A stretch of DNA of 44,011 bases, taken from the IMG/VR virus record IMGVR_UViG_3300012936_000037, positions 1 to 44,011 of that record. One strand, given 5' to 3'. How positions within the stretch are numbered: the first letter of the stretch is position 1; the number at the start of each line of letters is the position of its first letter. Source of the DNA: a virus. Below the pieces are notes generated by a model, which was not told the DNA's origin, did not search any database, and saw only the letters and a program-made list of their open reading frames with translations. This document shows, piece after piece, positions 1 to 44,011 of this stretch. A program made the position numbers and the translations under genes.

Positions 1-567
1 GGTGCAAACAATGCCCAAAAAGCAACAAGTATGATTACTACTGTTATATTCGGAATACCCGGAGCAAAATTTGCCGCCATACTTATGAGTTTATTCATGT
101 ATTTGAATATTGAATTAGGTACACCTGATATAGCAGATGATACTCAATTGTTTACAGCCATGACATTTGGCTTTTTAGGAGCGACTATAATTGTTGCATT
201 AATTTGTATGTTACTAATTAAACCGATTAGTAAACTAGCCGCAGTGCCATACAAATATTATTTTCCAGTACTATTAGCATTGATAATTTTTACTTCAATG
301 CAATATACTGGCGGATGGGAAGACTTAGCAATGTTAGCAATTTTTTCTTGTATTGGATTTACTATGCGACATTTTAAATTTAGTCGACCTGCATGTTTAA
401 TAGGATACATCCTAGCAGAAAAAGTCGAAGGACTTACATTACAAATTACAGGGTTATACACCTTTGAAACATTGATCACGAGACCAATTTTTATGACACT
501 GATCGTAATTACAATCTGTGTATTTTTATACAGCATATTTAGAAAAGGAAGGATAGACTATGCGTAA
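1..567 (+). CDS. TctA-family tricarboxylate transporter permease, 3' end (5' truncated by window)
   Basis: The frame is open from base 1, so only the C-terminal ~188 residues are present. The first residues (GANNAQKATS) followed by FGIPGAKFAA match the conserved TctA segment (ANNA ... GIPG) of the large membrane subunit of tripartite tricarboxylate transporters. Four or five hydrophobic segments follow (about residues 15-35, 50-72, 82-98, 102-118 and 160-175), and the tail FRKGR is basic. In bacteria TctA forms the channel and works with TctB and a periplasmic TctC. The next gene is a TctC-like protein, overlapping by 8 bases, which supports the call. No TctB is seen after it; it could lie upstream of the window. 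A transporter of this kind in a phage would be an auxiliary metabolic gene. Confidence 0.8.
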   Translation, partial: GANNAQKATSMITTVIFGIPGAKFAAILMSLFMYLNIELGTPDIADDTQLFTAMTFGFLGATIIVALICMLLIKPISKLAAVPYKYYFPVLLALIIFTSMQYTGGWEDLAMLAIFSCIGFTMRHFKFSRPACLIGYILAEKVEGLTLQITGLYTFETLITRPIFMTLIVITICVFLYSIFRKGRIDYA

Positions 568-1624
568 AAGTTTACTAACACTAGTAGCATTACTAGGATT
601 TACAACATCAGCACTAGCTGATTACACAATGATTGTTCCACAAAAGCCAGGTGGCGGAACAAGTCAATGGGCACAAATTGTTGCCACAGAAATGGAAAAA
701 TATTTAGATGGTGAAAAAATCATCCTCAAGCATATTAAAGGTGCAAGAGATATTCCAGGTTTCAACAAATTTCATAATGAATTTCGATTCGATGATAAAA
801 CACTCATGGTCAGTAATGGAGGAAACGGTATAAGTTTTCTTAATGAAAAAGTAGACTATAACTATAAAGATTATGATAGTATTGGTCTTATGAATTTAAA
901 TATTATCACCGCAGTTTTTGGAGATCATGATCCGTACGGCGATACACCTACTTCATTTAGTGGTGGCGGCGGAAAAATTCCTGAGGGAATTGCAATGACA
1001 TTACTAAAGTGTGGTAACTTGCCAAGTACAGAAGCATATATCGCTTGCTTTAAAGAAAAAGTAAACTGGATTAAAGGTATGAAAGGTAATGAAAGACGTT
1101 TAGCATTTAAGCGTGGAGAACTACATGGTACTAGAGAAAATCCTGCAAGTTTCAAAAAGCATGTACAACCAGTCATTGATGCAGGCGATGCACGTCTTTG
1201 GTTCCATCATGGTATACTACAACCAGATGGCACACATGCAGATGATCCAAACTATCCAGGTATTCAAATGGAACAACAGTTTGTAGATATGTATGGTGAA
1301 GAACCAAACAGCGATTTATATGATGCATATAAACTTGCAAAATCATTTCGTGATGGATTACAAAAAGCAATCTGGGTTAACAAAGATAATCCAAACAAAG
1401 CAAAACTTATTGCTGTTTTAGAAAAAGTAGCAAACAATCCAGAGTCAATTAAAAAGATTCAAAAGAAAGTTGGCAAGTACGAGTGGATGCTTGGTGATGC
1501 AGGCAATGCACAAGTTGATACATTAATGACTTTTGTTACATCTGATGCATTAAAAACACTAGTACAATTTAATACTGAAGCATTTGGTATTAAAGCAATT
1601 TACAAAGAAGACTTAGTTAAATGA
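560..1624 (+). CDS. TctC-like periplasmic solute-binding protein of a tripartite tricarboxylate transporter
   Basis: 354 residues. A clear signal peptide occupies residues 1-20 (basic start, hydrophobic core, cleavage after ALA), so the mature protein should be periplasmic. The start of the mature chain (YTMIVPQKPGGGTSQWA) matches the TctC/Bug family pattern of a beta strand followed by PxxPGGGxD, where the loop contacts a carboxylate ligand; here the usual Asp is replaced by Ser. The protein is slightly longer than typical TctC and has a Gly-rich stretch near residue 134 (SGGGGK). Start ATG 560 has a GGAAGGA ribosome site 6 bases upstream. It overlaps the TctA-like gene by 8 bases and the next gene by ATGA. 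The substrate is unknown; family members bind citrate and other carboxylates. Confidence 0.72.
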   Translation: MRKSLLTLVALLGFTTSALADYTMIVPQKPGGGTSQWAQIVATEMEKYLDGEKIILKHIKGARDIPGFNKFHNEFRFDDKTLMVSNGGNGISFLNEKVDYNYKDYDSIGLMNLNIITAVFGDHDPYGDTPTSFSGGGGKIPEGIAMTLLKCGNLPSTEAYIACFKEKVNWIKGMKGNERRLAFKRGELHGTRENPASFKKHVQPVIDAGDARLWFHHGILQPDGTHADDPNYPGIQMEQQFVDMYGEEPNSDLYDAYKLAKSFRDGLQKAIWVNKDNPNKAKLIAVLEKVANNPESIKKIQKKVGKYEWMLGDAGNAQVDTLMTFVTSDALKTLVQFNTEAFGIKAIYKEDLVK

Positions 1625-2310
1625 CAAACATACTAGTAATTACTGGACCACAAGGCACAGGTAATCATTTGTTTTCTAAAATCTTATCCATGCACCCAGA
1701 TGTGCATGGATGGGATCAACTACTACGTGAGTACTGGATTAACCACGATAATGCACCGTTCAAAGATATTTGGAATACGCCTGAAAACATTGATAACTAT
1801 GACTGGACGGAACATGAAAATTATGTTCTTAGTGTTAGTGGACCTTACGTAGAAAAAGTTAGAGATCCAGATGATTTAGTAGAAAGAAGACATACAATAT
1901 ATCCAAAGTATGGCGAAGTACTAAAACGTTTAAGTAATCACGGTAACGTACAAGTTGGTATTATTGGTAGAGATCAAAACATTACTGCACAAAACCAATT
2001 ACGTAAACGTGGTGTAGAAAGTTTACATAACTATCTTAATAAGATAGAAGATTTACTTGAGTGGGATCATACGTTTTTAAGTGTAGAACTAGCATATCTG
2101 TTTAGACATCAGTATATAAAAAGTCTTGATAAAACTCTTAATATTCCTGTAGATTATAAAAATGAAAAATTACATTATATATTAAACAAAGATCCTAATG
2201 CAAAGTATGTACACTATGTAGAACATAGTTGGTTAGATAAACGTAAAGATAGAACTACTGGATTATTAAATGACGGTAGTGTACCTCATAAAGAGTTTGA
2301 TACAAAATAA
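1621..2310 (+). CDS. sulfotransferase-like P-loop protein
   Basis: 229 residues. The N-terminus has a beta strand and P-loop, ITGPQGTGNHLFSKIL (residues 7-22), followed by a phrase about location or dispute (MHPDVHGWDQLL) that resembles the start of phage and bacterial sulfotransferases, where the loop binds the 5'-phosphosulfate of PAPS. No second PAPS-binding motif could be assigned with confidence, so activity is not certain and another P-loop transferase is possible. It starts on an ATGA overlap with the TctC-like gene and is followed after 2 bases by a small membrane protein. Two further proteins with this type of N-terminus lie in the same strand block (3278 and 21905). Confidence 0.55.
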   Translation: MTNILVITGPQGTGNHLFSKILSMHPDVHGWDQLLREYWINHDNAPFKDIWNTPENIDNYDWTEHENYVLSVSGPYVEKVRDPDDLVERRHTIYPKYGEVLKRLSNHGNVQVGIIGRDQNITAQNQLRKRGVESLHNYLNKIEDLLEWDHTFLSVELAYLFRHQYIKSLDKTLNIPVDYKNEKLHYILNKDPNAKYVHYVEHSWLDKRKDRTTGLLNDGSVPHKEFDTK

Positions 2311-2312
2311 AA

Positions 2313-2528
2313 ATGGTAGTTTATGTTAAATACGCTAGTGCAGTGACTATTCTTATTGCAATGGTACTGCATACACAAGGTATCACACCTTGGAATAGTA
2401 TAGCACAACTGCTAGGTGCAGGTGGTTGGATATATGTAGGTTATAAATGGAATGAAAAAGCAATTATGCTAAACTTCGTTCCGCAATTTTTTATTATTGT
2501 ACCGATATTAATATGGATGTATATATGA
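2313..2528 (+). CDS. small membrane protein
   Basis: 71 residues, very hydrophobic. Three likely membrane segments are visible: about residues 4-20, 29-46 and 53-70. The helices are joined by short loops, one with KWNEK. No enzymatic motif is seen. It sits 2 bases after the sulfotransferase-like gene and its stop overlaps the next start as ATGA, so it is translated with the cluster. Function unknown; similar tiny membrane proteins are common in T4-like marine phages. Confidence 0.6.
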   Translation: MVVYVKYASAVTILIAMVLHTQGITPWNSIAQLLGAGGWIYVGYKWNEKAIMLNFVPQFFIIVPILIWMYI

Positions 2529-3262
2529 GACCGTTTACTAAAAAAACATTAGATGATCCAGCTTTCTATGAGAGTAGTTGGGATTGGACTGTTGCACATA
2601 GCGACTATCATTTCGATGACAATATACAAGACAAACCTGGAGATTGGTTTGAAGTTTTAGGCAGATTCGAAGGCGATTGGAAAGAAGAACGTGATAGGCT
2701 TGTTGAAGCAACACACCCTGTAAATTGGGCAACACGTAAACATTTTGCAAAAAAGAAAAAAGATCCTGAAATGCTTACACAGGAAGAATATGATATTCAA
2801 AAAGCAGGCGGTGATCCCAAAGGACTAATGCTTACTAATAAAAATAGTTTCTCAGACTGGGCAGACTATCCAACACTATATAAAATGATGGATTATTTTC
2901 AACTTACAAGTGATGGTGTTAGTTTAGTAAAATGGCAAGCACATATACAAATGACCGGGCAGATGTTTAATATGCATATAGATAAATTGTGGGATAGATG
3001 TCCAGACGATCCGGAGCGTATTGTACGTATTACAATCATGTTAGATGATTGGACACCAGGACATTTTTATATGTATGGTAATTGTATGTATGATAACTGG
3101 AAAGCAGGTGACGTACATATATTTGACTGGAGTAATGTTCCTCATTGTACAGCTAATGCAAGCAGTCATCCTAGAGCAGTATTACAAATGACTGGTTTAA
3201 AAACGGAACGTACACAGGAATTGATAGATAATGCAAATCCAAACAACGTTTTTACAATTTGA
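2525..3262 (+). CDS. 2-oxoglutarate/Fe(II)-dependent oxygenase-like (Asp/Asn beta-hydroxylase type)
   Basis: 245 residues from ATG 2525, chosen because it forms an ATGA overlap with the preceding stop; an upstream ATG at 2513 would add four residues. The C-terminal half shows the facial triad expected of a jelly-roll oxygenase: H151-x-D153 (MHIDKLWD), a strand pair with RITIMLDDW, then H207 (VPHCTAN) and R217 to hold 2-oxoglutarate. Family members hydroxylate amino-acid side chains or small molecules. The N-terminal ~120 residues are acidic, Trp-rich and not assigned. Two other oxygenase-like proteins lie at 20741 and 21385. Confidence 0.65.
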   Translation: MRPFTKKTLDDPAFYESSWDWTVAHSDYHFDDNIQDKPGDWFEVLGRFEGDWKEERDRLVEATHPVNWATRKHFAKKKKDPEMLTQEEYDIQKAGGDPKGLMLTNKNSFSDWADYPTLYKMMDYFQLTSDGVSLVKWQAHIQMTGQMFNMHIDKLWDRCPDDPERIVRITIMLDDWTPGHFYMYGNCMYDNWKAGDVHIFDWSNVPHCTANASSHPRAVLQMTGLKTERTQELIDNANPNNVFTI

Positions 3263-3277
3263 GGTTAAAAGAATTAT

Positions 3278-4387
3278 ATGAAATATATTTTTGTAGCAGG
3301 AGCTCCTGGAAGTCATTGGAGTAGTGTAGCAAGAACTATCTATAGTAGCAGTAAAATAGATAATACCGATAGCAATAATAGTTATATGCGACCAGGGCAA
3401 ACAGTACCTATGCATATTGGATCGTATTGGGATCCTGGAATGGAACACGGTACAACATTTGACACATTTGATAGTATATCAGTTACTGATGCTGAAAAAG
3501 AGTTTAACGCTCCGTTTGAAGAAGATTCTAATCTTACACGTATTATAAAAAGTCATCAGTTTTGTAAGCATCTAAATTATATTAGAGATACTTGGACTTT
3601 TTGTCCAATTGTACTTGTTTATTATAAAAATGATAAAGCAACAGAAGAATGGTGGTACGAAGCTGGAGGTTGGGATATTAGTTATCCTAATTATGAATGG
3701 TACAAAGACCGTATGAAAGAAGAAATTGCTGTACAAAATGCAGGAGTTTTAGATTTTATTAAAAATAATAAATGTGTAAAAGTTAAAGATAGTACAGAGC
3801 TTGGTAAAATATTAAATTTTGATGATTTAGAAGATAAAGAGTTTGAAAGTAGAGAAATTGATGTTTACGTATACATACCGCATTTAGTAGACTACTTTGG
3901 TAAAACTTGGTACGGTAATCTACAAAAATTTCAATACAGCGGAATGTCATTACTTCGTAAAATTGATCAAGATGCAAAAGTATTAGACATTGGATGTGGA
4001 CAAAACTTCTTTAAACAACATTTTAACAATCTAGTAGGCATTGATCCTGCAAATAAAAATGCAGATTATGTTGTTGCATTAGAAGAATTTAATACAAATG
4101 AACAATATGATGCAGTACTGTGTTTAGGAAGTTTAAATTTTGGACCATATGAAACTGTTTATAATCAAGTTAAAAAAGCAGTAGAACTAACTAAGACCGG
4201 TGGTATAATATATTGGAGATGTAATCCTGGATTACACGATCACAAGCATAAGGGTATGGAAGATATTGATTTTTTCGAATGGAGTTTTGAACTACACGAA
4301 AAATGGACTAGACAACTCGATTGTGATTTGTTACAATGCGTATGGGATACTGGAAATCGTATCTATGCCGAGTGGAGAAAGCGTTAG
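3278..4387 (+). CDS. fusion: sulfotransferase-like P-loop domain + class I SAM methyltransferase domain
   Basis: 369 residues. Residues 1-16 carry a strand and P-loop (FVAGAPGSHWSS) like that of the sulfotransferase-like neighbours. The C-terminal part has the class I SAM-binding motif I at 235-241 (VLDIGCG), an acidic motif II (GID, 254-256) and a later motif IV-like strand (YDAVLCLGSLNFG), typical of a small Rossmann methyltransferase. No stop or frameshift separates the two parts. A two-step tailoring enzyme is inferred. It is preceded by a 15-base gap and its TAG overlaps the following GTG by one base. Confidence 0.62.
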   Translation: MKYIFVAGAPGSHWSSVARTIYSSSKIDNTDSNNSYMRPGQTVPMHIGSYWDPGMEHGTTFDTFDSISVTDAEKEFNAPFEEDSNLTRIIKSHQFCKHLNYIRDTWTFCPIVLVYYKNDKATEEWWYEAGGWDISYPNYEWYKDRMKEEIAVQNAGVLDFIKNNKCVKVKDSTELGKILNFDDLEDKEFESREIDVYVYIPHLVDYFGKTWYGNLQKFQYSGMSLLRKIDQDAKVLDIGCGQNFFKQHFNNLVGIDPANKNADYVVALEEFNTNEQYDAVLCLGSLNFGPYETVYNQVKKAVELTKTGGIIYWRCNPGLHDHKHKGMEDIDFFEWSFELHEKWTRQLDCDLLQCVWDTGNRIYAEWRKR

Positions 4388-5091
4388 TGTTAGATGTTAT
4401 TCAGATTAGCTATCATGAGCCATATGCTGATGAAAATTTTGAATTATTAAAGTTGTTTGCACCACATGCCAAGCGCATACAAGGTGTAAAAGGTATTTTT
4501 AATGCACATAAAGAAGCCGCAAAAATAGCAGAAACTACTTATTTTTATGTAATTGATGCTGATGCGGTCATTGATGAAGAGTTTAGTTTTAAGTTTAAGC
4601 CCGATTCACAAAAAGAAGCATACCCAAATATACCCGAAACAGAATGTGTGTTTGTGTGGCGTAGTCGTAACCCTGTAAACGATTTGTTATATGGTTATGG
4701 AGGTGCTAAATTATTTCAACGTAAAGCATTACTTGATGCTAAAGACTGGCAAGTAGATATGACAACCACAATTGGTTGTCCTTTTGTGCCTAAGTTCCAA
4801 ATAAGTAATGTTACAGCATTTAATACAGATCCATTTAATGCATGGCGTAGTGCATTTAGAGAATGTACAAAACTGGCTAGTAGTATTATACCTAATCATG
4901 ATAATAGAGATAATGAATATAGACTAGATGTATGGCAAAACAAAGGTGAAAATCGACCATATGGTGAATATGCAATACTAGGAGCAAAGCAAGGTGCTGA
5001 TTTTGGTCGAGCATATAAATTTAATACAAAAACATTAAACCTTATTAACGATTTTGAATGGCTAAAGGAGACTTTTGATGATGCAACCTGA
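4387..5091 (+). CDS. GT-A-like glycosyltransferase
   Basis: 234 residues from GTG 4387. This start shares one base with the preceding TAG and has GGAG 9 bases upstream; the longer reading from 4336 would run deep into the previous gene. Residues 51-61 form a hydrophobic strand ending in DAD (TYFYVIDADAV, D57 and D59), the usual metal and nucleotide-sugar site of GT-A transferases. The first strand VLDVIQISY and a following acidic helix also fit. The acceptor and donor are not known. Its place between methyltransferase-type genes suggests sugar building or attachment within the cluster. Confidence 0.5.
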   Translation: MLDVIQISYHEPYADENFELLKLFAPHAKRIQGVKGIFNAHKEAAKIAETTYFYVIDADAVIDEEFSFKFKPDSQKEAYPNIPETECVFVWRSRNPVNDLLYGYGGAKLFQRKALLDAKDWQVDMTTTIGCPFVPKFQISNVTAFNTDPFNAWRSAFRECTKLASSIIPNHDNRDNEYRLDVWQNKGENRPYGEYAILGAKQGADFGRAYKFNTKTLNLINDFEWLKETFDDAT

Positions 5092-6115
5092 TAATGATTT
5101 ACTTAGTCAAGACAACGATGAACTATTTAAAAATCAAGATGAACAATATAAAGAATACCATGAACGACAGTTGAGCGATAATGGCACACATGTTGTAAAT
5201 CACAATCTTGGAAAAAACTTACATTGGTTACATGGGCTAGAAGAATATATGGAGTTTACCGAGCATAAGCATTTAGAAAAATATAAAAATCTCAAGCGAG
5301 CAATAATGTACGGTAACATATGGTATATTAAAGAATTAATAGCAGATGAAATACGTAGAGGTGAAATAGATTTAACCGACGAGTTTCTTAATATTATTCT
5401 TGCACACTATACAGGATATGAGCATATTAATCATAGAAAAGTTTTGCAATATGTTTCTCATTGTATTGATGATGAATATATTAGAAAAATTAGTAGTTGG
5501 AGTATAAAGTGGCAAAGGCTTGCTAATTTAAACGAACATTTTAGCAGAGGACAGATGAAAAGTAAATGTTGGATGGTCAAAGAACTAAAAGAAGTTTTCC
5601 CCGACAAATACTTAGGTATAATTGCACATTATGGCGGCTGGTATGCTACTATTGCACAAAGTCTTTTTAACAACTTTCAAATTGCAAAATATTATAATTT
5701 AGAATTAGATCACAGATGTATCGAGATTGCAGATGATTTTAATTATCAACAAAACTATAATAAATGGCAGTTTAAAAGTGTGCATCAAAATTGTGGTGAT
5801 ATATTATATGACGAAAATAATAGTTTTAATGTACAAGTTGCTAACCGAAATAATACAGATATAACTATAAACATAAAGCCAAGTATAATTATAAACACAA
5901 GTTGTGAGCATATGAATGAAGATTGGTTTCATAATTTACCTGATGGTATGTTAGTTTGTTTACAAACAAACGATTACTTCAGTAATAAAGATCATATAAA
6001 CTGTGTAGGCGGAATAAATGAAGCAAAAGCAAAGTATCCTATGAAAGAAGTTCTGTATGAAGGAACACTAGATACACATTTATACAATAGGTTTATGTTA
6101 ATTGGAGAAAAATGA
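5078..6115 (+). CDS. SAM-methyltransferase-like protein, paralogue of the one at 24656-25621
   Basis: 345 residues. ATG 5078 is chosen because AAAGGAG lies 7 bases upstream; a TTG at 5075 and an ATG at 5081 are alternatives. The C-terminal ~190 residues resemble a Rossmann methyltransferase: a glycine/aromatic loop after a strand (IIAHYGGWYATIAQSL), a strand ending in acidic residues (YNLELDHRCIEIAD) and INTSCEHM, in the place of motif IV. The same blocks (SRGQxKSK, GWYATxA, INTSCEH, LQxNDY, FMxIG) occur in 24656-25621, so the two are clear paralogues. The acidic N-terminal ~150 residues are not recognised. Substrate unknown. Confidence 0.55.
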   Translation: MMQPDNDLLSQDNDELFKNQDEQYKEYHERQLSDNGTHVVNHNLGKNLHWLHGLEEYMEFTEHKHLEKYKNLKRAIMYGNIWYIKELIADEIRRGEIDLTDEFLNIILAHYTGYEHINHRKVLQYVSHCIDDEYIRKISSWSIKWQRLANLNEHFSRGQMKSKCWMVKELKEVFPDKYLGIIAHYGGWYATIAQSLFNNFQIAKYYNLELDHRCIEIADDFNYQQNYNKWQFKSVHQNCGDILYDENNSFNVQVANRNNTDITINIKPSIIINTSCEHMNEDWFHNLPDGMLVCLQTNDYFSNKDHINCVGGINEAKAKYPMKEVLYEGTLDTHLYNRFMLIGEK

Positions 6116-6333
6116 TTAATAATTTATCATTACGTGAGATGCAAACAGAAGCCGCAAGAGCGTTATCTACTATGGAAGCATCAAACAATAATATAGCACA
6201 GTTTAACAAAAAAGCACATCATAATAGTCAGCTTTGGTATAGTGCGGTTATTGAATGGTATGTAGAACAATACGGCGACTTACCTAGCAAGTGTGGTCCA
6301 GGTAAAGATATAAAGTTGATAATGGAGAAATAA
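6112..6333 (+). CDS. small hypothetical protein
   Basis: 73 residues, starting on an ATGA overlap with the previous gene and ending directly before ATG of the PP-loop gene. Sequence is largely helical (LREMQTEAARALSTMEA) with a C-terminal GDLPSKCGPGKD. No known domain is seen. Tight coupling on both sides argues that it is a real gene, perhaps a partner of the PP-loop enzyme that follows. Confidence 0.55.
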   Translation: MINNLSLREMQTEAARALSTMEASNNNIAQFNKKAHHNSQLWYSAVIEWYVEQYGDLPSKCGPGKDIKLIMEK

Positions 6334-7008
6334 ATGTTATTCGAAAATTCACAGGATAATTGGGAGATTAATCTTCCAGATAATCTGAAAACATTAGGAT
6401 TAAAAATTAGTGGAGGTGCTGATAGTGCAATAGTTTGTTATATGGTTGCAAAATATGTTACAGAAGAAAGACCAGACATTACTATTCATCCTATTACTGC
6501 CGTAGCAAGTACAAAACCATTTCAACAAATATTTGCAGACAAAGTACTACGTAAAGTTGAGTCATTGACTGGGATAACATTCGCTACGCATCAATACAGA
6601 ACAATAGATAGTACTACTGTAGAAAAATATATTAGTGAACAAGCTGAACTTGTAGATGACGTTTATGCAAGTCAAGGTATACAAAGACATTTCTCTGGTT
6701 TAACTGCGAATCCAACAGCCGAAGACGCTCCATTATTATATGACGGTAAACATGCATTACCCGGAAGTTATGGTCCTGATGATACTGATAGAAGTAAGGG
6801 ATCGGAAAAGAAAGATAATACTTTTAGACCTTTAATAAATGTTGACAAAAGAGGTGTAGCAGAACATTATATCAGATTAGGTGTATTAGAAGATATATTT
6901 CCATTAACAAGAAGTTGTGAAGAAAATAACGTATATACATTCGAAAAACACTGTGAAGATTGTTGGTTTTGCAGAGAACGACAATGGGGATTTGACAGAT
7001 TAATATAA
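6334..7008 (+). CDS. PP-loop ATP pyrophosphatase-like enzyme with QueC-like cysteine tail
   Basis: 224 residues. The PP-loop SGGADS (26-31) follows a strand, as in enzymes that adenylate a substrate with ATP (QueC, tRNA thiolation, NAD and asparagine synthases). The C-terminus carries C195, C207, C210 and C213 followed by RERQWGF. This closely resembles the QueC tail (C-x8-C-x2-C-x2-C with R and GF), which binds zinc. QueC itself makes preQ0 from 7-carboxy-7-deazaguanine; whether this protein does so is not shown. A second, longer PP-loop paralogue is at 12313. A QueE-like gene lies far away at 38643. Confidence 0.65.
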   Translation: MLFENSQDNWEINLPDNLKTLGLKISGGADSAIVCYMVAKYVTEERPDITIHPITAVASTKPFQQIFADKVLRKVESLTGITFATHQYRTIDSTTVEKYISEQAELVDDVYASQGIQRHFSGLTANPTAEDAPLLYDGKHALPGSYGPDDTDRSKGSEKKDNTFRPLINVDKRGVAEHYIRLGVLEDIFPLTRSCEENNVYTFEKHCEDCWFCRERQWGFDRLI

Positions 7009-7547
7009 TTGAAACACTTAAAAGTAAAATTCAAATTGATGACTCTGGTGTTCGCAAAACATTTAAAGGAGAAAGATATATTGATAACCCTACCACTTGG
7101 TTAACACATTATCAATCATTATGTGAAATAAATCCTCATCTTGTAAAAGTACAAAGTATTAACGAACAAGGTACAGAGATTTTAATGGAAGATATCGGAA
7201 ATCATATTCACATAGAAGATTTACTTAAAAAACCAGAATATGATAACATAGTAAATAAAGATGTAATATGCGAAATATTATACGCAATTAGTTACAGTTG
7301 GGCTCAGAGTTTTGCATACAGTAAGCAAGTTCCTGAGGATGGATACTTTATGAATAATGACGTTACTTTACATAATATGGTTTTAACAGATAATAAAGAA
7401 ATAAAACAACTAGATCCTGATAGCTATGAATGGTATCCTACTATACCGTTTGAGTGCTGGGCATTTGACTTTGCGGAAAAGTATTATATGACTCAAATTA
7501 ATTTGATGAGTAAGATACAGAAGCTTAACTATGTACAACTACCATGA
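7008..7547 (+). CDS. APH/choline-kinase-like small kinase without a canonical start codon
   Basis: The frame is open from 6996 and codes convincingly well upstream of the first ATG (7185). The upstream part has a kinase N-lobe look: GVRKTFKGERYID (a beta strand with the ATP lysine), a helix, then a strand leading to MEDIGN. The C-lobe has a catalytic-loop-like NDVTLHNMVL and LDPDSYEW, matching the HxDxxxxN and IDxD motifs of the aminoglycoside phosphotransferase fold. No ATG, GTG or TTG exists in frame between 6996 and 7185. ATT at 7008, overlapping the previous TAA, is the most likely start, giving ~179 residues, but a frameshift from the upstream PP-loop gene or a local sequence error is possible. 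It overlaps the next gene by 17 bases. Phosphorylation of a sugar or metabolite is inferred. Confidence 0.5.
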   Translation: METLKSKIQIDDSGVRKTFKGERYIDNPTTWLTHYQSLCEINPHLVKVQSINEQGTEILMEDIGNHIHIEDLLKKPEYDNIVNKDVICEILYAISYSWAQSFAYSKQVPEDGYFMNNDVTLHNMVLTDNKEIKQLDPDSYEWYPTIPFECWAFDFAEKYYMTQINLMSKIQKLNYVQLP

Positions 7548-8613
7548 CATCAAACAAGTTCATTTGGAAATTACACAAAAATGTCAAGCGGCATGTCCAA
7601 TGTGTGATAGAAATGAAGAAGGTGGTGCAGATAATCGGCATATAACAAATGCAGAACTAAGTTTAGAAGACTGTCAACGTATCTTTACAGTTGACTTTAT
7701 TAAGCAATTAAGTACAATGTATATGTGTGGTAACTTAGGTGATCCTATTGTTGCTAAAGATACATTAGATATATTCCGCTATTTTAGATCGTGTAATGAT
7801 AAAATGTGGCTGAGTATGAACACTAACGCAGGAGCAAAAGATGAAGCGTGGTGGAAAGAACTCGCAAGAGTTCTGGGACGTATGGGTACCGTTATTTTTA
7901 GTGTGGATGGTCTCCGTGATACTAATCATTTATACAGACAAAATGTGGTATGGGATAATGTAGAACGTAACATGCGAGCATTTATTTCCGCTGGAGGTAG
8001 AGCTCGTTGGGACTTTTTAATATTTGCACATAACGAACATCAAGTTGAGGAAGCTAAAGAGTTTTCAAAAGAATTAGGTTTTGAAAAATTTCAAGCAAAA
8101 AAGACAGGAAGATTTATTACTGGCAAAGGTGAAAAGAAAGACACACACCAAGCTAAAAATCGTAAAGGCATAGAAACTCAACTAATAGAAAAACCAAAAC
8201 AATCAAGTAATCAAAATTTAGCACTACTAAAACAAAAAGAGATTGAAAAAACATATGGTTCAATGCGTGAATACTATGACAGTTGTAATATTAAATGTAA
8301 AGTAGCAGAAGAAAAAAATATTTTTATTACAGCAGAAGGTCTATTAATGCCTTGTTGTTGGACTGCTGGACGTATGTATAAATGGTGGCATGCTGATCCT
8401 CGTGTAGAACAAATTTGGGAACATATTGATTCTGCAGGTGGTAAAAAAGGTATTAGTGCAAAAGAACTAGGATTAGAAAAAGTATTCTCTAGTGGAATAC
8501 TTGAGAGTATTCAAACAAGTTGGGATAAAAAATCAATTGCTAAAGGCAAACTAGGTGTTTGCGCTCAGAAATGTAGTACAGAGTTTGATCCATTTGGAGC
8601 GCAATTCCAATGA
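7531..8613 (+). CDS. radical SAM protein with C-terminal SPASM-like cysteines (cluster subfamily A)
   Basis: 360 residues. The radical-SAM cluster motif is C18-x3-C22-x2-C25 (CQAACPMC) directly after an LEIT strand. Subfamily hallmarks are CGNLGDP, FSVDGLRDTNHLYR and FAHNEHQVEEA. The C-terminal third has further cysteines (CNIKC, LLMPCCW, GVCAQKC), expected to bind one or more auxiliary Fe-S clusters as in SPASM/twitch enzymes. A Lys-rich stretch (about residues 188-215) is inserted before them. Four similar proteins occur at 8610, 13142, 19142 and 22639. Substrate unknown; SPASM enzymes often act on peptides, but the phage subfamily is uncharacterised. Confidence 0.8.
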   Translation: MYNYHDIKQVHLEITQKCQAACPMCDRNEEGGADNRHITNAELSLEDCQRIFTVDFIKQLSTMYMCGNLGDPIVAKDTLDIFRYFRSCNDKMWLSMNTNAGAKDEAWWKELARVLGRMGTVIFSVDGLRDTNHLYRQNVVWDNVERNMRAFISAGGRARWDFLIFAHNEHQVEEAKEFSKELGFEKFQAKKTGRFITGKGEKKDTHQAKNRKGIETQLIEKPKQSSNQNLALLKQKEIEKTYGSMREYYDSCNIKCKVAEEKNIFITAEGLLMPCCWTAGRMYKWWHADPRVEQIWEHIDSAGGKKGISAKELGLEKVFSSGILESIQTSWDKKSIAKGKLGVCAQKCSTEFDPFGAQFQ

Positions 8614-9611
8614 TCGAAAGAGTTGAACTAGAAATAAGTAGTGATTGTAATGCACGTTGTCCTGGATGTGCAAGAACACAAAGTATAGATTTAGTAAAGC
8701 CTACTAATCTTACACTAAAACAAATACAAACATGGTTCCCCAATCCATCAGGAATAAAATTTAAGTTCTGCGGTGTACTAGGAGATCCTATTGTAAATCC
8801 TGAATGTATGGAAATTACAAAGTATTTGGTTGACAATGGTGCTAAGATTCAATATAGTACAAACGGAGGACGCAATAGTGTTGACTGGTGGAGAGAACTA
8901 GGAACGCTAGGCATTGACGTACATTTCTGTGTTGACGGCACAGAAACTAATCATATATATCGTGTAAACACAAACTATAAAATTATTAAGCGTAACATGC
9001 AAGCCTACAGTGAAGCTGGTGGTAAAGCCACATGGATATACATTGTGTTTGATCATAATGAACACGAACTAGAACAAGCAAAACAACTTGCAGAACAAAT
9101 GGGATTTGATTTTGCTACTAGAACAGGAATGCGTAATAGCTTCCATAACTGGGTAGCGAAAATTGGAAAGAAAAATAACAAAGTTGAAAAAGTAATTCGA
9201 ACAACAGGTGCAAAACAACACAGTAAAATAGAAGTTGTTAAAAAGCTAGATAAGTTTATACAAGATGAAAACAAAAGTCAAGAGCAAATACAAAAAATTG
9301 TAAGCAGTATAAATTGCAAATACTATCACGGATCAGAAATATTCATAGGTGCAGACAGTACACTATGGCCCTGTTGTTTTTTATACGACAGCGAGTTTAA
9401 CAACAGAGATGGTATTAGAGAAAAATATAGTGCATACCCCGACAATTGGAATGATCTAAACACATATACAATAGAGCAAATACTAAGCACAGATTATTAT
9501 CAAAAGTCATTAAGAGATAGTTGGGATCCTAATCATAATTTACATATCTCACGTTGTATCAGAACTTGTGCTGAAAATCGTTCATATCAAAATGAAATTA
9601 AATACTCTTAA
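8610..9611 (+). CDS. radical SAM protein, subfamily A
   Basis: 333 residues, starting on an ATGA overlap with the previous radical-SAM gene. Motif C13-x3-C17-x2-C20 (CNARCPGC) follows a VELEIS strand. It shares with its neighbour the blocks CGVLGDP, FCVDGTETNHIYRVN and FDHNEHELEQA, then INCKY, LWPCC and RCIRTC for an auxiliary Fe-S cluster. The two adjacent copies are clearly paralogues but differ in the region that would shape the substrate pocket. The 3' end overlaps the convergent minus-strand radical-SAM gene by 14 bases. Confidence 0.8.
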   Translation: MIERVELEISSDCNARCPGCARTQSIDLVKPTNLTLKQIQTWFPNPSGIKFKFCGVLGDPIVNPECMEITKYLVDNGAKIQYSTNGGRNSVDWWRELGTLGIDVHFCVDGTETNHIYRVNTNYKIIKRNMQAYSEAGGKATWIYIVFDHNEHELEQAKQLAEQMGFDFATRTGMRNSFHNWVAKIGKKNNKVEKVIRTTGAKQHSKIEVVKKLDKFIQDENKSQEQIQKIVSSINCKYYHGSEIFIGADSTLWPCCFLYDSEFNNRDGIREKYSAYPDNWNDLNTYTIEQILSTDYYQKSLRDSWDPNHNLHISRCIRTCAENRSYQNEIKYS

Positions 9612-10878
9612 TAAAATCTACTACTTGTGGATTTAAAATATTTTCGTAGCTTTGGTTACGTATTTTATCAAATGTTGTAGTATCCATTAACAGTCTTTGT
9701 CTACGTTGATTAAGATATTCTGGATCATGTTCAGCTTCTAAGCACCATCTAAGATAGTCTCGCAATCTTGTTATATGTGTAACTGTATGTTTATTAGATT
9801 CCTCTAATGCAACTTCTATATTTTTATGTGCTATATCTAACAGTTCTTTACTAGCCCATTTTACATCTAAACAACTATCAGCAGGATGTGGATCTACTAT
9901 GCAGTTAAAATGTATAGGATGAACAGTATCCATATTATGGTGATGTATCCAATCAATTAAGTTTCTTATATTCAATATATTATATATTGTAAGCACACTA
10001 CAAAACATTAGATTCAATCTACCTTCTTCCATTTTATCGCATAATCGTTCTATGTTTTGTTCTAGCTTGCGCCAATTAAATGGATAGCGTATATATTCAT
10101 AAGTTTTATGTGTACCGTCTATACTCACAGTAATTGTATTTTCTTTGAATTTTTTAATTGCATTTATAAATTTATCATTGAACTTTGTACCATTTGTAGT
10201 TATATTAAGTAATACATCCTGAGGACGTTCAATATTGTCTACTATCTTCCAAAATGTTTTACTAGTAGTTGGTTCTCCTCCTGTAAACTTTAGTTCTTCA
10301 AGATGAGTATTGCAAAGTTCAACCAATTGTTTTTGGTTAGTGTCGTCTGGAGAATTAAAACTCATAACACCATTGGGATCTTTATCTTCTCTTTTACCAA
10401 CAGCAGGTAATACATATTCTGGCATAGTTAAATTAGCCTTCTTTATAAGTGTAACATCTTTCCTTAGGCTGTTGCTACAAGCGGGTGTACACATTCTACA
10501 TCTTAGATTACAATTTTCATCTAACATAGTATCAAACTTTTTAAGTTTAGGTTTACGAATAGCCTCTTCGAGTTTGAGTATTTCTACAGTTCTCGGACTT
10601 GATCCAGTCTTACTTTCTAATCTCCAACAATAATCACAAGCCGCATTTTTAACACCGTTTAACAAATCTCTTCTAAGTTTACTAAATTGCTCACTGTGAA
10701 ATATATCTAATAGACTTGAACCGTTGTCTATTAAATCTTTTACATACATAGGATCTGCATCGTCTGCTCTGCCGTTTTTCATATTACAACAAGGAGTTAT
10801 TCTGTCAGCAAGCCCTTTTCGCCACCTTTTAACTGCTAAAGAGTCAAACGGATAGGAGCAGTAAGTTTCATGGATCAT
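9598..10878 (-). CDS. twitch-type radical SAM protein (only minus-strand gene of the left cluster)
   Basis: 426 residues. The radical-SAM motif C123-x3-C127-x2-C130 (CNLRCRMC) lies unusually far from the N-terminus. Ahead of it are C7, C30-C31 and C81-x2-C84, arranged like an N-terminally placed twitch/SPASM cluster site. After the motif come FTGGEPT (SAM-binding GGEP) and TVSIDGT. The same layout is in the divergent gene at 10920, so the two form a divergent paralogue pair. A TATAAATA octamer ends exactly 5 bases before the ATG and no Shine-Dalgarno sequence is visible. Substrate unknown. Confidence 0.78.
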   Translation of the reverse strand: MIHETYCSYPFDSLAVKRWRKGLADRITPCCNMKNGRADDADPMYVKDLIDNGSSLLDIFHSEQFSKLRRDLLNGVKNAACDYCWRLESKTGSSPRTVEILKLEEAIRKPKLKKFDTMLDENCNLRCRMCTPACSNSLRKDVTLIKKANLTMPEYVLPAVGKREDKDPNGVMSFNSPDDTNQKQLVELCNTHLEELKFTGGEPTTSKTFWKIVDNIERPQDVLLNITTNGTKFNDKFINAIKKFKENTITVSIDGTHKTYEYIRYPFNWRKLEQNIERLCDKMEEGRLNLMFCSVLTIYNILNIRNLIDWIHHHNMDTVHPIHFNCIVDPHPADSCLDVKWASKELLDIAHKNIEVALEESNKHTVTHITRLRDYLRWCLEAEHDPEYLNQRRQRLLMDTTTFDKIRNQSYENILNPQVVDFIKSI

Positions 10879-10883
10879 AACAT

Positions 10884-10891
10884 TATTTATA
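10884..10891 (-). promoter_or_regulatory. T4-type late promoter-like octamer TATAAATA
   Basis: Read on the minus strand, TATAAATA is a perfect T4 late consensus. It ends 5 bases before the ATG of the radical-SAM gene at 10878, so a T4-type start site would fall at or next to the start codon and give an almost leaderless message. Chance occurrence in AT-rich DNA is possible. Confidence 0.4.
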
Positions 10892-10906
10892 ATGGTATAT
10901 AATGAA

Positions 10907-10914
10907 AATAAATA
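10907..10914 (+). promoter_or_regulatory. T4-type late promoter-like octamer AATAAATA
   Basis: AATAAATA ends 5 bases before ATG 10920 of the plus-strand radical-SAM gene. This is exactly the geometry of the minus-strand copy at 10884-10891. No ribosome-binding site precedes either ATG. The pair would form a compact divergent late promoter in the 41 bases between the two start codons. Confidence 0.4.
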
Positions 10915-10919
10915 GTAAC

Positions 10920-12320
10920 ATGAGCAATCCTCCTAGTGATACATTTTGTCTATTACCTTGGGTACACCTAAGTACAAGACCTGACGGCAGTATGCGTGTA
11001 TGCTGTACTGCAAATGCCAGTGCAGTTGGTGCTACAAATGATAAAGAACACGGCGGGCAAGTAGGAATACTTAAAACAGATGACGGTAAACCAAATAATT
11101 TAAATGTAAGTGACTTTGAAACAGCATGGAATAGTACATATATGAAAAATGTAAGAATACAAATGCTAAACGGAGAGAAACCTCCTAGCTGTTTAAAATG
11201 CTACAAAGAAGAAGCTTCAGGACATCGTAGTAAACGTATGTGGGAAACAGATTATTGGAGTAAGCGTGTAGATCTTGACAAGATAATAAGTGAAACAAAA
11301 GCTGACGGAGAAGTTCCACCTAACTTAGCATATATTGATTTACGTTTTGGAACAAAGTGTCAACTTGCATGTGTTATGTGTAGTCCACACGATAGTAGTG
11401 GGTGGATAAAAGATTATAAAAAAATATTTCCAAATGTAAAAAATGAATCTTTAAAAGAAACTATGCAGTGGCAAGATAAAGGTAGTACTAACGGAAGTAG
11501 TTATAATTGGCATAAACAAAATCCTATATTCTGGAAACAGTTTTATGAACAAATGCCTAGTATGCAACAAATTTATTTTGCAGGCGGCGAAAGTCTTATT
11601 ATTGAGGAACACTATGAAATACTTGAACATGCAATTAAAATGGGCTATGCAAAAGACTTAGAACTACGTTATAACTCAAATGGTGTAGAGTGGCGAGATG
11701 ATTTATTTGAGTTATGGAGTCATTTTAAAGTTGTGAGATTTCATTATAGTGTTGATAGCATAGGAGATATGAATAGTTATATACGTTATCCAAGTGAATG
11801 GAAGCGTACAGAAGAAGTATTTCATATACTAGATAAAGAAACTACAAACAATGTTGAAATAACAGTTGCTTGTGCCGTACAAGCACTAAATGTTTATTAT
11901 ATTCCAGATTTTATTAAATGGAAAGTACAACAAAACTTTCATAAAGTCAATATGTGGCCATTTGGTGCAGGAATGATTAATTATCATTTTGTTTATTGGC
12001 CCGGACATTTAAATGTTAAAGTTTTACCCAAATGGTTTAAAGAAGAATGTAGACGTAAATATGAGGAGTTTTATCCATGGATGGAAGAAAATTGGCAGTT
12101 GTGTATTCCATCATGGCATAAAGATAAAGTTGATTATAATACTTGGAGATACACTGATTACGGAATGAAAAGACTAGACGGTATGTTAACCTTTATGGAA
12201 AGCGAAGACTGGAGTAGGCGTTTGCCGGAAATGAAAGAGTTCCTAGCATTGTGTGATAAACAACGTGGCATGGCTTTTGCAGATACGTTTCCCGAAATGA
12301 AAGATATTTTTAATGAATGA
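10920..12320 (+). CDS. twitch-type radical SAM protein
   Basis: 466 residues from ATG 10920; an in-frame ATG at 10902 would overlap the promoter-like octamer, so the downstream start is preferred. Cysteines C10, C28-C29 and C91-x2-C94 sit ahead of the radical-SAM motif C147-x3-C151-x2-C154 (CQLACVMC). This is the same N-terminal auxiliary-cluster layout as in the divergent gene at 9598. FAGGESL replaces the usual GGEP. VDSIGDMNSYIRYPSEW matches the VDG-type block of its partner (SIDGTHKTYEYIRYPFNW). The C-terminal ~150 residues are rich in Trp and aromatic residues. It overlaps the next gene by 8 bases. Substrate unknown. Confidence 0.78.
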   Translation: MSNPPSDTFCLLPWVHLSTRPDGSMRVCCTANASAVGATNDKEHGGQVGILKTDDGKPNNLNVSDFETAWNSTYMKNVRIQMLNGEKPPSCLKCYKEEASGHRSKRMWETDYWSKRVDLDKIISETKADGEVPPNLAYIDLRFGTKCQLACVMCSPHDSSGWIKDYKKIFPNVKNESLKETMQWQDKGSTNGSSYNWHKQNPIFWKQFYEQMPSMQQIYFAGGESLIIEEHYEILEHAIKMGYAKDLELRYNSNGVEWRDDLFELWSHFKVVRFHYSVDSIGDMNSYIRYPSEWKRTEEVFHILDKETTNNVEITVACAVQALNVYYIPDFIKWKVQQNFHKVNMWPFGAGMINYHFVYWPGHLNVKVLPKWFKEECRRKYEEFYPWMEENWQLCIPSWHKDKVDYNTWRYTDYGMKRLDGMLTFMESEDWSRRLPEMKEFLALCDKQRGMAFADTFPEMKDIFNE

Positions 12321-13155
12321 TAGTTTAAACAATCTATCTTATACAAATTTTAATGTAAACAAAGATGTATTACATGTAATAGATAACGAGTATTTTCCAT
12401 TTGATCCTACATTAAAAAATATTGGTGTAAACTTGTCGGGCGGTGCTGACAGTGCATGTGGCACAGCATTATTATGTAAGTTAATCGACGAACTTGGATG
12501 CGATACAAAAATTACAGTAATTACACATAATAGATGTTGGAATACTAGACCATGGCAACAACCAGTAAGTTTAGATGTGTACAATAAACTTGTTACTATG
12601 TTTCCAAACACTATTATTAGAAGAATTGAAAACTTTATTCCTCCAGAACTTGAACATGGTGCTATAGGTAATATTGATCAATTAGGTGCTCCAGGAGATT
12701 CAATTTGTGTACAAAGTTTTAATAATTATGCAATGTATAATTATAATTTAGATACTACATATGGTTTTACAACTAGTAATCCACAAGATGAAAATTTCAG
12801 TCATGACCGTGAATTAGATAATCGTCATTGGACAAAGGAAAAACTTTTATCTTTAACTTACTGTCCTCAAACTGATTGTGCAGAGCATTTAACACCTTTT
12901 CGTTTATTAGATAAAAGATTTGTTATAAAACAATACTACAATAATAATTGGACTGAACTACTCGATATAACCAGGAGTTGCGAACAAGAACATCAACCAA
13001 TAGAGAAAAGTTGGAGGTATGGTTTTCCTCCTTTAGAAAATTATATACACGGAACTACACCATTGGTTACTTGTTGTGACTTAGTAGATGACTTGTCAGA
13101 AGGTTGTTTCTGGTGTGCTGAACGTGATTGGGCTATTAAAAATGTGGACAAGTGA
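12313..13155 (+). CDS. PP-loop ATPase with cysteine tail, paralogue of 6334-7008
   Basis: 280 residues. The PP-loop SGGADS is at 42-47 after the strand NIGVNL, marking an ATP-pyrophosphatase that adenylates its substrate. The tail holds a CC pair and GCFWCAERDW, echoing CEDCWFCRERQW of the shorter paralogue at 6334. An extra ~30 residues sit between the first tail Cys and the rest, so the metal site may differ. It overlaps the radical-SAM genes on both sides (8 and 14 bases). Known relatives include QueC and tRNA-thiolation enzymes; the actual substrate is unknown. Confidence 0.62.
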   Translation: MNDSLNNLSYTNFNVNKDVLHVIDNEYFPFDPTLKNIGVNLSGGADSACGTALLCKLIDELGCDTKITVITHNRCWNTRPWQQPVSLDVYNKLVTMFPNTIIRRIENFIPPELEHGAIGNIDQLGAPGDSICVQSFNNYAMYNYNLDTTYGFTTSNPQDENFSHDRELDNRHWTKEKLLSLTYCPQTDCAEHLTPFRLLDKRFVIKQYYNNNWTELLDITRSCEQEHQPIEKSWRYGFPPLENYIHGTTPLVTCCDLVDDLSEGCFWCAERDWAIKNVDK

Positions 13156-14083
13156 TACATTAGAATGGATTGATATTGAACTTACAAGTTTTTGTAACAT
13201 ACGTTGCAAAGGGTGTTTTCGTGTGATATCTGATCATGCTGATAATATACTAAACAAAACTTATTTAGATATAGAAATAATTAAAGAAAAGTTTCAAAAA
13301 GAAATGTTTCCTAATATTAAAATTATTAATTTTTGTGGAAGTGTAGACGAACCTTGCAGTCATCCTCAGTTTTTTGATATTATAAAACATTTTTCTACGT
13401 GGGATTGTCATATTAATATTGCTACAAATGGAAGTTTGCGAACTACTAAATGGTGGACAGAACTAGCAGGTATACTTCCTAATAGTCATAAAGTTGTATG
13501 GGGAATAGATGGTAGCGATGAGTTATCAGAAGTATACAGAGAAGGTTCCAACTTTAATAAAGTAGAACAAAATTATAGAGCATTCATTGCGGCAGGCGGT
13601 AAAGCAAACTGGCAGTTTATTGTTTTTGAACACAATGAACATCAACTTGAACAAGCAAAACAAAAAGCCGTAGACGAAGGGTTTGCAAAATTTCAAACTA
13701 TAATAAGTCACAGAAAAGATACTGGTGGTGTTAAACATAAAAAAGTTGAAAAAGAAGAAAATCCAAGCATTAGTTGTAAGTACGCTAATCAAAAAAGAAT
13801 ATTTATAAATCATATGGGTAATGTTATTCCTTGTTGTCACTTAAATGCAAAGATGCTAGAGTATCCTGTTAGCGGAAATAAACATGATAGGTTTGAGGAT
13901 ATTCTAATAGAGCAAGACTATATAAATGATATTAATCTTAAAAACGTTAGTATAGATCAAGCTATCAATGGAAAAGTATGGACTGATATTAAAGACAGTT
14001 GGAATAGTGAATTTAGAATACCTAGATGTGAACAAGTTTGTAAACAAAACAAAAGAGATGTGCTTATCAAGGAAGAATTATAA
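13142..14083 (+). CDS. radical SAM protein, subfamily A
   Basis: 313 residues from ATG 13142; a start at 13088 would add 18 residues overlapping the PP-loop gene without family support. Motif C18-x3-C22-x2-C25 (CNIRCKGC) follows WIDIELTS. The family blocks CGSVDEP, WGIDGSDELSEVYR, GKANWQF and FEHNEHQLEQA are present. The C-terminal auxiliary-cluster cysteines are in ISCKY, VIPCCH and RCEQVC. It ends in a TAATG junction with the next radical-SAM gene. The CGNxGDP block is changed to CGSVDEP here, so the substrate may differ. Confidence 0.78.
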   Translation: MWTSDTLEWIDIELTSFCNIRCKGCFRVISDHADNILNKTYLDIEIIKEKFQKEMFPNIKIINFCGSVDEPCSHPQFFDIIKHFSTWDCHINIATNGSLRTTKWWTELAGILPNSHKVVWGIDGSDELSEVYREGSNFNKVEQNYRAFIAAGGKANWQFIVFEHNEHQLEQAKQKAVDEGFAKFQTIISHRKDTGGVKHKKVEKEENPSISCKYANQKRIFINHMGNVIPCCHLNAKMLEYPVSGNKHDRFEDILIEQDYINDINLKNVSIDQAINGKVWTDIKDSWNSEFRIPRCEQVCKQNKRDVLIKEEL

Positions 14084-15363
14084 TGGGACAGTTTGATACA
14101 CTTAATTTGTTTGATAATAAAGATGGGCCACTAGTAGTAACTTGGGATACTGGCAGAAGGTGTAATTACGATTGCACTTATTGTCCTTCGCATAGACATG
14201 ATAACTTTAGCCCACATGCTAGTTTACAAGAACTACAAGGCGTTGGTAAATTCTTATTTGACTATAGTGAATTAATTTGCAAATATAAAACTAAAAGTCA
14301 ATTGAACGTGAGTTTTACAGGCGGAGAACCTACAGTTAATCCTAAGTTTATTGAGTTTGGTCAATGGTTACGTGAATTGTATAATAAAGAATATAAAGAT
14401 AAATTTGAGTTACAACTAGGATTAACTACTAATGGTGCCTTTGGTGAAAAAATGGCACGTAGTCTATTAGAAGTATATGATAACTGTACAATTAGCTATC
14501 ACGTAGAAGCACATAAAAATTTAAAAAAACAAGTTATTAGAAACATGTATTTTCTTAAAGAAAATAAGTATCCTATGAAAATTAATGTAATGTTTCATGC
14601 ACAGTATTTTGACGAGTGTATTGATCTATGTAGACAACTCTCAGAAGATGATATAGCATTTGTTCCTCGTATGATTGGTGATGAGTCGGGTGATACAAAC
14701 GCACATATTTACACAGAACCACAACTACAGTGGATGAAAGATTATTGGAAAAATACTGATAAAGAAATAAAAAATTTAACAGTAGAAGACTATAGACATA
14801 AAGAAAACATTTATGCAAAGAAAGATGACGTAAAAAATAAAACAGCAGAAGTACAAAAAACTGTAGATAAGTTTGAACCTACTAAAAAAGAAGTTGCTGT
14901 TAAAGTTAACGAAAAGAATCAAGTTATAGATAAAGATCCAAAAAATAAATCTGAAACTGTAGGTAGACCTTGCTGTGGAGGAAGAGTAATGGAAACTAGT
15001 ACTAATAATGGATGTTGGACAAAAACAAAGTTCTTAGATTATCAAAAATTTCAAAATTGGAGTTGTAGTGTAAATTGGTTTTTCTTACATATAGAACAAC
15101 AAACTGATCAAATATTTCATCATCAAACTTGCCAAGCTCGCTTTGATGGAACTAGAGGAGCGATTGGTAGTATTACTGAAAGTGATAAAATTTTAGATTG
15201 GTTAAGAGATAAATTAGAAACTAAAACAATGCCAATAATACAATGTCCGTTAGGTCCTAATAAGTTATGTGGCTGTGGATTGTGTACGCCAAAAAGTATT
15301 GAACTTGATCAACTTAAAAATATATTGCCAAGACATTTAAATGATATGGAGATATTTGTATGA
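14083..15363 (+). CDS. radical SAM protein with Cys-rich C-terminus and Lys-rich insert (subfamily B)
   Basis: 426 residues, TAATG start. Motif C27-x3-C31-x2-C34 (CNYDCTYC) follows TWDTGRR, and FTGGEPT is the SAM-binding GGEP. Subfamily B also includes 16050 and 23652 (GRxCNYxCxYC followed by a His/Asp-rich turn such as SHRHDNFS). About residues 246-295 are a Lys/Val/Glu-rich, probably disordered insert. Many cysteines follow (RPCCGG, GCW, WSCS, TCQARFDG), ending in QCPLGPNKLCGCGLC, which could bind one or two extra Fe-S clusters. It is coupled by ATGA to the SDR-like gene. Confidence 0.75.
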   Translation: MGQFDTLNLFDNKDGPLVVTWDTGRRCNYDCTYCPSHRHDNFSPHASLQELQGVGKFLFDYSELICKYKTKSQLNVSFTGGEPTVNPKFIEFGQWLRELYNKEYKDKFELQLGLTTNGAFGEKMARSLLEVYDNCTISYHVEAHKNLKKQVIRNMYFLKENKYPMKINVMFHAQYFDECIDLCRQLSEDDIAFVPRMIGDESGDTNAHIYTEPQLQWMKDYWKNTDKEIKNLTVEDYRHKENIYAKKDDVKNKTAEVQKTVDKFEPTKKEVAVKVNEKNQVIDKDPKNKSETVGRPCCGGRVMETSTNNGCWTKTKFLDYQKFQNWSCSVNWFFLHIEQQTDQIFHHQTCQARFDGTRGAIGSITESDKILDWLRDKLETKTMPIIQCPLGPNKLCGCGLCTPKSIELDQLKNILPRHLNDMEIFV

Positions 15364-15905
15364 TTATAACAGGTAATCCAACTAAAGGTTTAGCACAATC
15401 GTTGTATAAATTATATCCAGATGCAGTATATTGTAGTAGAGAAAGTGGATATGAATTAACTAGTAATAAAGGAATGGACGAGTTTGCACAACTAGCGTCT
15501 CAACATGATATTATTGTTATTAATAGCGCACTATGGCGCTTTCATCAAACTGTCCTACTGGATCTAGTATATAAGGCATGTAGAACCGCCAATAATGACG
15601 CACATATTGTGTGTATAGGCAGTACTATTGATAGAACTAAGAAAGGAAATTCGTGGTTGTATAGTGCAGAGAAAAAAGCTCTCAGAGATTACTGTAATAG
15701 TTTAGCACTAGTTGGTGTATGGGATAGTGGCCCTAAAATTAACTTAATAAGTTTTGGAACACTCAGCAACAATCAAGAAAAACATCCTAATAGAACATGT
15801 ATGGATATAGATGAAGCGGCACAATATATTAAATGGTTGATTGAACAACCAGAGCATGTTAATATAAATGAAATAAGTATAGACCCTATGCAAGGAGCAA
15901 AATAA
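15360..15905 (+). CDS. short-chain dehydrogenase/reductase-like protein
   Basis: 181 residues, shorter than a typical SDR (~250). The N-terminus ITGNPTKGLAQSL (3-15) resembles the SDR nucleotide-binding TGxxxGxG, with the last Gly replaced. INSA (55-58) stands in for the NNAG strand end. S88 and Y101-x3-K105 (YSAEK) give a full Ser-Tyr-Lys catalytic set. The usual substrate-binding C-terminal part is short. Oxidation or reduction of a sugar or alcohol in the tailoring pathway is a reasonable inference. ATGA start overlap; a new small gene follows 2 bases after the stop. Confidence 0.6.
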   Translation: MIITGNPTKGLAQSLYKLYPDAVYCSRESGYELTSNKGMDEFAQLASQHDIIVINSALWRFHQTVLLDLVYKACRTANNDAHIVCIGSTIDRTKKGNSWLYSAEKKALRDYCNSLALVGVWDSGPKINLISFGTLSNNQEKHPNRTCMDIDEAAQYIKWLIEQPEHVNINEISIDPMQGAK

Positions 15906-15907
15906 CT

Positions 15908-16066
15908 ATGGCTGATTATCATGTCTGGAGTCTCAAAAAATTATTTGAATCAGAACTAGAAGAAGTTCAAAAAATGTACATGGATGCACTTGATCCTGAA
16001 GATAAAACAATGTACGAACAAGTTATTAAGTATTTGGAGAAACGATTAAGTGGCGAAATCCAATGA
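15908..16066 (+). CDS. small hypothetical protein (52 aa)
   Basis: An ATG at 15908 opens a 52-codon frame that fills the gap between the SDR-like gene and the next radical-SAM gene. The product is acidic and helical (ESELEEVQKMYMDALDPEDK), with a basic end (LEKRLSG), and has no known motif. It overlaps the GTG start at 16050 by 17 bases, and its GGAG at 16036-16039 serves as the ribosome site of that gene. An upstream GGAG lies about 12 bases before its own start (AAGGAGCAAAATAACT ATG). Confidence 0.5.
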   Translation: MADYHVWSLKKLFESELEEVQKMYMDALDPEDKTMYEQVIKYLEKRLSGEIQ

Positions 16067-17171
16067 AGATTTAAAATGGAGTAATTATGACTTTACGAAA
16101 ATACCGTTCAACGACCTGGTTTCAGTCGGACAACGTACTCTTCTCTATAGAGATTTGTTTACTGTTAGTTGGCTTCTTGGTCGGTTTTGCAATTATCGTT
16201 GCAGTTATTGCTGGCCCTACGCCAGATCAGATAGAAAAGACCATAGACCTACCGAACTATGTCTTAAAACTATTGATGAAATAAAAAGGCAGGCACGACA
16301 CAATGGATTTAATAGTTTTCATTTCAGCTTATCTGGCGGTGAGCCTACTTTTCACCCTGGCTATCTGGAAATCCTCGCACATCTTGCTGATGATGTCCCT
16401 AATACCAATTATACTTCTAGCCATATGACCTCAAATTGTAGCAGACCTATTAAATGGTTTGAACAATATGTAGAAGCAGTAAAGCCGTTTCATAGAGCAA
16501 GTATAACAGCAAGTTTACATACAGAGCATTTAGATACAAAAGAGAAAATGCAGGAGTTTGCTGATAAACTTATTCTTTGTCAAACATATGATGTACAAAT
16601 TACTATTAATATGGTTATGGTTCCGGAATGGTTTGAGAAGGATTGGGAAAACGCTCTCTTTTTTCACGAGCAAGGAATTAATGTTACTCTTAAGCCTCAA
16701 TCCGATCCTACAGCAAGTAGAGTCGTAGACGGCTATACAGAAGAAATGTTACAAAAATTATGGAACGGGATGCCACAGTTGGGATATACAGAAACAAAAA
16801 GAATATGGCACGATAGACCAAAACCCGAATTTCAAATACCAATAAATACAGTTGGTAACGATGATAGATCAGTGCCGCACTACATGGCTGTGGAGTTTGA
16901 GGATAAGTACGGTAAAAAGTGGTACATGGACCAAGCAGAACGTTTTAATGCTTTTAACTTTAATAAGTTTGAAGGTTGGAGTTGTAATGCTGGTTATCAA
17001 GGTATTATTATCAGAGAGCCGGATGGTAGTATAAAACGTAGTTATAGTTGCTATGATGCACCATTGGGAAATATAGAAACCGGATTTAAACTTTTTGATA
17101 GTGCTATGCCTTGTATAAGTCCAAGTTGTGTGAGCAGTGCTGATAGTAAAATACCTAAAAGGAAAGTTTAA
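16050..17171 (+). CDS. radical SAM protein, subfamily B
   Basis: 373 residues from GTG 16050, with GGAG 10 bases upstream. Motif C47-x3-C51-x2-C54 (CNYRCSYC) follows SWLLGRF, and LSGGEPTF is the SAM-binding motif. Closest in layout to 14083 and 23652. The C-terminus has WSCNAGYQG, SYSCYDAP and PCISPSC, candidate auxiliary-cluster ligands. Other frames across its 5' end are open by chance only. It ends in a TAATG junction with the B12-type radical-SAM gene. Confidence 0.76.
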   Translation: MAKSNEDLKWSNYDFTKIPFNDLVSVGQRTLLYRDLFTVSWLLGRFCNYRCSYCWPYARSDRKDHRPTELCLKTIDEIKRQARHNGFNSFHFSLSGGEPTFHPGYLEILAHLADDVPNTNYTSSHMTSNCSRPIKWFEQYVEAVKPFHRASITASLHTEHLDTKEKMQEFADKLILCQTYDVQITINMVMVPEWFEKDWENALFFHEQGINVTLKPQSDPTASRVVDGYTEEMLQKLWNGMPQLGYTETKRIWHDRPKPEFQIPINTVGNDDRSVPHYMAVEFEDKYGKKWYMDQAERFNAFNFNKFEGWSCNAGYQGIIIREPDGSIKRSYSCYDAPLGNIETGFKLFDSAMPCISPSCVSSADSKIPKRKV

Positions 17172-18673
17172 TGGATTTAGCATTAGTAGCCATACCTAGA
17201 CTTAATATAGATGCTCCTCCAATGGGTATTGCATCTATAAAAGGAAGTGTGCTGAAGGCAGGTTATACTGCAAAATGCTTTGATCTGAATATTGATTTAT
17301 ATCATGCTGTAACTTTTGATACATGGTTAGAACTAGATAGTTATTTTCAGACTGATCTTAGGTACACAGGTACAAGTTTAAATGGTGCTGGTAGTAGAGA
17401 AATTAACTTTATCAATATAGTACAAAAAAGAAAAAAAGAATTACATTGTTACAAAGAATATAATGACTTTCTTGAGAAGGCTATTCACGACATATTAGCG
17501 CATGAACCTGAATGGATTGGTGTAAGTGTATTCAGTGTTAACAGTGTTATTAGTATAGTAAACTTCTTATCTATATTAAAGGAAATAAAACCAGACCAAA
17601 AAGTTATGGCAGGAGGCATGGGACTGAGTAGCTTCGGGCTTGGCGGTAACAGTAACTTTGGTGAATTTTTAATTGAACAGGGTTTAATTACAACATACAT
17701 TAGTGGCGAGGGCGAATTAGCAATAATCGATCTTCTTAAAGAAGGTAAAGAGTCTAAGTTCACTCCGCAAATAAACGATCTTAATAGTTTAGCATTTCCA
17801 AACTATGACGATTTTGATTTAAGTTTATATCCTGGAAAAGAAAATATGGTTTATATTACAGGTAGTAGAGGTTGTGTAAGAGCTTGTACATTCTGTGATA
17901 TTAATAGTTTATGGAAAAAGTTTAGATATCGCTCAGGTGATAACATTGCTGAAGAAATATTAGAAGGACATAAAAAATATAATACTACAGACTTTTACTT
18001 TACTGATAGTTTAATCAATGGTAATATGAAAGAGTTTGTTAAATTATTAGATACTATAATCAGTTATAAAGAGCAAGGATTATTGCCAGATGATTTAATG
18101 TTTGGAGGTCAATTTATTGCTAGACCTAAAGCTAGATTTCCAGAAGAGTATTATAAAAAGATGCAAGATGCTGGTGTTTACAACATTAGTGTAGGAATGG
18201 AATCAGGCAGTGATCGTGTATTAGCAGATATGCGTAAAGGTACTACTAGAGAAGATCATGATTTTATGATGGAAATGTTACAGAAATATGGTATAAGAAT
18301 TAATCTTCTTATGCTTATAGGATATCCAACTGAAACAGAAGATGACTTCCAAGACACATTAGATATGATCAAAGACTATAAACGTTACAGTGATAGCGGA
18401 ATAATTTGGGGAATTGTACTAGGTAAAACAATGGTAGTTCTTCCGAATACTCCTATTGCTGATAATGCTGACCATTGGAGTATTGCTTATGATGATACAG
18501 GAAATTGGTTTAGTAAAGACAATGAAACATTAACATATCACGAACGAGTTAAAAGGCGTATGAGGGCAGGACGTCTTTGCGAAGATTTAGGTTATGTTAT
18601 TAAAAGTCAAGTTGTTACTGTGAACAGTCTCCATGAAATAGTTACACAGGGCGGCTATGACTCGATTTCCTAA
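17171..18673 (+). CDS. B12-binding-domain type radical SAM protein
   Basis: 500 residues. Residues 1-200 look like a cobalamin-binding Rossmann domain: PPMGIASIKGSVLKAGY, then WIGVSVFS, VMAGGMG and ISGEGE, the order seen in BchE-type and related enzymes. No DxHxxG lower-axial His is present, which is common in this class. The radical-SAM motif C235-x3-C239-x2-C242 (CVRACTFC) follows ITGSRG, and GMESGSDRVLADMRKGTT matches the class B radical-SAM core. Relatives methylate unreactive carbons or rearrange rings. This is the only member of the cluster of this class. Confidence 0.78.
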   Translation: MDLALVAIPRLNIDAPPMGIASIKGSVLKAGYTAKCFDLNIDLYHAVTFDTWLELDSYFQTDLRYTGTSLNGAGSREINFINIVQKRKKELHCYKEYNDFLEKAIHDILAHEPEWIGVSVFSVNSVISIVNFLSILKEIKPDQKVMAGGMGLSSFGLGGNSNFGEFLIEQGLITTYISGEGELAIIDLLKEGKESKFTPQINDLNSLAFPNYDDFDLSLYPGKENMVYITGSRGCVRACTFCDINSLWKKFRYRSGDNIAEEILEGHKKYNTTDFYFTDSLINGNMKEFVKLLDTIISYKEQGLLPDDLMFGGQFIARPKARFPEEYYKKMQDAGVYNISVGMESGSDRVLADMRKGTTREDHDFMMEMLQKYGIRINLLMLIGYPTETEDDFQDTLDMIKDYKRYSDSGIIWGIVLGKTMVVLPNTPIADNADHWSIAYDDTGNWFSKDNETLTYHERVKRRMRAGRLCEDLGYVIKSQVVTVNSLHEIVTQGGYDSIS

Positions 18674-19142
18674 ACCTTTAACAATAGAACAATTACAAAA
18701 AACACTGCCCAAAAAACTTTCTCATATAAAGGAAGATGCTAAAGTTAAGTTCATTAAACAAGTAATGTTTCTATATCGAATGTCTGATGATTTTGGTAGT
18801 ATAGATTTTAATAAAAGTACGTATGATGGTGTTGATGTTAACATTGTTTATGATCCAATGGAACCTAAAATTCAACTAAAACTTTTAATGCAACAAGTAA
18901 TGGACAAGTGGTATTTTAGTAATTTAGAAAAGAATGAAAACGTATATTTTTATAGATTTATAAATTTGTTTAGGGCTGAAATGTCACAGGAAGAATGGAA
19001 AGAAGTTGATTTTCATTTAAGAACAACTAATGAAATGGTACTTAGTGAAAATTACAAACAGTACACTGACTATAGAAGAAAACTAGATGAAATTGAAATC
19101 ATAATACAAGATGAGAATTTTAGTGCAAAGGAAAATTATTAA
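18657..19142 (+). CDS. hypothetical protein
   Basis: 161 residues, charged and mostly helical, with no Cys-rich or nucleotide-binding motif. It starts inside the end of the previous gene (17-base overlap) and is joined by TAATG to the next radical-SAM gene, so it is translated with them. The sequence LFRAEMSQEEWKEVDFHLRTTN is unrecognised. It may be a partner of one of the flanking radical-SAM proteins, but nothing shows this. Confidence 0.5.
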   Translation: MTRFPKPLTIEQLQKTLPKKLSHIKEDAKVKFIKQVMFLYRMSDDFGSIDFNKSTYDGVDVNIVYDPMEPKIQLKLLMQQVMDKWYFSNLEKNENVYFYRFINLFRAEMSQEEWKEVDFHLRTTNEMVLSENYKQYTDYRRKLDEIEIIIQDENFSAKENY

Positions 19143-20188
19143 TGTACGAATATGATTCTTTATACGGAATACATATAGAATTTACAAGCCGTTGCAATCT
19201 TGTATGCCCTCAATGTGCAAGGACTAAAAATGGAAGTGTAAATCCTGATTTGCCTTTAGAAAATATGCCATTGGAAACAGTTCAAAAAATATTTGATGAA
19301 ATGGGTGAAAAAACACAGTATGTTCATTTATGTGGAAACTACGGAGACTTTGTTGCTTATCCACATGCACTAGAAGCAATAGATATTATACAAAAAAGCG
19401 GTGTTGACTTTATTAAAATATACACAAATGGTAGTGCTAGACCTAGTAAATTTTGGGAAGAACTTGCAAACAAATTAGCTGATAGTAAAGGACAAATAGT
19501 CTTTAGTATTGACGGACTTGAAGATACAAATCATTTATATAGAGTTAATAGTAATTTTCAAAAAATTATACATAATGCAAAAGCATTTATCGATGCTGGC
19601 GGTACCGCTGTATGGGAATGGCTGCCCTTCGAACACAATGATCATCAAGTTGAAGATGCTGTAAAAATGGCAAAACGTTTAGGGTTTGCTGAGTTTATAC
19701 TTAAAAAGAATCCTAGATTTAGTCCTATTAATAATGGTGAACATTATCTACTAAAGCCTAGTAAAAAATATATACATGAAGGTGTTAAACTACAAGAAAA
19801 ACAAATCATGGGAGAAACGCAAAGACTAACACCAACTTTGTTTCCTATATCTTGTAAGTACGATGCCCGCAAAATGATTTTTATAGATTTCCAAGGAAAC
19901 ATTTTGCCTTGTTGCTGGCACGGAAATAGATATAATCCAGACAGTAAAAGCGGAACAAATGAATTCCATAAAATTATGGAAGGTTACGATTCTAATATTT
20001 TTAACGTAAACTATTATTCTGTCAAAGAGATATTAAACAACGATTGGTATAGAAAAGACATGGACTATACTATTAAGATATTGAAAACTTGTAGGAAGCA
20101 TTGCCCAATGGGTAACAAAATGTCAAACAAAGATAATAGAATACAGCATGTGTTTAAAGAAGTCTTAGATATGGAGCCTTGGGAATAA
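19142..20188 (+). CDS. radical SAM protein, subfamily A
   Basis: 348 residues. Motif C18-x3-C22-x2-C25 (CNLVCPQC) follows GIHIEFTSR. Family blocks: CGNYGDF, FSIDGLEDTNHLYRVNS, GTAVWEW and FEHNDHQVEDA. Auxiliary-cluster cysteines are ISCKY, ILPCCW and CRKHC near the end, the same three-part layout as 7531 and 22639. A QFGx-like or GGEP loop is not obvious, as in other subfamily A members, where CGNxGDP seems to take its place. TAATG on both sides. Confidence 0.8.
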   Translation: MYEYDSLYGIHIEFTSRCNLVCPQCARTKNGSVNPDLPLENMPLETVQKIFDEMGEKTQYVHLCGNYGDFVAYPHALEAIDIIQKSGVDFIKIYTNGSARPSKFWEELANKLADSKGQIVFSIDGLEDTNHLYRVNSNFQKIIHNAKAFIDAGGTAVWEWLPFEHNDHQVEDAVKMAKRLGFAEFILKKNPRFSPINNGEHYLLKPSKKYIHEGVKLQEKQIMGETQRLTPTLFPISCKYDARKMIFIDFQGNILPCCWHGNRYNPDSKSGTNEFHKIMEGYDSNIFNVNYYSVKEILNNDWYRKDMDYTIKILKTCRKHCPMGNKMSNKDNRIQHVFKEVLDMEPWE

Positions 20189-20778
20189 TGCTTAAAATAC
20201 CACTAACTACTGATGCTGTTAAGTATATAAACCAACAACGAGTAATGACTTCTAAATTAAAGCATAGCGATGTAGAATGGTATTCTTACTTATTGTTTAA
20301 TTTTATAGCACAACAAATAACTCCTTACCTAACACCGGGGAAAAGGTGTTTAGATATTGGAGCAGGATTAGGGCTTATAAATATATTTCTCAGGGATATA
20401 TACGATGAAATATACTTGTATGATAAAACAGTTTCTTTAGAACAATTAGAAAATACATATTATGGATTTCATGATGAATATTGTTACTACAGTAATTTAG
20501 ACATAGCAAAAGATTTAAATCCTGATTTTAATGTAACTGATGTTTTAGATTTCCCTGACAATCACTTTGATATGATACAAAGTCATATGAGTTGGTGTTG
20601 GCACTATCCTAAAGAAACTTACTACGATAAAGTACTACAAATTTTAAAACCCAATGGTTTGCTAATAGTAGATATTTTTACTACAATGAATTATACATTT
20701 AGTGAATTTGAAGAAATAGATAGATTGGAGAACAGAGAAGATGAAAGTTTCAAACTTATTCTCCGACGCAAGGATTGA
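20188..20778 (+). CDS. class I SAM-dependent methyltransferase
   Basis: 196 residues from ATG 20188, which forms a TAATG junction; a TTG at 20179 would add three residues. Motif I is LDIGAGLG (55-62). A second strand ends YLYDKT, and a third region DVLDFPDNHFDMIQSHMSW followed by LKPNGLLIVDIF fits motifs IV and V of small-molecule methyltransferases. The C-terminal end is basic (ILRRKD). Substrate unknown. It overlaps the oxygenase gene by 38 bases. Confidence 0.72.
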   Translation: MLKIPLTTDAVKYINQQRVMTSKLKHSDVEWYSYLLFNFIAQQITPYLTPGKRCLDIGAGLGLINIFLRDIYDEIYLYDKTVSLEQLENTYYGFHDEYCYYSNLDIAKDLNPDFNVTDVLDFPDNHFDMIQSHMSWCWHYPKETYYDKVLQILKPNGLLIVDIFTTMNYTFSEFEEIDRLENREDESFKLILRRKD

Positions 20779-21385
20779 AAAAGAACCGTTCCCTTACATA
20801 GTATGGGACAATTTATTGGACAATGATACGTTTGAAGAACTTAGTTCTACTATGCCAGAACATGATCCTTTTAATTATGCGTCTAAGATTATTAAAAATG
20901 AATCCGGACTATGGAAAGAATATGCAGAGTATTTTACTAGTGTGGAATTTCATAAACAAATATTAGATGTATTTGGTATAGAGATTAGTGATAGTGTTGG
21001 ATTACGTAAGCGAGATAATACAAAATTTGTAACTGAAAGTTTTATTGCTATAAGAAAGCCCAACATGAATGAATGGTGTTTGCAACCGCATATTGATAGT
21101 AAATGGGCAATTACTAGTATGGTACATTACTTTAAAAAACCGGACGATGATGATGTGTCAGGTGAATTTGTTATACTAAAACCAAACAAAGAAATAACAT
21201 ACACTGAATCTGAGAAAAGAATTAGTTATGCAGATCCTGCTTGTTTTGATATTGTAGAAACAATACCATACGGCAGTAATAATGCTGTATGTACATTAGC
21301 TGGACCTAATGCTTGGCACGGAATATTACCTCGTACAACTAACATAAGGCGTACTGTAAATATTTCATATGAGGAATATAACTAA
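20741..21385 (+). CDS. 2OG-Fe(II) oxygenase-like protein
   Basis: 214 residues. ATG 20741 lies within the end of the methyltransferase gene, with GGAG about 11 bases upstream. Metal ligands H117-x-D119 (LQPHIDSKW) and H193 (NAWHGI) with R203/R204 form a standard 2-oxoglutarate dioxygenase set. The stretch MVHYF after the first pair and VNISY at the end are the core strands. A similar N-terminal EPFPYIVWDNLL opening is seen in many phage and cyanobacterial oxygenases that begin with a helix-strand cap. Product and substrate unknown. Confidence 0.7.
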   Translation: MKVSNLFSDARIEKEPFPYIVWDNLLDNDTFEELSSTMPEHDPFNYASKIIKNESGLWKEYAEYFTSVEFHKQILDVFGIEISDSVGLRKRDNTKFVTESFIAIRKPNMNEWCLQPHIDSKWAITSMVHYFKKPDDDDVSGEFVILKPNKEITYTESEKRISYADPACFDIVETIPYGSNNAVCTLAGPNAWHGILPRTTNIRRTVNISYEEYN

Positions 21386-21924
21386 TGGAATTACCAATCG
21401 AAAAGTTAGATTATAAGGTGGATATTGATGAACTACAAGAAGTTACTATTGATTTTCTTCATAGGTACCATTGGGATAAAAGTAACCAATTATGTTTACT
21501 TAACACACAAGACTGGGAGCCAGGAGATCCATATCAGGGAATAGGACATGTTAAAGAGCCTGGATATCCAGCATTTGGTTACAAAGAAGGAGATTTTAAT
21601 GTATTCCATCCCGATTATGAAGATACAATATTAGGTAAGTTATACAGAGAGTTTCCATTACCAGTATGTAGAATGCGAGTATTACGTGTACCTACAAAAC
21701 GTTGTTATACTATGCATGTTGATGGTGACACACATAGATATCATTTTGCAGTTATTAGTAACAAAGATGCATTTTTTGTTTTTGGCGATCAAGGTAGAAT
21801 ACAAAGTATTCCTTGTGATGGACATGCTTACAAAGTCTGTGTTAAAGAACCTCATACTTTTGTAAATACCAATTCTGGTTTTGATAGGATACATATAGTT
21901 CTCGATGCGGCACCCAAAGAATAA
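21385..21924 (+). CDS. aspartyl/asparaginyl beta-hydroxylase-like 2OG oxygenase
   Basis: 179 residues, TAATG start. H111-x-D113 (YTMHVDGD), followed by RYHFAVISN, H157 (EPHTFVN) and R168 (DRIHIVLD), matches the Asp/Asn beta-hydroxylase fold. The HRYHF and DRIHIV pairs are typical of that family. It is a separate type from the adjacent oxygenase at 20741. It overlaps the sulfotransferase-like gene by 20 bases. Confidence 0.72.
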   Translation: MELPIEKLDYKVDIDELQEVTIDFLHRYHWDKSNQLCLLNTQDWEPGDPYQGIGHVKEPGYPAFGYKEGDFNVFHPDYEDTILGKLYREFPLPVCRMRVLRVPTKRCYTMHVDGDTHRYHFAVISNKDAFFVFGDQGRIQSIPCDGHAYKVCVKEPHTFVNTNSGFDRIHIVLDAAPKE

Positions 21925-22651
21925 TTTAGCAATACTTGGATTAAGTAGAAGCGGTACAACTGTTGTTGCACAGTCGCTTGTACATGAGCTTTCTACTGAG
22001 TACGATTTTGTTCATCCGGTTTATCAAGGAGAAATTAGTAATGTATATCAGGATTACTTTTTTATAGGAGAAAATAAGAAAACAAAAGAATACAAAGAAG
22101 GTAGTTATGTTAAGTCATTTGAAATAGTAAATGGCTATTTACAAGGTTGCAGGATATATAAGAATATTCAACTTAACGGTAAAAAAGAAATGTCTAATCG
22201 TATGGACTTAATAAATTATATGATTGGTAGTAAGTTTAAATCTATTGTAAAAGTACACCCGTTTGCTATTTGGAAAAACTATCAACAGCCGTATGTATTA
22301 GAAACTTTATCTAAATTAAATTATGTATATGTAAAGCGTTCAAATAAACTAGAACATTTTTTAAGTTTTGTAATAGCACGTGAAAGTGGAATATATCATA
22401 CAAATGATCCAAATGAAAAATTTCCTGAGAATATTATAGTTACAGATGAACACAAGGATTTGTTTAAGAAATATCTGATTGCAGAAGAATGGTTTTTGGG
22501 ATTTGCTAATATAGTAAATACTGTGGTATATGAAGAGTTAGGCGAAATACAACAAGATGGATTCGTTAAAAAACTACCTTATATAAAGCCAAAAATAGAT
22601 TATATATTAAACAAAGATGAAGTATATGGTTTTATAGAATGTTTAACGTAA
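21905..22651 (+). CDS. sulfotransferase-like P-loop protein
   Basis: 248 residues. P-loop LGLSRSGTTVVAQSL (11-25) is the classic PAPS 5'-phosphosulfate loop of sulfotransferases (SRSGTT), stronger than in 1621 and 3278. A later strand and KRSNKLEHFLSFVIARESG could be the 3'-phosphate-binding part (RxxxxxxxS). The protein ends with a basic region containing PYIKPKIDYILN, much like the end of 1621-2310 (YKNEKLHYILNK). It overlaps the radical-SAM gene by 13 bases. Acceptor unknown. Confidence 0.65.
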   Translation: MRHPKNNLAILGLSRSGTTVVAQSLVHELSTEYDFVHPVYQGEISNVYQDYFFIGENKKTKEYKEGSYVKSFEIVNGYLQGCRIYKNIQLNGKKEMSNRMDLINYMIGSKFKSIVKVHPFAIWKNYQQPYVLETLSKLNYVYVKRSNKLEHFLSFVIARESGIYHTNDPNEKFPENIIVTDEHKDLFKKYLIAEEWFLGFANIVNTVVYEELGEIQQDGFVKKLPYIKPKIDYILNKDEVYGFIECLT

Positions 22652-23652
22652 GAGAAGTTCATTATGATATAACTAACATGTGCAACGCCGCATGTCCGCA
22701 ATGTGTACGTACTAATCCGGTCACAGGCAAAATGCATGACTATATATTAAAGCATGAACTTAGCTATGAAGATTTTGTAAAAATATCTCCCGCTTGGTTT
22801 ATACAGCAACTAGACTATCTTTACTTTTGTGGAAACTTTGGAGATCCTTTAATTGCAAAAGATTTGCTTGCGATACTTGATTACATATGGACTGTTAAGC
22901 CAACATTAAGTGTAAAAGTTCATAGTAATTGCGGTATACGAAGTAAAGATTGGTGGACAAAATTTGCACAATTAACTAGCGATAAAAAATTTACACTTAT
23001 TGCTAGTGTAGATGGTGCTAGTCAAGCTACACAAGAACTTTATAGAGTTAATACAAACTATGATAGGATTATAGAAAATCTTAAAACTTTTATAAGTTAC
23101 GGCGGAAAAGTAGAGTGGCGCTTTATAGTTTTTAAACACAACGAACACGAAGTTGAATTAGCCGAAAAAATAAGTAAAGAGATAGGCTGTATTAATTTCC
23201 GTAGTTATAGTAGTAATAGACAATTCCCCAATGGACGTTTTAAATATAACTTCAATGGAGAAACAAGATATTTAGAAAAACCTTCATATGAAGTTGAAAG
23301 CAAATTCAGTGATAGAAAAACTATTGAGTTTGAACAGTTAGAAGAAACAGTTGCAAAAATTGATTGCATTGCTAATAAAACAAGAAGTATTTTTATTGAC
23401 TTTGAGGGTAACGTCCTTCCTTGCTGTCATTATGGAATAAGACTGTATACAAATAGAAGAAACACTCGAGATGTAAACAATGATGAAGTTGTACAAGAAA
23501 CTATAAACAACTTTGGTAATGATAAATTTAATGCTATAGATTTAGGTATAGAGACTGCATTAAGTAACTGTGGCAGATTCTTAGAAATTTTAGATCCATA
23601 TTGGAAAAAAGGACAGCCATTAGTTTGTAAAATGATCTGTGGGAAGTCATAA
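22639..23652 (+). CDS. radical SAM protein, subfamily A
   Basis: 337 residues. Motif C15-x3-C19-x2-C22 (CNAACPQC) follows VHYDITNM. Subfamily blocks: CGNFGDP, ASVDGASQATQELYRVNTNYDR, GKVEWRF and FKHNEHEVELA. Auxiliary-cluster cysteines: IDCIAN, VLPCCH and VCKMIC at the C-terminus. It is closest to 7531 (both have LxxEDF or ED-C then QQLxYxYFCGN). TAATG link to the next radical-SAM gene. Confidence 0.8.
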   Translation: MFNVREVHYDITNMCNAACPQCVRTNPVTGKMHDYILKHELSYEDFVKISPAWFIQQLDYLYFCGNFGDPLIAKDLLAILDYIWTVKPTLSVKVHSNCGIRSKDWWTKFAQLTSDKKFTLIASVDGASQATQELYRVNTNYDRIIENLKTFISYGGKVEWRFIVFKHNEHEVELAEKISKEIGCINFRSYSSNRQFPNGRFKYNFNGETRYLEKPSYEVESKFSDRKTIEFEQLEETVAKIDCIANKTRSIFIDFEGNVLPCCHYGIRLYTNRRNTRDVNNDEVVQETINNFGNDKFNAIDLGIETALSNCGRFLEILDPYWKKGQPLVCKMICGKS

Positions 23653-24656
23653 TGTGGGTTTTATTAACAGATAAAGGTCTAAGACAAATACTATTAGCAG
23701 ACTTAAAGTTCCACACTAAAGTAAAAGGTTGGATATGTAATACAGGTAATTATGTTTATAATCTTATAATGGATGATACTTCATTTGTTAGTAATACTAT
23801 TTGTAGAGCTATTGACGATTATCCTATAATTAATATAAAAGAAACACCAAAATTTGAAACAGAGTATGCTGTTTGTCCAAAAGAAAATTGTTACTGCGGA
23901 ATGGATATTGGTATACCAAAAGGCAAAACAACAGAGGATATAATAAATCTTAAACGACAATTTAATGCTGAATCAAATATTAATGCAATACCTTGGTATG
24001 ATAATGAAACAATACTTGCATTTGGATTAAGTGATTTTATCACAAATACAATGGTTCATGTAGATTGGTTCTTAGGTAAACGATGTAACTTTGATTGTGT
24101 TTATTGTTCTCCTAGCATACACGATAATCACAGTGAATATCCTTTGCTAGAGAAGTTATTAGATTACTATGACTATTTGACAAATACAATAGTTAATAAC
24201 GAAAAAAATAAAAAAACTATTAGTTATATTTTTGGTGGAGGAGAGCCTACACTAATACCAGGTTACATAGAGTTCTTAGAACATATTACAAATGACAATC
24301 GTTTTAATAGTGAAATACGTACTCTTACTAATCTAACTGGTAGTCCTAAAAAATTGTATAGACTAAATCAGTTATGTGATATTACTTTTAGTGTGCATTT
24401 AGCATACATGACTGATAAGTTTATTGATAAGGCAGATAGATTTTTCTCATTGAGAGATGAAACATCTAAGTCTTTAACTATGAAATTTATGTATGATAAA
24501 CGCTATGCTGAACGAATAGATAAAATGTTAGAAGTACTAAACAATCATACTAACTTAAATTACAGTGTAACTCCGTTGCATGACAAATCCGACAAAAACT
24601 TATATCAATATGATGATAATGATAAGAAGTATTTTAAACTAAGAGGAAAGCTATAA
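23652..24656 (+). CDS. radical SAM protein with N-terminal Cys motif (subfamily B, permuted layout)
   Basis: 334 residues. The radical-SAM motif is C145-x3-C149-x2-C152 (CNFDCVYC), preceded by DWFLGKR as in 14083 and 16050, with FGGGEPT as the SAM-binding loop. Unlike those two, it ends soon after the radical-SAM core and instead carries C75, C80 and C82 (CPKENCYCG then IPKGKTTEDI) ahead of it. That block resembles the extreme C-terminus of 14083 (CPLGPNKLCGCG then CTPKSIEL). The N-terminal 60 residues contain a possible nucleotide-like fold start but no clear motif. Confidence 0.72.
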   Translation: MWVLLTDKGLRQILLADLKFHTKVKGWICNTGNYVYNLIMDDTSFVSNTICRAIDDYPIINIKETPKFETEYAVCPKENCYCGMDIGIPKGKTTEDIINLKRQFNAESNINAIPWYDNETILAFGLSDFITNTMVHVDWFLGKRCNFDCVYCSPSIHDNHSEYPLLEKLLDYYDYLTNTIVNNEKNKKTISYIFGGGEPTLIPGYIEFLEHITNDNRFNSEIRTLTNLTGSPKKLYRLNQLCDITFSVHLAYMTDKFIDKADRFFSLRDETSKSLTMKFMYDKRYAERIDKMLEVLNNHTNLNYSVTPLHDKSDKNLYQYDDNDKKYFKLRGKL

Positions 24657-25621
24657 TGGAAACATATGAACTATTAGATAGATTTGAAATATTGTATCCA
24701 ACTAAATCTAAATTACCTGATCTCAGAAGATCGTATATTGATAAGGACATTTCTAGTATATTCAGATTAACTGAGTCGGATGATGAATTACGTAAAGCAG
24801 TAATAGAAGAAAACTTACATAGTATATTTCGTATTATAGACGATTACGATTCTGAAGACCTTAGAAAAGCAGTATTAGAGAAAAATTTACACAGCATTTT
24901 CAGATTGTGTAACGATGAAGATTTACGTAAGTTAATAGTCGAAGATAATACTTGGCAGTTATGGCCAATACTTGATCGTTACGTAACTACTAACTTTACT
25001 GCCGCATTTAAAAACTTTTTTGTAAACGATATCAGTATCGATAAAGATTGCTTTAGTAGAGGACAATTAAAAAGTAAACTGTGGATTATAAAAGAATTAA
25101 AAAGGTTAAACTTAGATTTAGGTACAGTGTTCTTATGTGCAGGATGGTATGCTACACTTGCTACTATGATATTTGAAAATAATATCAATGTAAGTAAAAT
25201 TAAAAGTTTTGATGTTGATCCTAACTGTTGGAAGATTGCAGAAATATTTAATAAGCCATGGGTAGTAAATGAATGGCAATTTAAAGCATCAACTAAAAAT
25301 ATATTTGATATAGACTTTACTAATGAAACTTATACAACACTTAGGTCAGACGGTACCACTTGCGAAGCGAATGATATACCAGATACAATTATTAATACTA
25401 GTTGCGAACATATAGATAATTTTGTGGAATGGTATGCTAAAATACCCGCAGGCAAATTAGTAATATTACAAAGTAACGATTACGTTGAAGTCGAGGAACA
25501 TATAAACTGTTATAAAAGTATTTCTCAATTTAGTAGAAGTTGTCCAATGGAAGAAACATTATTTGAAGGTGAATTGTTTTTACCGGAATATACACGATTT
25601 ATGAAAATTGGATTTAAGTAG
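24656..25621 (+). CDS. SAM-methyltransferase-like protein with N-terminal repeats, paralogue of 5078-6115
   Basis: 321 residues, TAATG start. Residues 22-105 hold four copies of a ~17-residue unit (DLRKAVxExNLHSIFRL). The C-terminal part shares SRGQLKSKLW, CAGWYATLA, FDVDPNCWKIAE, INTSCEH, LQSNDY and FMKIG with the gene at 5078, including a strand-loop and acidic strand end suited to SAM binding. The last gene of the plus-strand cluster; it overlaps the convergent minus-strand gene by 8 bases. Methyl acceptor unknown. Confidence 0.58.
   Translation: METYELLDRFEILYPTKSKLPDLRRSYIDKDISSIFRLTESDDELRKAVIEENLHSIFRIIDDYDSEDLRKAVLEKNLHSIFRLCNDEDLRKLIVEDNTWQLWPILDRYVTTNFTAAFKNFFVNDISIDKDCFSRGQLKSKLWIIKELKRLNLDLGTVFLCAGWYATLATMIFENNINVSKIKSFDVDPNCWKIAEIFNKPWVVNEWQFKASTKNIFDIDFTNETYTTLRSDGTTCEANDIPDTIINTSCEHIDNFVEWYAKIPAGKLVILQSNDYVEVEEHINCYKSISQFSRSCPMEETLFEGELFLPEYTRFMKIGFK
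24719..24970 (+). repeat. four in-frame repeats of a ~17-residue motif in the methyltransferase-like gene
   Basis: Units DLRRSYIDKDISSIFRL, ELRKAVIEENLHSIFRI, DLRKAVLEKNLHSIFRL and DLRKLIVEDNTWQLWPI begin at residues 22, 44, 68 and 89. Spacing is 21-24 residues. Copies 2 and 3 are closest in protein sequence but differ at many codon positions, so the duplication is not recent. Each unit reads as one amphipathic helix followed by a short linker, so a small helical-repeat module for binding a partner is a guess. Confidence 0.6.
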
Positions 25622-25805
25622 ATCGACATTGTTTACAATTACAATGTTTGCAAACTTGAACTTCTCTTATTAGACCACCATCAACATCATAGTCTTTATA
25701 CTGTGTTGTATATCCCATACCACAGTGTGAAGGATTACCACAAGTATCACAGTAACTAGTAGGAGTACCTTCTACTGATAAAGATTTTGGTAGTTGTTTT
25801 ACCAT
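25614..25805 (-). CDS. small zinc-ribbon-like protein
   Basis: 63 residues. Cysteines C19-x2-C22 and C28, then C52-x2-C55-x-C57-x2-C60, suggest one or two structural metal sites. ATG follows the thyA stop with no gap, so it is translated with thymidylate synthase. The 3' end overlaps the last plus-strand gene by 8 bases. No enzymatic motif; a role in nucleic-acid or protein binding is a guess. Confidence 0.5.
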   Translation of the reverse strand: MVKQLPKSLSVEGTPTSYCDTCGNPSHCGMGYTTQYKDYDVDGGLIREVQVCKHCNCKQCRST

Positions 25806-26639
25806 CTATACCGCCATTGGAGCTTTGATGCTAGGCATCGGATCATAATTAACTAATCTGTAATCTGTTACTCTTGTATTTAATAATGTTTCTAAATCGC
25901 AAAATGGATTCATATACAACTGTGGTAATTTTTGTGGTTGTCGACGAACTTGCTCTACTACTTGGTCTATATGATTTGTATAAATGTGACAATCGCCACC
26001 AGTCCATATAAATTCGCCTTCTTCTAAATTACAAATACGTGCTAACATATGTGTTAGTAGACTATAACTTGCTATATTAAATGGAACACCTAAAAACATA
26101 TCAGCACTACGTTGATACAGTTGACAACTTAGTTTACCATTTATTACTCTAAACTGTGCCATAGTATGACAAGGAGGTAAAGTCATTTTATCTAGTTCTT
26201 GTGGATTCCAAGCACTTAATATAATACGTCTACTGTCCGGATTGTTTTTTATCTGATCAATAATATTAGAAATTTGATCAACACCGCCAAAGTCACGCCA
26301 TTGTTTACCATATACAGGTCCTAATTCTCCGTCCGTGTATCCTAATGCAACGCCTTGATTTTCTGCATTAGCAGTCCATATAGTCTTTTTATCTGCATCG
26401 CTAGTGTCATGTGTAATTTTAGCTAGTCTACGTTCGTTTGTACTGCCCTCTAAAAACCATAATAGTTCTCCTACAACTGATTTCCATGCAAGTTTTTTTG
26501 TAGTAACTGCTGGAAAACCTTCTTGTAAATTAAATCGCATTTGATGTCCGAACACACTTAATGTTCCAACTCCAGTGCGGTCATTTACTTCCTCACCTTT
26601 TTCTAAAATGTACATTAATGAATCTAAATACTGTTTCAA
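25806..26639 (-). CDS. thyA: thymidylate synthase ThyA
   Basis: 277 residues, close to the size of bacterial ThyA (about 264). R21 (NDRTGVGT) begins the folate/dUMP region. The catalytic cysteine is C157 in LPPCHTMAQF, followed by QLYQRSADMFLGVPFNIASY, the signature block, and the protein ends with KAPMAV, the conserved C-terminal closing peptide. It makes dTMP from dUMP using methylene-tetrahydrofolate; the DHFR in this gene block regenerates the folate. The gene overlaps the nucleotidyltransferase gene by 4 bases. Phage thyA raises thymidine supply for replication. Confidence 0.96.
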   Translation of the reverse strand: MKQYLDSLMYILEKGEEVNDRTGVGTLSVFGHQMRFNLQEGFPAVTTKKLAWKSVVGELLWFLEGSTNERRLAKITHDTSDADKKTIWTANAENQGVALGYTDGELGPVYGKQWRDFGGVDQISNIIDQIKNNPDSRRIILSAWNPQELDKMTLPPCHTMAQFRVINGKLSCQLYQRSADMFLGVPFNIASYSLLTHMLARICNLEEGEFIWTGGDCHIYTNHIDQVVEQVRRQPQKLPQLYMNPFCDLETLLNTRVTDYRLVNYDPMPSIKAPMAV

Positions 26640-27025
26640 AGTTCGCCTCGTTCTCGCATCTCTGCTCTAATTTTTGTAGCACTAATATTATGAATATCTT
26701 CGCCTAAGTCATGTTCTGTAAACGTGTAACCTACACCTCTACCATAACTAATATCTACAATGTTTGGTACACTTATAATCTCGTATTCTTCCCCAAACGT
26801 ATAACCTTGCTTTTCCAAACTGCTAATAATATTTTGTTTAACTATACGAAAGTTAAAAGGATTGTCGGTGTTTCCCATTCCTGCATCAGCACCACAGACT
26901 TCACGAATCATAATACATACTTGACCATGTTGTTTCAATGCACGTTTAAATAATTCAGTATGTCCATCATGCCACGGTTGCCACCTACCTAACATCTGTG
27001 CAGTAGGTGCTTTCCAGTCAAACAT
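26636..27025 (-). CDS. nucleotidyltransferase of the HxGH cytidylyltransferase superfamily (NMNAT-like)
   Basis: 129 residues. H19-x2-H22 (WHDGH) is the nucleotide-binding HxGH motif, and ISATKIRAEMR near the end is the matching ISSTxIR motif. Length and layout fit small phage NMN/nicotinate adenylyltransferase-like proteins, which would join a nucleotide to a phosphate; pantetheine-phosphate or glycerol-phosphate transferases are alternatives. It overlaps thyA by 4 bases and the kinase gene upstream by 8. Role in NAD supply is plausible but not shown. Confidence 0.7.
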   Translation of the reverse strand: MFDWKAPTAQMLGRWQPWHDGHTELFKRALKQHGQVCIMIREVCGADAGMGNTDNPFNFRIVKQNIISSLEKQGYTFGEEYEIISVPNIVDISYGRGVGYTFTEHDLGEDIHNISATKIRAEMRERGEL

Positions 27026-27452
27026 TTTGATTTGTTCCCATCCACCTTTTTACAACTTGTAATAGTTGTACATCAGTATCGTTAAACCATTCGCTTACAT
27101 GATAGTCTACATATGCCGCATAAGGACGTATAAACTTTTCATTAGTATCTTTATATTTGCTTTCTTTAATTGTATCCATCCAGACTGAAAAGTCTGCTTG
27201 AAATATCATTCTTGTTTCGTCTGTTGGGCATACAAAGTCAGCAACTGCAACTTTACCTGCTAGTTCAACACCGTCTGCTATATGACGCATACGTAGTGCT
27301 TGACGTTTGCGACCGTGAGGAGTAAAATCCCAGTCAACATACTTTTCTCTAACTTTATCAGCATTAATGTGTACACCGCCTATTAAATCAGCAAACGGTT
27401 TTGCTAGTGTTGTTTTACCACTACCTGGTAATCCAAATATTAAGATTTTCAA
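27018..27452 (-). CDS. P-loop kinase, adenylylsulfate-kinase-like
   Basis: 144 residues starting at TTG 27452, supported by GGAG 6 bases upstream and a TTGA overlap with the DHFR stop. GLPGSGKT (7-14) is the Walker A loop. INADKVR, then RMRHIADGVELAGKVAVADFVCPTDETR, follow the pattern of APS kinase (GDxVR and AFISPxRxxR). T4-like phages often carry such genes. If it is an APS kinase, it could feed PAPS to the sulfotransferase-like proteins of the left cluster; that link is inferred and a nucleotide or RNA kinase role is also possible. Confidence 0.62.
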   Translation of the reverse strand: MKILIFGLPGSGKTTLAKPFADLIGGVHINADKVREKYVDWDFTPHGRKRQALRMRHIADGVELAGKVAVADFVCPTDETRMIFQADFSVWMDTIKESKYKDTNEKFIRPYAAYVDYHVSEWFNDTDVQLLQVVKRWMGTNQNV

Positions 27453-27910
27453 ATTTTACTCCATATATCAATATATACTTCGTCTTGTAGTCCGCTCTTT
27501 ATCAATGAATAGTTCTCTTCTATTAAACTAACAGGTAAAAATGTATCACAATCATACTTACCACGTATTCGACTTAAATGAAGTTCATCAATAATCGAAA
27601 GCAAACCTTCTATTAGTTTTGCTCCTCCGACAATCCAGACATTTTCCATTGTTGGTAATAAGTCTTTTACACTTTCTATACCAACAACTATATCTGCCTT
27701 TGGTGCTTCTCTACTAGTAACAACTATATTTTTACGTCCTGGTAATGGTTGTATGGGCAAACTATCCCATGTAGTTTTACCCATTACAATCACACCACCC
27801 ATTGTGCTTTCTTTAAACCATTTTATATCTGCTGGATTATGAGGCCACGGTAAATCACCGTCTTTACCTATACCCCAATCATCATCACACGCTAGAATCG
27901 CTTTGATCAT
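27449..27910 (-). CDS. dihydrofolate reductase
   Basis: 153 residues from ATG 27910; a longer frame to 27970 overlaps the upstream gene and lacks family support. Start MIKAILACDDDWGIGKDGDLPW gives the usual first strand, Met20-loop and folate Trp. KTTWDSLPIQPLPGRKNIVVTSR is the NADPH-binding block, and VWIVGGAKLIE the second Gly-Gly site. DHFR regenerates tetrahydrofolate consumed by ThyA three genes downstream. Confidence 0.93.
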   Translation of the reverse strand: MIKAILACDDDWGIGKDGDLPWPHNPADIKWFKESTMGGVIVMGKTTWDSLPIQPLPGRKNIVVTSREAPKADIVVGIESVKDLLPTMENVWIVGGAKLIEGLLSIIDELHLSRIRGKYDCDTFLPVSLIEENYSLIKSGLQDEVYIDIWSKI

Positions 27911-28217
27911 CTTGTTGCTTATCCAATAATTTTTTTGTATAGCTTTTAATTTCTTTTTCAAGTTTTGCATAGTCTATGATAATTTCAATATCACTAACTG
28001 GACTATCATAATCCTCGCCGAATTGTTCTACACAACTTAAAACAAATGATACAATATCTGGTTCCTCGACATCTTGTAGGTCTTCGCCTTCAAAAATAAT
28101 TCTGTCGCTATTTTCTAAACATAACACCAAGCGTTCAATGTATTCTATTGGAACTTCTTCGATGTTTGCTTCTCTTAATATATTTTGAAAACTACGATCT
28201 TTTTTATGAATTGGCAT
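27885..28217 (-). CDS. hypothetical protein
   Basis: 110 residues, acidic, with a Lys-rich end (KLEKEIKSYTKKLLDKQ). The middle (LENSDRIIFEGEDLQDVEEPD, IVSFVLSCVEQFGEDYD) has no known motif. It overlaps both the DHFR gene (26 bases) and the gene upstream (14 bases). Probably a conserved protein of T4-like marine phages; function unknown. Confidence 0.55.
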   Translation of the reverse strand: MPIHKKDRSFQNILREANIEEVPIEYIERLVLCLENSDRIIFEGEDLQDVEEPDIVSFVLSCVEQFGEDYDSPVSDIEIIIDYAKLEKEIKSYTKKLLDKQQDDQSDSSV

Positions 28218-28863
28218 TAGCGGTAGACTTTTTACTTGGGCGTCCTCGCTTTGGTTTTAATGTTGGTGCCATTTCATATGCTTCTGATCTTAGCCTTTCA
28301 GCTTCTGCTAAGAATGTATCAGCCTGAGATAATAGACCTTTTGCAATAGCAGTATCGTCTAATACGCCTTCGCTAGGTGCGTCAACAGCTTGATCAATAG
28401 TTTGTGTTGAATCCAATGAAGTTTGTGTACGGGGTGCTTTATCAGTATCGTCTACCATTGAGTTAGTAATATCTCTTTCACTCATACCAGTATTCTGTTT
28501 GCGAATAATTTCGTTAACTTCACTTAATAGTACACCGCTACTACGGTTAGGAGTTAAAGTAATGTTTTCTGTTGGATATTTTTTAAGCCATCCACGCTTG
28601 TGCATTTCTTGTAACATCGGTGAACCGTCACTAAAATAACTACGGTTTGCGATTTCGTAAAATTCAGTTGCTTCTTGTCCGGCAACTGATTCTACAACAC
28701 GAACAACATCGTCGTGTGCGTAATCTGGTAAACGGTCTGTTTCAACAACAAGACAATTGTTAGTATCAACAACATGTCCTCGTTCGTTATAGATTTCACG
28801 GAACACAACAACACATTTAATACTTGTGTTTGTTACTTGTCCGATATGTTTTAAATTAGCCAT
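28204..28863 (-). CDS. hypothetical protein with AT-hook-like C-terminus
   Basis: 219 residues. The first ~100 residues form a folded-looking domain (MANLKHIGQVTNTSIKCVVVFREI). After a Ser/Thr/Asp-rich linker the C-terminus has a helix (LLSQADTFLAEAERLRSEA) and KPKRGRPSKKS, which contains the RGRP core of an AT-hook, a minor-groove DNA-binding motif. AGGAGG lies 8 bases before the ATG, so expression should be high. DNA-related function is a guess. Confidence 0.6.
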   Translation of the reverse strand: MANLKHIGQVTNTSIKCVVVFREIYNERGHVVDTNNCLVVETDRLPDYAHDDVVRVVESVAGQEATEFYEIANRSYFSDGSPMLQEMHKRGWLKKYPTENITLTPNRSSGVLLSEVNEIIRKQNTGMSERDITNSMVDDTDKAPRTQTSLDSTQTIDQAVDAPSEGVLDDTAIAKGLLSQADTFLAEAERLRSEAYEMAPTLKPKRGRPSKKSTANANS

Positions 28864-28874
28864 AATATGCCTCC

Positions 28875-29150
28875 TTATGCAGTCTCTTGAACTGCGGCTT
28901 CTTCAGGTTGTTCTTTTTGTTGGTCTTGAACACTGCTAATAAATGCAGTAAGACGATTATAAACAATACCTACTTGTGCGGCTTCGCTTGCACGGAATGC
29001 GCCACGTTGCATAGCCAAGTCAATTACTTGTGCCGCATTTTGTAAATCAGCAACGCCCAGACTTGGTGCTACAGTTTGATCTGCGGCAGGTGCATCTGTT
29101 GCATCAGTAGTTGCTGTTTCTACTTCTTCATTTTTTGCTTCTTCAGTCAT
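28875..29150 (-). CDS. conserved phage protein, Ala/Glu-rich ends
   Basis: 91 residues. An acidic, Thr/Ala-rich N-terminus leads into a helical core (LGVADLQNAAQVIDLAMQRGAFRASEAAQVG then VYNRLTAFI). Proteins with this core (DLQNAAQVIDLA and VGxVYNRL) are frequent in T4-like cyanophages, as far as I recall. The strong TAGGAG ribosome site and the late-like octamer at 29188-29195 suggest abundant expression. Function unknown. Confidence 0.65.
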   Translation of the reverse strand: MTEEAKNEEVETATTDATDAPAADQTVAPSLGVADLQNAAQVIDLAMQRGAFRASEAAQVGIVYNRLTAFISSVQDQQKEQPEEAAVQETA

Positions 29151-29186
29151 ATTTTACTCCTATTTGACTTATAATTATATACGTAC

Positions 29187-29465
29187 TTATTTATCACTAT
29201 TATCTATAGACATTTTATATGCTATAAGATTTGAATAAAAAGCATCGTAATCTGATACCTCTTCAAACCAGAATTGATACAGATTTTTACCTAAACTCTT
29301 AATATAATGAAAGCCAGTACATCCACTAAAATCTAAGCTATCTAAGTCTGGCTGATCGTTAAATTCTACAACTAAACGGTTCTTCATCATTTTAGTAACT
29401 ACTACAACATCTATAATTTGGAGATCGTTGTCGCTTAGTGTTAGACCTTGTTTAACTATTTTCAT
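29187..29465 (-). CDS. hypothetical protein
   Basis: 92 residues; alternating strands and loops (IIDVVVVTKMMKNRLVVEFND, YQFWFEEVSDYDAFYSN). No known motif. It begins 6 bases after the VWA/HExxH gene and its last codons overlap the late-like octamer of the next gene. Translated with the VWA/MoxR module. Function unknown. Confidence 0.5.
   Translation of the reverse strand: MKIVKQGLTLSDNDLQIIDVVVVTKMMKNRLVVEFNDQPDLDSLDFSGCTGFHYIKSLGKNLYQFWFEEVSDYDAFYSNLIAYKMSIDNSDK
29188..29195 (-). promoter_or_regulatory. late promoter-like octamer GATAAATA
   Basis: On the minus strand GATAAATA sits 37 bases before ATG 29150, giving a ~30-base leader with a TAGGAG site. The identical octamer precedes the plus-strand gene 32933, supporting a shared late signal. 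Confidence 0.45.
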
Positions 29466-29471
29466 CGATAT

Positions 29472-30698
29472 TTATGCGGCCTTTCTGTTCTCATCAGCTT
29501 CGTAATAAACAGTTTGACCAAACGGAGCAACTGGCTTACGATAGCTATTTTTAACTAAAAACAATGTATCGCAATATTCTGGATCTCCCCAACTATCAAA
29601 TGGCTCACCATCTGTAAACATAATAAATTGATCAGGCTCAATATCCTGTTCTTTCATAAATGTCCAGTTAGGTACAAAGTCAGTACCACCGCCTCCGGTT
29701 AGTTCAAATTCGGTAATCGAACGTCCATCGTCATCAGTAAATTCATCGTATCCAGTAATAACTGTATCAAAACACCAAATACGAATTTTGTAAGATTCAA
29801 ACTGATCCATAATACCTTGTACTTCACTTAAGAAGTCCATGCTATCTTTTTGACTAATACTACCGCTAACATCAATAGCAATGCAAATGTCAATTTGCTG
29901 ATCCCGCATCATACCTGGAAGCAGAACATTAGCAAATTGACTTTTGCGATTTGGACGCATGAAAGTAAAGTCGGATACCAAGTTGCTTTCTAGAGAAACA
30001 CGAATCATTTGACGCCAGTCCATTTTAGGCTCTGTCAGTTCGCCAATCATACGTTTAATATCACCTGGTAAGTTACCAGCCCCAACGCTCTGTGCGGCTT
30101 GTATAACAGCGTTCTTCATTTCATCTGCAATTGCTTTCGCATCATCTTTTGAAATAGTAGGAACTTTACCTTTGCCTTCTTCACCTTGACTTTGTGATCC
30201 ACCTTCTTTATTTTCACCTTGACCATCATCTATTTCTAAATGAACATCCAATGTTTGTTCAGGAGGTACATTGTTTTCTTTTAGTTCATTATATATAGAT
30301 TCAGTTGACCAATCATCGGATCCATATTTTTCATCATAGCAGGGTTTCACTTTGTCAATGAGACGGCCTATCTTCTCACGTACTAGCATAGCGTTAATTT
30401 TAAAATCGCCAGCCATGTTCCATAGTTTGCCTTCTCGGTCACCTCTACGCAGGAAATGTTCGTATATGCAGTGTCCAACTTCGTGTCCTACTAGGAACAC
30501 TGTTTCTTCGATATCTAGTTTCATTACAAACTCTTCGTTGTAATAAAAATTACGTCCATCTACTGCCGCAGTCGGACACCAATCGTTTGCTTCAACTAGT
30601 TTTAAGCGACATGCTATTTGCCCGAAAAATGGTTGCTTAAACAACATTTTTACACGAGCGGCAACTAACTTGTCATGTGCATTATCGAATTGTTGCAT
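29472..30698 (-). CDS. VWA-domain protein with HExxH metallopeptidase-like domain (partner of MoxR ATPase)
   Basis: 408 residues. H72-E-V-G-H76 is an HExxH zinc motif in the N-terminal domain. A Gly/Ser/Glu-rich linker (about 157-180) leads to a VWA domain with MIDAS residues D276-x-S278-x-S280 (AIDVSGS), then GGTDF and TDGEP. This order matches DUF2201-type proteins paired with MoxR ATPases, which are linked to protein assembly or metal insertion. The MoxR-like gene lies 430 bases upstream in the same direction. CAGGAG site before ATG. Substrate unknown. Confidence 0.8.
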   Translation of the reverse strand: MQQFDNAHDKLVAARVKMLFKQPFFGQIACRLKLVEANDWCPTAAVDGRNFYYNEEFVMKLDIEETVFLVGHEVGHCIYEHFLRRGDREGKLWNMAGDFKINAMLVREKIGRLIDKVKPCYDEKYGSDDWSTESIYNELKENNVPPEQTLDVHLEIDDGQGENKEGGSQSQGEEGKGKVPTISKDDAKAIADEMKNAVIQAAQSVGAGNLPGDIKRMIGELTEPKMDWRQMIRVSLESNLVSDFTFMRPNRKSQFANVLLPGMMRDQQIDICIAIDVSGSISQKDSMDFLSEVQGIMDQFESYKIRIWCFDTVITGYDEFTDDDGRSITEFELTGGGGTDFVPNWTFMKEQDIEPDQFIMFTDGEPFDSWGDPEYCDTLFLVKNSYRKPVAPFGQTVYYEADENRKAA

Positions 30699-30731
30699 AA
30701 AGAAATCTCCTGAACTTCTACTTACATTATT

Positions 30732-30760
30732 AATATAAACATTTTTGAACGATATGTCAA
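30732..30760 (-). promoter_or_regulatory. sigma70-type promoter TTGACA-N17-TATATT
   Basis: On the minus strand TTGACA (30755-30760) and TATATT (30732-30737) are 17 bases apart, a near-perfect bacterial promoter. It is 34 bases before the VWA gene ATG and overlaps the last codons of the gene at 30757. Host RNA polymerase would use it early in infection. Confidence 0.7.
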
Positions 30761-31059
30761 CCGGAAAGATTAATTAATTTAAATTGAATTGATTCTAATC
30801 TATCTTCAAAACTCATATATGCTTTAGTGCCATCTATTACTTCTTGTGGTGGTAGCCAATCATCGTGCCAAGTCATATGAGACATTCTTTTTGCTTCGTC
30901 ATTTTGCCAAAAATGCCAACCCCAATGGTGTTCACAATTTGCATCACACCATTCTATCCACGAGCTTAGGACACCATTGTTATTTAAATCGACTGTATAT
31001 CTAAATTGTTTTAGGTATCCACAGTTTGGATTGGTCACTAGGGTCAGTGTCATCTCCAT
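30757..31059 (-). CDS. hypothetical protein, Trp/His-rich
   Basis: 100 residues with many Trp and His (WCDANCEHHWGWHFWQND) and a Cys pair (C-x3-C), which might bind a metal. A beta-strand start (MTLTLVTNPNCGYLKQF) and WHDDWLPPQE follow. No known family. It stands alone between the MoxR terminator and the VWA promoter. Confidence 0.5.
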   Translation of the reverse strand: MEMTLTLVTNPNCGYLKQFRYTVDLNNNGVLSSWIEWCDANCEHHWGWHFWQNDEAKRMSHMTWHDDWLPPQEVIDGTKAYMSFEDRLESIQFKLINLSG

Positions 31060-31069
31060 ACTAGTACTT

Positions 31070-31101
31070 ATAAAAGAAGTAGGGCCACAAGGACCCTACT
31101 T
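31070..31101 (-). terminator. Rho-independent terminator after the MoxR-like gene
   Basis: On the minus strand AAGTAGGG (31094-31101) pairs with CCCTACTT (31077-31084), an 8-bp stem with a 9-base loop, followed by CTTTTAT. It lies 26 bases after the MoxR gene stop. Confidence 0.7.
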
Positions 31102-31126
31102 CACCCAGGAGTGACGCAACTAATTG

Positions 31127-32224
31127 TTACGCCATTTCAATCAGTGTACCGTACTTGGAAATAAATCCTTTCCAGTTTTTTAACTGATTAAACTTTACTC
31201 GTATTTTATACTTGCCTAATGCAACTGTACAAGCCATAACAACCATTTCGCTTTCGAAGTTGTTTTGTATAAACTCTAAGAAGTTATCAAATTTACCGTT
31301 GATATCTTTGTTAGCTTCATATATTTCTTTGAGTTCGTAGCATAGTGCAGTAGTCAACGAGTACTTAGCTGAAATATTATCTGTTTGTAGTTCCTTAACC
31401 TTACCATCTAAAATATCAGTTGGGTTAGGTAACTGGGCGGCTACTTGACGGTGTGTTTTAAACTTTAGAGCAAGTCCTTCACCGATACCTGAGGCAACCA
31501 TATCAGTTACTTCTTCTTCATTGAAGCCTTCTACATCCTGAATAGTATCGGAAACAAATTCCCAAATACGTGGAGTAGCAAACGAACGTTCCGAACTCGC
31601 CGGATCGAACTTGTAAAGATCTTCTTTAAAGGTTGTAATGTAACCAATTACGTCTGGATGCTGGTTGTTTAATACAGCCCAATCAAACCAATCATCGTAG
31701 TTAACACGTACTTCATAGTGCAAGAACCTGTTAGCTAACGGTTTAGGCATTCTGTAAGTAACGCCTTTGTCTGTTTCACGGTTACCGGCAGCCGCAATCA
31801 CAACATTGTCGGGCAACTTGTATCTGCCAATTGCACGGTTAAGAACTAGCTGGTAAGCCGCCGCTTGTGTTGCTGGAGCCGCTCCGTTAAGTTCATCTAA
31901 GAATAAAATAATAATATCGTATTCTTTTGCTTCCTCTTCTGTAGGAAGTTCATCGGGAGAGCTAAAGCTCATCCTGTTTGTTTCTGGATTATAATGTGGG
32001 TAACCTTTAAGATCAGTAGGTTCCCAAAGAGACAAACGACAGTCAATCAATTTGACTTTTTTGCCTTCTGCTTCATAATCTAACTTAATAGATTTCATTG
32101 TATCAGACTTACCAATGCCGGGAGGTCCCCAAATCATAAATGGTCGTTTAGTACGGAAGTGATGCTTCGCATACTTAGTAAGTTCTGAAAGTCGAATAGT
32201 ACGGGTATTTGTTTCTATTGCCAT
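31127..32224 (-). CDS. MoxR-type AAA+ ATPase
   Basis: 365 residues. Walker A GPPGIGKSD (33-41), Walker B-like IIILFLDELNGA, then AAAGNRETDKG (sensor 1) fit the MoxR AAA+ clade. RFLHYEV (MPKPLANRF, arginine finger region) follows. MoxR proteins act with VWA proteins as chaperones for complex assembly; the VWA/HExxH protein at 29472 is the natural partner. AGGAG 8 bases before ATG. T4-like cyanophages have similar pairs. Role during infection unknown. Confidence 0.85.
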   Translation of the reverse strand: MAIETNTRTIRLSELTKYAKHHFRTKRPFMIWGPPGIGKSDTMKSIKLDYEAEGKKVKLIDCRLSLWEPTDLKGYPHYNPETNRMSFSSPDELPTEEEAKEYDIIILFLDELNGAAPATQAAAYQLVLNRAIGRYKLPDNVVIAAAGNRETDKGVTYRMPKPLANRFLHYEVRVNYDDWFDWAVLNNQHPDVIGYITTFKEDLYKFDPASSERSFATPRIWEFVSDTIQDVEGFNEEEVTDMVASGIGEGLALKFKTHRQVAAQLPNPTDILDGKVKELQTDNISAKYSLTTALCYELKEIYEANKDINGKFDNFLEFIQNNFESEMVVMACTVALGKYKIRVKFNQLKNWKGFISKYGTLIEMA

Positions 32225-32256
32225 ATTTTTTACTCCTGGGTTCTTAGTATATGTAT

Positions 32257-32285
32257 AGCATAGTTTCGAACAATTTTGCTGTCAA
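32257..32285 (-). promoter_or_regulatory. sigma70-type promoter for the MoxR-like gene (TTGACA-N17-TATGCT)
   Basis: TTGACA at 32280-32285 and TATGCT at 32257-32262 on the minus strand, spacer 17. The start of transcription would be near 32250, about 25 bases before the MoxR gene. A TTTTTGC/GCAAAA inverted repeat surrounds the -35 box. Confidence 0.65.
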
Positions 32286-32335
32286 GCAAAAAGATTAAAG
32301 TTTGCCGGGCTTTTACGAGGTCGCTTCTCTGTCTC

Positions 32336-32430
32336 CATACTAGTCCGGACTTTTAGCTAGTATGACCCTGTACCACCTTGCTTAGCCATAGATTTCAATT
32401 CGTACAGGGCGAACTTACTCTCGCTTTTTT
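32336..32430. other. intergenic region with two perfect inverted repeats; possible structured RNA
   Basis: CATACTAG (32336-32343) pairs with CTAGTATG (32357-32364), and CCCTGTAC (32366-32373) with GTACAGGG (32402-32409). On the plus strand these are followed by GCGA-8 bases-TCGC and seven T's (32424-32430), like a weak terminator. On the minus strand the region is the spacer after the gene at 32483, and an AGGAGG site there leads only to ATG-ACC-TGA. A small plus-strand RNA or an mRNA structure is possible; no promoter was firmly found. Confidence 0.4.
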
Positions 32431-32482
32431 TGGCTTTAGAATATTGTCAGGTCATTGTATTCCTATCCTCCTGGGTTGTGTC

Positions 32483-32716
32483 TTAAACAAAAAGTGGTTT
32501 CATTGTTTCAAACACTTTGTTGTAAGCATTGATTTCGTACTGCCAATTTTCGTAAAAATCCCAGTCCTCTTCATCTCCGTTAGCACAGTGTTCTTCCCAT
32601 ACACGATCCATTGCATACATACCTTCTAAAAAGTCGCCTCGACCGTGATTTTTCATTGTAGTTTTTGCTTCATCAAAACTTGGTGTTGTTTTAAAAAACT
32701 CTGGGATTCTAAACAT
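32483..32716 (-). CDS. hypothetical protein
   Basis: 77 residues, acidic, Trp-rich (NGDEEDWDFYENWQYEINAYN). It has its own strong promoter (32748-32776) and AAGGAG site, and its transcript runs toward the MoxR-like gene. No known motif. Probably a small early protein, perhaps interacting with host machinery; this is only inferred from position and promoter. Confidence 0.6.
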   Translation of the reverse strand: MFRIPEFFKTTPSFDEAKTTMKNHGRGDFLEGMYAMDRVWEEHCANGDEEDWDFYENWQYEINAYNKVFETMKPLFV

Positions 32717-32747
32717 CTATGTCTCCTTAACATCAACTTACATATAT

Positions 32748-32776
32748 AATATAGTAAGACTTCTTGGTAATGTCAA
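32748..32776 (-). promoter_or_regulatory. sigma70-type promoter TTGACA-N17-TATATT
   Basis: TTGACA at 32771-32776 and TATATT at 32748-32753 on the minus strand, spacer 17, the same sequence as the promoter at 30732-30760. Phased A-tracts lie just upstream of its -35 box, as an UP element would. Confidence 0.75.
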
Positions 32777-32790
32777 CACCTAAATGCATC

Positions 32791-32828
32791 TTTTTTGTCT
32801 TTTTTTCGTCTTTTTTTCATCTTTTTTT
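32791..32828. repeat. phased T-tracts (A-tracts on the minus strand), probable bent DNA
   Basis: Runs of 6, 7, 7 and 7 T begin at 32791, 32800, 32811 and 32822. Unit TTTTTTTCATC/TTTTTTTCGTC, 11 bp. Spacing of 9, 11 and 11 bases is near one helical turn, so the DNA should be curved. It lies between the minus-strand promoter at 32748 and the plus-strand late-like octamer at 32867. A palindrome AAGATATCTT (32829-32838) follows. Confidence 0.65.
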
Positions 32829-32866
32829 AAGATATCTTGGTGATGCGTAAAAATGTAGCAGATTTA

Positions 32867-32874
32867 GATAAATA
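32867..32874 (+). promoter_or_regulatory. late promoter-like octamer GATAAATA
   Basis: GATAAATA lies 59 bases before ATG 32933. The start of transcription would be near 32880, giving a ~53-base leader ending in AGGGAG. It is the only promoter candidate for the lone plus-strand gene in this region. Confidence 0.5.
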
Positions 32875-32932
32875 CCACTACGAATAAGCGAGAATATGCT
32901 TATATCGTATATAAAAGAAAGGGAGATATATC

Positions 32933-33163
32933 ATGGATATGTTGAACAAAATTAAAGGATGGGCTTCTGGACTAGCAGAAGTAGGTATTTCAATTGCGGC
33001 ACTTATGATCGTAGTAGAAGTACTAGGTCTAGGCGCAATACCATTCTTTCCAGAAGTTAGTGTAGTTGGCAACGTTGCTGGCATGCTATCAACTCTGGGT
33101 GCAGAAGGCCTAATGGGCTTAATTGCGATCTGGGTACTTTGGGGTATTTGGAATCGTAAGTAA
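32933..33163 (+). CDS. small hydrophobic protein on an isolated plus-strand transcript
   Basis: 76 residues. A short amphipathic start (MDMLNKIKGWASGLAEVG) is followed by a hydrophobic segment (about 19-37), a Gly/Val-rich middle and a second hydrophobic segment ending WVLWGIWNRK (about 58-75). AAAGGGAG sits 8 bases before the ATG. It has its own late-like promoter and terminator and faces a minus-strand gene block, so it is probably a strongly expressed late product such as a virion or membrane protein. No family is certain. Confidence 0.72.
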   Translation: MDMLNKIKGWASGLAEVGISIAALMIVVEVLGLGAIPFFPEVSVVGNVAGMLSTLGAEGLMGLIAIWVLWGIWNRK

Positions 33164-33174
33164 TTAAACCCCTA

Positions 33175-33212
33175 AGGCTGAAAACCGAATTGGAAATCAG
33201 CCTCCTTTTTTT
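33175..33212 (+). terminator. Rho-independent terminator of the small plus-strand gene
   Basis: AGGCTGA (33175-33181) pairs with TCAGCCT (33197-33203); an inner CC/GG pairing extends the fold; seven T's follow at 33206-33212. The stop codon of the convergent minus-strand gene lies inside the stem. Confidence 0.8.
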
Positions 33213-33568
33213 ATTATATTTTCTTCCATATGTTCGATCCAAGCTTCTAAGTCATGTCCGTAGAGCTTATATAATATTCTATCTTCTTTACCATACAATA
33301 TCAATTCACGCCTACTAATGTAATACGGATACTTGTTATATCTATCTAACAGTATACGTAGATGTGCATTAAACTTAGGCTCTATGTTAAGAACAAACTG
33401 TTCGTGATCGAAGTCCATATCATTCAAAACTAAGACCCCAAACTTTGTTAAGTTGAGGCCTTGTCCATTCCTATAATTTTTAAAAATATTTCTTAGTGTT
33501 ATACGGTCACCATATTTTAATGTTTTAGCATGTGCTAATACAGTGTTATAAAAGTCTGGTGTCGTCAT
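33197..33568 (-). CDS. hypothetical protein
   Basis: 123 residues, basic, with LNDMDFDHEQFVLNIEPKFNAHLR and a YNKYPYYISRRELILYGK block. No recognised family. The stop overlaps the convergent terminator stem and the start overlaps the next gene by 23 bases. Confidence 0.55.
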   Translation of the reverse strand: MTTPDFYNTVLAHAKTLKYGDRITLRNIFKNYRNGQGLNLTKFGVLVLNDMDFDHEQFVLNIEPKFNAHLRILLDRYNKYPYYISRRELILYGKEDRILYKLYGHDLEAWIEHMEENIIKKGG

Positions 33569-33854
33569 CTTCTTTAATTACCTCACCTTGTGTGAGCTTT
33601 ACTACTTCAAATTTTTCAGTTTTAAATAATTTGTTTAGTCTTTCTGCTAAGTTAAAAGCATGTCCGCTATTACTAAAGGATACCTTTTTGTATTTTGGAC
33701 CTGGGTAATTTGATAAACTATTCAGACTTCTCAGATTGATAGGTTTACCGTCATGGAATACTGCATATATTGCGTCTGCATCTAATAATTGTTCACTACG
33801 AAATGTTTTGGGGTCTGTCCACTCCATTAAAATTTTTGGTTTAGGTCTTGCCAT
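33546..33854 (-). CDS. conserved T4-like phage hypothetical protein
   Basis: 102 residues. The phrases DADAIYAVFHDGKPINLRSLNSL, YPGPKYKKVSFSNSGHAFNLAERLN are, from memory, conserved in T4-like cyanophages. The Lys/Ser-rich strand KKVSFSNSGHA is the most distinctive. Function unknown. A long hairpin lies just upstream (33864-33903). Confidence 0.65.
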   Translation of the reverse strand: MARPKPKILMEWTDPKTFRSEQLLDADAIYAVFHDGKPINLRSLNSLSNYPGPKYKKVSFSNSGHAFNLAERLNKLFKTEKFEVVKLTQGEVIKEDDDTRLL

Positions 33855-33863
33855 GATATATCT

Positions 33864-33903
33864 TTCTGTACCGCTTTAATGTATTTATTAAAGTAGTACA
33901 GAA
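33864..33903. other. long imperfect hairpin between two minus-strand genes
   Basis: TTCTGTAC (33864-33871) pairs with GTACAGAA (33896-33903), and CTTTAAT (33874-33880) with ATTAAAG (33887-33893), separated by a 2x2 internal loop with a 6-base apical loop. It lacks a T-run, so it is not an ordinary terminator. It fills most of the 51-base gap and contains an AATAAATA octamer on the minus strand across its loop. Confidence 0.6.
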
Positions 33904-33905
33904 TA

Positions 33906-34157
33906 TTATACGTTATTACCCGATGTTTTACTTGTTTTTAGCAATTCTTTTATAGTATCTTCATCTAAGCATCCGATGGTACGTAGCTTCGGAGGATTAT
34001 AATTATACACTTCCATCATTTTAGCTACGTAACGTGGAATGTTAAGTGGATCATTCATAGCACTTTCACATTCTACTTTAGATTCAAACGAAGGGTCTGT
34101 GAATATATACACATCACCTTGTATGTTTGCAAATACTGCAACTATCAACCATTTCAT
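33906..34157 (-). CDS. small exported-like hypothetical protein
   Basis: 83 residues with a short hydrophobic start (MKWLIVAVFANIQGD) that might be a signal or membrane anchor. The following YIFTDPSFESKVECESAMND has one Cys and RTIGCLDED another, suggesting a disulfide. ATGA-type overlap (4 bases) with the next gene. Function unknown. Confidence 0.5.
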   Translation of the reverse strand: MKWLIVAVFANIQGDVYIFTDPSFESKVECESAMNDPLNIPRYVAKMMEVYNYNPPKLRTIGCLDEDTIKELLKTSKTSGNNV

Positions 34158-34426
34158 TTTTTAATTATCGCTCTTCTATCTGTATTAGTATATCTTCCAG
34201 CCATATCTACAGTTTGTGTTAAACAGCCTAATTCAGCTATTTCAAATTCGGCGCTTTTGTATTTTTCGTTACCGAAACGCATAATTCCTTGTAGTATAAC
34301 TTCGTCATTCTTTTCATAATATTCTACACAACTTAGATAATCTTTAAATGCTGTGCCGTGAAAATAAAATTCGTTTTTTGCTTCCTCATATACAAGTACC
34401 ATGTACATCAAAACTGCACTTATCAT
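34154..34426 (-). CDS. small hypothetical protein, similar style to its neighbour
   Basis: 90 residues. Hydrophobic start (MISAVLMYMVLVYEE), then FYFHGTAFKDYLSCVEYYEK and LGCLTQTVDMAGR. The arrangement of a leader, an aromatic strand, Cys-xx-Tyr/Glu and a later G-C-L resembles 33906-34157 (C-E-S and GCLDED), so they may be distant paralogues. Overlaps both neighbours by 4 bases. Confidence 0.5.
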   Translation of the reverse strand: MISAVLMYMVLVYEEAKNEFYFHGTAFKDYLSCVEYYEKNDEVILQGIMRFGNEKYKSAEFEIAELGCLTQTVDMAGRYTNTDRRAIIKK

Positions 34427-34806
34427 GACTTATCTTCTTCAATCTTCTCTTGGATCTTATCCCAAGGATCTCGACCTAGGTAAGGACTAAAGTTTGTGCC
34501 AGCTTGTATCATACATGCCATACCGTCTGAAAAAACGTTTATTAAACTCCAAGATCCAGTTTCCTGATTTACAAAGAAAAACATACCTCCTTTGAAATAC
34601 CTTCCAGATCGGAATTCAAATACACCGCCGTCACCTGAAAATAACATACCCTCTTTATATTTTTTTGGAGTTTCAAATACTTCTTTAAAAGGACCACAAT
34701 AGTTATTTGTGATCAGCATTTTTTGATCTTCTTTAGGTGCATCTTGTGCAAATGTTACTGTCGCAGTAACAAGTAGTACCAGAAAATTAGTTAATAGATA
34801 TTTCAT
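34423..34806 (-). CDS. exported hypothetical protein with signal peptide
   Basis: 127 residues. Residues 1-20 form a signal peptide (hydrophobic core LLTNFLVLLVTATVTFA, cleavage before QDAP). The mature part has two Cys (NNYCGPF and GMACMIQ) and MLFSGDGGVFEFRSG. Periplasmic location is likely. Similar exported proteins occur in T4-like marine phages; function unknown. Confidence 0.62.
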   Translation of the reverse strand: MKYLLTNFLVLLVTATVTFAQDAPKEDQKMLITNNYCGPFKEVFETPKKYKEGMLFSGDGGVFEFRSGRYFKGGMFFFVNQETGSWSLINVFSDGMACMIQAGTNFSPYLGRDPWDKIQEKIEEDKS

Positions 34807-35254
34807 TTTCTTGTCCTTTACGCTTCATAGCTAAATTCATATCCGACTCATTTTTAAACGGTCCAGAATACGTATATTTTTGTAAGGTATCTGCTCTAGG
34901 ACAAAAACTCGGTCTCCAACCCATAGGAAATAACAAACAGTAGTATCCGGCCGCAAAATATACGCTAGAACTGGCTGTTTTTTTGTATATAGGCACATTA
35001 TCTAGTAGGTCAATATCATGTGCTTGCTCAGTATTAGCGGGATAGCCGTAAACAGTTTCATTTATAAAAGTCTTTGACTTTTTAGACTCTATTGTAAACT
35101 CGTCTAAATTCTCATATATAGTTTTAGAGTTATTATAGCTATTGTATAGTAAGTATTTATCATTAGATATAGCCTTTAAGGTACCAATTTTGCTACCATT
35201 CTGTTCAACGATATAGAACTTGTTTTCAATTACTGTTTTAGCTTTATATTTCAT
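34787..35254 (-). CDS. conserved phage hypothetical protein
   Basis: 155 residues. The N-terminal half is strand-rich (VIENKFYIVEQNGSKIGTLKA). The segment AAGYYCLLFPMGWRPSFCPR, followed by LQKYTYSGPFK, is the part most like conserved T4-like cyanophage proteins. Two Cys in that segment may form a disulfide or bind metal. Overlaps the exported protein gene by 20 bases. Function unknown. Confidence 0.6.
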   Translation of the reverse strand: MKYKAKTVIENKFYIVEQNGSKIGTLKAISNDKYLLYNSYNNSKTIYENLDEFTIESKKSKTFINETVYGYPANTEQAHDIDLLDNVPIYKKTASSSVYFAAGYYCLLFPMGWRPSFCPRADTLQKYTYSGPFKNESDMNLAMKRKGQENEISIN

Positions 35255-35505
35255 TATGATAGATACATTAGTTTATATTTGATATAAGATTCTTTATCGA
35301 ACACTGCAATAATATTAACAGTATAGGTAGAAAATCCGGATTCTATAATATCATTTACTTCTGTTATTATTTCTTTTGCGTTTTCTTTAACCCAGCGACC
35401 TTTTTCAGTTGTTGACCACTGTTCAACGATTTCATTATCATCTATGCCGTTTTGAGTTAGTATTCCATGAGGGACACTAGCAATGCATACACTAATACTG
35501 TGCAT
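35254..35505 (-). CDS. small hypothetical protein
   Basis: 83 residues. IVEQWSTTEKGRWVKENAKE is a charged helix and YTVNIIAVFDKESYIKYKLMYL a strand-rich end. No known motif. Linked by a TAATG-type junction to the gene at 34787 and overlapping the exonuclease gene by 14 bases. Confidence 0.5.
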   Translation of the reverse strand: MHSISVCIASVPHGILTQNGIDDNEIVEQWSTTEKGRWVKENAKEIITEVNDIIESGFSTYTVNIIAVFDKESYIKYKLMYLS

Positions 35506-36472
35506 TTAAATATTCAGAATGAGCTTCTGCATGTTGACTTATACGTTGTAAGTCATGTTTGCCACAAAACTTCATAAAATGAATACCTACACCACTAACA
35601 GGAACTCGTTGTACTTGATTAATAATTGTTTCATCAAGTACTTCTTTAATATTATCAGGCTGTGCAGTCAGATCAATTAGTTCTTTGTTACGAGTATAGT
35701 CATCTAGTACACGATGTTCTATACCTTCATGATCTAGCCATTTTTGTAACATAAAATTATTCCAGTTAAAGCCTTTATCATTTTTATCTGCAAAGGCTTC
35801 GAGCATACCTACTTTATTCTTAGTACCTTTTTTACGAGCGCCAGGATATGCACTAAAGATATTATCGCTTGTATCACCACGTATACACTTTTCAAATAGT
35901 AGCCAATCAGGATCACCTACAATCTTTTGCTCTTTAGTTTTGTTATCAATGACTGGCTTGCCTTTGTCGTTGTAGACACCGTCCAACTTAATATGCTGAT
36001 TAGTAATGCCATTGTACTGGCTAACTGTATCAGAAAGAAGCTGATAGAAATCACTATCACTAGAAATAATAACATGTTTGTCCTCCGGGTGTGATTGTAT
36101 AAAACGTGCAATAAAGTCGTCTGCTTCACATGTAGGGTGTTGTAGTACAGTACAGTTAGTACGTTTCTCCATAAATGTTTTTAGTTCATCAAAAGCTTCA
36201 AAGTACTTTTGATCTTCTTCTTGTTGTGTAGGAGTTAATGCTTCACGTGCTTCTTTACGATTACGTTTATAAGGTTCGTAGTGATCTTTACGCCAACTAC
36301 GTCCTTCAAAACAAAACACAACATGACTACCATCAAAGTCACGCCAGGCTTTATTAATAGCACTAAACATGATATGATAAGCCATACCAATTTTAGTTTC
36401 AATATCGTCTCCACGTACTACATGTCTAGCACGATAAAACATATTAAGACTATCGACTAAGATATAAGTCAT
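35492..36472 (-). CDS. 5'-3' exonuclease / flap endonuclease (T4 RNase H family)
   Basis: 326 residues, near the T4 RNase H length. Metal-binding acids are D7 (YILVDSLNMFYRA), EADDFIAR, SSDSDFYQL and GDTSDNIF, in the order of the FEN/PIN fold. RSWRKDHYEPYKRNRK is the substrate-binding Arg/Lys-rich helical region. The enzyme removes RNA primers and flaps during lagging-strand synthesis. It is the clearest T4-type replication gene in the window. It is preceded by the small coiled-coil gene. Confidence 0.9.
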   Translation of the reverse strand: MTYILVDSLNMFYRARHVVRGDDIETKIGMAYHIMFSAINKAWRDFDGSHVVFCFEGRSWRKDHYEPYKRNRKEAREALTPTQQEEDQKYFEAFDELKTFMEKRTNCTVLQHPTCEADDFIARFIQSHPEDKHVIISSDSDFYQLLSDTVSQYNGITNQHIKLDGVYNDKGKPVIDNKTKEQKIVGDPDWLLFEKCIRGDTSDNIFSAYPGARKKGTKNKVGMLEAFADKNDKGFNWNNFMLQKWLDHEGIEHRVLDDYTRNKELIDLTAQPDNIKEVLDETIINQVQRVPVSGVGIHFMKFCGKHDLQRISQHAEAHSEYLNAQY

Positions 36473-36473
36473 A

Positions 36474-36698
36474 TTATTCCTCTAGTAGTTTCTTTTCCAT
36501 ATTCTCTTTAACATCTAGTATAGCATCATTGTTAATCATGTCAATAATTATCTTATTAACATCAATGTCACGCTGAAGCCAGTACATTTTTTCTTTTAAC
36601 TTTTCAAGTTCTACTTTATAAAACTCTAGTTCTTTTTCTTTACGAACTTTTTGTTCTATTATATCGGATAGTAATATTAATTTAGGTTGTTCTATCAT
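36474..36698 (-). CDS. small coiled-coil protein
   Basis: 74 residues, rich in Lys, Glu, Leu and Ile. Most of it reads as coiled coil (IEQKVRKEKELEFYKVELEKLKEK). No catalytic motif. Directly upstream of the exonuclease gene (1-base gap); possibly an accessory protein, but nothing shows this. Confidence 0.5.
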   Translation of the reverse strand: MIEQPKLILLSDIIEQKVRKEKELEFYKVELEKLKEKMYWLQRDIDVNKIIIDMINNDAILDVKENMEKKLLEE

Positions 36699-36804
36699 TG
36701 TTATCTATCGCCAATTGCATTGCTTTTGCTGGTAAACTACATACCCAGATGTATGGTACCCAAAACATAATGTTGTAAACAATAATTTCTGTTATTTCAT
36801 TCAT
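36682..36804 (-). CDS. tiny hydrophobic protein (40 aa)
   Basis: Start ATG 36802-36804 overlaps the stop of the gene at 36801 as ATGA, and the end overlaps the start of the coiled-coil gene by 17 bases. Residues 7-25 (IIVYNIMFWVPYIWVCSLP) can form one membrane helix with Met and Trp. It fills an otherwise unexplained gap of about 100 bases. Confidence 0.55.
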   Translation of the reverse strand: MNEITEIIVYNIMFWVPYIWVCSLPAKAMQLAIDNNDRTT

Positions 36805-37016
36805 TCTTTCATCATTCCTTTTTTCTTCCTCAGAGCTTGTTTTGCATGAACTTCTTCCCAATACTCATCATTAGTTAGAACAGGTCGCTTTGATGCTTCT
36901 GCTTTTCGTTTCTTTTGTTCTTTCATTGCTTTACGGATACCCCACCGAAACCATATCTTCCAAAATATAGGACCTGTGAGATCGCTGTGCATAATATAAT
37001 CTACAATCTTTTTCAA
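36801..37016 (-). CDS. small basic hypothetical protein
   Basis: 71 residues from TTG 37016, which overlaps the upstream TGA (TTGA). Hydrophobic start (IMHSDLTGPIFWKIWFRWG) followed by a Lys/Arg-rich helix (KAMKEQKKRKAEASKR). Net charge strongly positive, so nucleic-acid or membrane binding is possible. The longer plus-strand frames here are shadows. Confidence 0.5.
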   Translation of the reverse strand: MKKIVDYIMHSDLTGPIFWKIWFRWGIRKAMKEQKKRKAEASKRPVLTNDEYWEEVHAKQALRKKKGMMKE

Positions 37017-37297
37017 AAGTCTATCTCTCTTCCTTTATATTCCCAAGTTCCGTATCTAGTTGGTTCAGCTTCCTTTGGCCCACCATATTCTTTAGCTTTT
37101 TCTTTTGTAACTTTTTGTTCTGGTATATCAGGATCTTTACGTGCATATTTGATATCACAATAATTACAAACAACATAATGTCCATCGTGTGGTATTCTCA
37201 AATATACCTTTGGATGATCATTATTTTCACCGCTACAAGATACTGTATCTCCGTCTATATAAACAATACGTTCTTCAAAACCTTCAACTCGTTTCAT
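37013..37297 (-). CDS. CHCC-type zinc-finger protein (NDUFS6-like fold)
   Basis: 94 residues. C20 (VSCSGENNDHPKVYLRI), H28, then VCNYCDIKYA (CxxC) match the alphaproteobacterial CHCC zinc finger related to complex I subunit NDUFS6: C-x8-H-x14-15-C-x2-C with the phrase HPxVYLxI. A charged C-terminal tail (TKEKAKEYGGPKEAEP) follows. ATG overlaps the upstream stop by 14 bases. Such proteins are common in Alphaproteobacteria, pointing to the host. Function in a phage unknown. Confidence 0.65.
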   Translation of the reverse strand: MKRVEGFEERIVYIDGDTVSCSGENNDHPKVYLRIPHDGHYVVCNYCDIKYARKDPDIPEQKVTKEKAKEYGGPKEAEPTRYGTWEYKGREIDF

Positions 37298-37457
37298 TAT
37301 TTTTATCCATTATTCTTAATACATATCTTAGTTCGCTTATGATACGCAAGTACCATTCTTTATCCATTGGTTCTTTTGCTTTTTTACGATCTTCGATAAG
37401 TTGTTTGATCCTTACATTAATATATTCACGTGGACTTGGAGTTCGATTACGTCTCAT
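37284..37457 (-). CDS. small basic hypothetical protein
   Basis: 57 residues from ATG 37457, which forms ATGA with the previous stop; an ATG 12 bases upstream is the alternative. Rich in Arg/Lys, with RTPSPREYINVRIKQLIED and a helical LRIISELRYVLRIMD. No known family. The end overlaps the CHCC gene by 14 bases. Confidence 0.5.
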   Translation of the reverse strand: MRRNRTPSPREYINVRIKQLIEDRKKAKEPMDKEWYLRIISELRYVLRIMDKNNETS

Positions 37458-37684
37458 TGATCCGCCCATTGCCCCATTGCAATTTTAAATCTAAATGCTT
37501 CTCCGCTATCCTCAAAATGAAAAGTATGTTCGTAAACATCTGTATATTCAGTCATACTCCATTGATGTCTTTGTAACTGCCTACGGCACCATGTTTTACC
37601 ATCTATAACAAGATCACTATGTAAACGTACAGTAAATCCTGGTTTCCAAGTATTTTTATATTCAAATATTTCTTGTGGGGTCAT
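37454..37684 (-). CDS. conserved phage hypothetical protein
   Basis: 76 residues. Block VRLHSDLVIDGKTWCRRQL, then QWSMTEYTDVYEHTFHFED, is, as far as I recall, conserved in T4-like cyanophages. The Cys and adjacent Arg pair are its main features. ATGA overlaps on both sides. Function unknown. Confidence 0.6.
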   Translation of the reverse strand: MTPQEIFEYKNTWKPGFTVRLHSDLVIDGKTWCRRQLQRHQWSMTEYTDVYEHTFHFEDSGEAFRFKIAMGQWADQ

Positions 37685-37833
37685 TTTACATGCTTTATGT
37701 TTGAAGTTGCTTTTTGGCTACCACATCCTTTACAGTATACAATAACTACAATATACTTATAACCGTCTTGTGTAGTAACTTCTGTTTGGTGCTGTGTTTG
37801 GGTTGGATTTTTACAACATCCATAATTAATCAC
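37681..37833 (-). CDS. tiny zinc-ribbon-like protein (50 aa, GTG start)
   Basis: GTG 37833 overlaps the end of the gene at 37826 by 8 bases; the TGA overlaps the next ATG as ATGA. Sequence MINYGCCKNP ... VYCKGCGSQK: a CC pair and CxxC that could bind zinc. This accounts for a gap where no other gene is found. Confidence 0.55.
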   Translation of the reverse strand: MINYGCCKNPTQTQHQTEVTTQDGYKYIVVIVYCKGCGSQKATSNIKHVK

Positions 37834-38251
37834 TGTCAAACCATACCTCTACTCTACCTTTAAAAACTGATATTTTAACTAATCTATCTATGTTTACAAC
37901 TGGTCTTTCAGTATGTTCACCACTACCATTAATCCAAACACTACCATCATCGCTAACACGATAGTCTGTTGGATGTCTACTAAAGATAATGTCTCCATTG
38001 TCTGCAACGATACCATCAAATGTTTGATCCTCTACAAATATACCATCTACTGCACAAAGTTTTTTTGTTTCAGGATCTAAATATAGTGCAAAGTATCTAG
38101 TACCTGTTGTTGGGTGCGGCAATAATCCGTAAAATACTGTACATGGAATACTTTTGTATTCTGTATCAATAACAAATTGTGCTTTATATTCTTTACAAAT
38201 TTTATGTAATAGTTCGTAATCGAATAATACAGGATCGTTAATTATTCTCAT
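37826..38251 (-). CDS. hypothetical protein
   Basis: 141 residues. Mostly strands (LDPETKKLCAVDGIFVEDQTFDG, SVFKGRVEVWFD) with HPTDYRVSDDGSVWINGSGE. No recognised domain. Overlaps its neighbours by 8 and 14 bases, so it is translated as part of the block. Confidence 0.5.
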   Translation of the reverse strand: MRIINDPVLFDYELLHKICKEYKAQFVIDTEYKSIPCTVFYGLLPHPTTGTRYFALYLDPETKKLCAVDGIFVEDQTFDGIVADNGDIIFSRHPTDYRVSDDGSVWINGSGEHTERPVVNIDRLVKISVFKGRVEVWFDSD

Positions 38252-38534
38252 CTTCGCCTTGTGCTTCGAGTGCTACACTACGACACAAATCGTTAAACCA
38301 TAAGTCTACAATTGCTTCTGGTGTCTCGCCAGCATATCCTGATTCTCCTAATAGACCAACAAAATCATCATTCCAGTCTAGTTCAAAATATCCTTGTGTA
38401 GGATTATCTTTATCAAAATGAACATCAACTACTTTAACCCAAGGACCTATTGCATTTTCTTTTGTTTCACTATTATCTAGCTTTTTTGCTTTACCGTTCA
38501 TAAAGCCTTTAGCTAGTTTATCCCACCATTCCAT
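38238..38534 (-). CDS. conserved phage hypothetical protein
   Basis: 98 residues, acidic. Blocks IGPWVKVVDVHFDKDNPTQGYFELDWN and AGETPEAIVDLWFNDLCRS are like small conserved T4-like phage proteins. No catalytic motif. TAATG junction at the start. Confidence 0.52.
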   Translation of the reverse strand: MEWWDKLAKGFMNGKAKKLDNSETKENAIGPWVKVVDVHFDKDNPTQGYFELDWNDDFVGLLGESGYAGETPEAIVDLWFNDLCRSVALEAQGEDENN

Positions 38535-38659
38535 TACATATTCCTTCTAAGTTTTTCAAATTGTTCTTCGGTTTGTATACCTTTTTTGATAGGCGCTTTC
38601 ATTGCTTTTTCATGTTGTTCGTTTTTATATTCGCTATCAAATCTAGGTTCCCCAGGCAT
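38534..38659 (-). CDS. tiny hypothetical protein (41 aa)
   Basis: A long open frame up to 39061 lies opposite and inside the QueE-like gene and is mostly a shadow. The part after the QueE stop, from ATG 38659, is probably real: 41 residues (FDSEYKNEQHEKAMKAP, QTEEQFEKLRRN), overlapping QueE by 17 bases and linked by TAATG to the next gene. Charged, helical; function unknown. Confidence 0.5.
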   Translation of the reverse strand: MPGEPRFDSEYKNEQHEKAMKAPIKKGIQTEEQFEKLRRNM

Positions 38660-39602
38660 TCCCGAAAAGGCTGATGTGGAGTCTTGGGGTGAAACGCCAA
38701 CCCCTTTCCATACAGATGTTTGCCACCTCTTGAACATTAAGATTGTATTCTTCAGAACGTCCTCCCAACGGCATGAGGTATACAGGACATTCCACACCCG
38801 CATTGCGATACTCATCAACAGCTCTACCAGCTTCATCGATATCTGTACGATCAGCAACAACAAACTTAAGATAGATATCACTACCAGTAACAAGACTATA
38901 CTGACTAGCAATGTCAGGCTTGATAGCAGTATCCCAAGGTTCTCCGCTAACGGAGAGTTTAGGGCTACAACTCCATGTGACTTCAAATCTGTCCTGATCA
39001 TTGAGATAATCTTCAAAGTCTTTGTGTAATTTTTGTGTAGTGTTTGTTTCAAATGTGACATTTTTTAAATCCTGCATACGTGGATGTTCAAATAATTCTA
39101 TGTATAGTCGTTGCCACGCTAACAACGGCTCACCGCCAGTCATAATTAAGTGTATGTCCTGACCATTGTCTTGTGTCCATTTTCCGTTTGGAGTAAGACT
39201 AATTAAATGTTCTACTACTTCTTCAACAGTTGCTTGTTTGTTGAAGTGTTTAAATTCAGGATAGATGCTTGCATAAGTATCGCATCCTGTATGTATAATA
39301 GGCAAGTCTGTAAATACTTCTGTAGTCTCATGTACGCCTTTATCAATTAGGCCCATGACTTCTTCATTGTGCTTGATGCCAGATTTTTGTTTAACATCAC
39401 GCATTGGCTCGCTTCTATCAAGTCCAAAGTTCATGCAACGAAAGTTACAACCAAAAGTACGTAGGAATACACTAGGTACTCCTACAAACTTTCCTTCACC
39501 TTGTACACTATAAAATGCTTCGCTATATCTTAGCTTCATAGATGGTTTCCTATTAACTGCCTCAAATGAAGGATATCCTTTTTCAAATACTGCCGCTTGC
39601 AT
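38643..39602 (-). CDS. QueE-like radical SAM protein with a split cluster motif
   Basis: 319 residues from ATG 39602; a TTG one codon upstream is the other option. N-terminal RYSEAFYSVQGEGKFVGVPS is the QueE substrate and fold signature. The [4Fe-4S] motif is unusual: C-x3-C (CNFRCMNF) has Phe at the expected third Cys. A third Cys comes after an insert of about 50 residues in GCDTYASIYPEF, which matches the QueE motif end CDTxYA. MTGGEPLL is the SAM-binding loop. QueE turns carboxy-tetrahydropterin into 7-carboxy-7-deazaguanine. No QueD was recognised in the window. Confidence 0.8.
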   Translation of the reverse strand: MQAAVFEKGYPSFEAVNRKPSMKLRYSEAFYSVQGEGKFVGVPSVFLRTFGCNFRCMNFGLDRSEPMRDVKQKSGIKHNEEVMGLIDKGVHETTEVFTDLPIIHTGCDTYASIYPEFKHFNKQATVEEVVEHLISLTPNGKWTQDNGQDIHLIMTGGEPLLAWQRLYIELFEHPRMQDLKNVTFETNTTQKLHKDFEDYLNDQDRFEVTWSCSPKLSVSGEPWDTAIKPDIASQYSLVTGSDIYLKFVVADRTDIDEAGRAVDEYRNAGVECPVYLMPLGGRSEEYNLNVQEVANICMERGWRFTPRLHISLFGNAWGT

Positions 39603-39615
39603 CAATATTTACCTA

Positions 39616-39954
39616 CTAGTTAGAAACTGGATTTCTTGAAAAAGTAATGCTATATGTTTGCCCTTGAGCATCTGTAAATCTAATAACACTATAGTTATAA
39701 CGCATCACGATATTACCATTTGCATCTACAGTTTGCATAAACCAATCTTTTATATGAGGATTTGTAACTCGTAAATCATCTCCGAATGGTTTTACTTTTG
39801 TTCCAGGAAGTGTTCCACCACCTGCATATTCGTCAACTTGAACAGATTGAAACCATTTAACATCACTTGCATATAAGGAACTATAAGCTGATGTTGCTAA
39901 TAGTATAGTAGCAATTGTTGCTACAATTTTACTTCTAATCGTCATCTTCATCAT
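39616..39954 (-). CDS. exported hypothetical protein with signal peptide
   Basis: 112 residues. A signal peptide occupies about residues 1-29 (basic RSKIVATIATILLATSA, cleavage near YASD). Mature part strand-rich: VKWFQSVQVDEYAGGG and RYNYSVIRFTDAQGQTYSI. No Cys. Overlaps the gene upstream by 20 bases. Periplasmic function unknown. Confidence 0.58.
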   Translation of the reverse strand: MMKMTIRSKIVATIATILLATSAYSSLYASDVKWFQSVQVDEYAGGGTLPGTKVKPFGDDLRVTNPHIKDWFMQTVDANGNIVMRYNYSVIRFTDAQGQTYSITFSRNPVSN

Positions 39955-40168
39955 CTTTCTTTGTTAATTGATAACCACCACTAGGTAGTTCTTCCCAAAT
40001 AAGCGTATCACCATCGTCCCACCCAACTTGATCTAATGCATCGGGTGGAAACTCTATAAACAGTTCTTTTGTTTTACCGTTTTCTTGTACAGTAATAAGC
40101 CAACTATTATCATTTATTTTACGATAAGGATTACTATTTGTCAACTGATTCTTCTTCCTGTTCAGCAT
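39935..40168 (-). CDS. AbrB/MazE-like small protein
   Basis: 77 residues. ELFIEFPPDALDQVGWDDGDTLIW, then GGYQLTKK, resembles the swapped-hairpin AbrB/MazE fold (strand-P-x-x-x-L-x-x-x-G-x-x-x-GD). Acidic tail of Asp/Glu. It could bind DNA or a toxin-like partner, but no toxin gene is adjacent. Overlaps its neighbours by 20 and 35 bases. Confidence 0.5.
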   Translation of the reverse strand: MLNRKKNQLTNSNPYRKINDNSWLITVQENGKTKELFIEFPPDALDQVGWDDGDTLIWEELPSGGYQLTKKDDEDDD

Positions 40169-40898
40169 CTACTAAATGTTGTTCATAATCTAACCAACAA
40201 TCTTCCCAATAATCATCGCCTTCTTGTAGATGTTTATCTTCCCATCGTTTGTTAAACCATGCTACGTTAGCATAATATCCTTTGCCTCGACTATCTACAA
40301 AATCATAATCTTGTTCAATTTCTTCTTTATTGTACCATAAACGTTCGATCATTTCTCCGTGATCTGTTTCTACTACGCTAACAGCAACTTTATTCTTATC
40401 AAATTCTTCGCCGTCTTTTAAATCAACATAGAAGCCGCCAAAGTCTCCTTTTTCTGCACTGTAAAACACTAGCACAGGTACACTTTCATCGTCTTCACCA
40501 TCTGCAGGTTCATCTTGTGTGTAACACTCTCTACCATATAAAGTATATGGTTCAAAGTCAACACGTGTATCCCAATCGTAATCTGGCATAGCATCTTCTT
40601 CTGTTGGTACCATGTCAAATGCCATTAGTTCGGTACCACTACTAGTATTATGATGATGTATATCATCTACTTCATACCAGCTATTAAAATATTCTCCTTC
40701 TGGTACAATGTCAGGGCTATCTGGATCATATCCTTCTTCATCTTCTGGATTATCTGGATTTTGTTCAAGTGCCATAAGATGATCAATTAATTCGTCTTGA
40801 TCACGGTCTTGCCAAAATGTAACAAACTCTGGTGTTACCATACCAATAGTCATTTCGCCGCCGTAATTGCTACCACGGATATAAATCTGTTTACCCAT
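40134..40898 (-). CDS. acidic hypothetical protein
   Basis: 254 residues from ATG 40898, preceded by GGGAG and overlapping the previous stop by 8 bases; a start at 40919 is less likely. Very rich in Asp and Glu, Trp and Tyr (NPDNPEDEEGYDPDSPD, CWLDYEQHLVD). The N-terminus has QIYIRGSNYGGEMTIGMV. No known domain. DNA mimicry is one possibility given the acidity, but there is no direct evidence. Confidence 0.55.
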   Translation of the reverse strand: MGKQIYIRGSNYGGEMTIGMVTPEFVTFWQDRDQDELIDHLMALEQNPDNPEDEEGYDPDSPDIVPEGEYFNSWYEVDDIHHHNTSSGTELMAFDMVPTEEDAMPDYDWDTRVDFEPYTLYGRECYTQDEPADGEDDESVPVLVFYSAEKGDFGGFYVDLKDGEEFDKNKVAVSVVETDHGEMIERLWYNKEEIEQDYDFVDSRGKGYYANVAWFNKRWEDKHLQEGDDYWEDCWLDYEQHLVDAEQEEESVDK

Positions 40899-41136
40899 TT
40901 TCTTTCTCCCATAACACATTATCCATGTGATTAATTAAATTACTAAAACCAATTTGCATTACGCTATACTCATTTAATTCTTCTCTATACGATTCAAGTT
41001 CTGCTAGTTGGTCACCATCGAGCTCTTCAATATCTTCAATCCCATAGTATTCACATACATATTCGTATACACTATCTATTATTTGTGCTTCGATATTTTC
41101 TTCCCACTTGTGTATTCTATTCCATTCAAAACTCAT
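40891..41136 (-). CDS. small acidic hypothetical protein
   Basis: 81 residues. YEYVCEYYGIEDIEELDGDQLAEL, then ELNEYSVMQIGFSNLINHMD, a pattern also seen (from memory) in T4-like cyanophage small proteins. No motif for function. TAATG junction with the PRTase gene. Confidence 0.55.
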   Translation of the reverse strand: MSFEWNRIHKWEENIEAQIIDSVYEYVCEYYGIEDIEELDGDQLAELESYREELNEYSVMQIGFSNLINHMDNVLWEKENG

Positions 41137-41654
41137 TAGTCATACTCCCAAGGAAAAACAATCCAAGTATCTTCTTCACTTGTATCTATTTCCTCCCAAA
41201 CATAATCTACACCATCAAACTCTGTATGAGTCTTTTCACACATTGTAGCAAAACGTACATTTTCGCCCCAAACTTCTTCCCAGCCTTCACTATCTGGTAA
41301 ACAACTTGTTTGCCAATCGTTCTTAATCCATTCAAATGTAGCACCAGTATCGTTGATATCATCTACAATCAAAATCTGTTTATGCATTTTTGGTTTACAT
41401 TTACCTTCGTGATAGCCTATTGCATCTTGGGCCATCCATAGATTACTTTCTGGACTTTCTTTGCTGTCACGCAATCTTACATCTAGCGCATAATGATTAC
41501 AGTCTAATAAATGACTAAGCATAACACTTAGTGGTAATCCGCCTCTGTTTAGTCCTACGATATAGTCTGGGCGAAAATTACTATTGTACATATTAAGAGC
41601 AATTTTGTGTGCTGATTTCTGCACATCATCCCACGAATAATATTTTCGATTCAT
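41136..41654 (-). CDS. type I phosphoribosyltransferase-like protein (1)
   Basis: 172 residues. The PRPP motif is VDDINDTGA (97-105). RPDYIVGLNRGGLPLSVML is the first Rossmann strand and loop of the PRTase fold. The C-terminus is Trp/Glu-rich and lacks an obvious purine-specific hood, so the base cannot be named (hypoxanthine/xanthine-type is the nearest guess). A second PRTase-like gene lies upstream at 41707. Confidence 0.65.
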   Translation of the reverse strand: MNRKYYSWDDVQKSAHKIALNMYNSNFRPDYIVGLNRGGLPLSVMLSHLLDCNHYALDVRLRDSKESPESNLWMAQDAIGYHEGKCKPKMHKQILIVDDINDTGATFEWIKNDWQTSCLPDSEGWEEVWGENVRFATMCEKTHTEFDGVDYVWEEIDTSEEDTWIVFPWEYD

Positions 41655-41681
41655 GTTTAATCCTGTTACTATTATTGTTTT

Positions 41682-41710
41682 AACTTAACACATTAATAAT
41701 AAGATGTCAA
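41682..41710 (-). promoter_or_regulatory. probable promoter TTGACA-N17-TAAGTT for the PRTase gene
   Basis: TTGACA at 41705-41710 and TAAGTT at 41682-41687 on the minus strand, 17 bases apart. The -35 box is perfect but the -10 is weak. It overlaps the stop of the upstream gene and lies 28 bases before ATG 41654. Confidence 0.45.
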
Positions 41711-42132
41711 GGTTTATATGGAGTTTTTGGCATTGTAAATAATGCTCTTACATGATTAGGATGTTCATAACACGGCTGTCTTGCAAATACTACCCAGCGA
41801 TATCCTTGTCCAGCAGTCCAGTCTGGATATTCTTCTTTAATAAATTCTCTCATACTTGTGCCTGTTGTAAACACATCATCACATATCATAATTTGATCAT
41901 TAGGATCGCCACTAGCATATTCTTGCATTGCTGATGCAAATGGTAGCCCACCTCTAGGAATGCCTACTGCTTTATAAAATGGTCTTTCTTGGTATTCCAT
42001 AACCATTTTTGCTATTGCTTTCCATTCGTTTGGAGATATAGCATCGCACTCTAATTTCCAACTTAATGGTAGCCCAGCATGTGATATAAAGTCACCTGCT
42101 TCGAATAATCTTGCTTCTGTTCTATGTGGCAC
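41707..42132 (-). CDS. type I phosphoribosyltransferase-like protein (2)
   Basis: 141 residues from GTG 42132, with AAGGAG about 7 bases upstream and lying inside the end of the aldolase gene. PRPP motif CDDVFTTGTS (84-93), after the fold start AVGIPRGGLPFA. The short N-terminus and ARQPC end do not identify the base. With the other PRTase-like gene it may work in nucleotide salvage. Confidence 0.65.
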   Translation of the reverse strand: MPHRTEARLFEAGDFISHAGLPLSWKLECDAISPNEWKAIAKMVMEYQERPFYKAVGIPRGGLPFASAMQEYASGDPNDQIMICDDVFTTGTSMREFIKEEYPDWTAGQGYRWVVFARQPCYEHPNHVRALFTMPKTPYKP

Positions 42133-42934
42133 TTCCTGCTCCTTTTATCATAAAAATATTTTTTGTAATATGGTCTTCAAATTCTTGATCTGTTTGATTT
42201 ATGTTTAGTCCTTCACTAAGTCCTCTACTAAAACTTGCAGTCATACCTTTTTGTAGTGCAAGTCTTCTACATGCTTCTACAGTAGAGTATCCACCTGATA
42301 GACCTACAACTTTATGTACTTTATCGTGAAGCATGATATTACTATAGAAATCTTCACGCTCAGGTAATGTAAGTTTTAATATACATTTACCGCTAAATGC
42401 ATCTAATCTTTCTGCTAATTGATCTCTAAGCATATTTTCTACATTTGCTTTGTTTGGATGTTCAATGGGTACTTCTGGTTCTACAATAGGCATCAGTCCT
42501 TCACCGTATATGGGTTCTGCGAGTGCAAACTGTTGGTCTAATATCATATCCATATCTTTTTCATCTTTAAGAATACTACGCATCTTTGTTCCTGTACATC
42601 CATGTTCTTTTGCAAAGTCTGTCATTTCTTCCCAACGAAAGTATTTTAGGTAACCGTTATCTTCACAGCCGCTATCAATTTTTAAATATGCTTCAATACC
42701 TTTTTCTTTTAACACAGGAACCATACCACGCTCTACTGTGTCTTTATAAAGTATTGCGGCCCATATATTATCTGATGTAAAACTTTTACTGTTTACCATA
42801 CGTAACCGCATCAAATGAATATCGTCCATAACAACTTCGTGTGGAAGTTTATCTGCTTTTTTATATCCATACTTTTCTAAAACTCCTGGGCTACTACCAC
42901 CGCTGTGGTCCATTGCCGCAATAAATTTACTCAT
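42122..42934 (-). CDS. class I fructose-bisphosphate aldolase
   Basis: 270 residues, shorter than bacterial class I enzymes of this type (about 295). IVEPEVPI (150-157) supplies catalytic acids, K187 in CILKLTLP is the expected Schiff-base lysine, and VVGLSGGYS followed by ASFSRGLSEGL is the phosphate-binding end. It cleaves fructose-1,6-bisphosphate to triose phosphates (or joins them). The ATGA overlap with GAPDH couples two consecutive steps of central carbon metabolism. Confidence 0.85.
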   Translation of the reverse strand: MSKFIAAMDHSGGSSPGVLEKYGYKKADKLPHEVVMDDIHLMRLRMVNSKSFTSDNIWAAILYKDTVERGMVPVLKEKGIEAYLKIDSGCEDNGYLKYFRWEEMTDFAKEHGCTGTKMRSILKDEKDMDMILDQQFALAEPIYGEGLMPIVEPEVPIEHPNKANVENMLRDQLAERLDAFSGKCILKLTLPEREDFYSNIMLHDKVHKVVGLSGGYSTVEACRRLALQKGMTASFSRGLSEGLNINQTDQEFEDHITKNIFMIKGAGSAT

Positions 42935-43896
42935 ATCATTTTCCCCATAACTGATGCAATGTCTGCCATTCTACAACTAAATGCCCATTCATTGTCATAC
43001 CAAGACATTACTCTAACTAAATGGTTTCCTACTACTCTAGTTTGGTCTGGCGCAAATATACAACTTTCTTCAGTTGTGTTAAAATCACTGCTTACTAATG
43101 GCAGTTCTTCATATCCTATAACACCACGCATTTCTTTTCTAGTGCTTTCTAAAACAGCGTTATTAATAGTGTTCTCACTTACTTCGTCTCTAACTTGTAG
43201 TGTAAGGTCTACACAACTTACATTAGGTGTAGGCACTCTTATTGCACTGCCTTTTATTTTTCCTGTAACTGCTGGATAAACAAGATCTAATGCTTTTGCG
43301 GCTCCGGTGCTGGTAGGTATAATGTTCACTGCACCTGCTCTTGCTCTATAAGGATCTTTGTGCTTTTTATCTATAGTGCTTTGATCTCCTGTGTAACTGT
43401 GTATTGTTGTCATTTGTCCTGCAACTATTCCACAGTTTTCGTCTAACACTTTGATTAAAGGAGCAAGACAATTTGTTGTACAACTAGCATTGCTTACAAC
43501 TCTATCATTAGGTAAGATGTCTTGGTGATTAACACCGTAAACAACTGTTCGCTTACATTCTTTAGCAGGCGCACTTATTACAACTTTTTTAGCACCATTC
43601 ATAGTATGGTTTAAACATTTGATACCGTTGTTATATGCACCTGTGCATTCTAGCACAACATCTACATTTTTCCATTCTATCTTTTCGATATCACGTTCTT
43701 CTGTCCATAGTATGGGCTCATGTATCGGACCGTGATATCTACCATGTACGCTATCATATTTAAGTAAGTGCATGTTAGTATCTCTACCACCAGTAGCATT
43801 GATTTGCACAATCTGCATATCTTTTCTCTTGCTCATAATATGACGAGTAACACAACGCCCTATTCTACCTAATCCGTTTATTCCAATTGTTATCAT
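42931..43896 (-). CDS. glyceraldehyde-3-phosphate dehydrogenase
   Basis: 321 residues, close to full length. INGLGRIGR (6-14) is the nucleotide loop; SNASCTTNCLAP holds catalytic C139 with H166 (TIHSYTGDQ). NIIPTSTGAAKA, SWYDNEWAF complete the family. The residue after Asn33 (QINATGG) is Ala where NAD-specific enzymes have Asp, so NADP use may be possible. It acts on the triose phosphate made by the adjacent aldolase. A GAPDH gene in a phage is uncommon. Confidence 0.93.
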   Translation of the reverse strand: MITIGINGLGRIGRCVTRHIMSKRKDMQIVQINATGGRDTNMHLLKYDSVHGRYHGPIHEPILWTEERDIEKIEWKNVDVVLECTGAYNNGIKCLNHTMNGAKKVVISAPAKECKRTVVYGVNHQDILPNDRVVSNASCTTNCLAPLIKVLDENCGIVAGQMTTIHSYTGDQSTIDKKHKDPYRARAGAVNIIPTSTGAAKALDLVYPAVTGKIKGSAIRVPTPNVSCVDLTLQVRDEVSENTINNAVLESTRKEMRGVIGYEELPLVSSDFNTTEESCIFAPDQTRVVGNHLVRVMSWYDNEWAFSCRMADIASVMGKMI

Positions 43897-44011
43897 TCTT
43901 TTCCTATGTCTTCTAATGCAGATTCAATTATATCTAAATTCTTTTCTATACTAGTTAGCCTGTTTTCTATTTCGTCTGCTGCCATAAAAGATAACACCAA
44001 CGCAACTGCCA
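43893..44011 (-). CDS. 3' end of a small protein with hydrophobic N-terminus (truncated by window)
   Basis: The minus-strand frame is open from the window edge and ends at a TGA that overlaps the GAPDH ATG (ATGA). The visible 38 residues run AVALVLSFMAADEIENRL and a helical IEKNLDIIESALEDIGKE. The hydrophobic start could be a signal peptide or membrane segment, or the gene could begin at the ATG within it (43984). Function unknown. Confidence 0.45.
   Translation of the reverse strand, partial: AVALVLSFMAADEIENRLTSIEKNLDIIESALEDIGKE

Follow-up and report, generated by a model that had tools for sequence, protein, structure and literature searches.

Clusters of radical-SAM genes were known in phages before this study. 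The host-recognition clusters of pelagimyophages combine tail fibres, glycosyltransferases and radical-SAM cassettes (PMC7029224), and for the Campylobacter phages CP220/CPt10 eleven or twelve radical-SAM proteins are described in one virulent phage, with a cluster of five radical-SAM genes accompanied by an amidinotransferase and nucleotide-sugar-transferase-like genes (Timms 2010, PMC2853527). The stretch of DNA analysed here (44,011 nucleotides, hereafter the window) carries eleven radical-SAM genes in an operon-like island of a large uncultured T4-like phage, best explained as a member of the PA5oct/Phosso/RaK2 group. The pelagimyophage cluster, as in the isolate Mosig EXVC030M, is likewise a variable region that borders on tail-fibre and baseplate genes (PMC7029224). 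In Mosig it contains three genes annotated as molybdenum-cofactor genes (MoaA-like), a carbamoyltransferase, aminotransferases, Asp hydroxylases and nitroreductases, as well as one member (E = 6e-27) of the SAM-dependent transferase-like family of the island (MT); however, its radical-SAM genes are few, the small protein s74 described below was not found, and it belongs to another phage lineage. Three CP220 radical-SAM proteins match the profile of subfamily A (E = 1e-24 to 1e-27), but the cluster is smaller, and the MT, s74 and glycosyltransferase (GT) profiles match nothing in a 40.8 kb stretch of that phage. The cultured Sinorhizobium phage Phosso (PV764938) shares the same site, where gp25, gp6, a giant virion protein and a tail-fibre-like protein are followed by four radical-SAM genes (one annotated 'oxidoreductase') and a cupin-like protein. 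It differs in that this block has only four radical-SAM genes, and MT, GT and s74 were not found in the 45.7 kb examined. Among isolates, only such reduced versions turned up. A search of the literature outside subscription journals found no paper describing the conserved, larger operon.

In the nearest long relative, contig G024 (125 kb, with a T4-like capsid and a gp6 37% identical to that of Phosso), the island adjoins tail-fibre and baseplate genes. Its neighbours there are GT-like genes, tail-fibre-like proteins, a 4008-aa protein and the gp6/gp25 baseplate genes (gp25 = PF04965). Tail-fibre-like proteins are also found 5' of the arrays in contigs G001 and L043. The arrangement that defines a host recognition cluster in T4-like marine phages, a variable island by tail-fibre and baseplate genes, is seen in G024 and not in the window, which is incomplete. 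Such a cluster is expected to have VrlC and gp14 on its two sides, and neither was identified in G024.

Gene content of the island

The preliminary description placed eleven radical-SAM genes at 7531–24656, and PF04055 matches exactly those eleven genes in the record. In the genome search, eight were above the Pfam cut-off (29.5 bits) and three slightly below (26–29 bits); on the proteins, nine were above, 10902 now included, with 13142 and 22639 slightly below (genes are named by their first position). The C-x3-C-x2-C motif claimed for them is present in all eleven proteins and in none of the 48 other listed ORFs. The range is real, but the true start of the island is at about 4336, which extends it leftwards by genes 4336, 5075, 6112 (s74) and 6334, and it takes in 24656 at its right end; s74 had been missed, although it is part of the island. 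Outside the island, 38643–39605 holds a twelfth radical-SAM gene, which is QueE-like and has its cysteine motif split. All island genes are on the plus strand except 9598.

The operon head comprises a GT-A-like glycosyltransferase with a DxD motif (family f5, 4336–5091), an MT protein (5075–6115, assigned by the family HMM and by the fold of its paralog 24656), s74 (73 aa, 6112–6333) and a PP-loop ATPase (6334–7008; PF06508, E = 8e-6) whose family alignment contains QueC-like C-terminal cysteines. Family f5 matches Pfam GT2 very weakly (E = 0.07), and in just 2 of its 29 members, a GT8-like pair has no glycosyltransferase match in Pfam, and sequence searches of the PDB gave zero matches for the GT, GT8-like and MT families. 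The second MT gene (24656–25621) was modelled (AF2, pLDDT 90) as a Rossmann domain with N-terminal helices. It retrieved SAM-transferase folds (E about 1e-6), at the level of the general fold alone, with acp-transferases (NAS, CntL, TYW2) among methyltransferases. The model of s74 (AF2, pLDDT 89) is all helical with zero strands, where the PqqD-like winged helix of an RRE had been looked for. Fold searches with s74 gave no match below E = 0.001 in BFVD and weak death-domain-like helical bundles in the PDB (best Z 4.8), which are not meaningful.

The five subfamily-A proteins (7531–8613, the signature member; 8610–9611, 86% identical to its G024 ortholog; 13142–14083; 19142–20188; 22639–23652, orthologs 83%) carry the signatures ascribed to them, with invariant C18/C22/C25, CG at 64–65, HN-H, PCC and a C-terminal CxxxC in the alignment; 13142 and 22639 score 26.7 and 25.7 bits against PF04055. 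Gene 13142 is a radical-SAM gene, but its proposed start is an internal start of ORF 13088–14083. SPASM domains (PF13186, cut-off 21.5 bits) are above threshold in 10902, 13142 (23 bits) and 19142 and slightly below it in 9598 and 22639, while 7531 and 8610 are unmatched although their cysteines align. The grouping of 14083–15363, 16050–17171 (53.7 bits; orthologs 74–83%) and 23652–24656 (36.7 bits) into a subfamily B is kept, as a loose one with about 29–39% identity over short stretches. Both twitch-type proteins, which have an N-terminal twitch/SPASM, exceed the cut-off of NF033640 (N_Twi_rSAM, 170 bits), a family defined by sequence and without an assigned function: 10902–12320 scores 419 bits (orthologs 76–87%), and 9598–10878, which turned out to lie on the minus strand, scores 227 bits (G024 ortholog 88%, inverted there too). 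The architecture of 17171–18673 (PF04055, 75.9 bits) resembles that of B12-type enzymes, as had been proposed, but PF02310 gives 20.3 bits against a cut-off of 32.1, and every match to the B12-radical-SAM NCBIfam models is below cut-off.

Between these genes lie a second PP-loop ATPase (12313–13155; SGG-DS and four Cys invariant in the family alignment), an SDR-like partial Rossmann protein (15360–15905; NF038213, E = 4e-7, far under its cut-off) whose family has a radical-SAM gene nearby in 21 of 22 cases, and two unknown proteins, one of 120 aa (7185–7547, 62–75% conserved in contigs L172 and G024) and one of 161 aa (18657–19142, 78–79% in G001 and G002, at the identical position). The right half contains a class I SAM methyltransferase (20179–20778; PF08241, PF13489), a putative 2OG-type oxygenase (20741–21385) read from motifs and without a Pfam match, a putative Asp/Asn hydroxylase-like protein also read from motifs (21385–21924, 85% in G001 and G002), and a sulfotransferase-like P-loop protein (21905–22651; weak PF13469 match, 73–74% in G001 and G002).

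Conservation across environmental phages

Gene order was tested by independent IMG/VR searches seeded with s74 or MT, with three different starting genes overall, and the order GT-MT-s74-radical SAM recurs in them. GT lies directly 5' of MT in 68 of 80 MT loci, s74 (549 IMG/VR relatives) directly 3' of MT in 78 of 80 s74 loci and usually immediately 5' of the signature radical-SAM gene. A radical-SAM gene is at most four genes away in 73 of 81 dereplicated MT loci, and each of the 65 MT genes of viral loci has one within 1.5 kb, compared with 34% of 650 background ORFs. Strong relatives of 7531 (≥300 bits) occur in 46 contigs, the window counted. Related contigs have 12–23 radical-SAM genes, so the size of the array, suspected to be unusual, is not so within its group.

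The catalytic cysteines, whose loss in related genomes would have spoken against a dedicated pathway, persist in nearly all full-length relatives (480 of 486 and 433 of 436). Together with the same gene order in many other contigs, this supports the dedicated pathway suggested earlier. As the order is common to hundreds of environmental phages, the island looks like a widespread, undescribed viral pathway that chemically decorates phage or host. A bacterial origin was considered for array contigs in MAGs, among them L112, L115 and L121, and was rejected for L112: its array adjoins homologs of the window phage genes 27018 and 26636, and its assembly holds three T4-like gp23 genes, so that L112 most probably comes from a phage and was binned in error.

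The five enzymes of subfamily A are ancient paralogs under purifying selection and not local duplicates. In the family tree their common ancestor covers 222 of the 236 leaves, and each of the five groups with orthologs of other phages, the outermost branches being strongly supported. Identity is about 30% to the nearest window paralog and 62–90% to orthologs in other phages. For ten of the eleven radical-SAM genes, dN/dS is 0.05–0.14.

Possible products of the pathway

The best reading, which we hold with middling confidence, is that a biosynthetic operon in a host-recognition region makes a complex sugar-derived group for tail fibres or the host envelope, since carbamoyltransferase, UDP-sugar dehydrogenase and GT-like genes are linked to it. 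The first two sit in relatives rather than in the window: the carbamoyltransferase in 33 contigs (within 1.5 kb of the GT gene in 29 of them) and a UDP-sugar dehydrogenase relative in 28. Sugars are the substrates of NodU/TobZ-type carbamoyltransferases. The UDP-sugar dehydrogenase, epimerase and carbamoyltransferase genes of sister islands would provide sugar supply and carbamoylation, and the GT-A-like enzymes would transfer the sugars. The radical-SAM enzymes could then successively remodel unactivated carbons by oxidation, epimerisation, dehydration and C-methylation, reactions of the kind that BtrN, NeoN, AprD4 and GenK perform on aminoglycosides. PP-loop enzymes may activate carboxylates, the last steps would fall to the methyltransferase, hydroxylase-like and sulfotransferase-like proteins, and the product would end up on tail fibres or the host envelope. 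An MTA/SAH-nucleosidase relative inside the G024 array fits the disposal of 5'-deoxyadenosine. Gene content, gene order, purifying selection and the tail-fibre neighbourhood in a near relative are observed, whereas the sugar substrate, the site of attachment and the benefit are inferred. The poor GT matches weigh against this reading, as does the fact that MT and s74, the partners found most regularly, are atypical of sugar pathways.

The main rival to sugar decoration, unlikely but serious, is that the radical-SAM enzymes modify protein, with s74 as substrate or product carrier or with tail fibres modified at their side chains. The place of s74 between MT and the signature radical SAM would suit such a role. 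Peptide modification is common among SPASM/twitch radical-SAM proteins, and the hydroxylase-like genes and the B12-type radical SAM recall polytheonamide-type clusters. However, s74 is conserved over its full length, is predicted to be globular and helical and has no variable core, and it was not seen in several of the contigs that carry the signature enzyme. The gaps and small ORFs of the window island were also checked for a RiPP precursor, and none has a conserved leader and variable core.

It is rather improbable that unrelated auxiliary metabolic genes have piled up as exchangeable cassettes at a hypervariable site, with no single pathway. Close relatives do differ in this manner: 17171–24656 is absent from G024 at that place and present in G001 and G002, which have no close orthologs of 8610, 9598, 13142 and 14083, and the radical-SAM cluster is not the same in CP220 as in CPt10 (PMC2853527). 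Arguments against it are the fixed head and the collinear order shared by dozens of dereplicated contigs, the tight linkage with overlapping genes, and fusions that unite radical-SAM domains with other array families. More speculatively, and with little probability, s74 could be a dedicated carrier on which a loaded amino acid or sugar acid is rebuilt by at least ten radical-SAM enzymes, the product going to fibres or the host surface; if so, this would be a virus-only class of carrier-bound assembly-line biosynthesis.

A pathway to a hypermodified DNA or RNA base is very improbable. The QueC-like cysteines of the PP-loop proteins and the QueE-like gene would be in line with it, but 6334 reaches 19.2 bits against the QueC cut-off of 150.3 (TIGR00364) and 12313 is unmatched, other phages often have QueE-like genes that stand apart, and the island adjoins tail genes in G024. 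Recent local duplication and divergence within this phage, as first suggested by several genes per subfamily lying near each other, can hardly be upheld and is rejected on the ortholog and paralog identities and the scatter of the A proteins over the tree.

Significance for phage biology

Viruses as a rule carry their auxiliary enzymes singly, whereas here an ordered operon with 10–23 oxygen-sensitive, SAM-consuming enzymes is common to hundreds of uncultured phages. So many SAM-consuming enzymes in one phage imply a costly product and a strong benefit during infection, and the tail-fibre adjacency in the readable relatives points to a link with host recognition or superinfection control. As a smaller form of the array occupies this site in the cultured phage Phosso, the system is testable, and the arrays represent a large untapped radical-SAM chemistry.

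Radical-SAM genes of the window and their origin

The window, a complete linear IMG/VR record of 44,011 b that is itself a fragment, matches PF04055 in 11 places, and these are the same eleven genes that the preliminary description listed as radical-SAM genes. The CX3CX2C motif occurs in these 11 proteins and in 0 of the other 48 listed ORFs. The five subfamily A proteins (7531, 8610, 13142, 19142 and 22639, named by start coordinate) are ~30% identical to one another, and CG, HN-H, PCC and CxxxC features are invariant in all five. Both 10902 and 9598 match NF033640 (NCBIfam, twitch domain-containing radical SAM) far over the cut-off, while the B12-type assignment of 17171 holds as a resemblance of architecture only. 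A twelfth radical-SAM gene, QueE-like, is located at 38643-39605 (-), and its relatives carry a QueE-like annotation in KVP40 and other phages. It was missed by both the motif and PF04055 because its cysteine pair (CNFRC) and third cysteine (GCDTY) seem to be split by a long insertion.

The array had been read as local duplications that then diverged, which the phylogeny contradicts: on a tree of 236 proteins the five subfamily A proteins of the window are scattered, each beside proteins of other phages. The nearest paralogs inside the window are ~30% identical. In the first contig set, seven of the window radical-SAM genes had orthologs at 62-90%, and all 11 have one at >=77% in three related contigs combined (G024, G001 and G002). 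The dN/dS values against orthologs are 0.05-0.14 for 10 of the 11 genes, 16050 not being computable. Radical-SAM domains are also found fused to one another and to array families; L061:7464-11702 joins family f4 to two such domains, and L061:11689-14151 joins one to family f6 (PLP-enzyme-like by motif).

A conserved gene order

The island is larger than first stated, as four further genes lie upstream of 7531: a GT-A-like gene (GT, 4336; the label is weak), a SAM-transferase-like gene (MT, 5075), a gene for a 73-aa protein (s74, 6112-6333) and a PP-loop ATPase (6334). In the AF2 model of the MT family member 24656 (pLDDT 90), a class I SAM-dependent transferase fold is joined to a helical domain at the N terminus. 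The predicted structure of s74 is all-helical (pLDDT 89), its conservation spans the full length of the protein, and it has 0 matches among 50,697 phage records. A 71-aa putative membrane protein is encoded at 2313-2528 (+), and its G024 homolog is placed between s74 and the PP-loop gene. GT proteins of 920-1522 aa, with up to six degenerate repeats of one domain, were seen upstream of arrays at L039:1789-6357, L041:5222-8038 and L073:3008-5770.

Searching IMG/VR with subfamily A returned 80 loci; in many of these, a span of <=21 kb contains between 5 and 14 radical-SAM genes. GT-MT-s74-radical SAM is the prevailing order in the 29 s74-bearing loci; since these had been selected for radical SAM, fresh searches were made from s74 and MT. 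MT directly precedes s74 in 78 of 80 s74 loci, and a radical SAM follows within three genes in 62 of the 74 having room. GT directly precedes MT in 68/80 MT loci, with a radical SAM <=3 genes from MT in 63/78. As IMG/VR is redundant, the dereplicated counts are the trustworthy ones: at a 90% MT identity threshold, 81 clusters leave enough room to either side, and in 73 of these a radical SAM is among the next four genes after MT. Of the 65 MT genes in the first viral set, every one lies <=1.5 kb from a radical SAM; the corresponding share of the 650 background ORFs is 34%. The genes 16050, 17171, 18657, 19142, 21385, 21905, 22639 and 23652 keep their order in G001 and G002 (73-90% identity), which have 18 and 16 radical-SAM genes, respectively. 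The highest count per contig is 23. The densest array seen, in L018 (IMGVR_UViG_2823573081_000015), has 14 nearly back to back in 17 kb, out of 18 in its 47 kb contig.

Radical-SAM richness in phage has been known since 2010, as CP220 and CPt10 were reported with 11 and 12 radical-SAM proteins, a cluster of five differing between them (PMC2853527). No description of the conserved GT-MT-s74-radical-SAM operon, its size or its spread was found in the literature searched.

Genomic position of the island

Among the long relatives the nearest is G024, which measures 124.7 kb and has 12 radical-SAM genes and a gp23 capsid gene (E 5e-100). It is nearly collinear with the window between 560 (the TctC gene) and 16050, with 62-94% identity for most genes and the inverted 9598 also present; 17171-24656 is absent at the corresponding place. 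Its island continues with a second radical-SAM group, GT-like genes, tail-fibre-like proteins and a 4008-aa protein, beyond which are gp6- and gp25-type baseplate genes. The neighboring tail-fibre-like and baseplate genes place the island where host-recognition clusters are found in T4-like marine phages (PMC7029224). The gp6 of G024 is 37-42% identical to that of Phosso, PA5oct and relatives, and the RNase H of the window also matches PA5oct and RaK2. The isolate Phosso carries at this site four radical-SAM genes (L336:35272-42405, after a tail-fibre-like gene) and a cupin-like protein; its 38527-39624, annotated as "oxidoreductase", is a radical-SAM protein (CNLSCKFC).

Window positions 1-1624 encode a TctA truncated where the contig ends, together with a TctC-like protein; TctA is full-length in G024 (PF01970, E 6e-96), and TctC has 0 matches in the phage collection. 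Glycolytic genes are also present: GAPDH (42931-43896 (-), PF00044/PF02800), with relatives in few phage records, and directly adjoining it 42122-42934 (-), which reads like a class I fructose-bisphosphate aldolase and has no Pfam match.

Linked genes and proposed product

Carbamoyltransferase is found in 33 contigs (near GT in 29) and UDP-sugar dehydrogenase relatives in 28. Also recurrent are genes of SDR, PP-loop, Asp-hydroxylase-like, nitroreductase-like and SGNH-like type. The linked genes point to sugar chemistry. 5'-Deoxyadenosine is an inhibitor of radical-SAM enzymes, and MTA/SAH-nucleosidase relatives inside the G024 array (L330:17319-17867) and at the L112 array (L112:20141-20698) fit with its removal. 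L112 (NZGL01000008.1, MAG MED685) is filed as a gammaproteobacterial MAG yet has phage genes, and is probably misbinned, since three T4-like gp23 genes are present in its assembly. A less probable alternative is modification of a protein, s74 serving as the substrate or carrier. Both the sugar as substrate and the destination of the product are inferred, and the favoured reading is that the island would produce a sugar-derived decoration of the tail fibres or of the host envelope.
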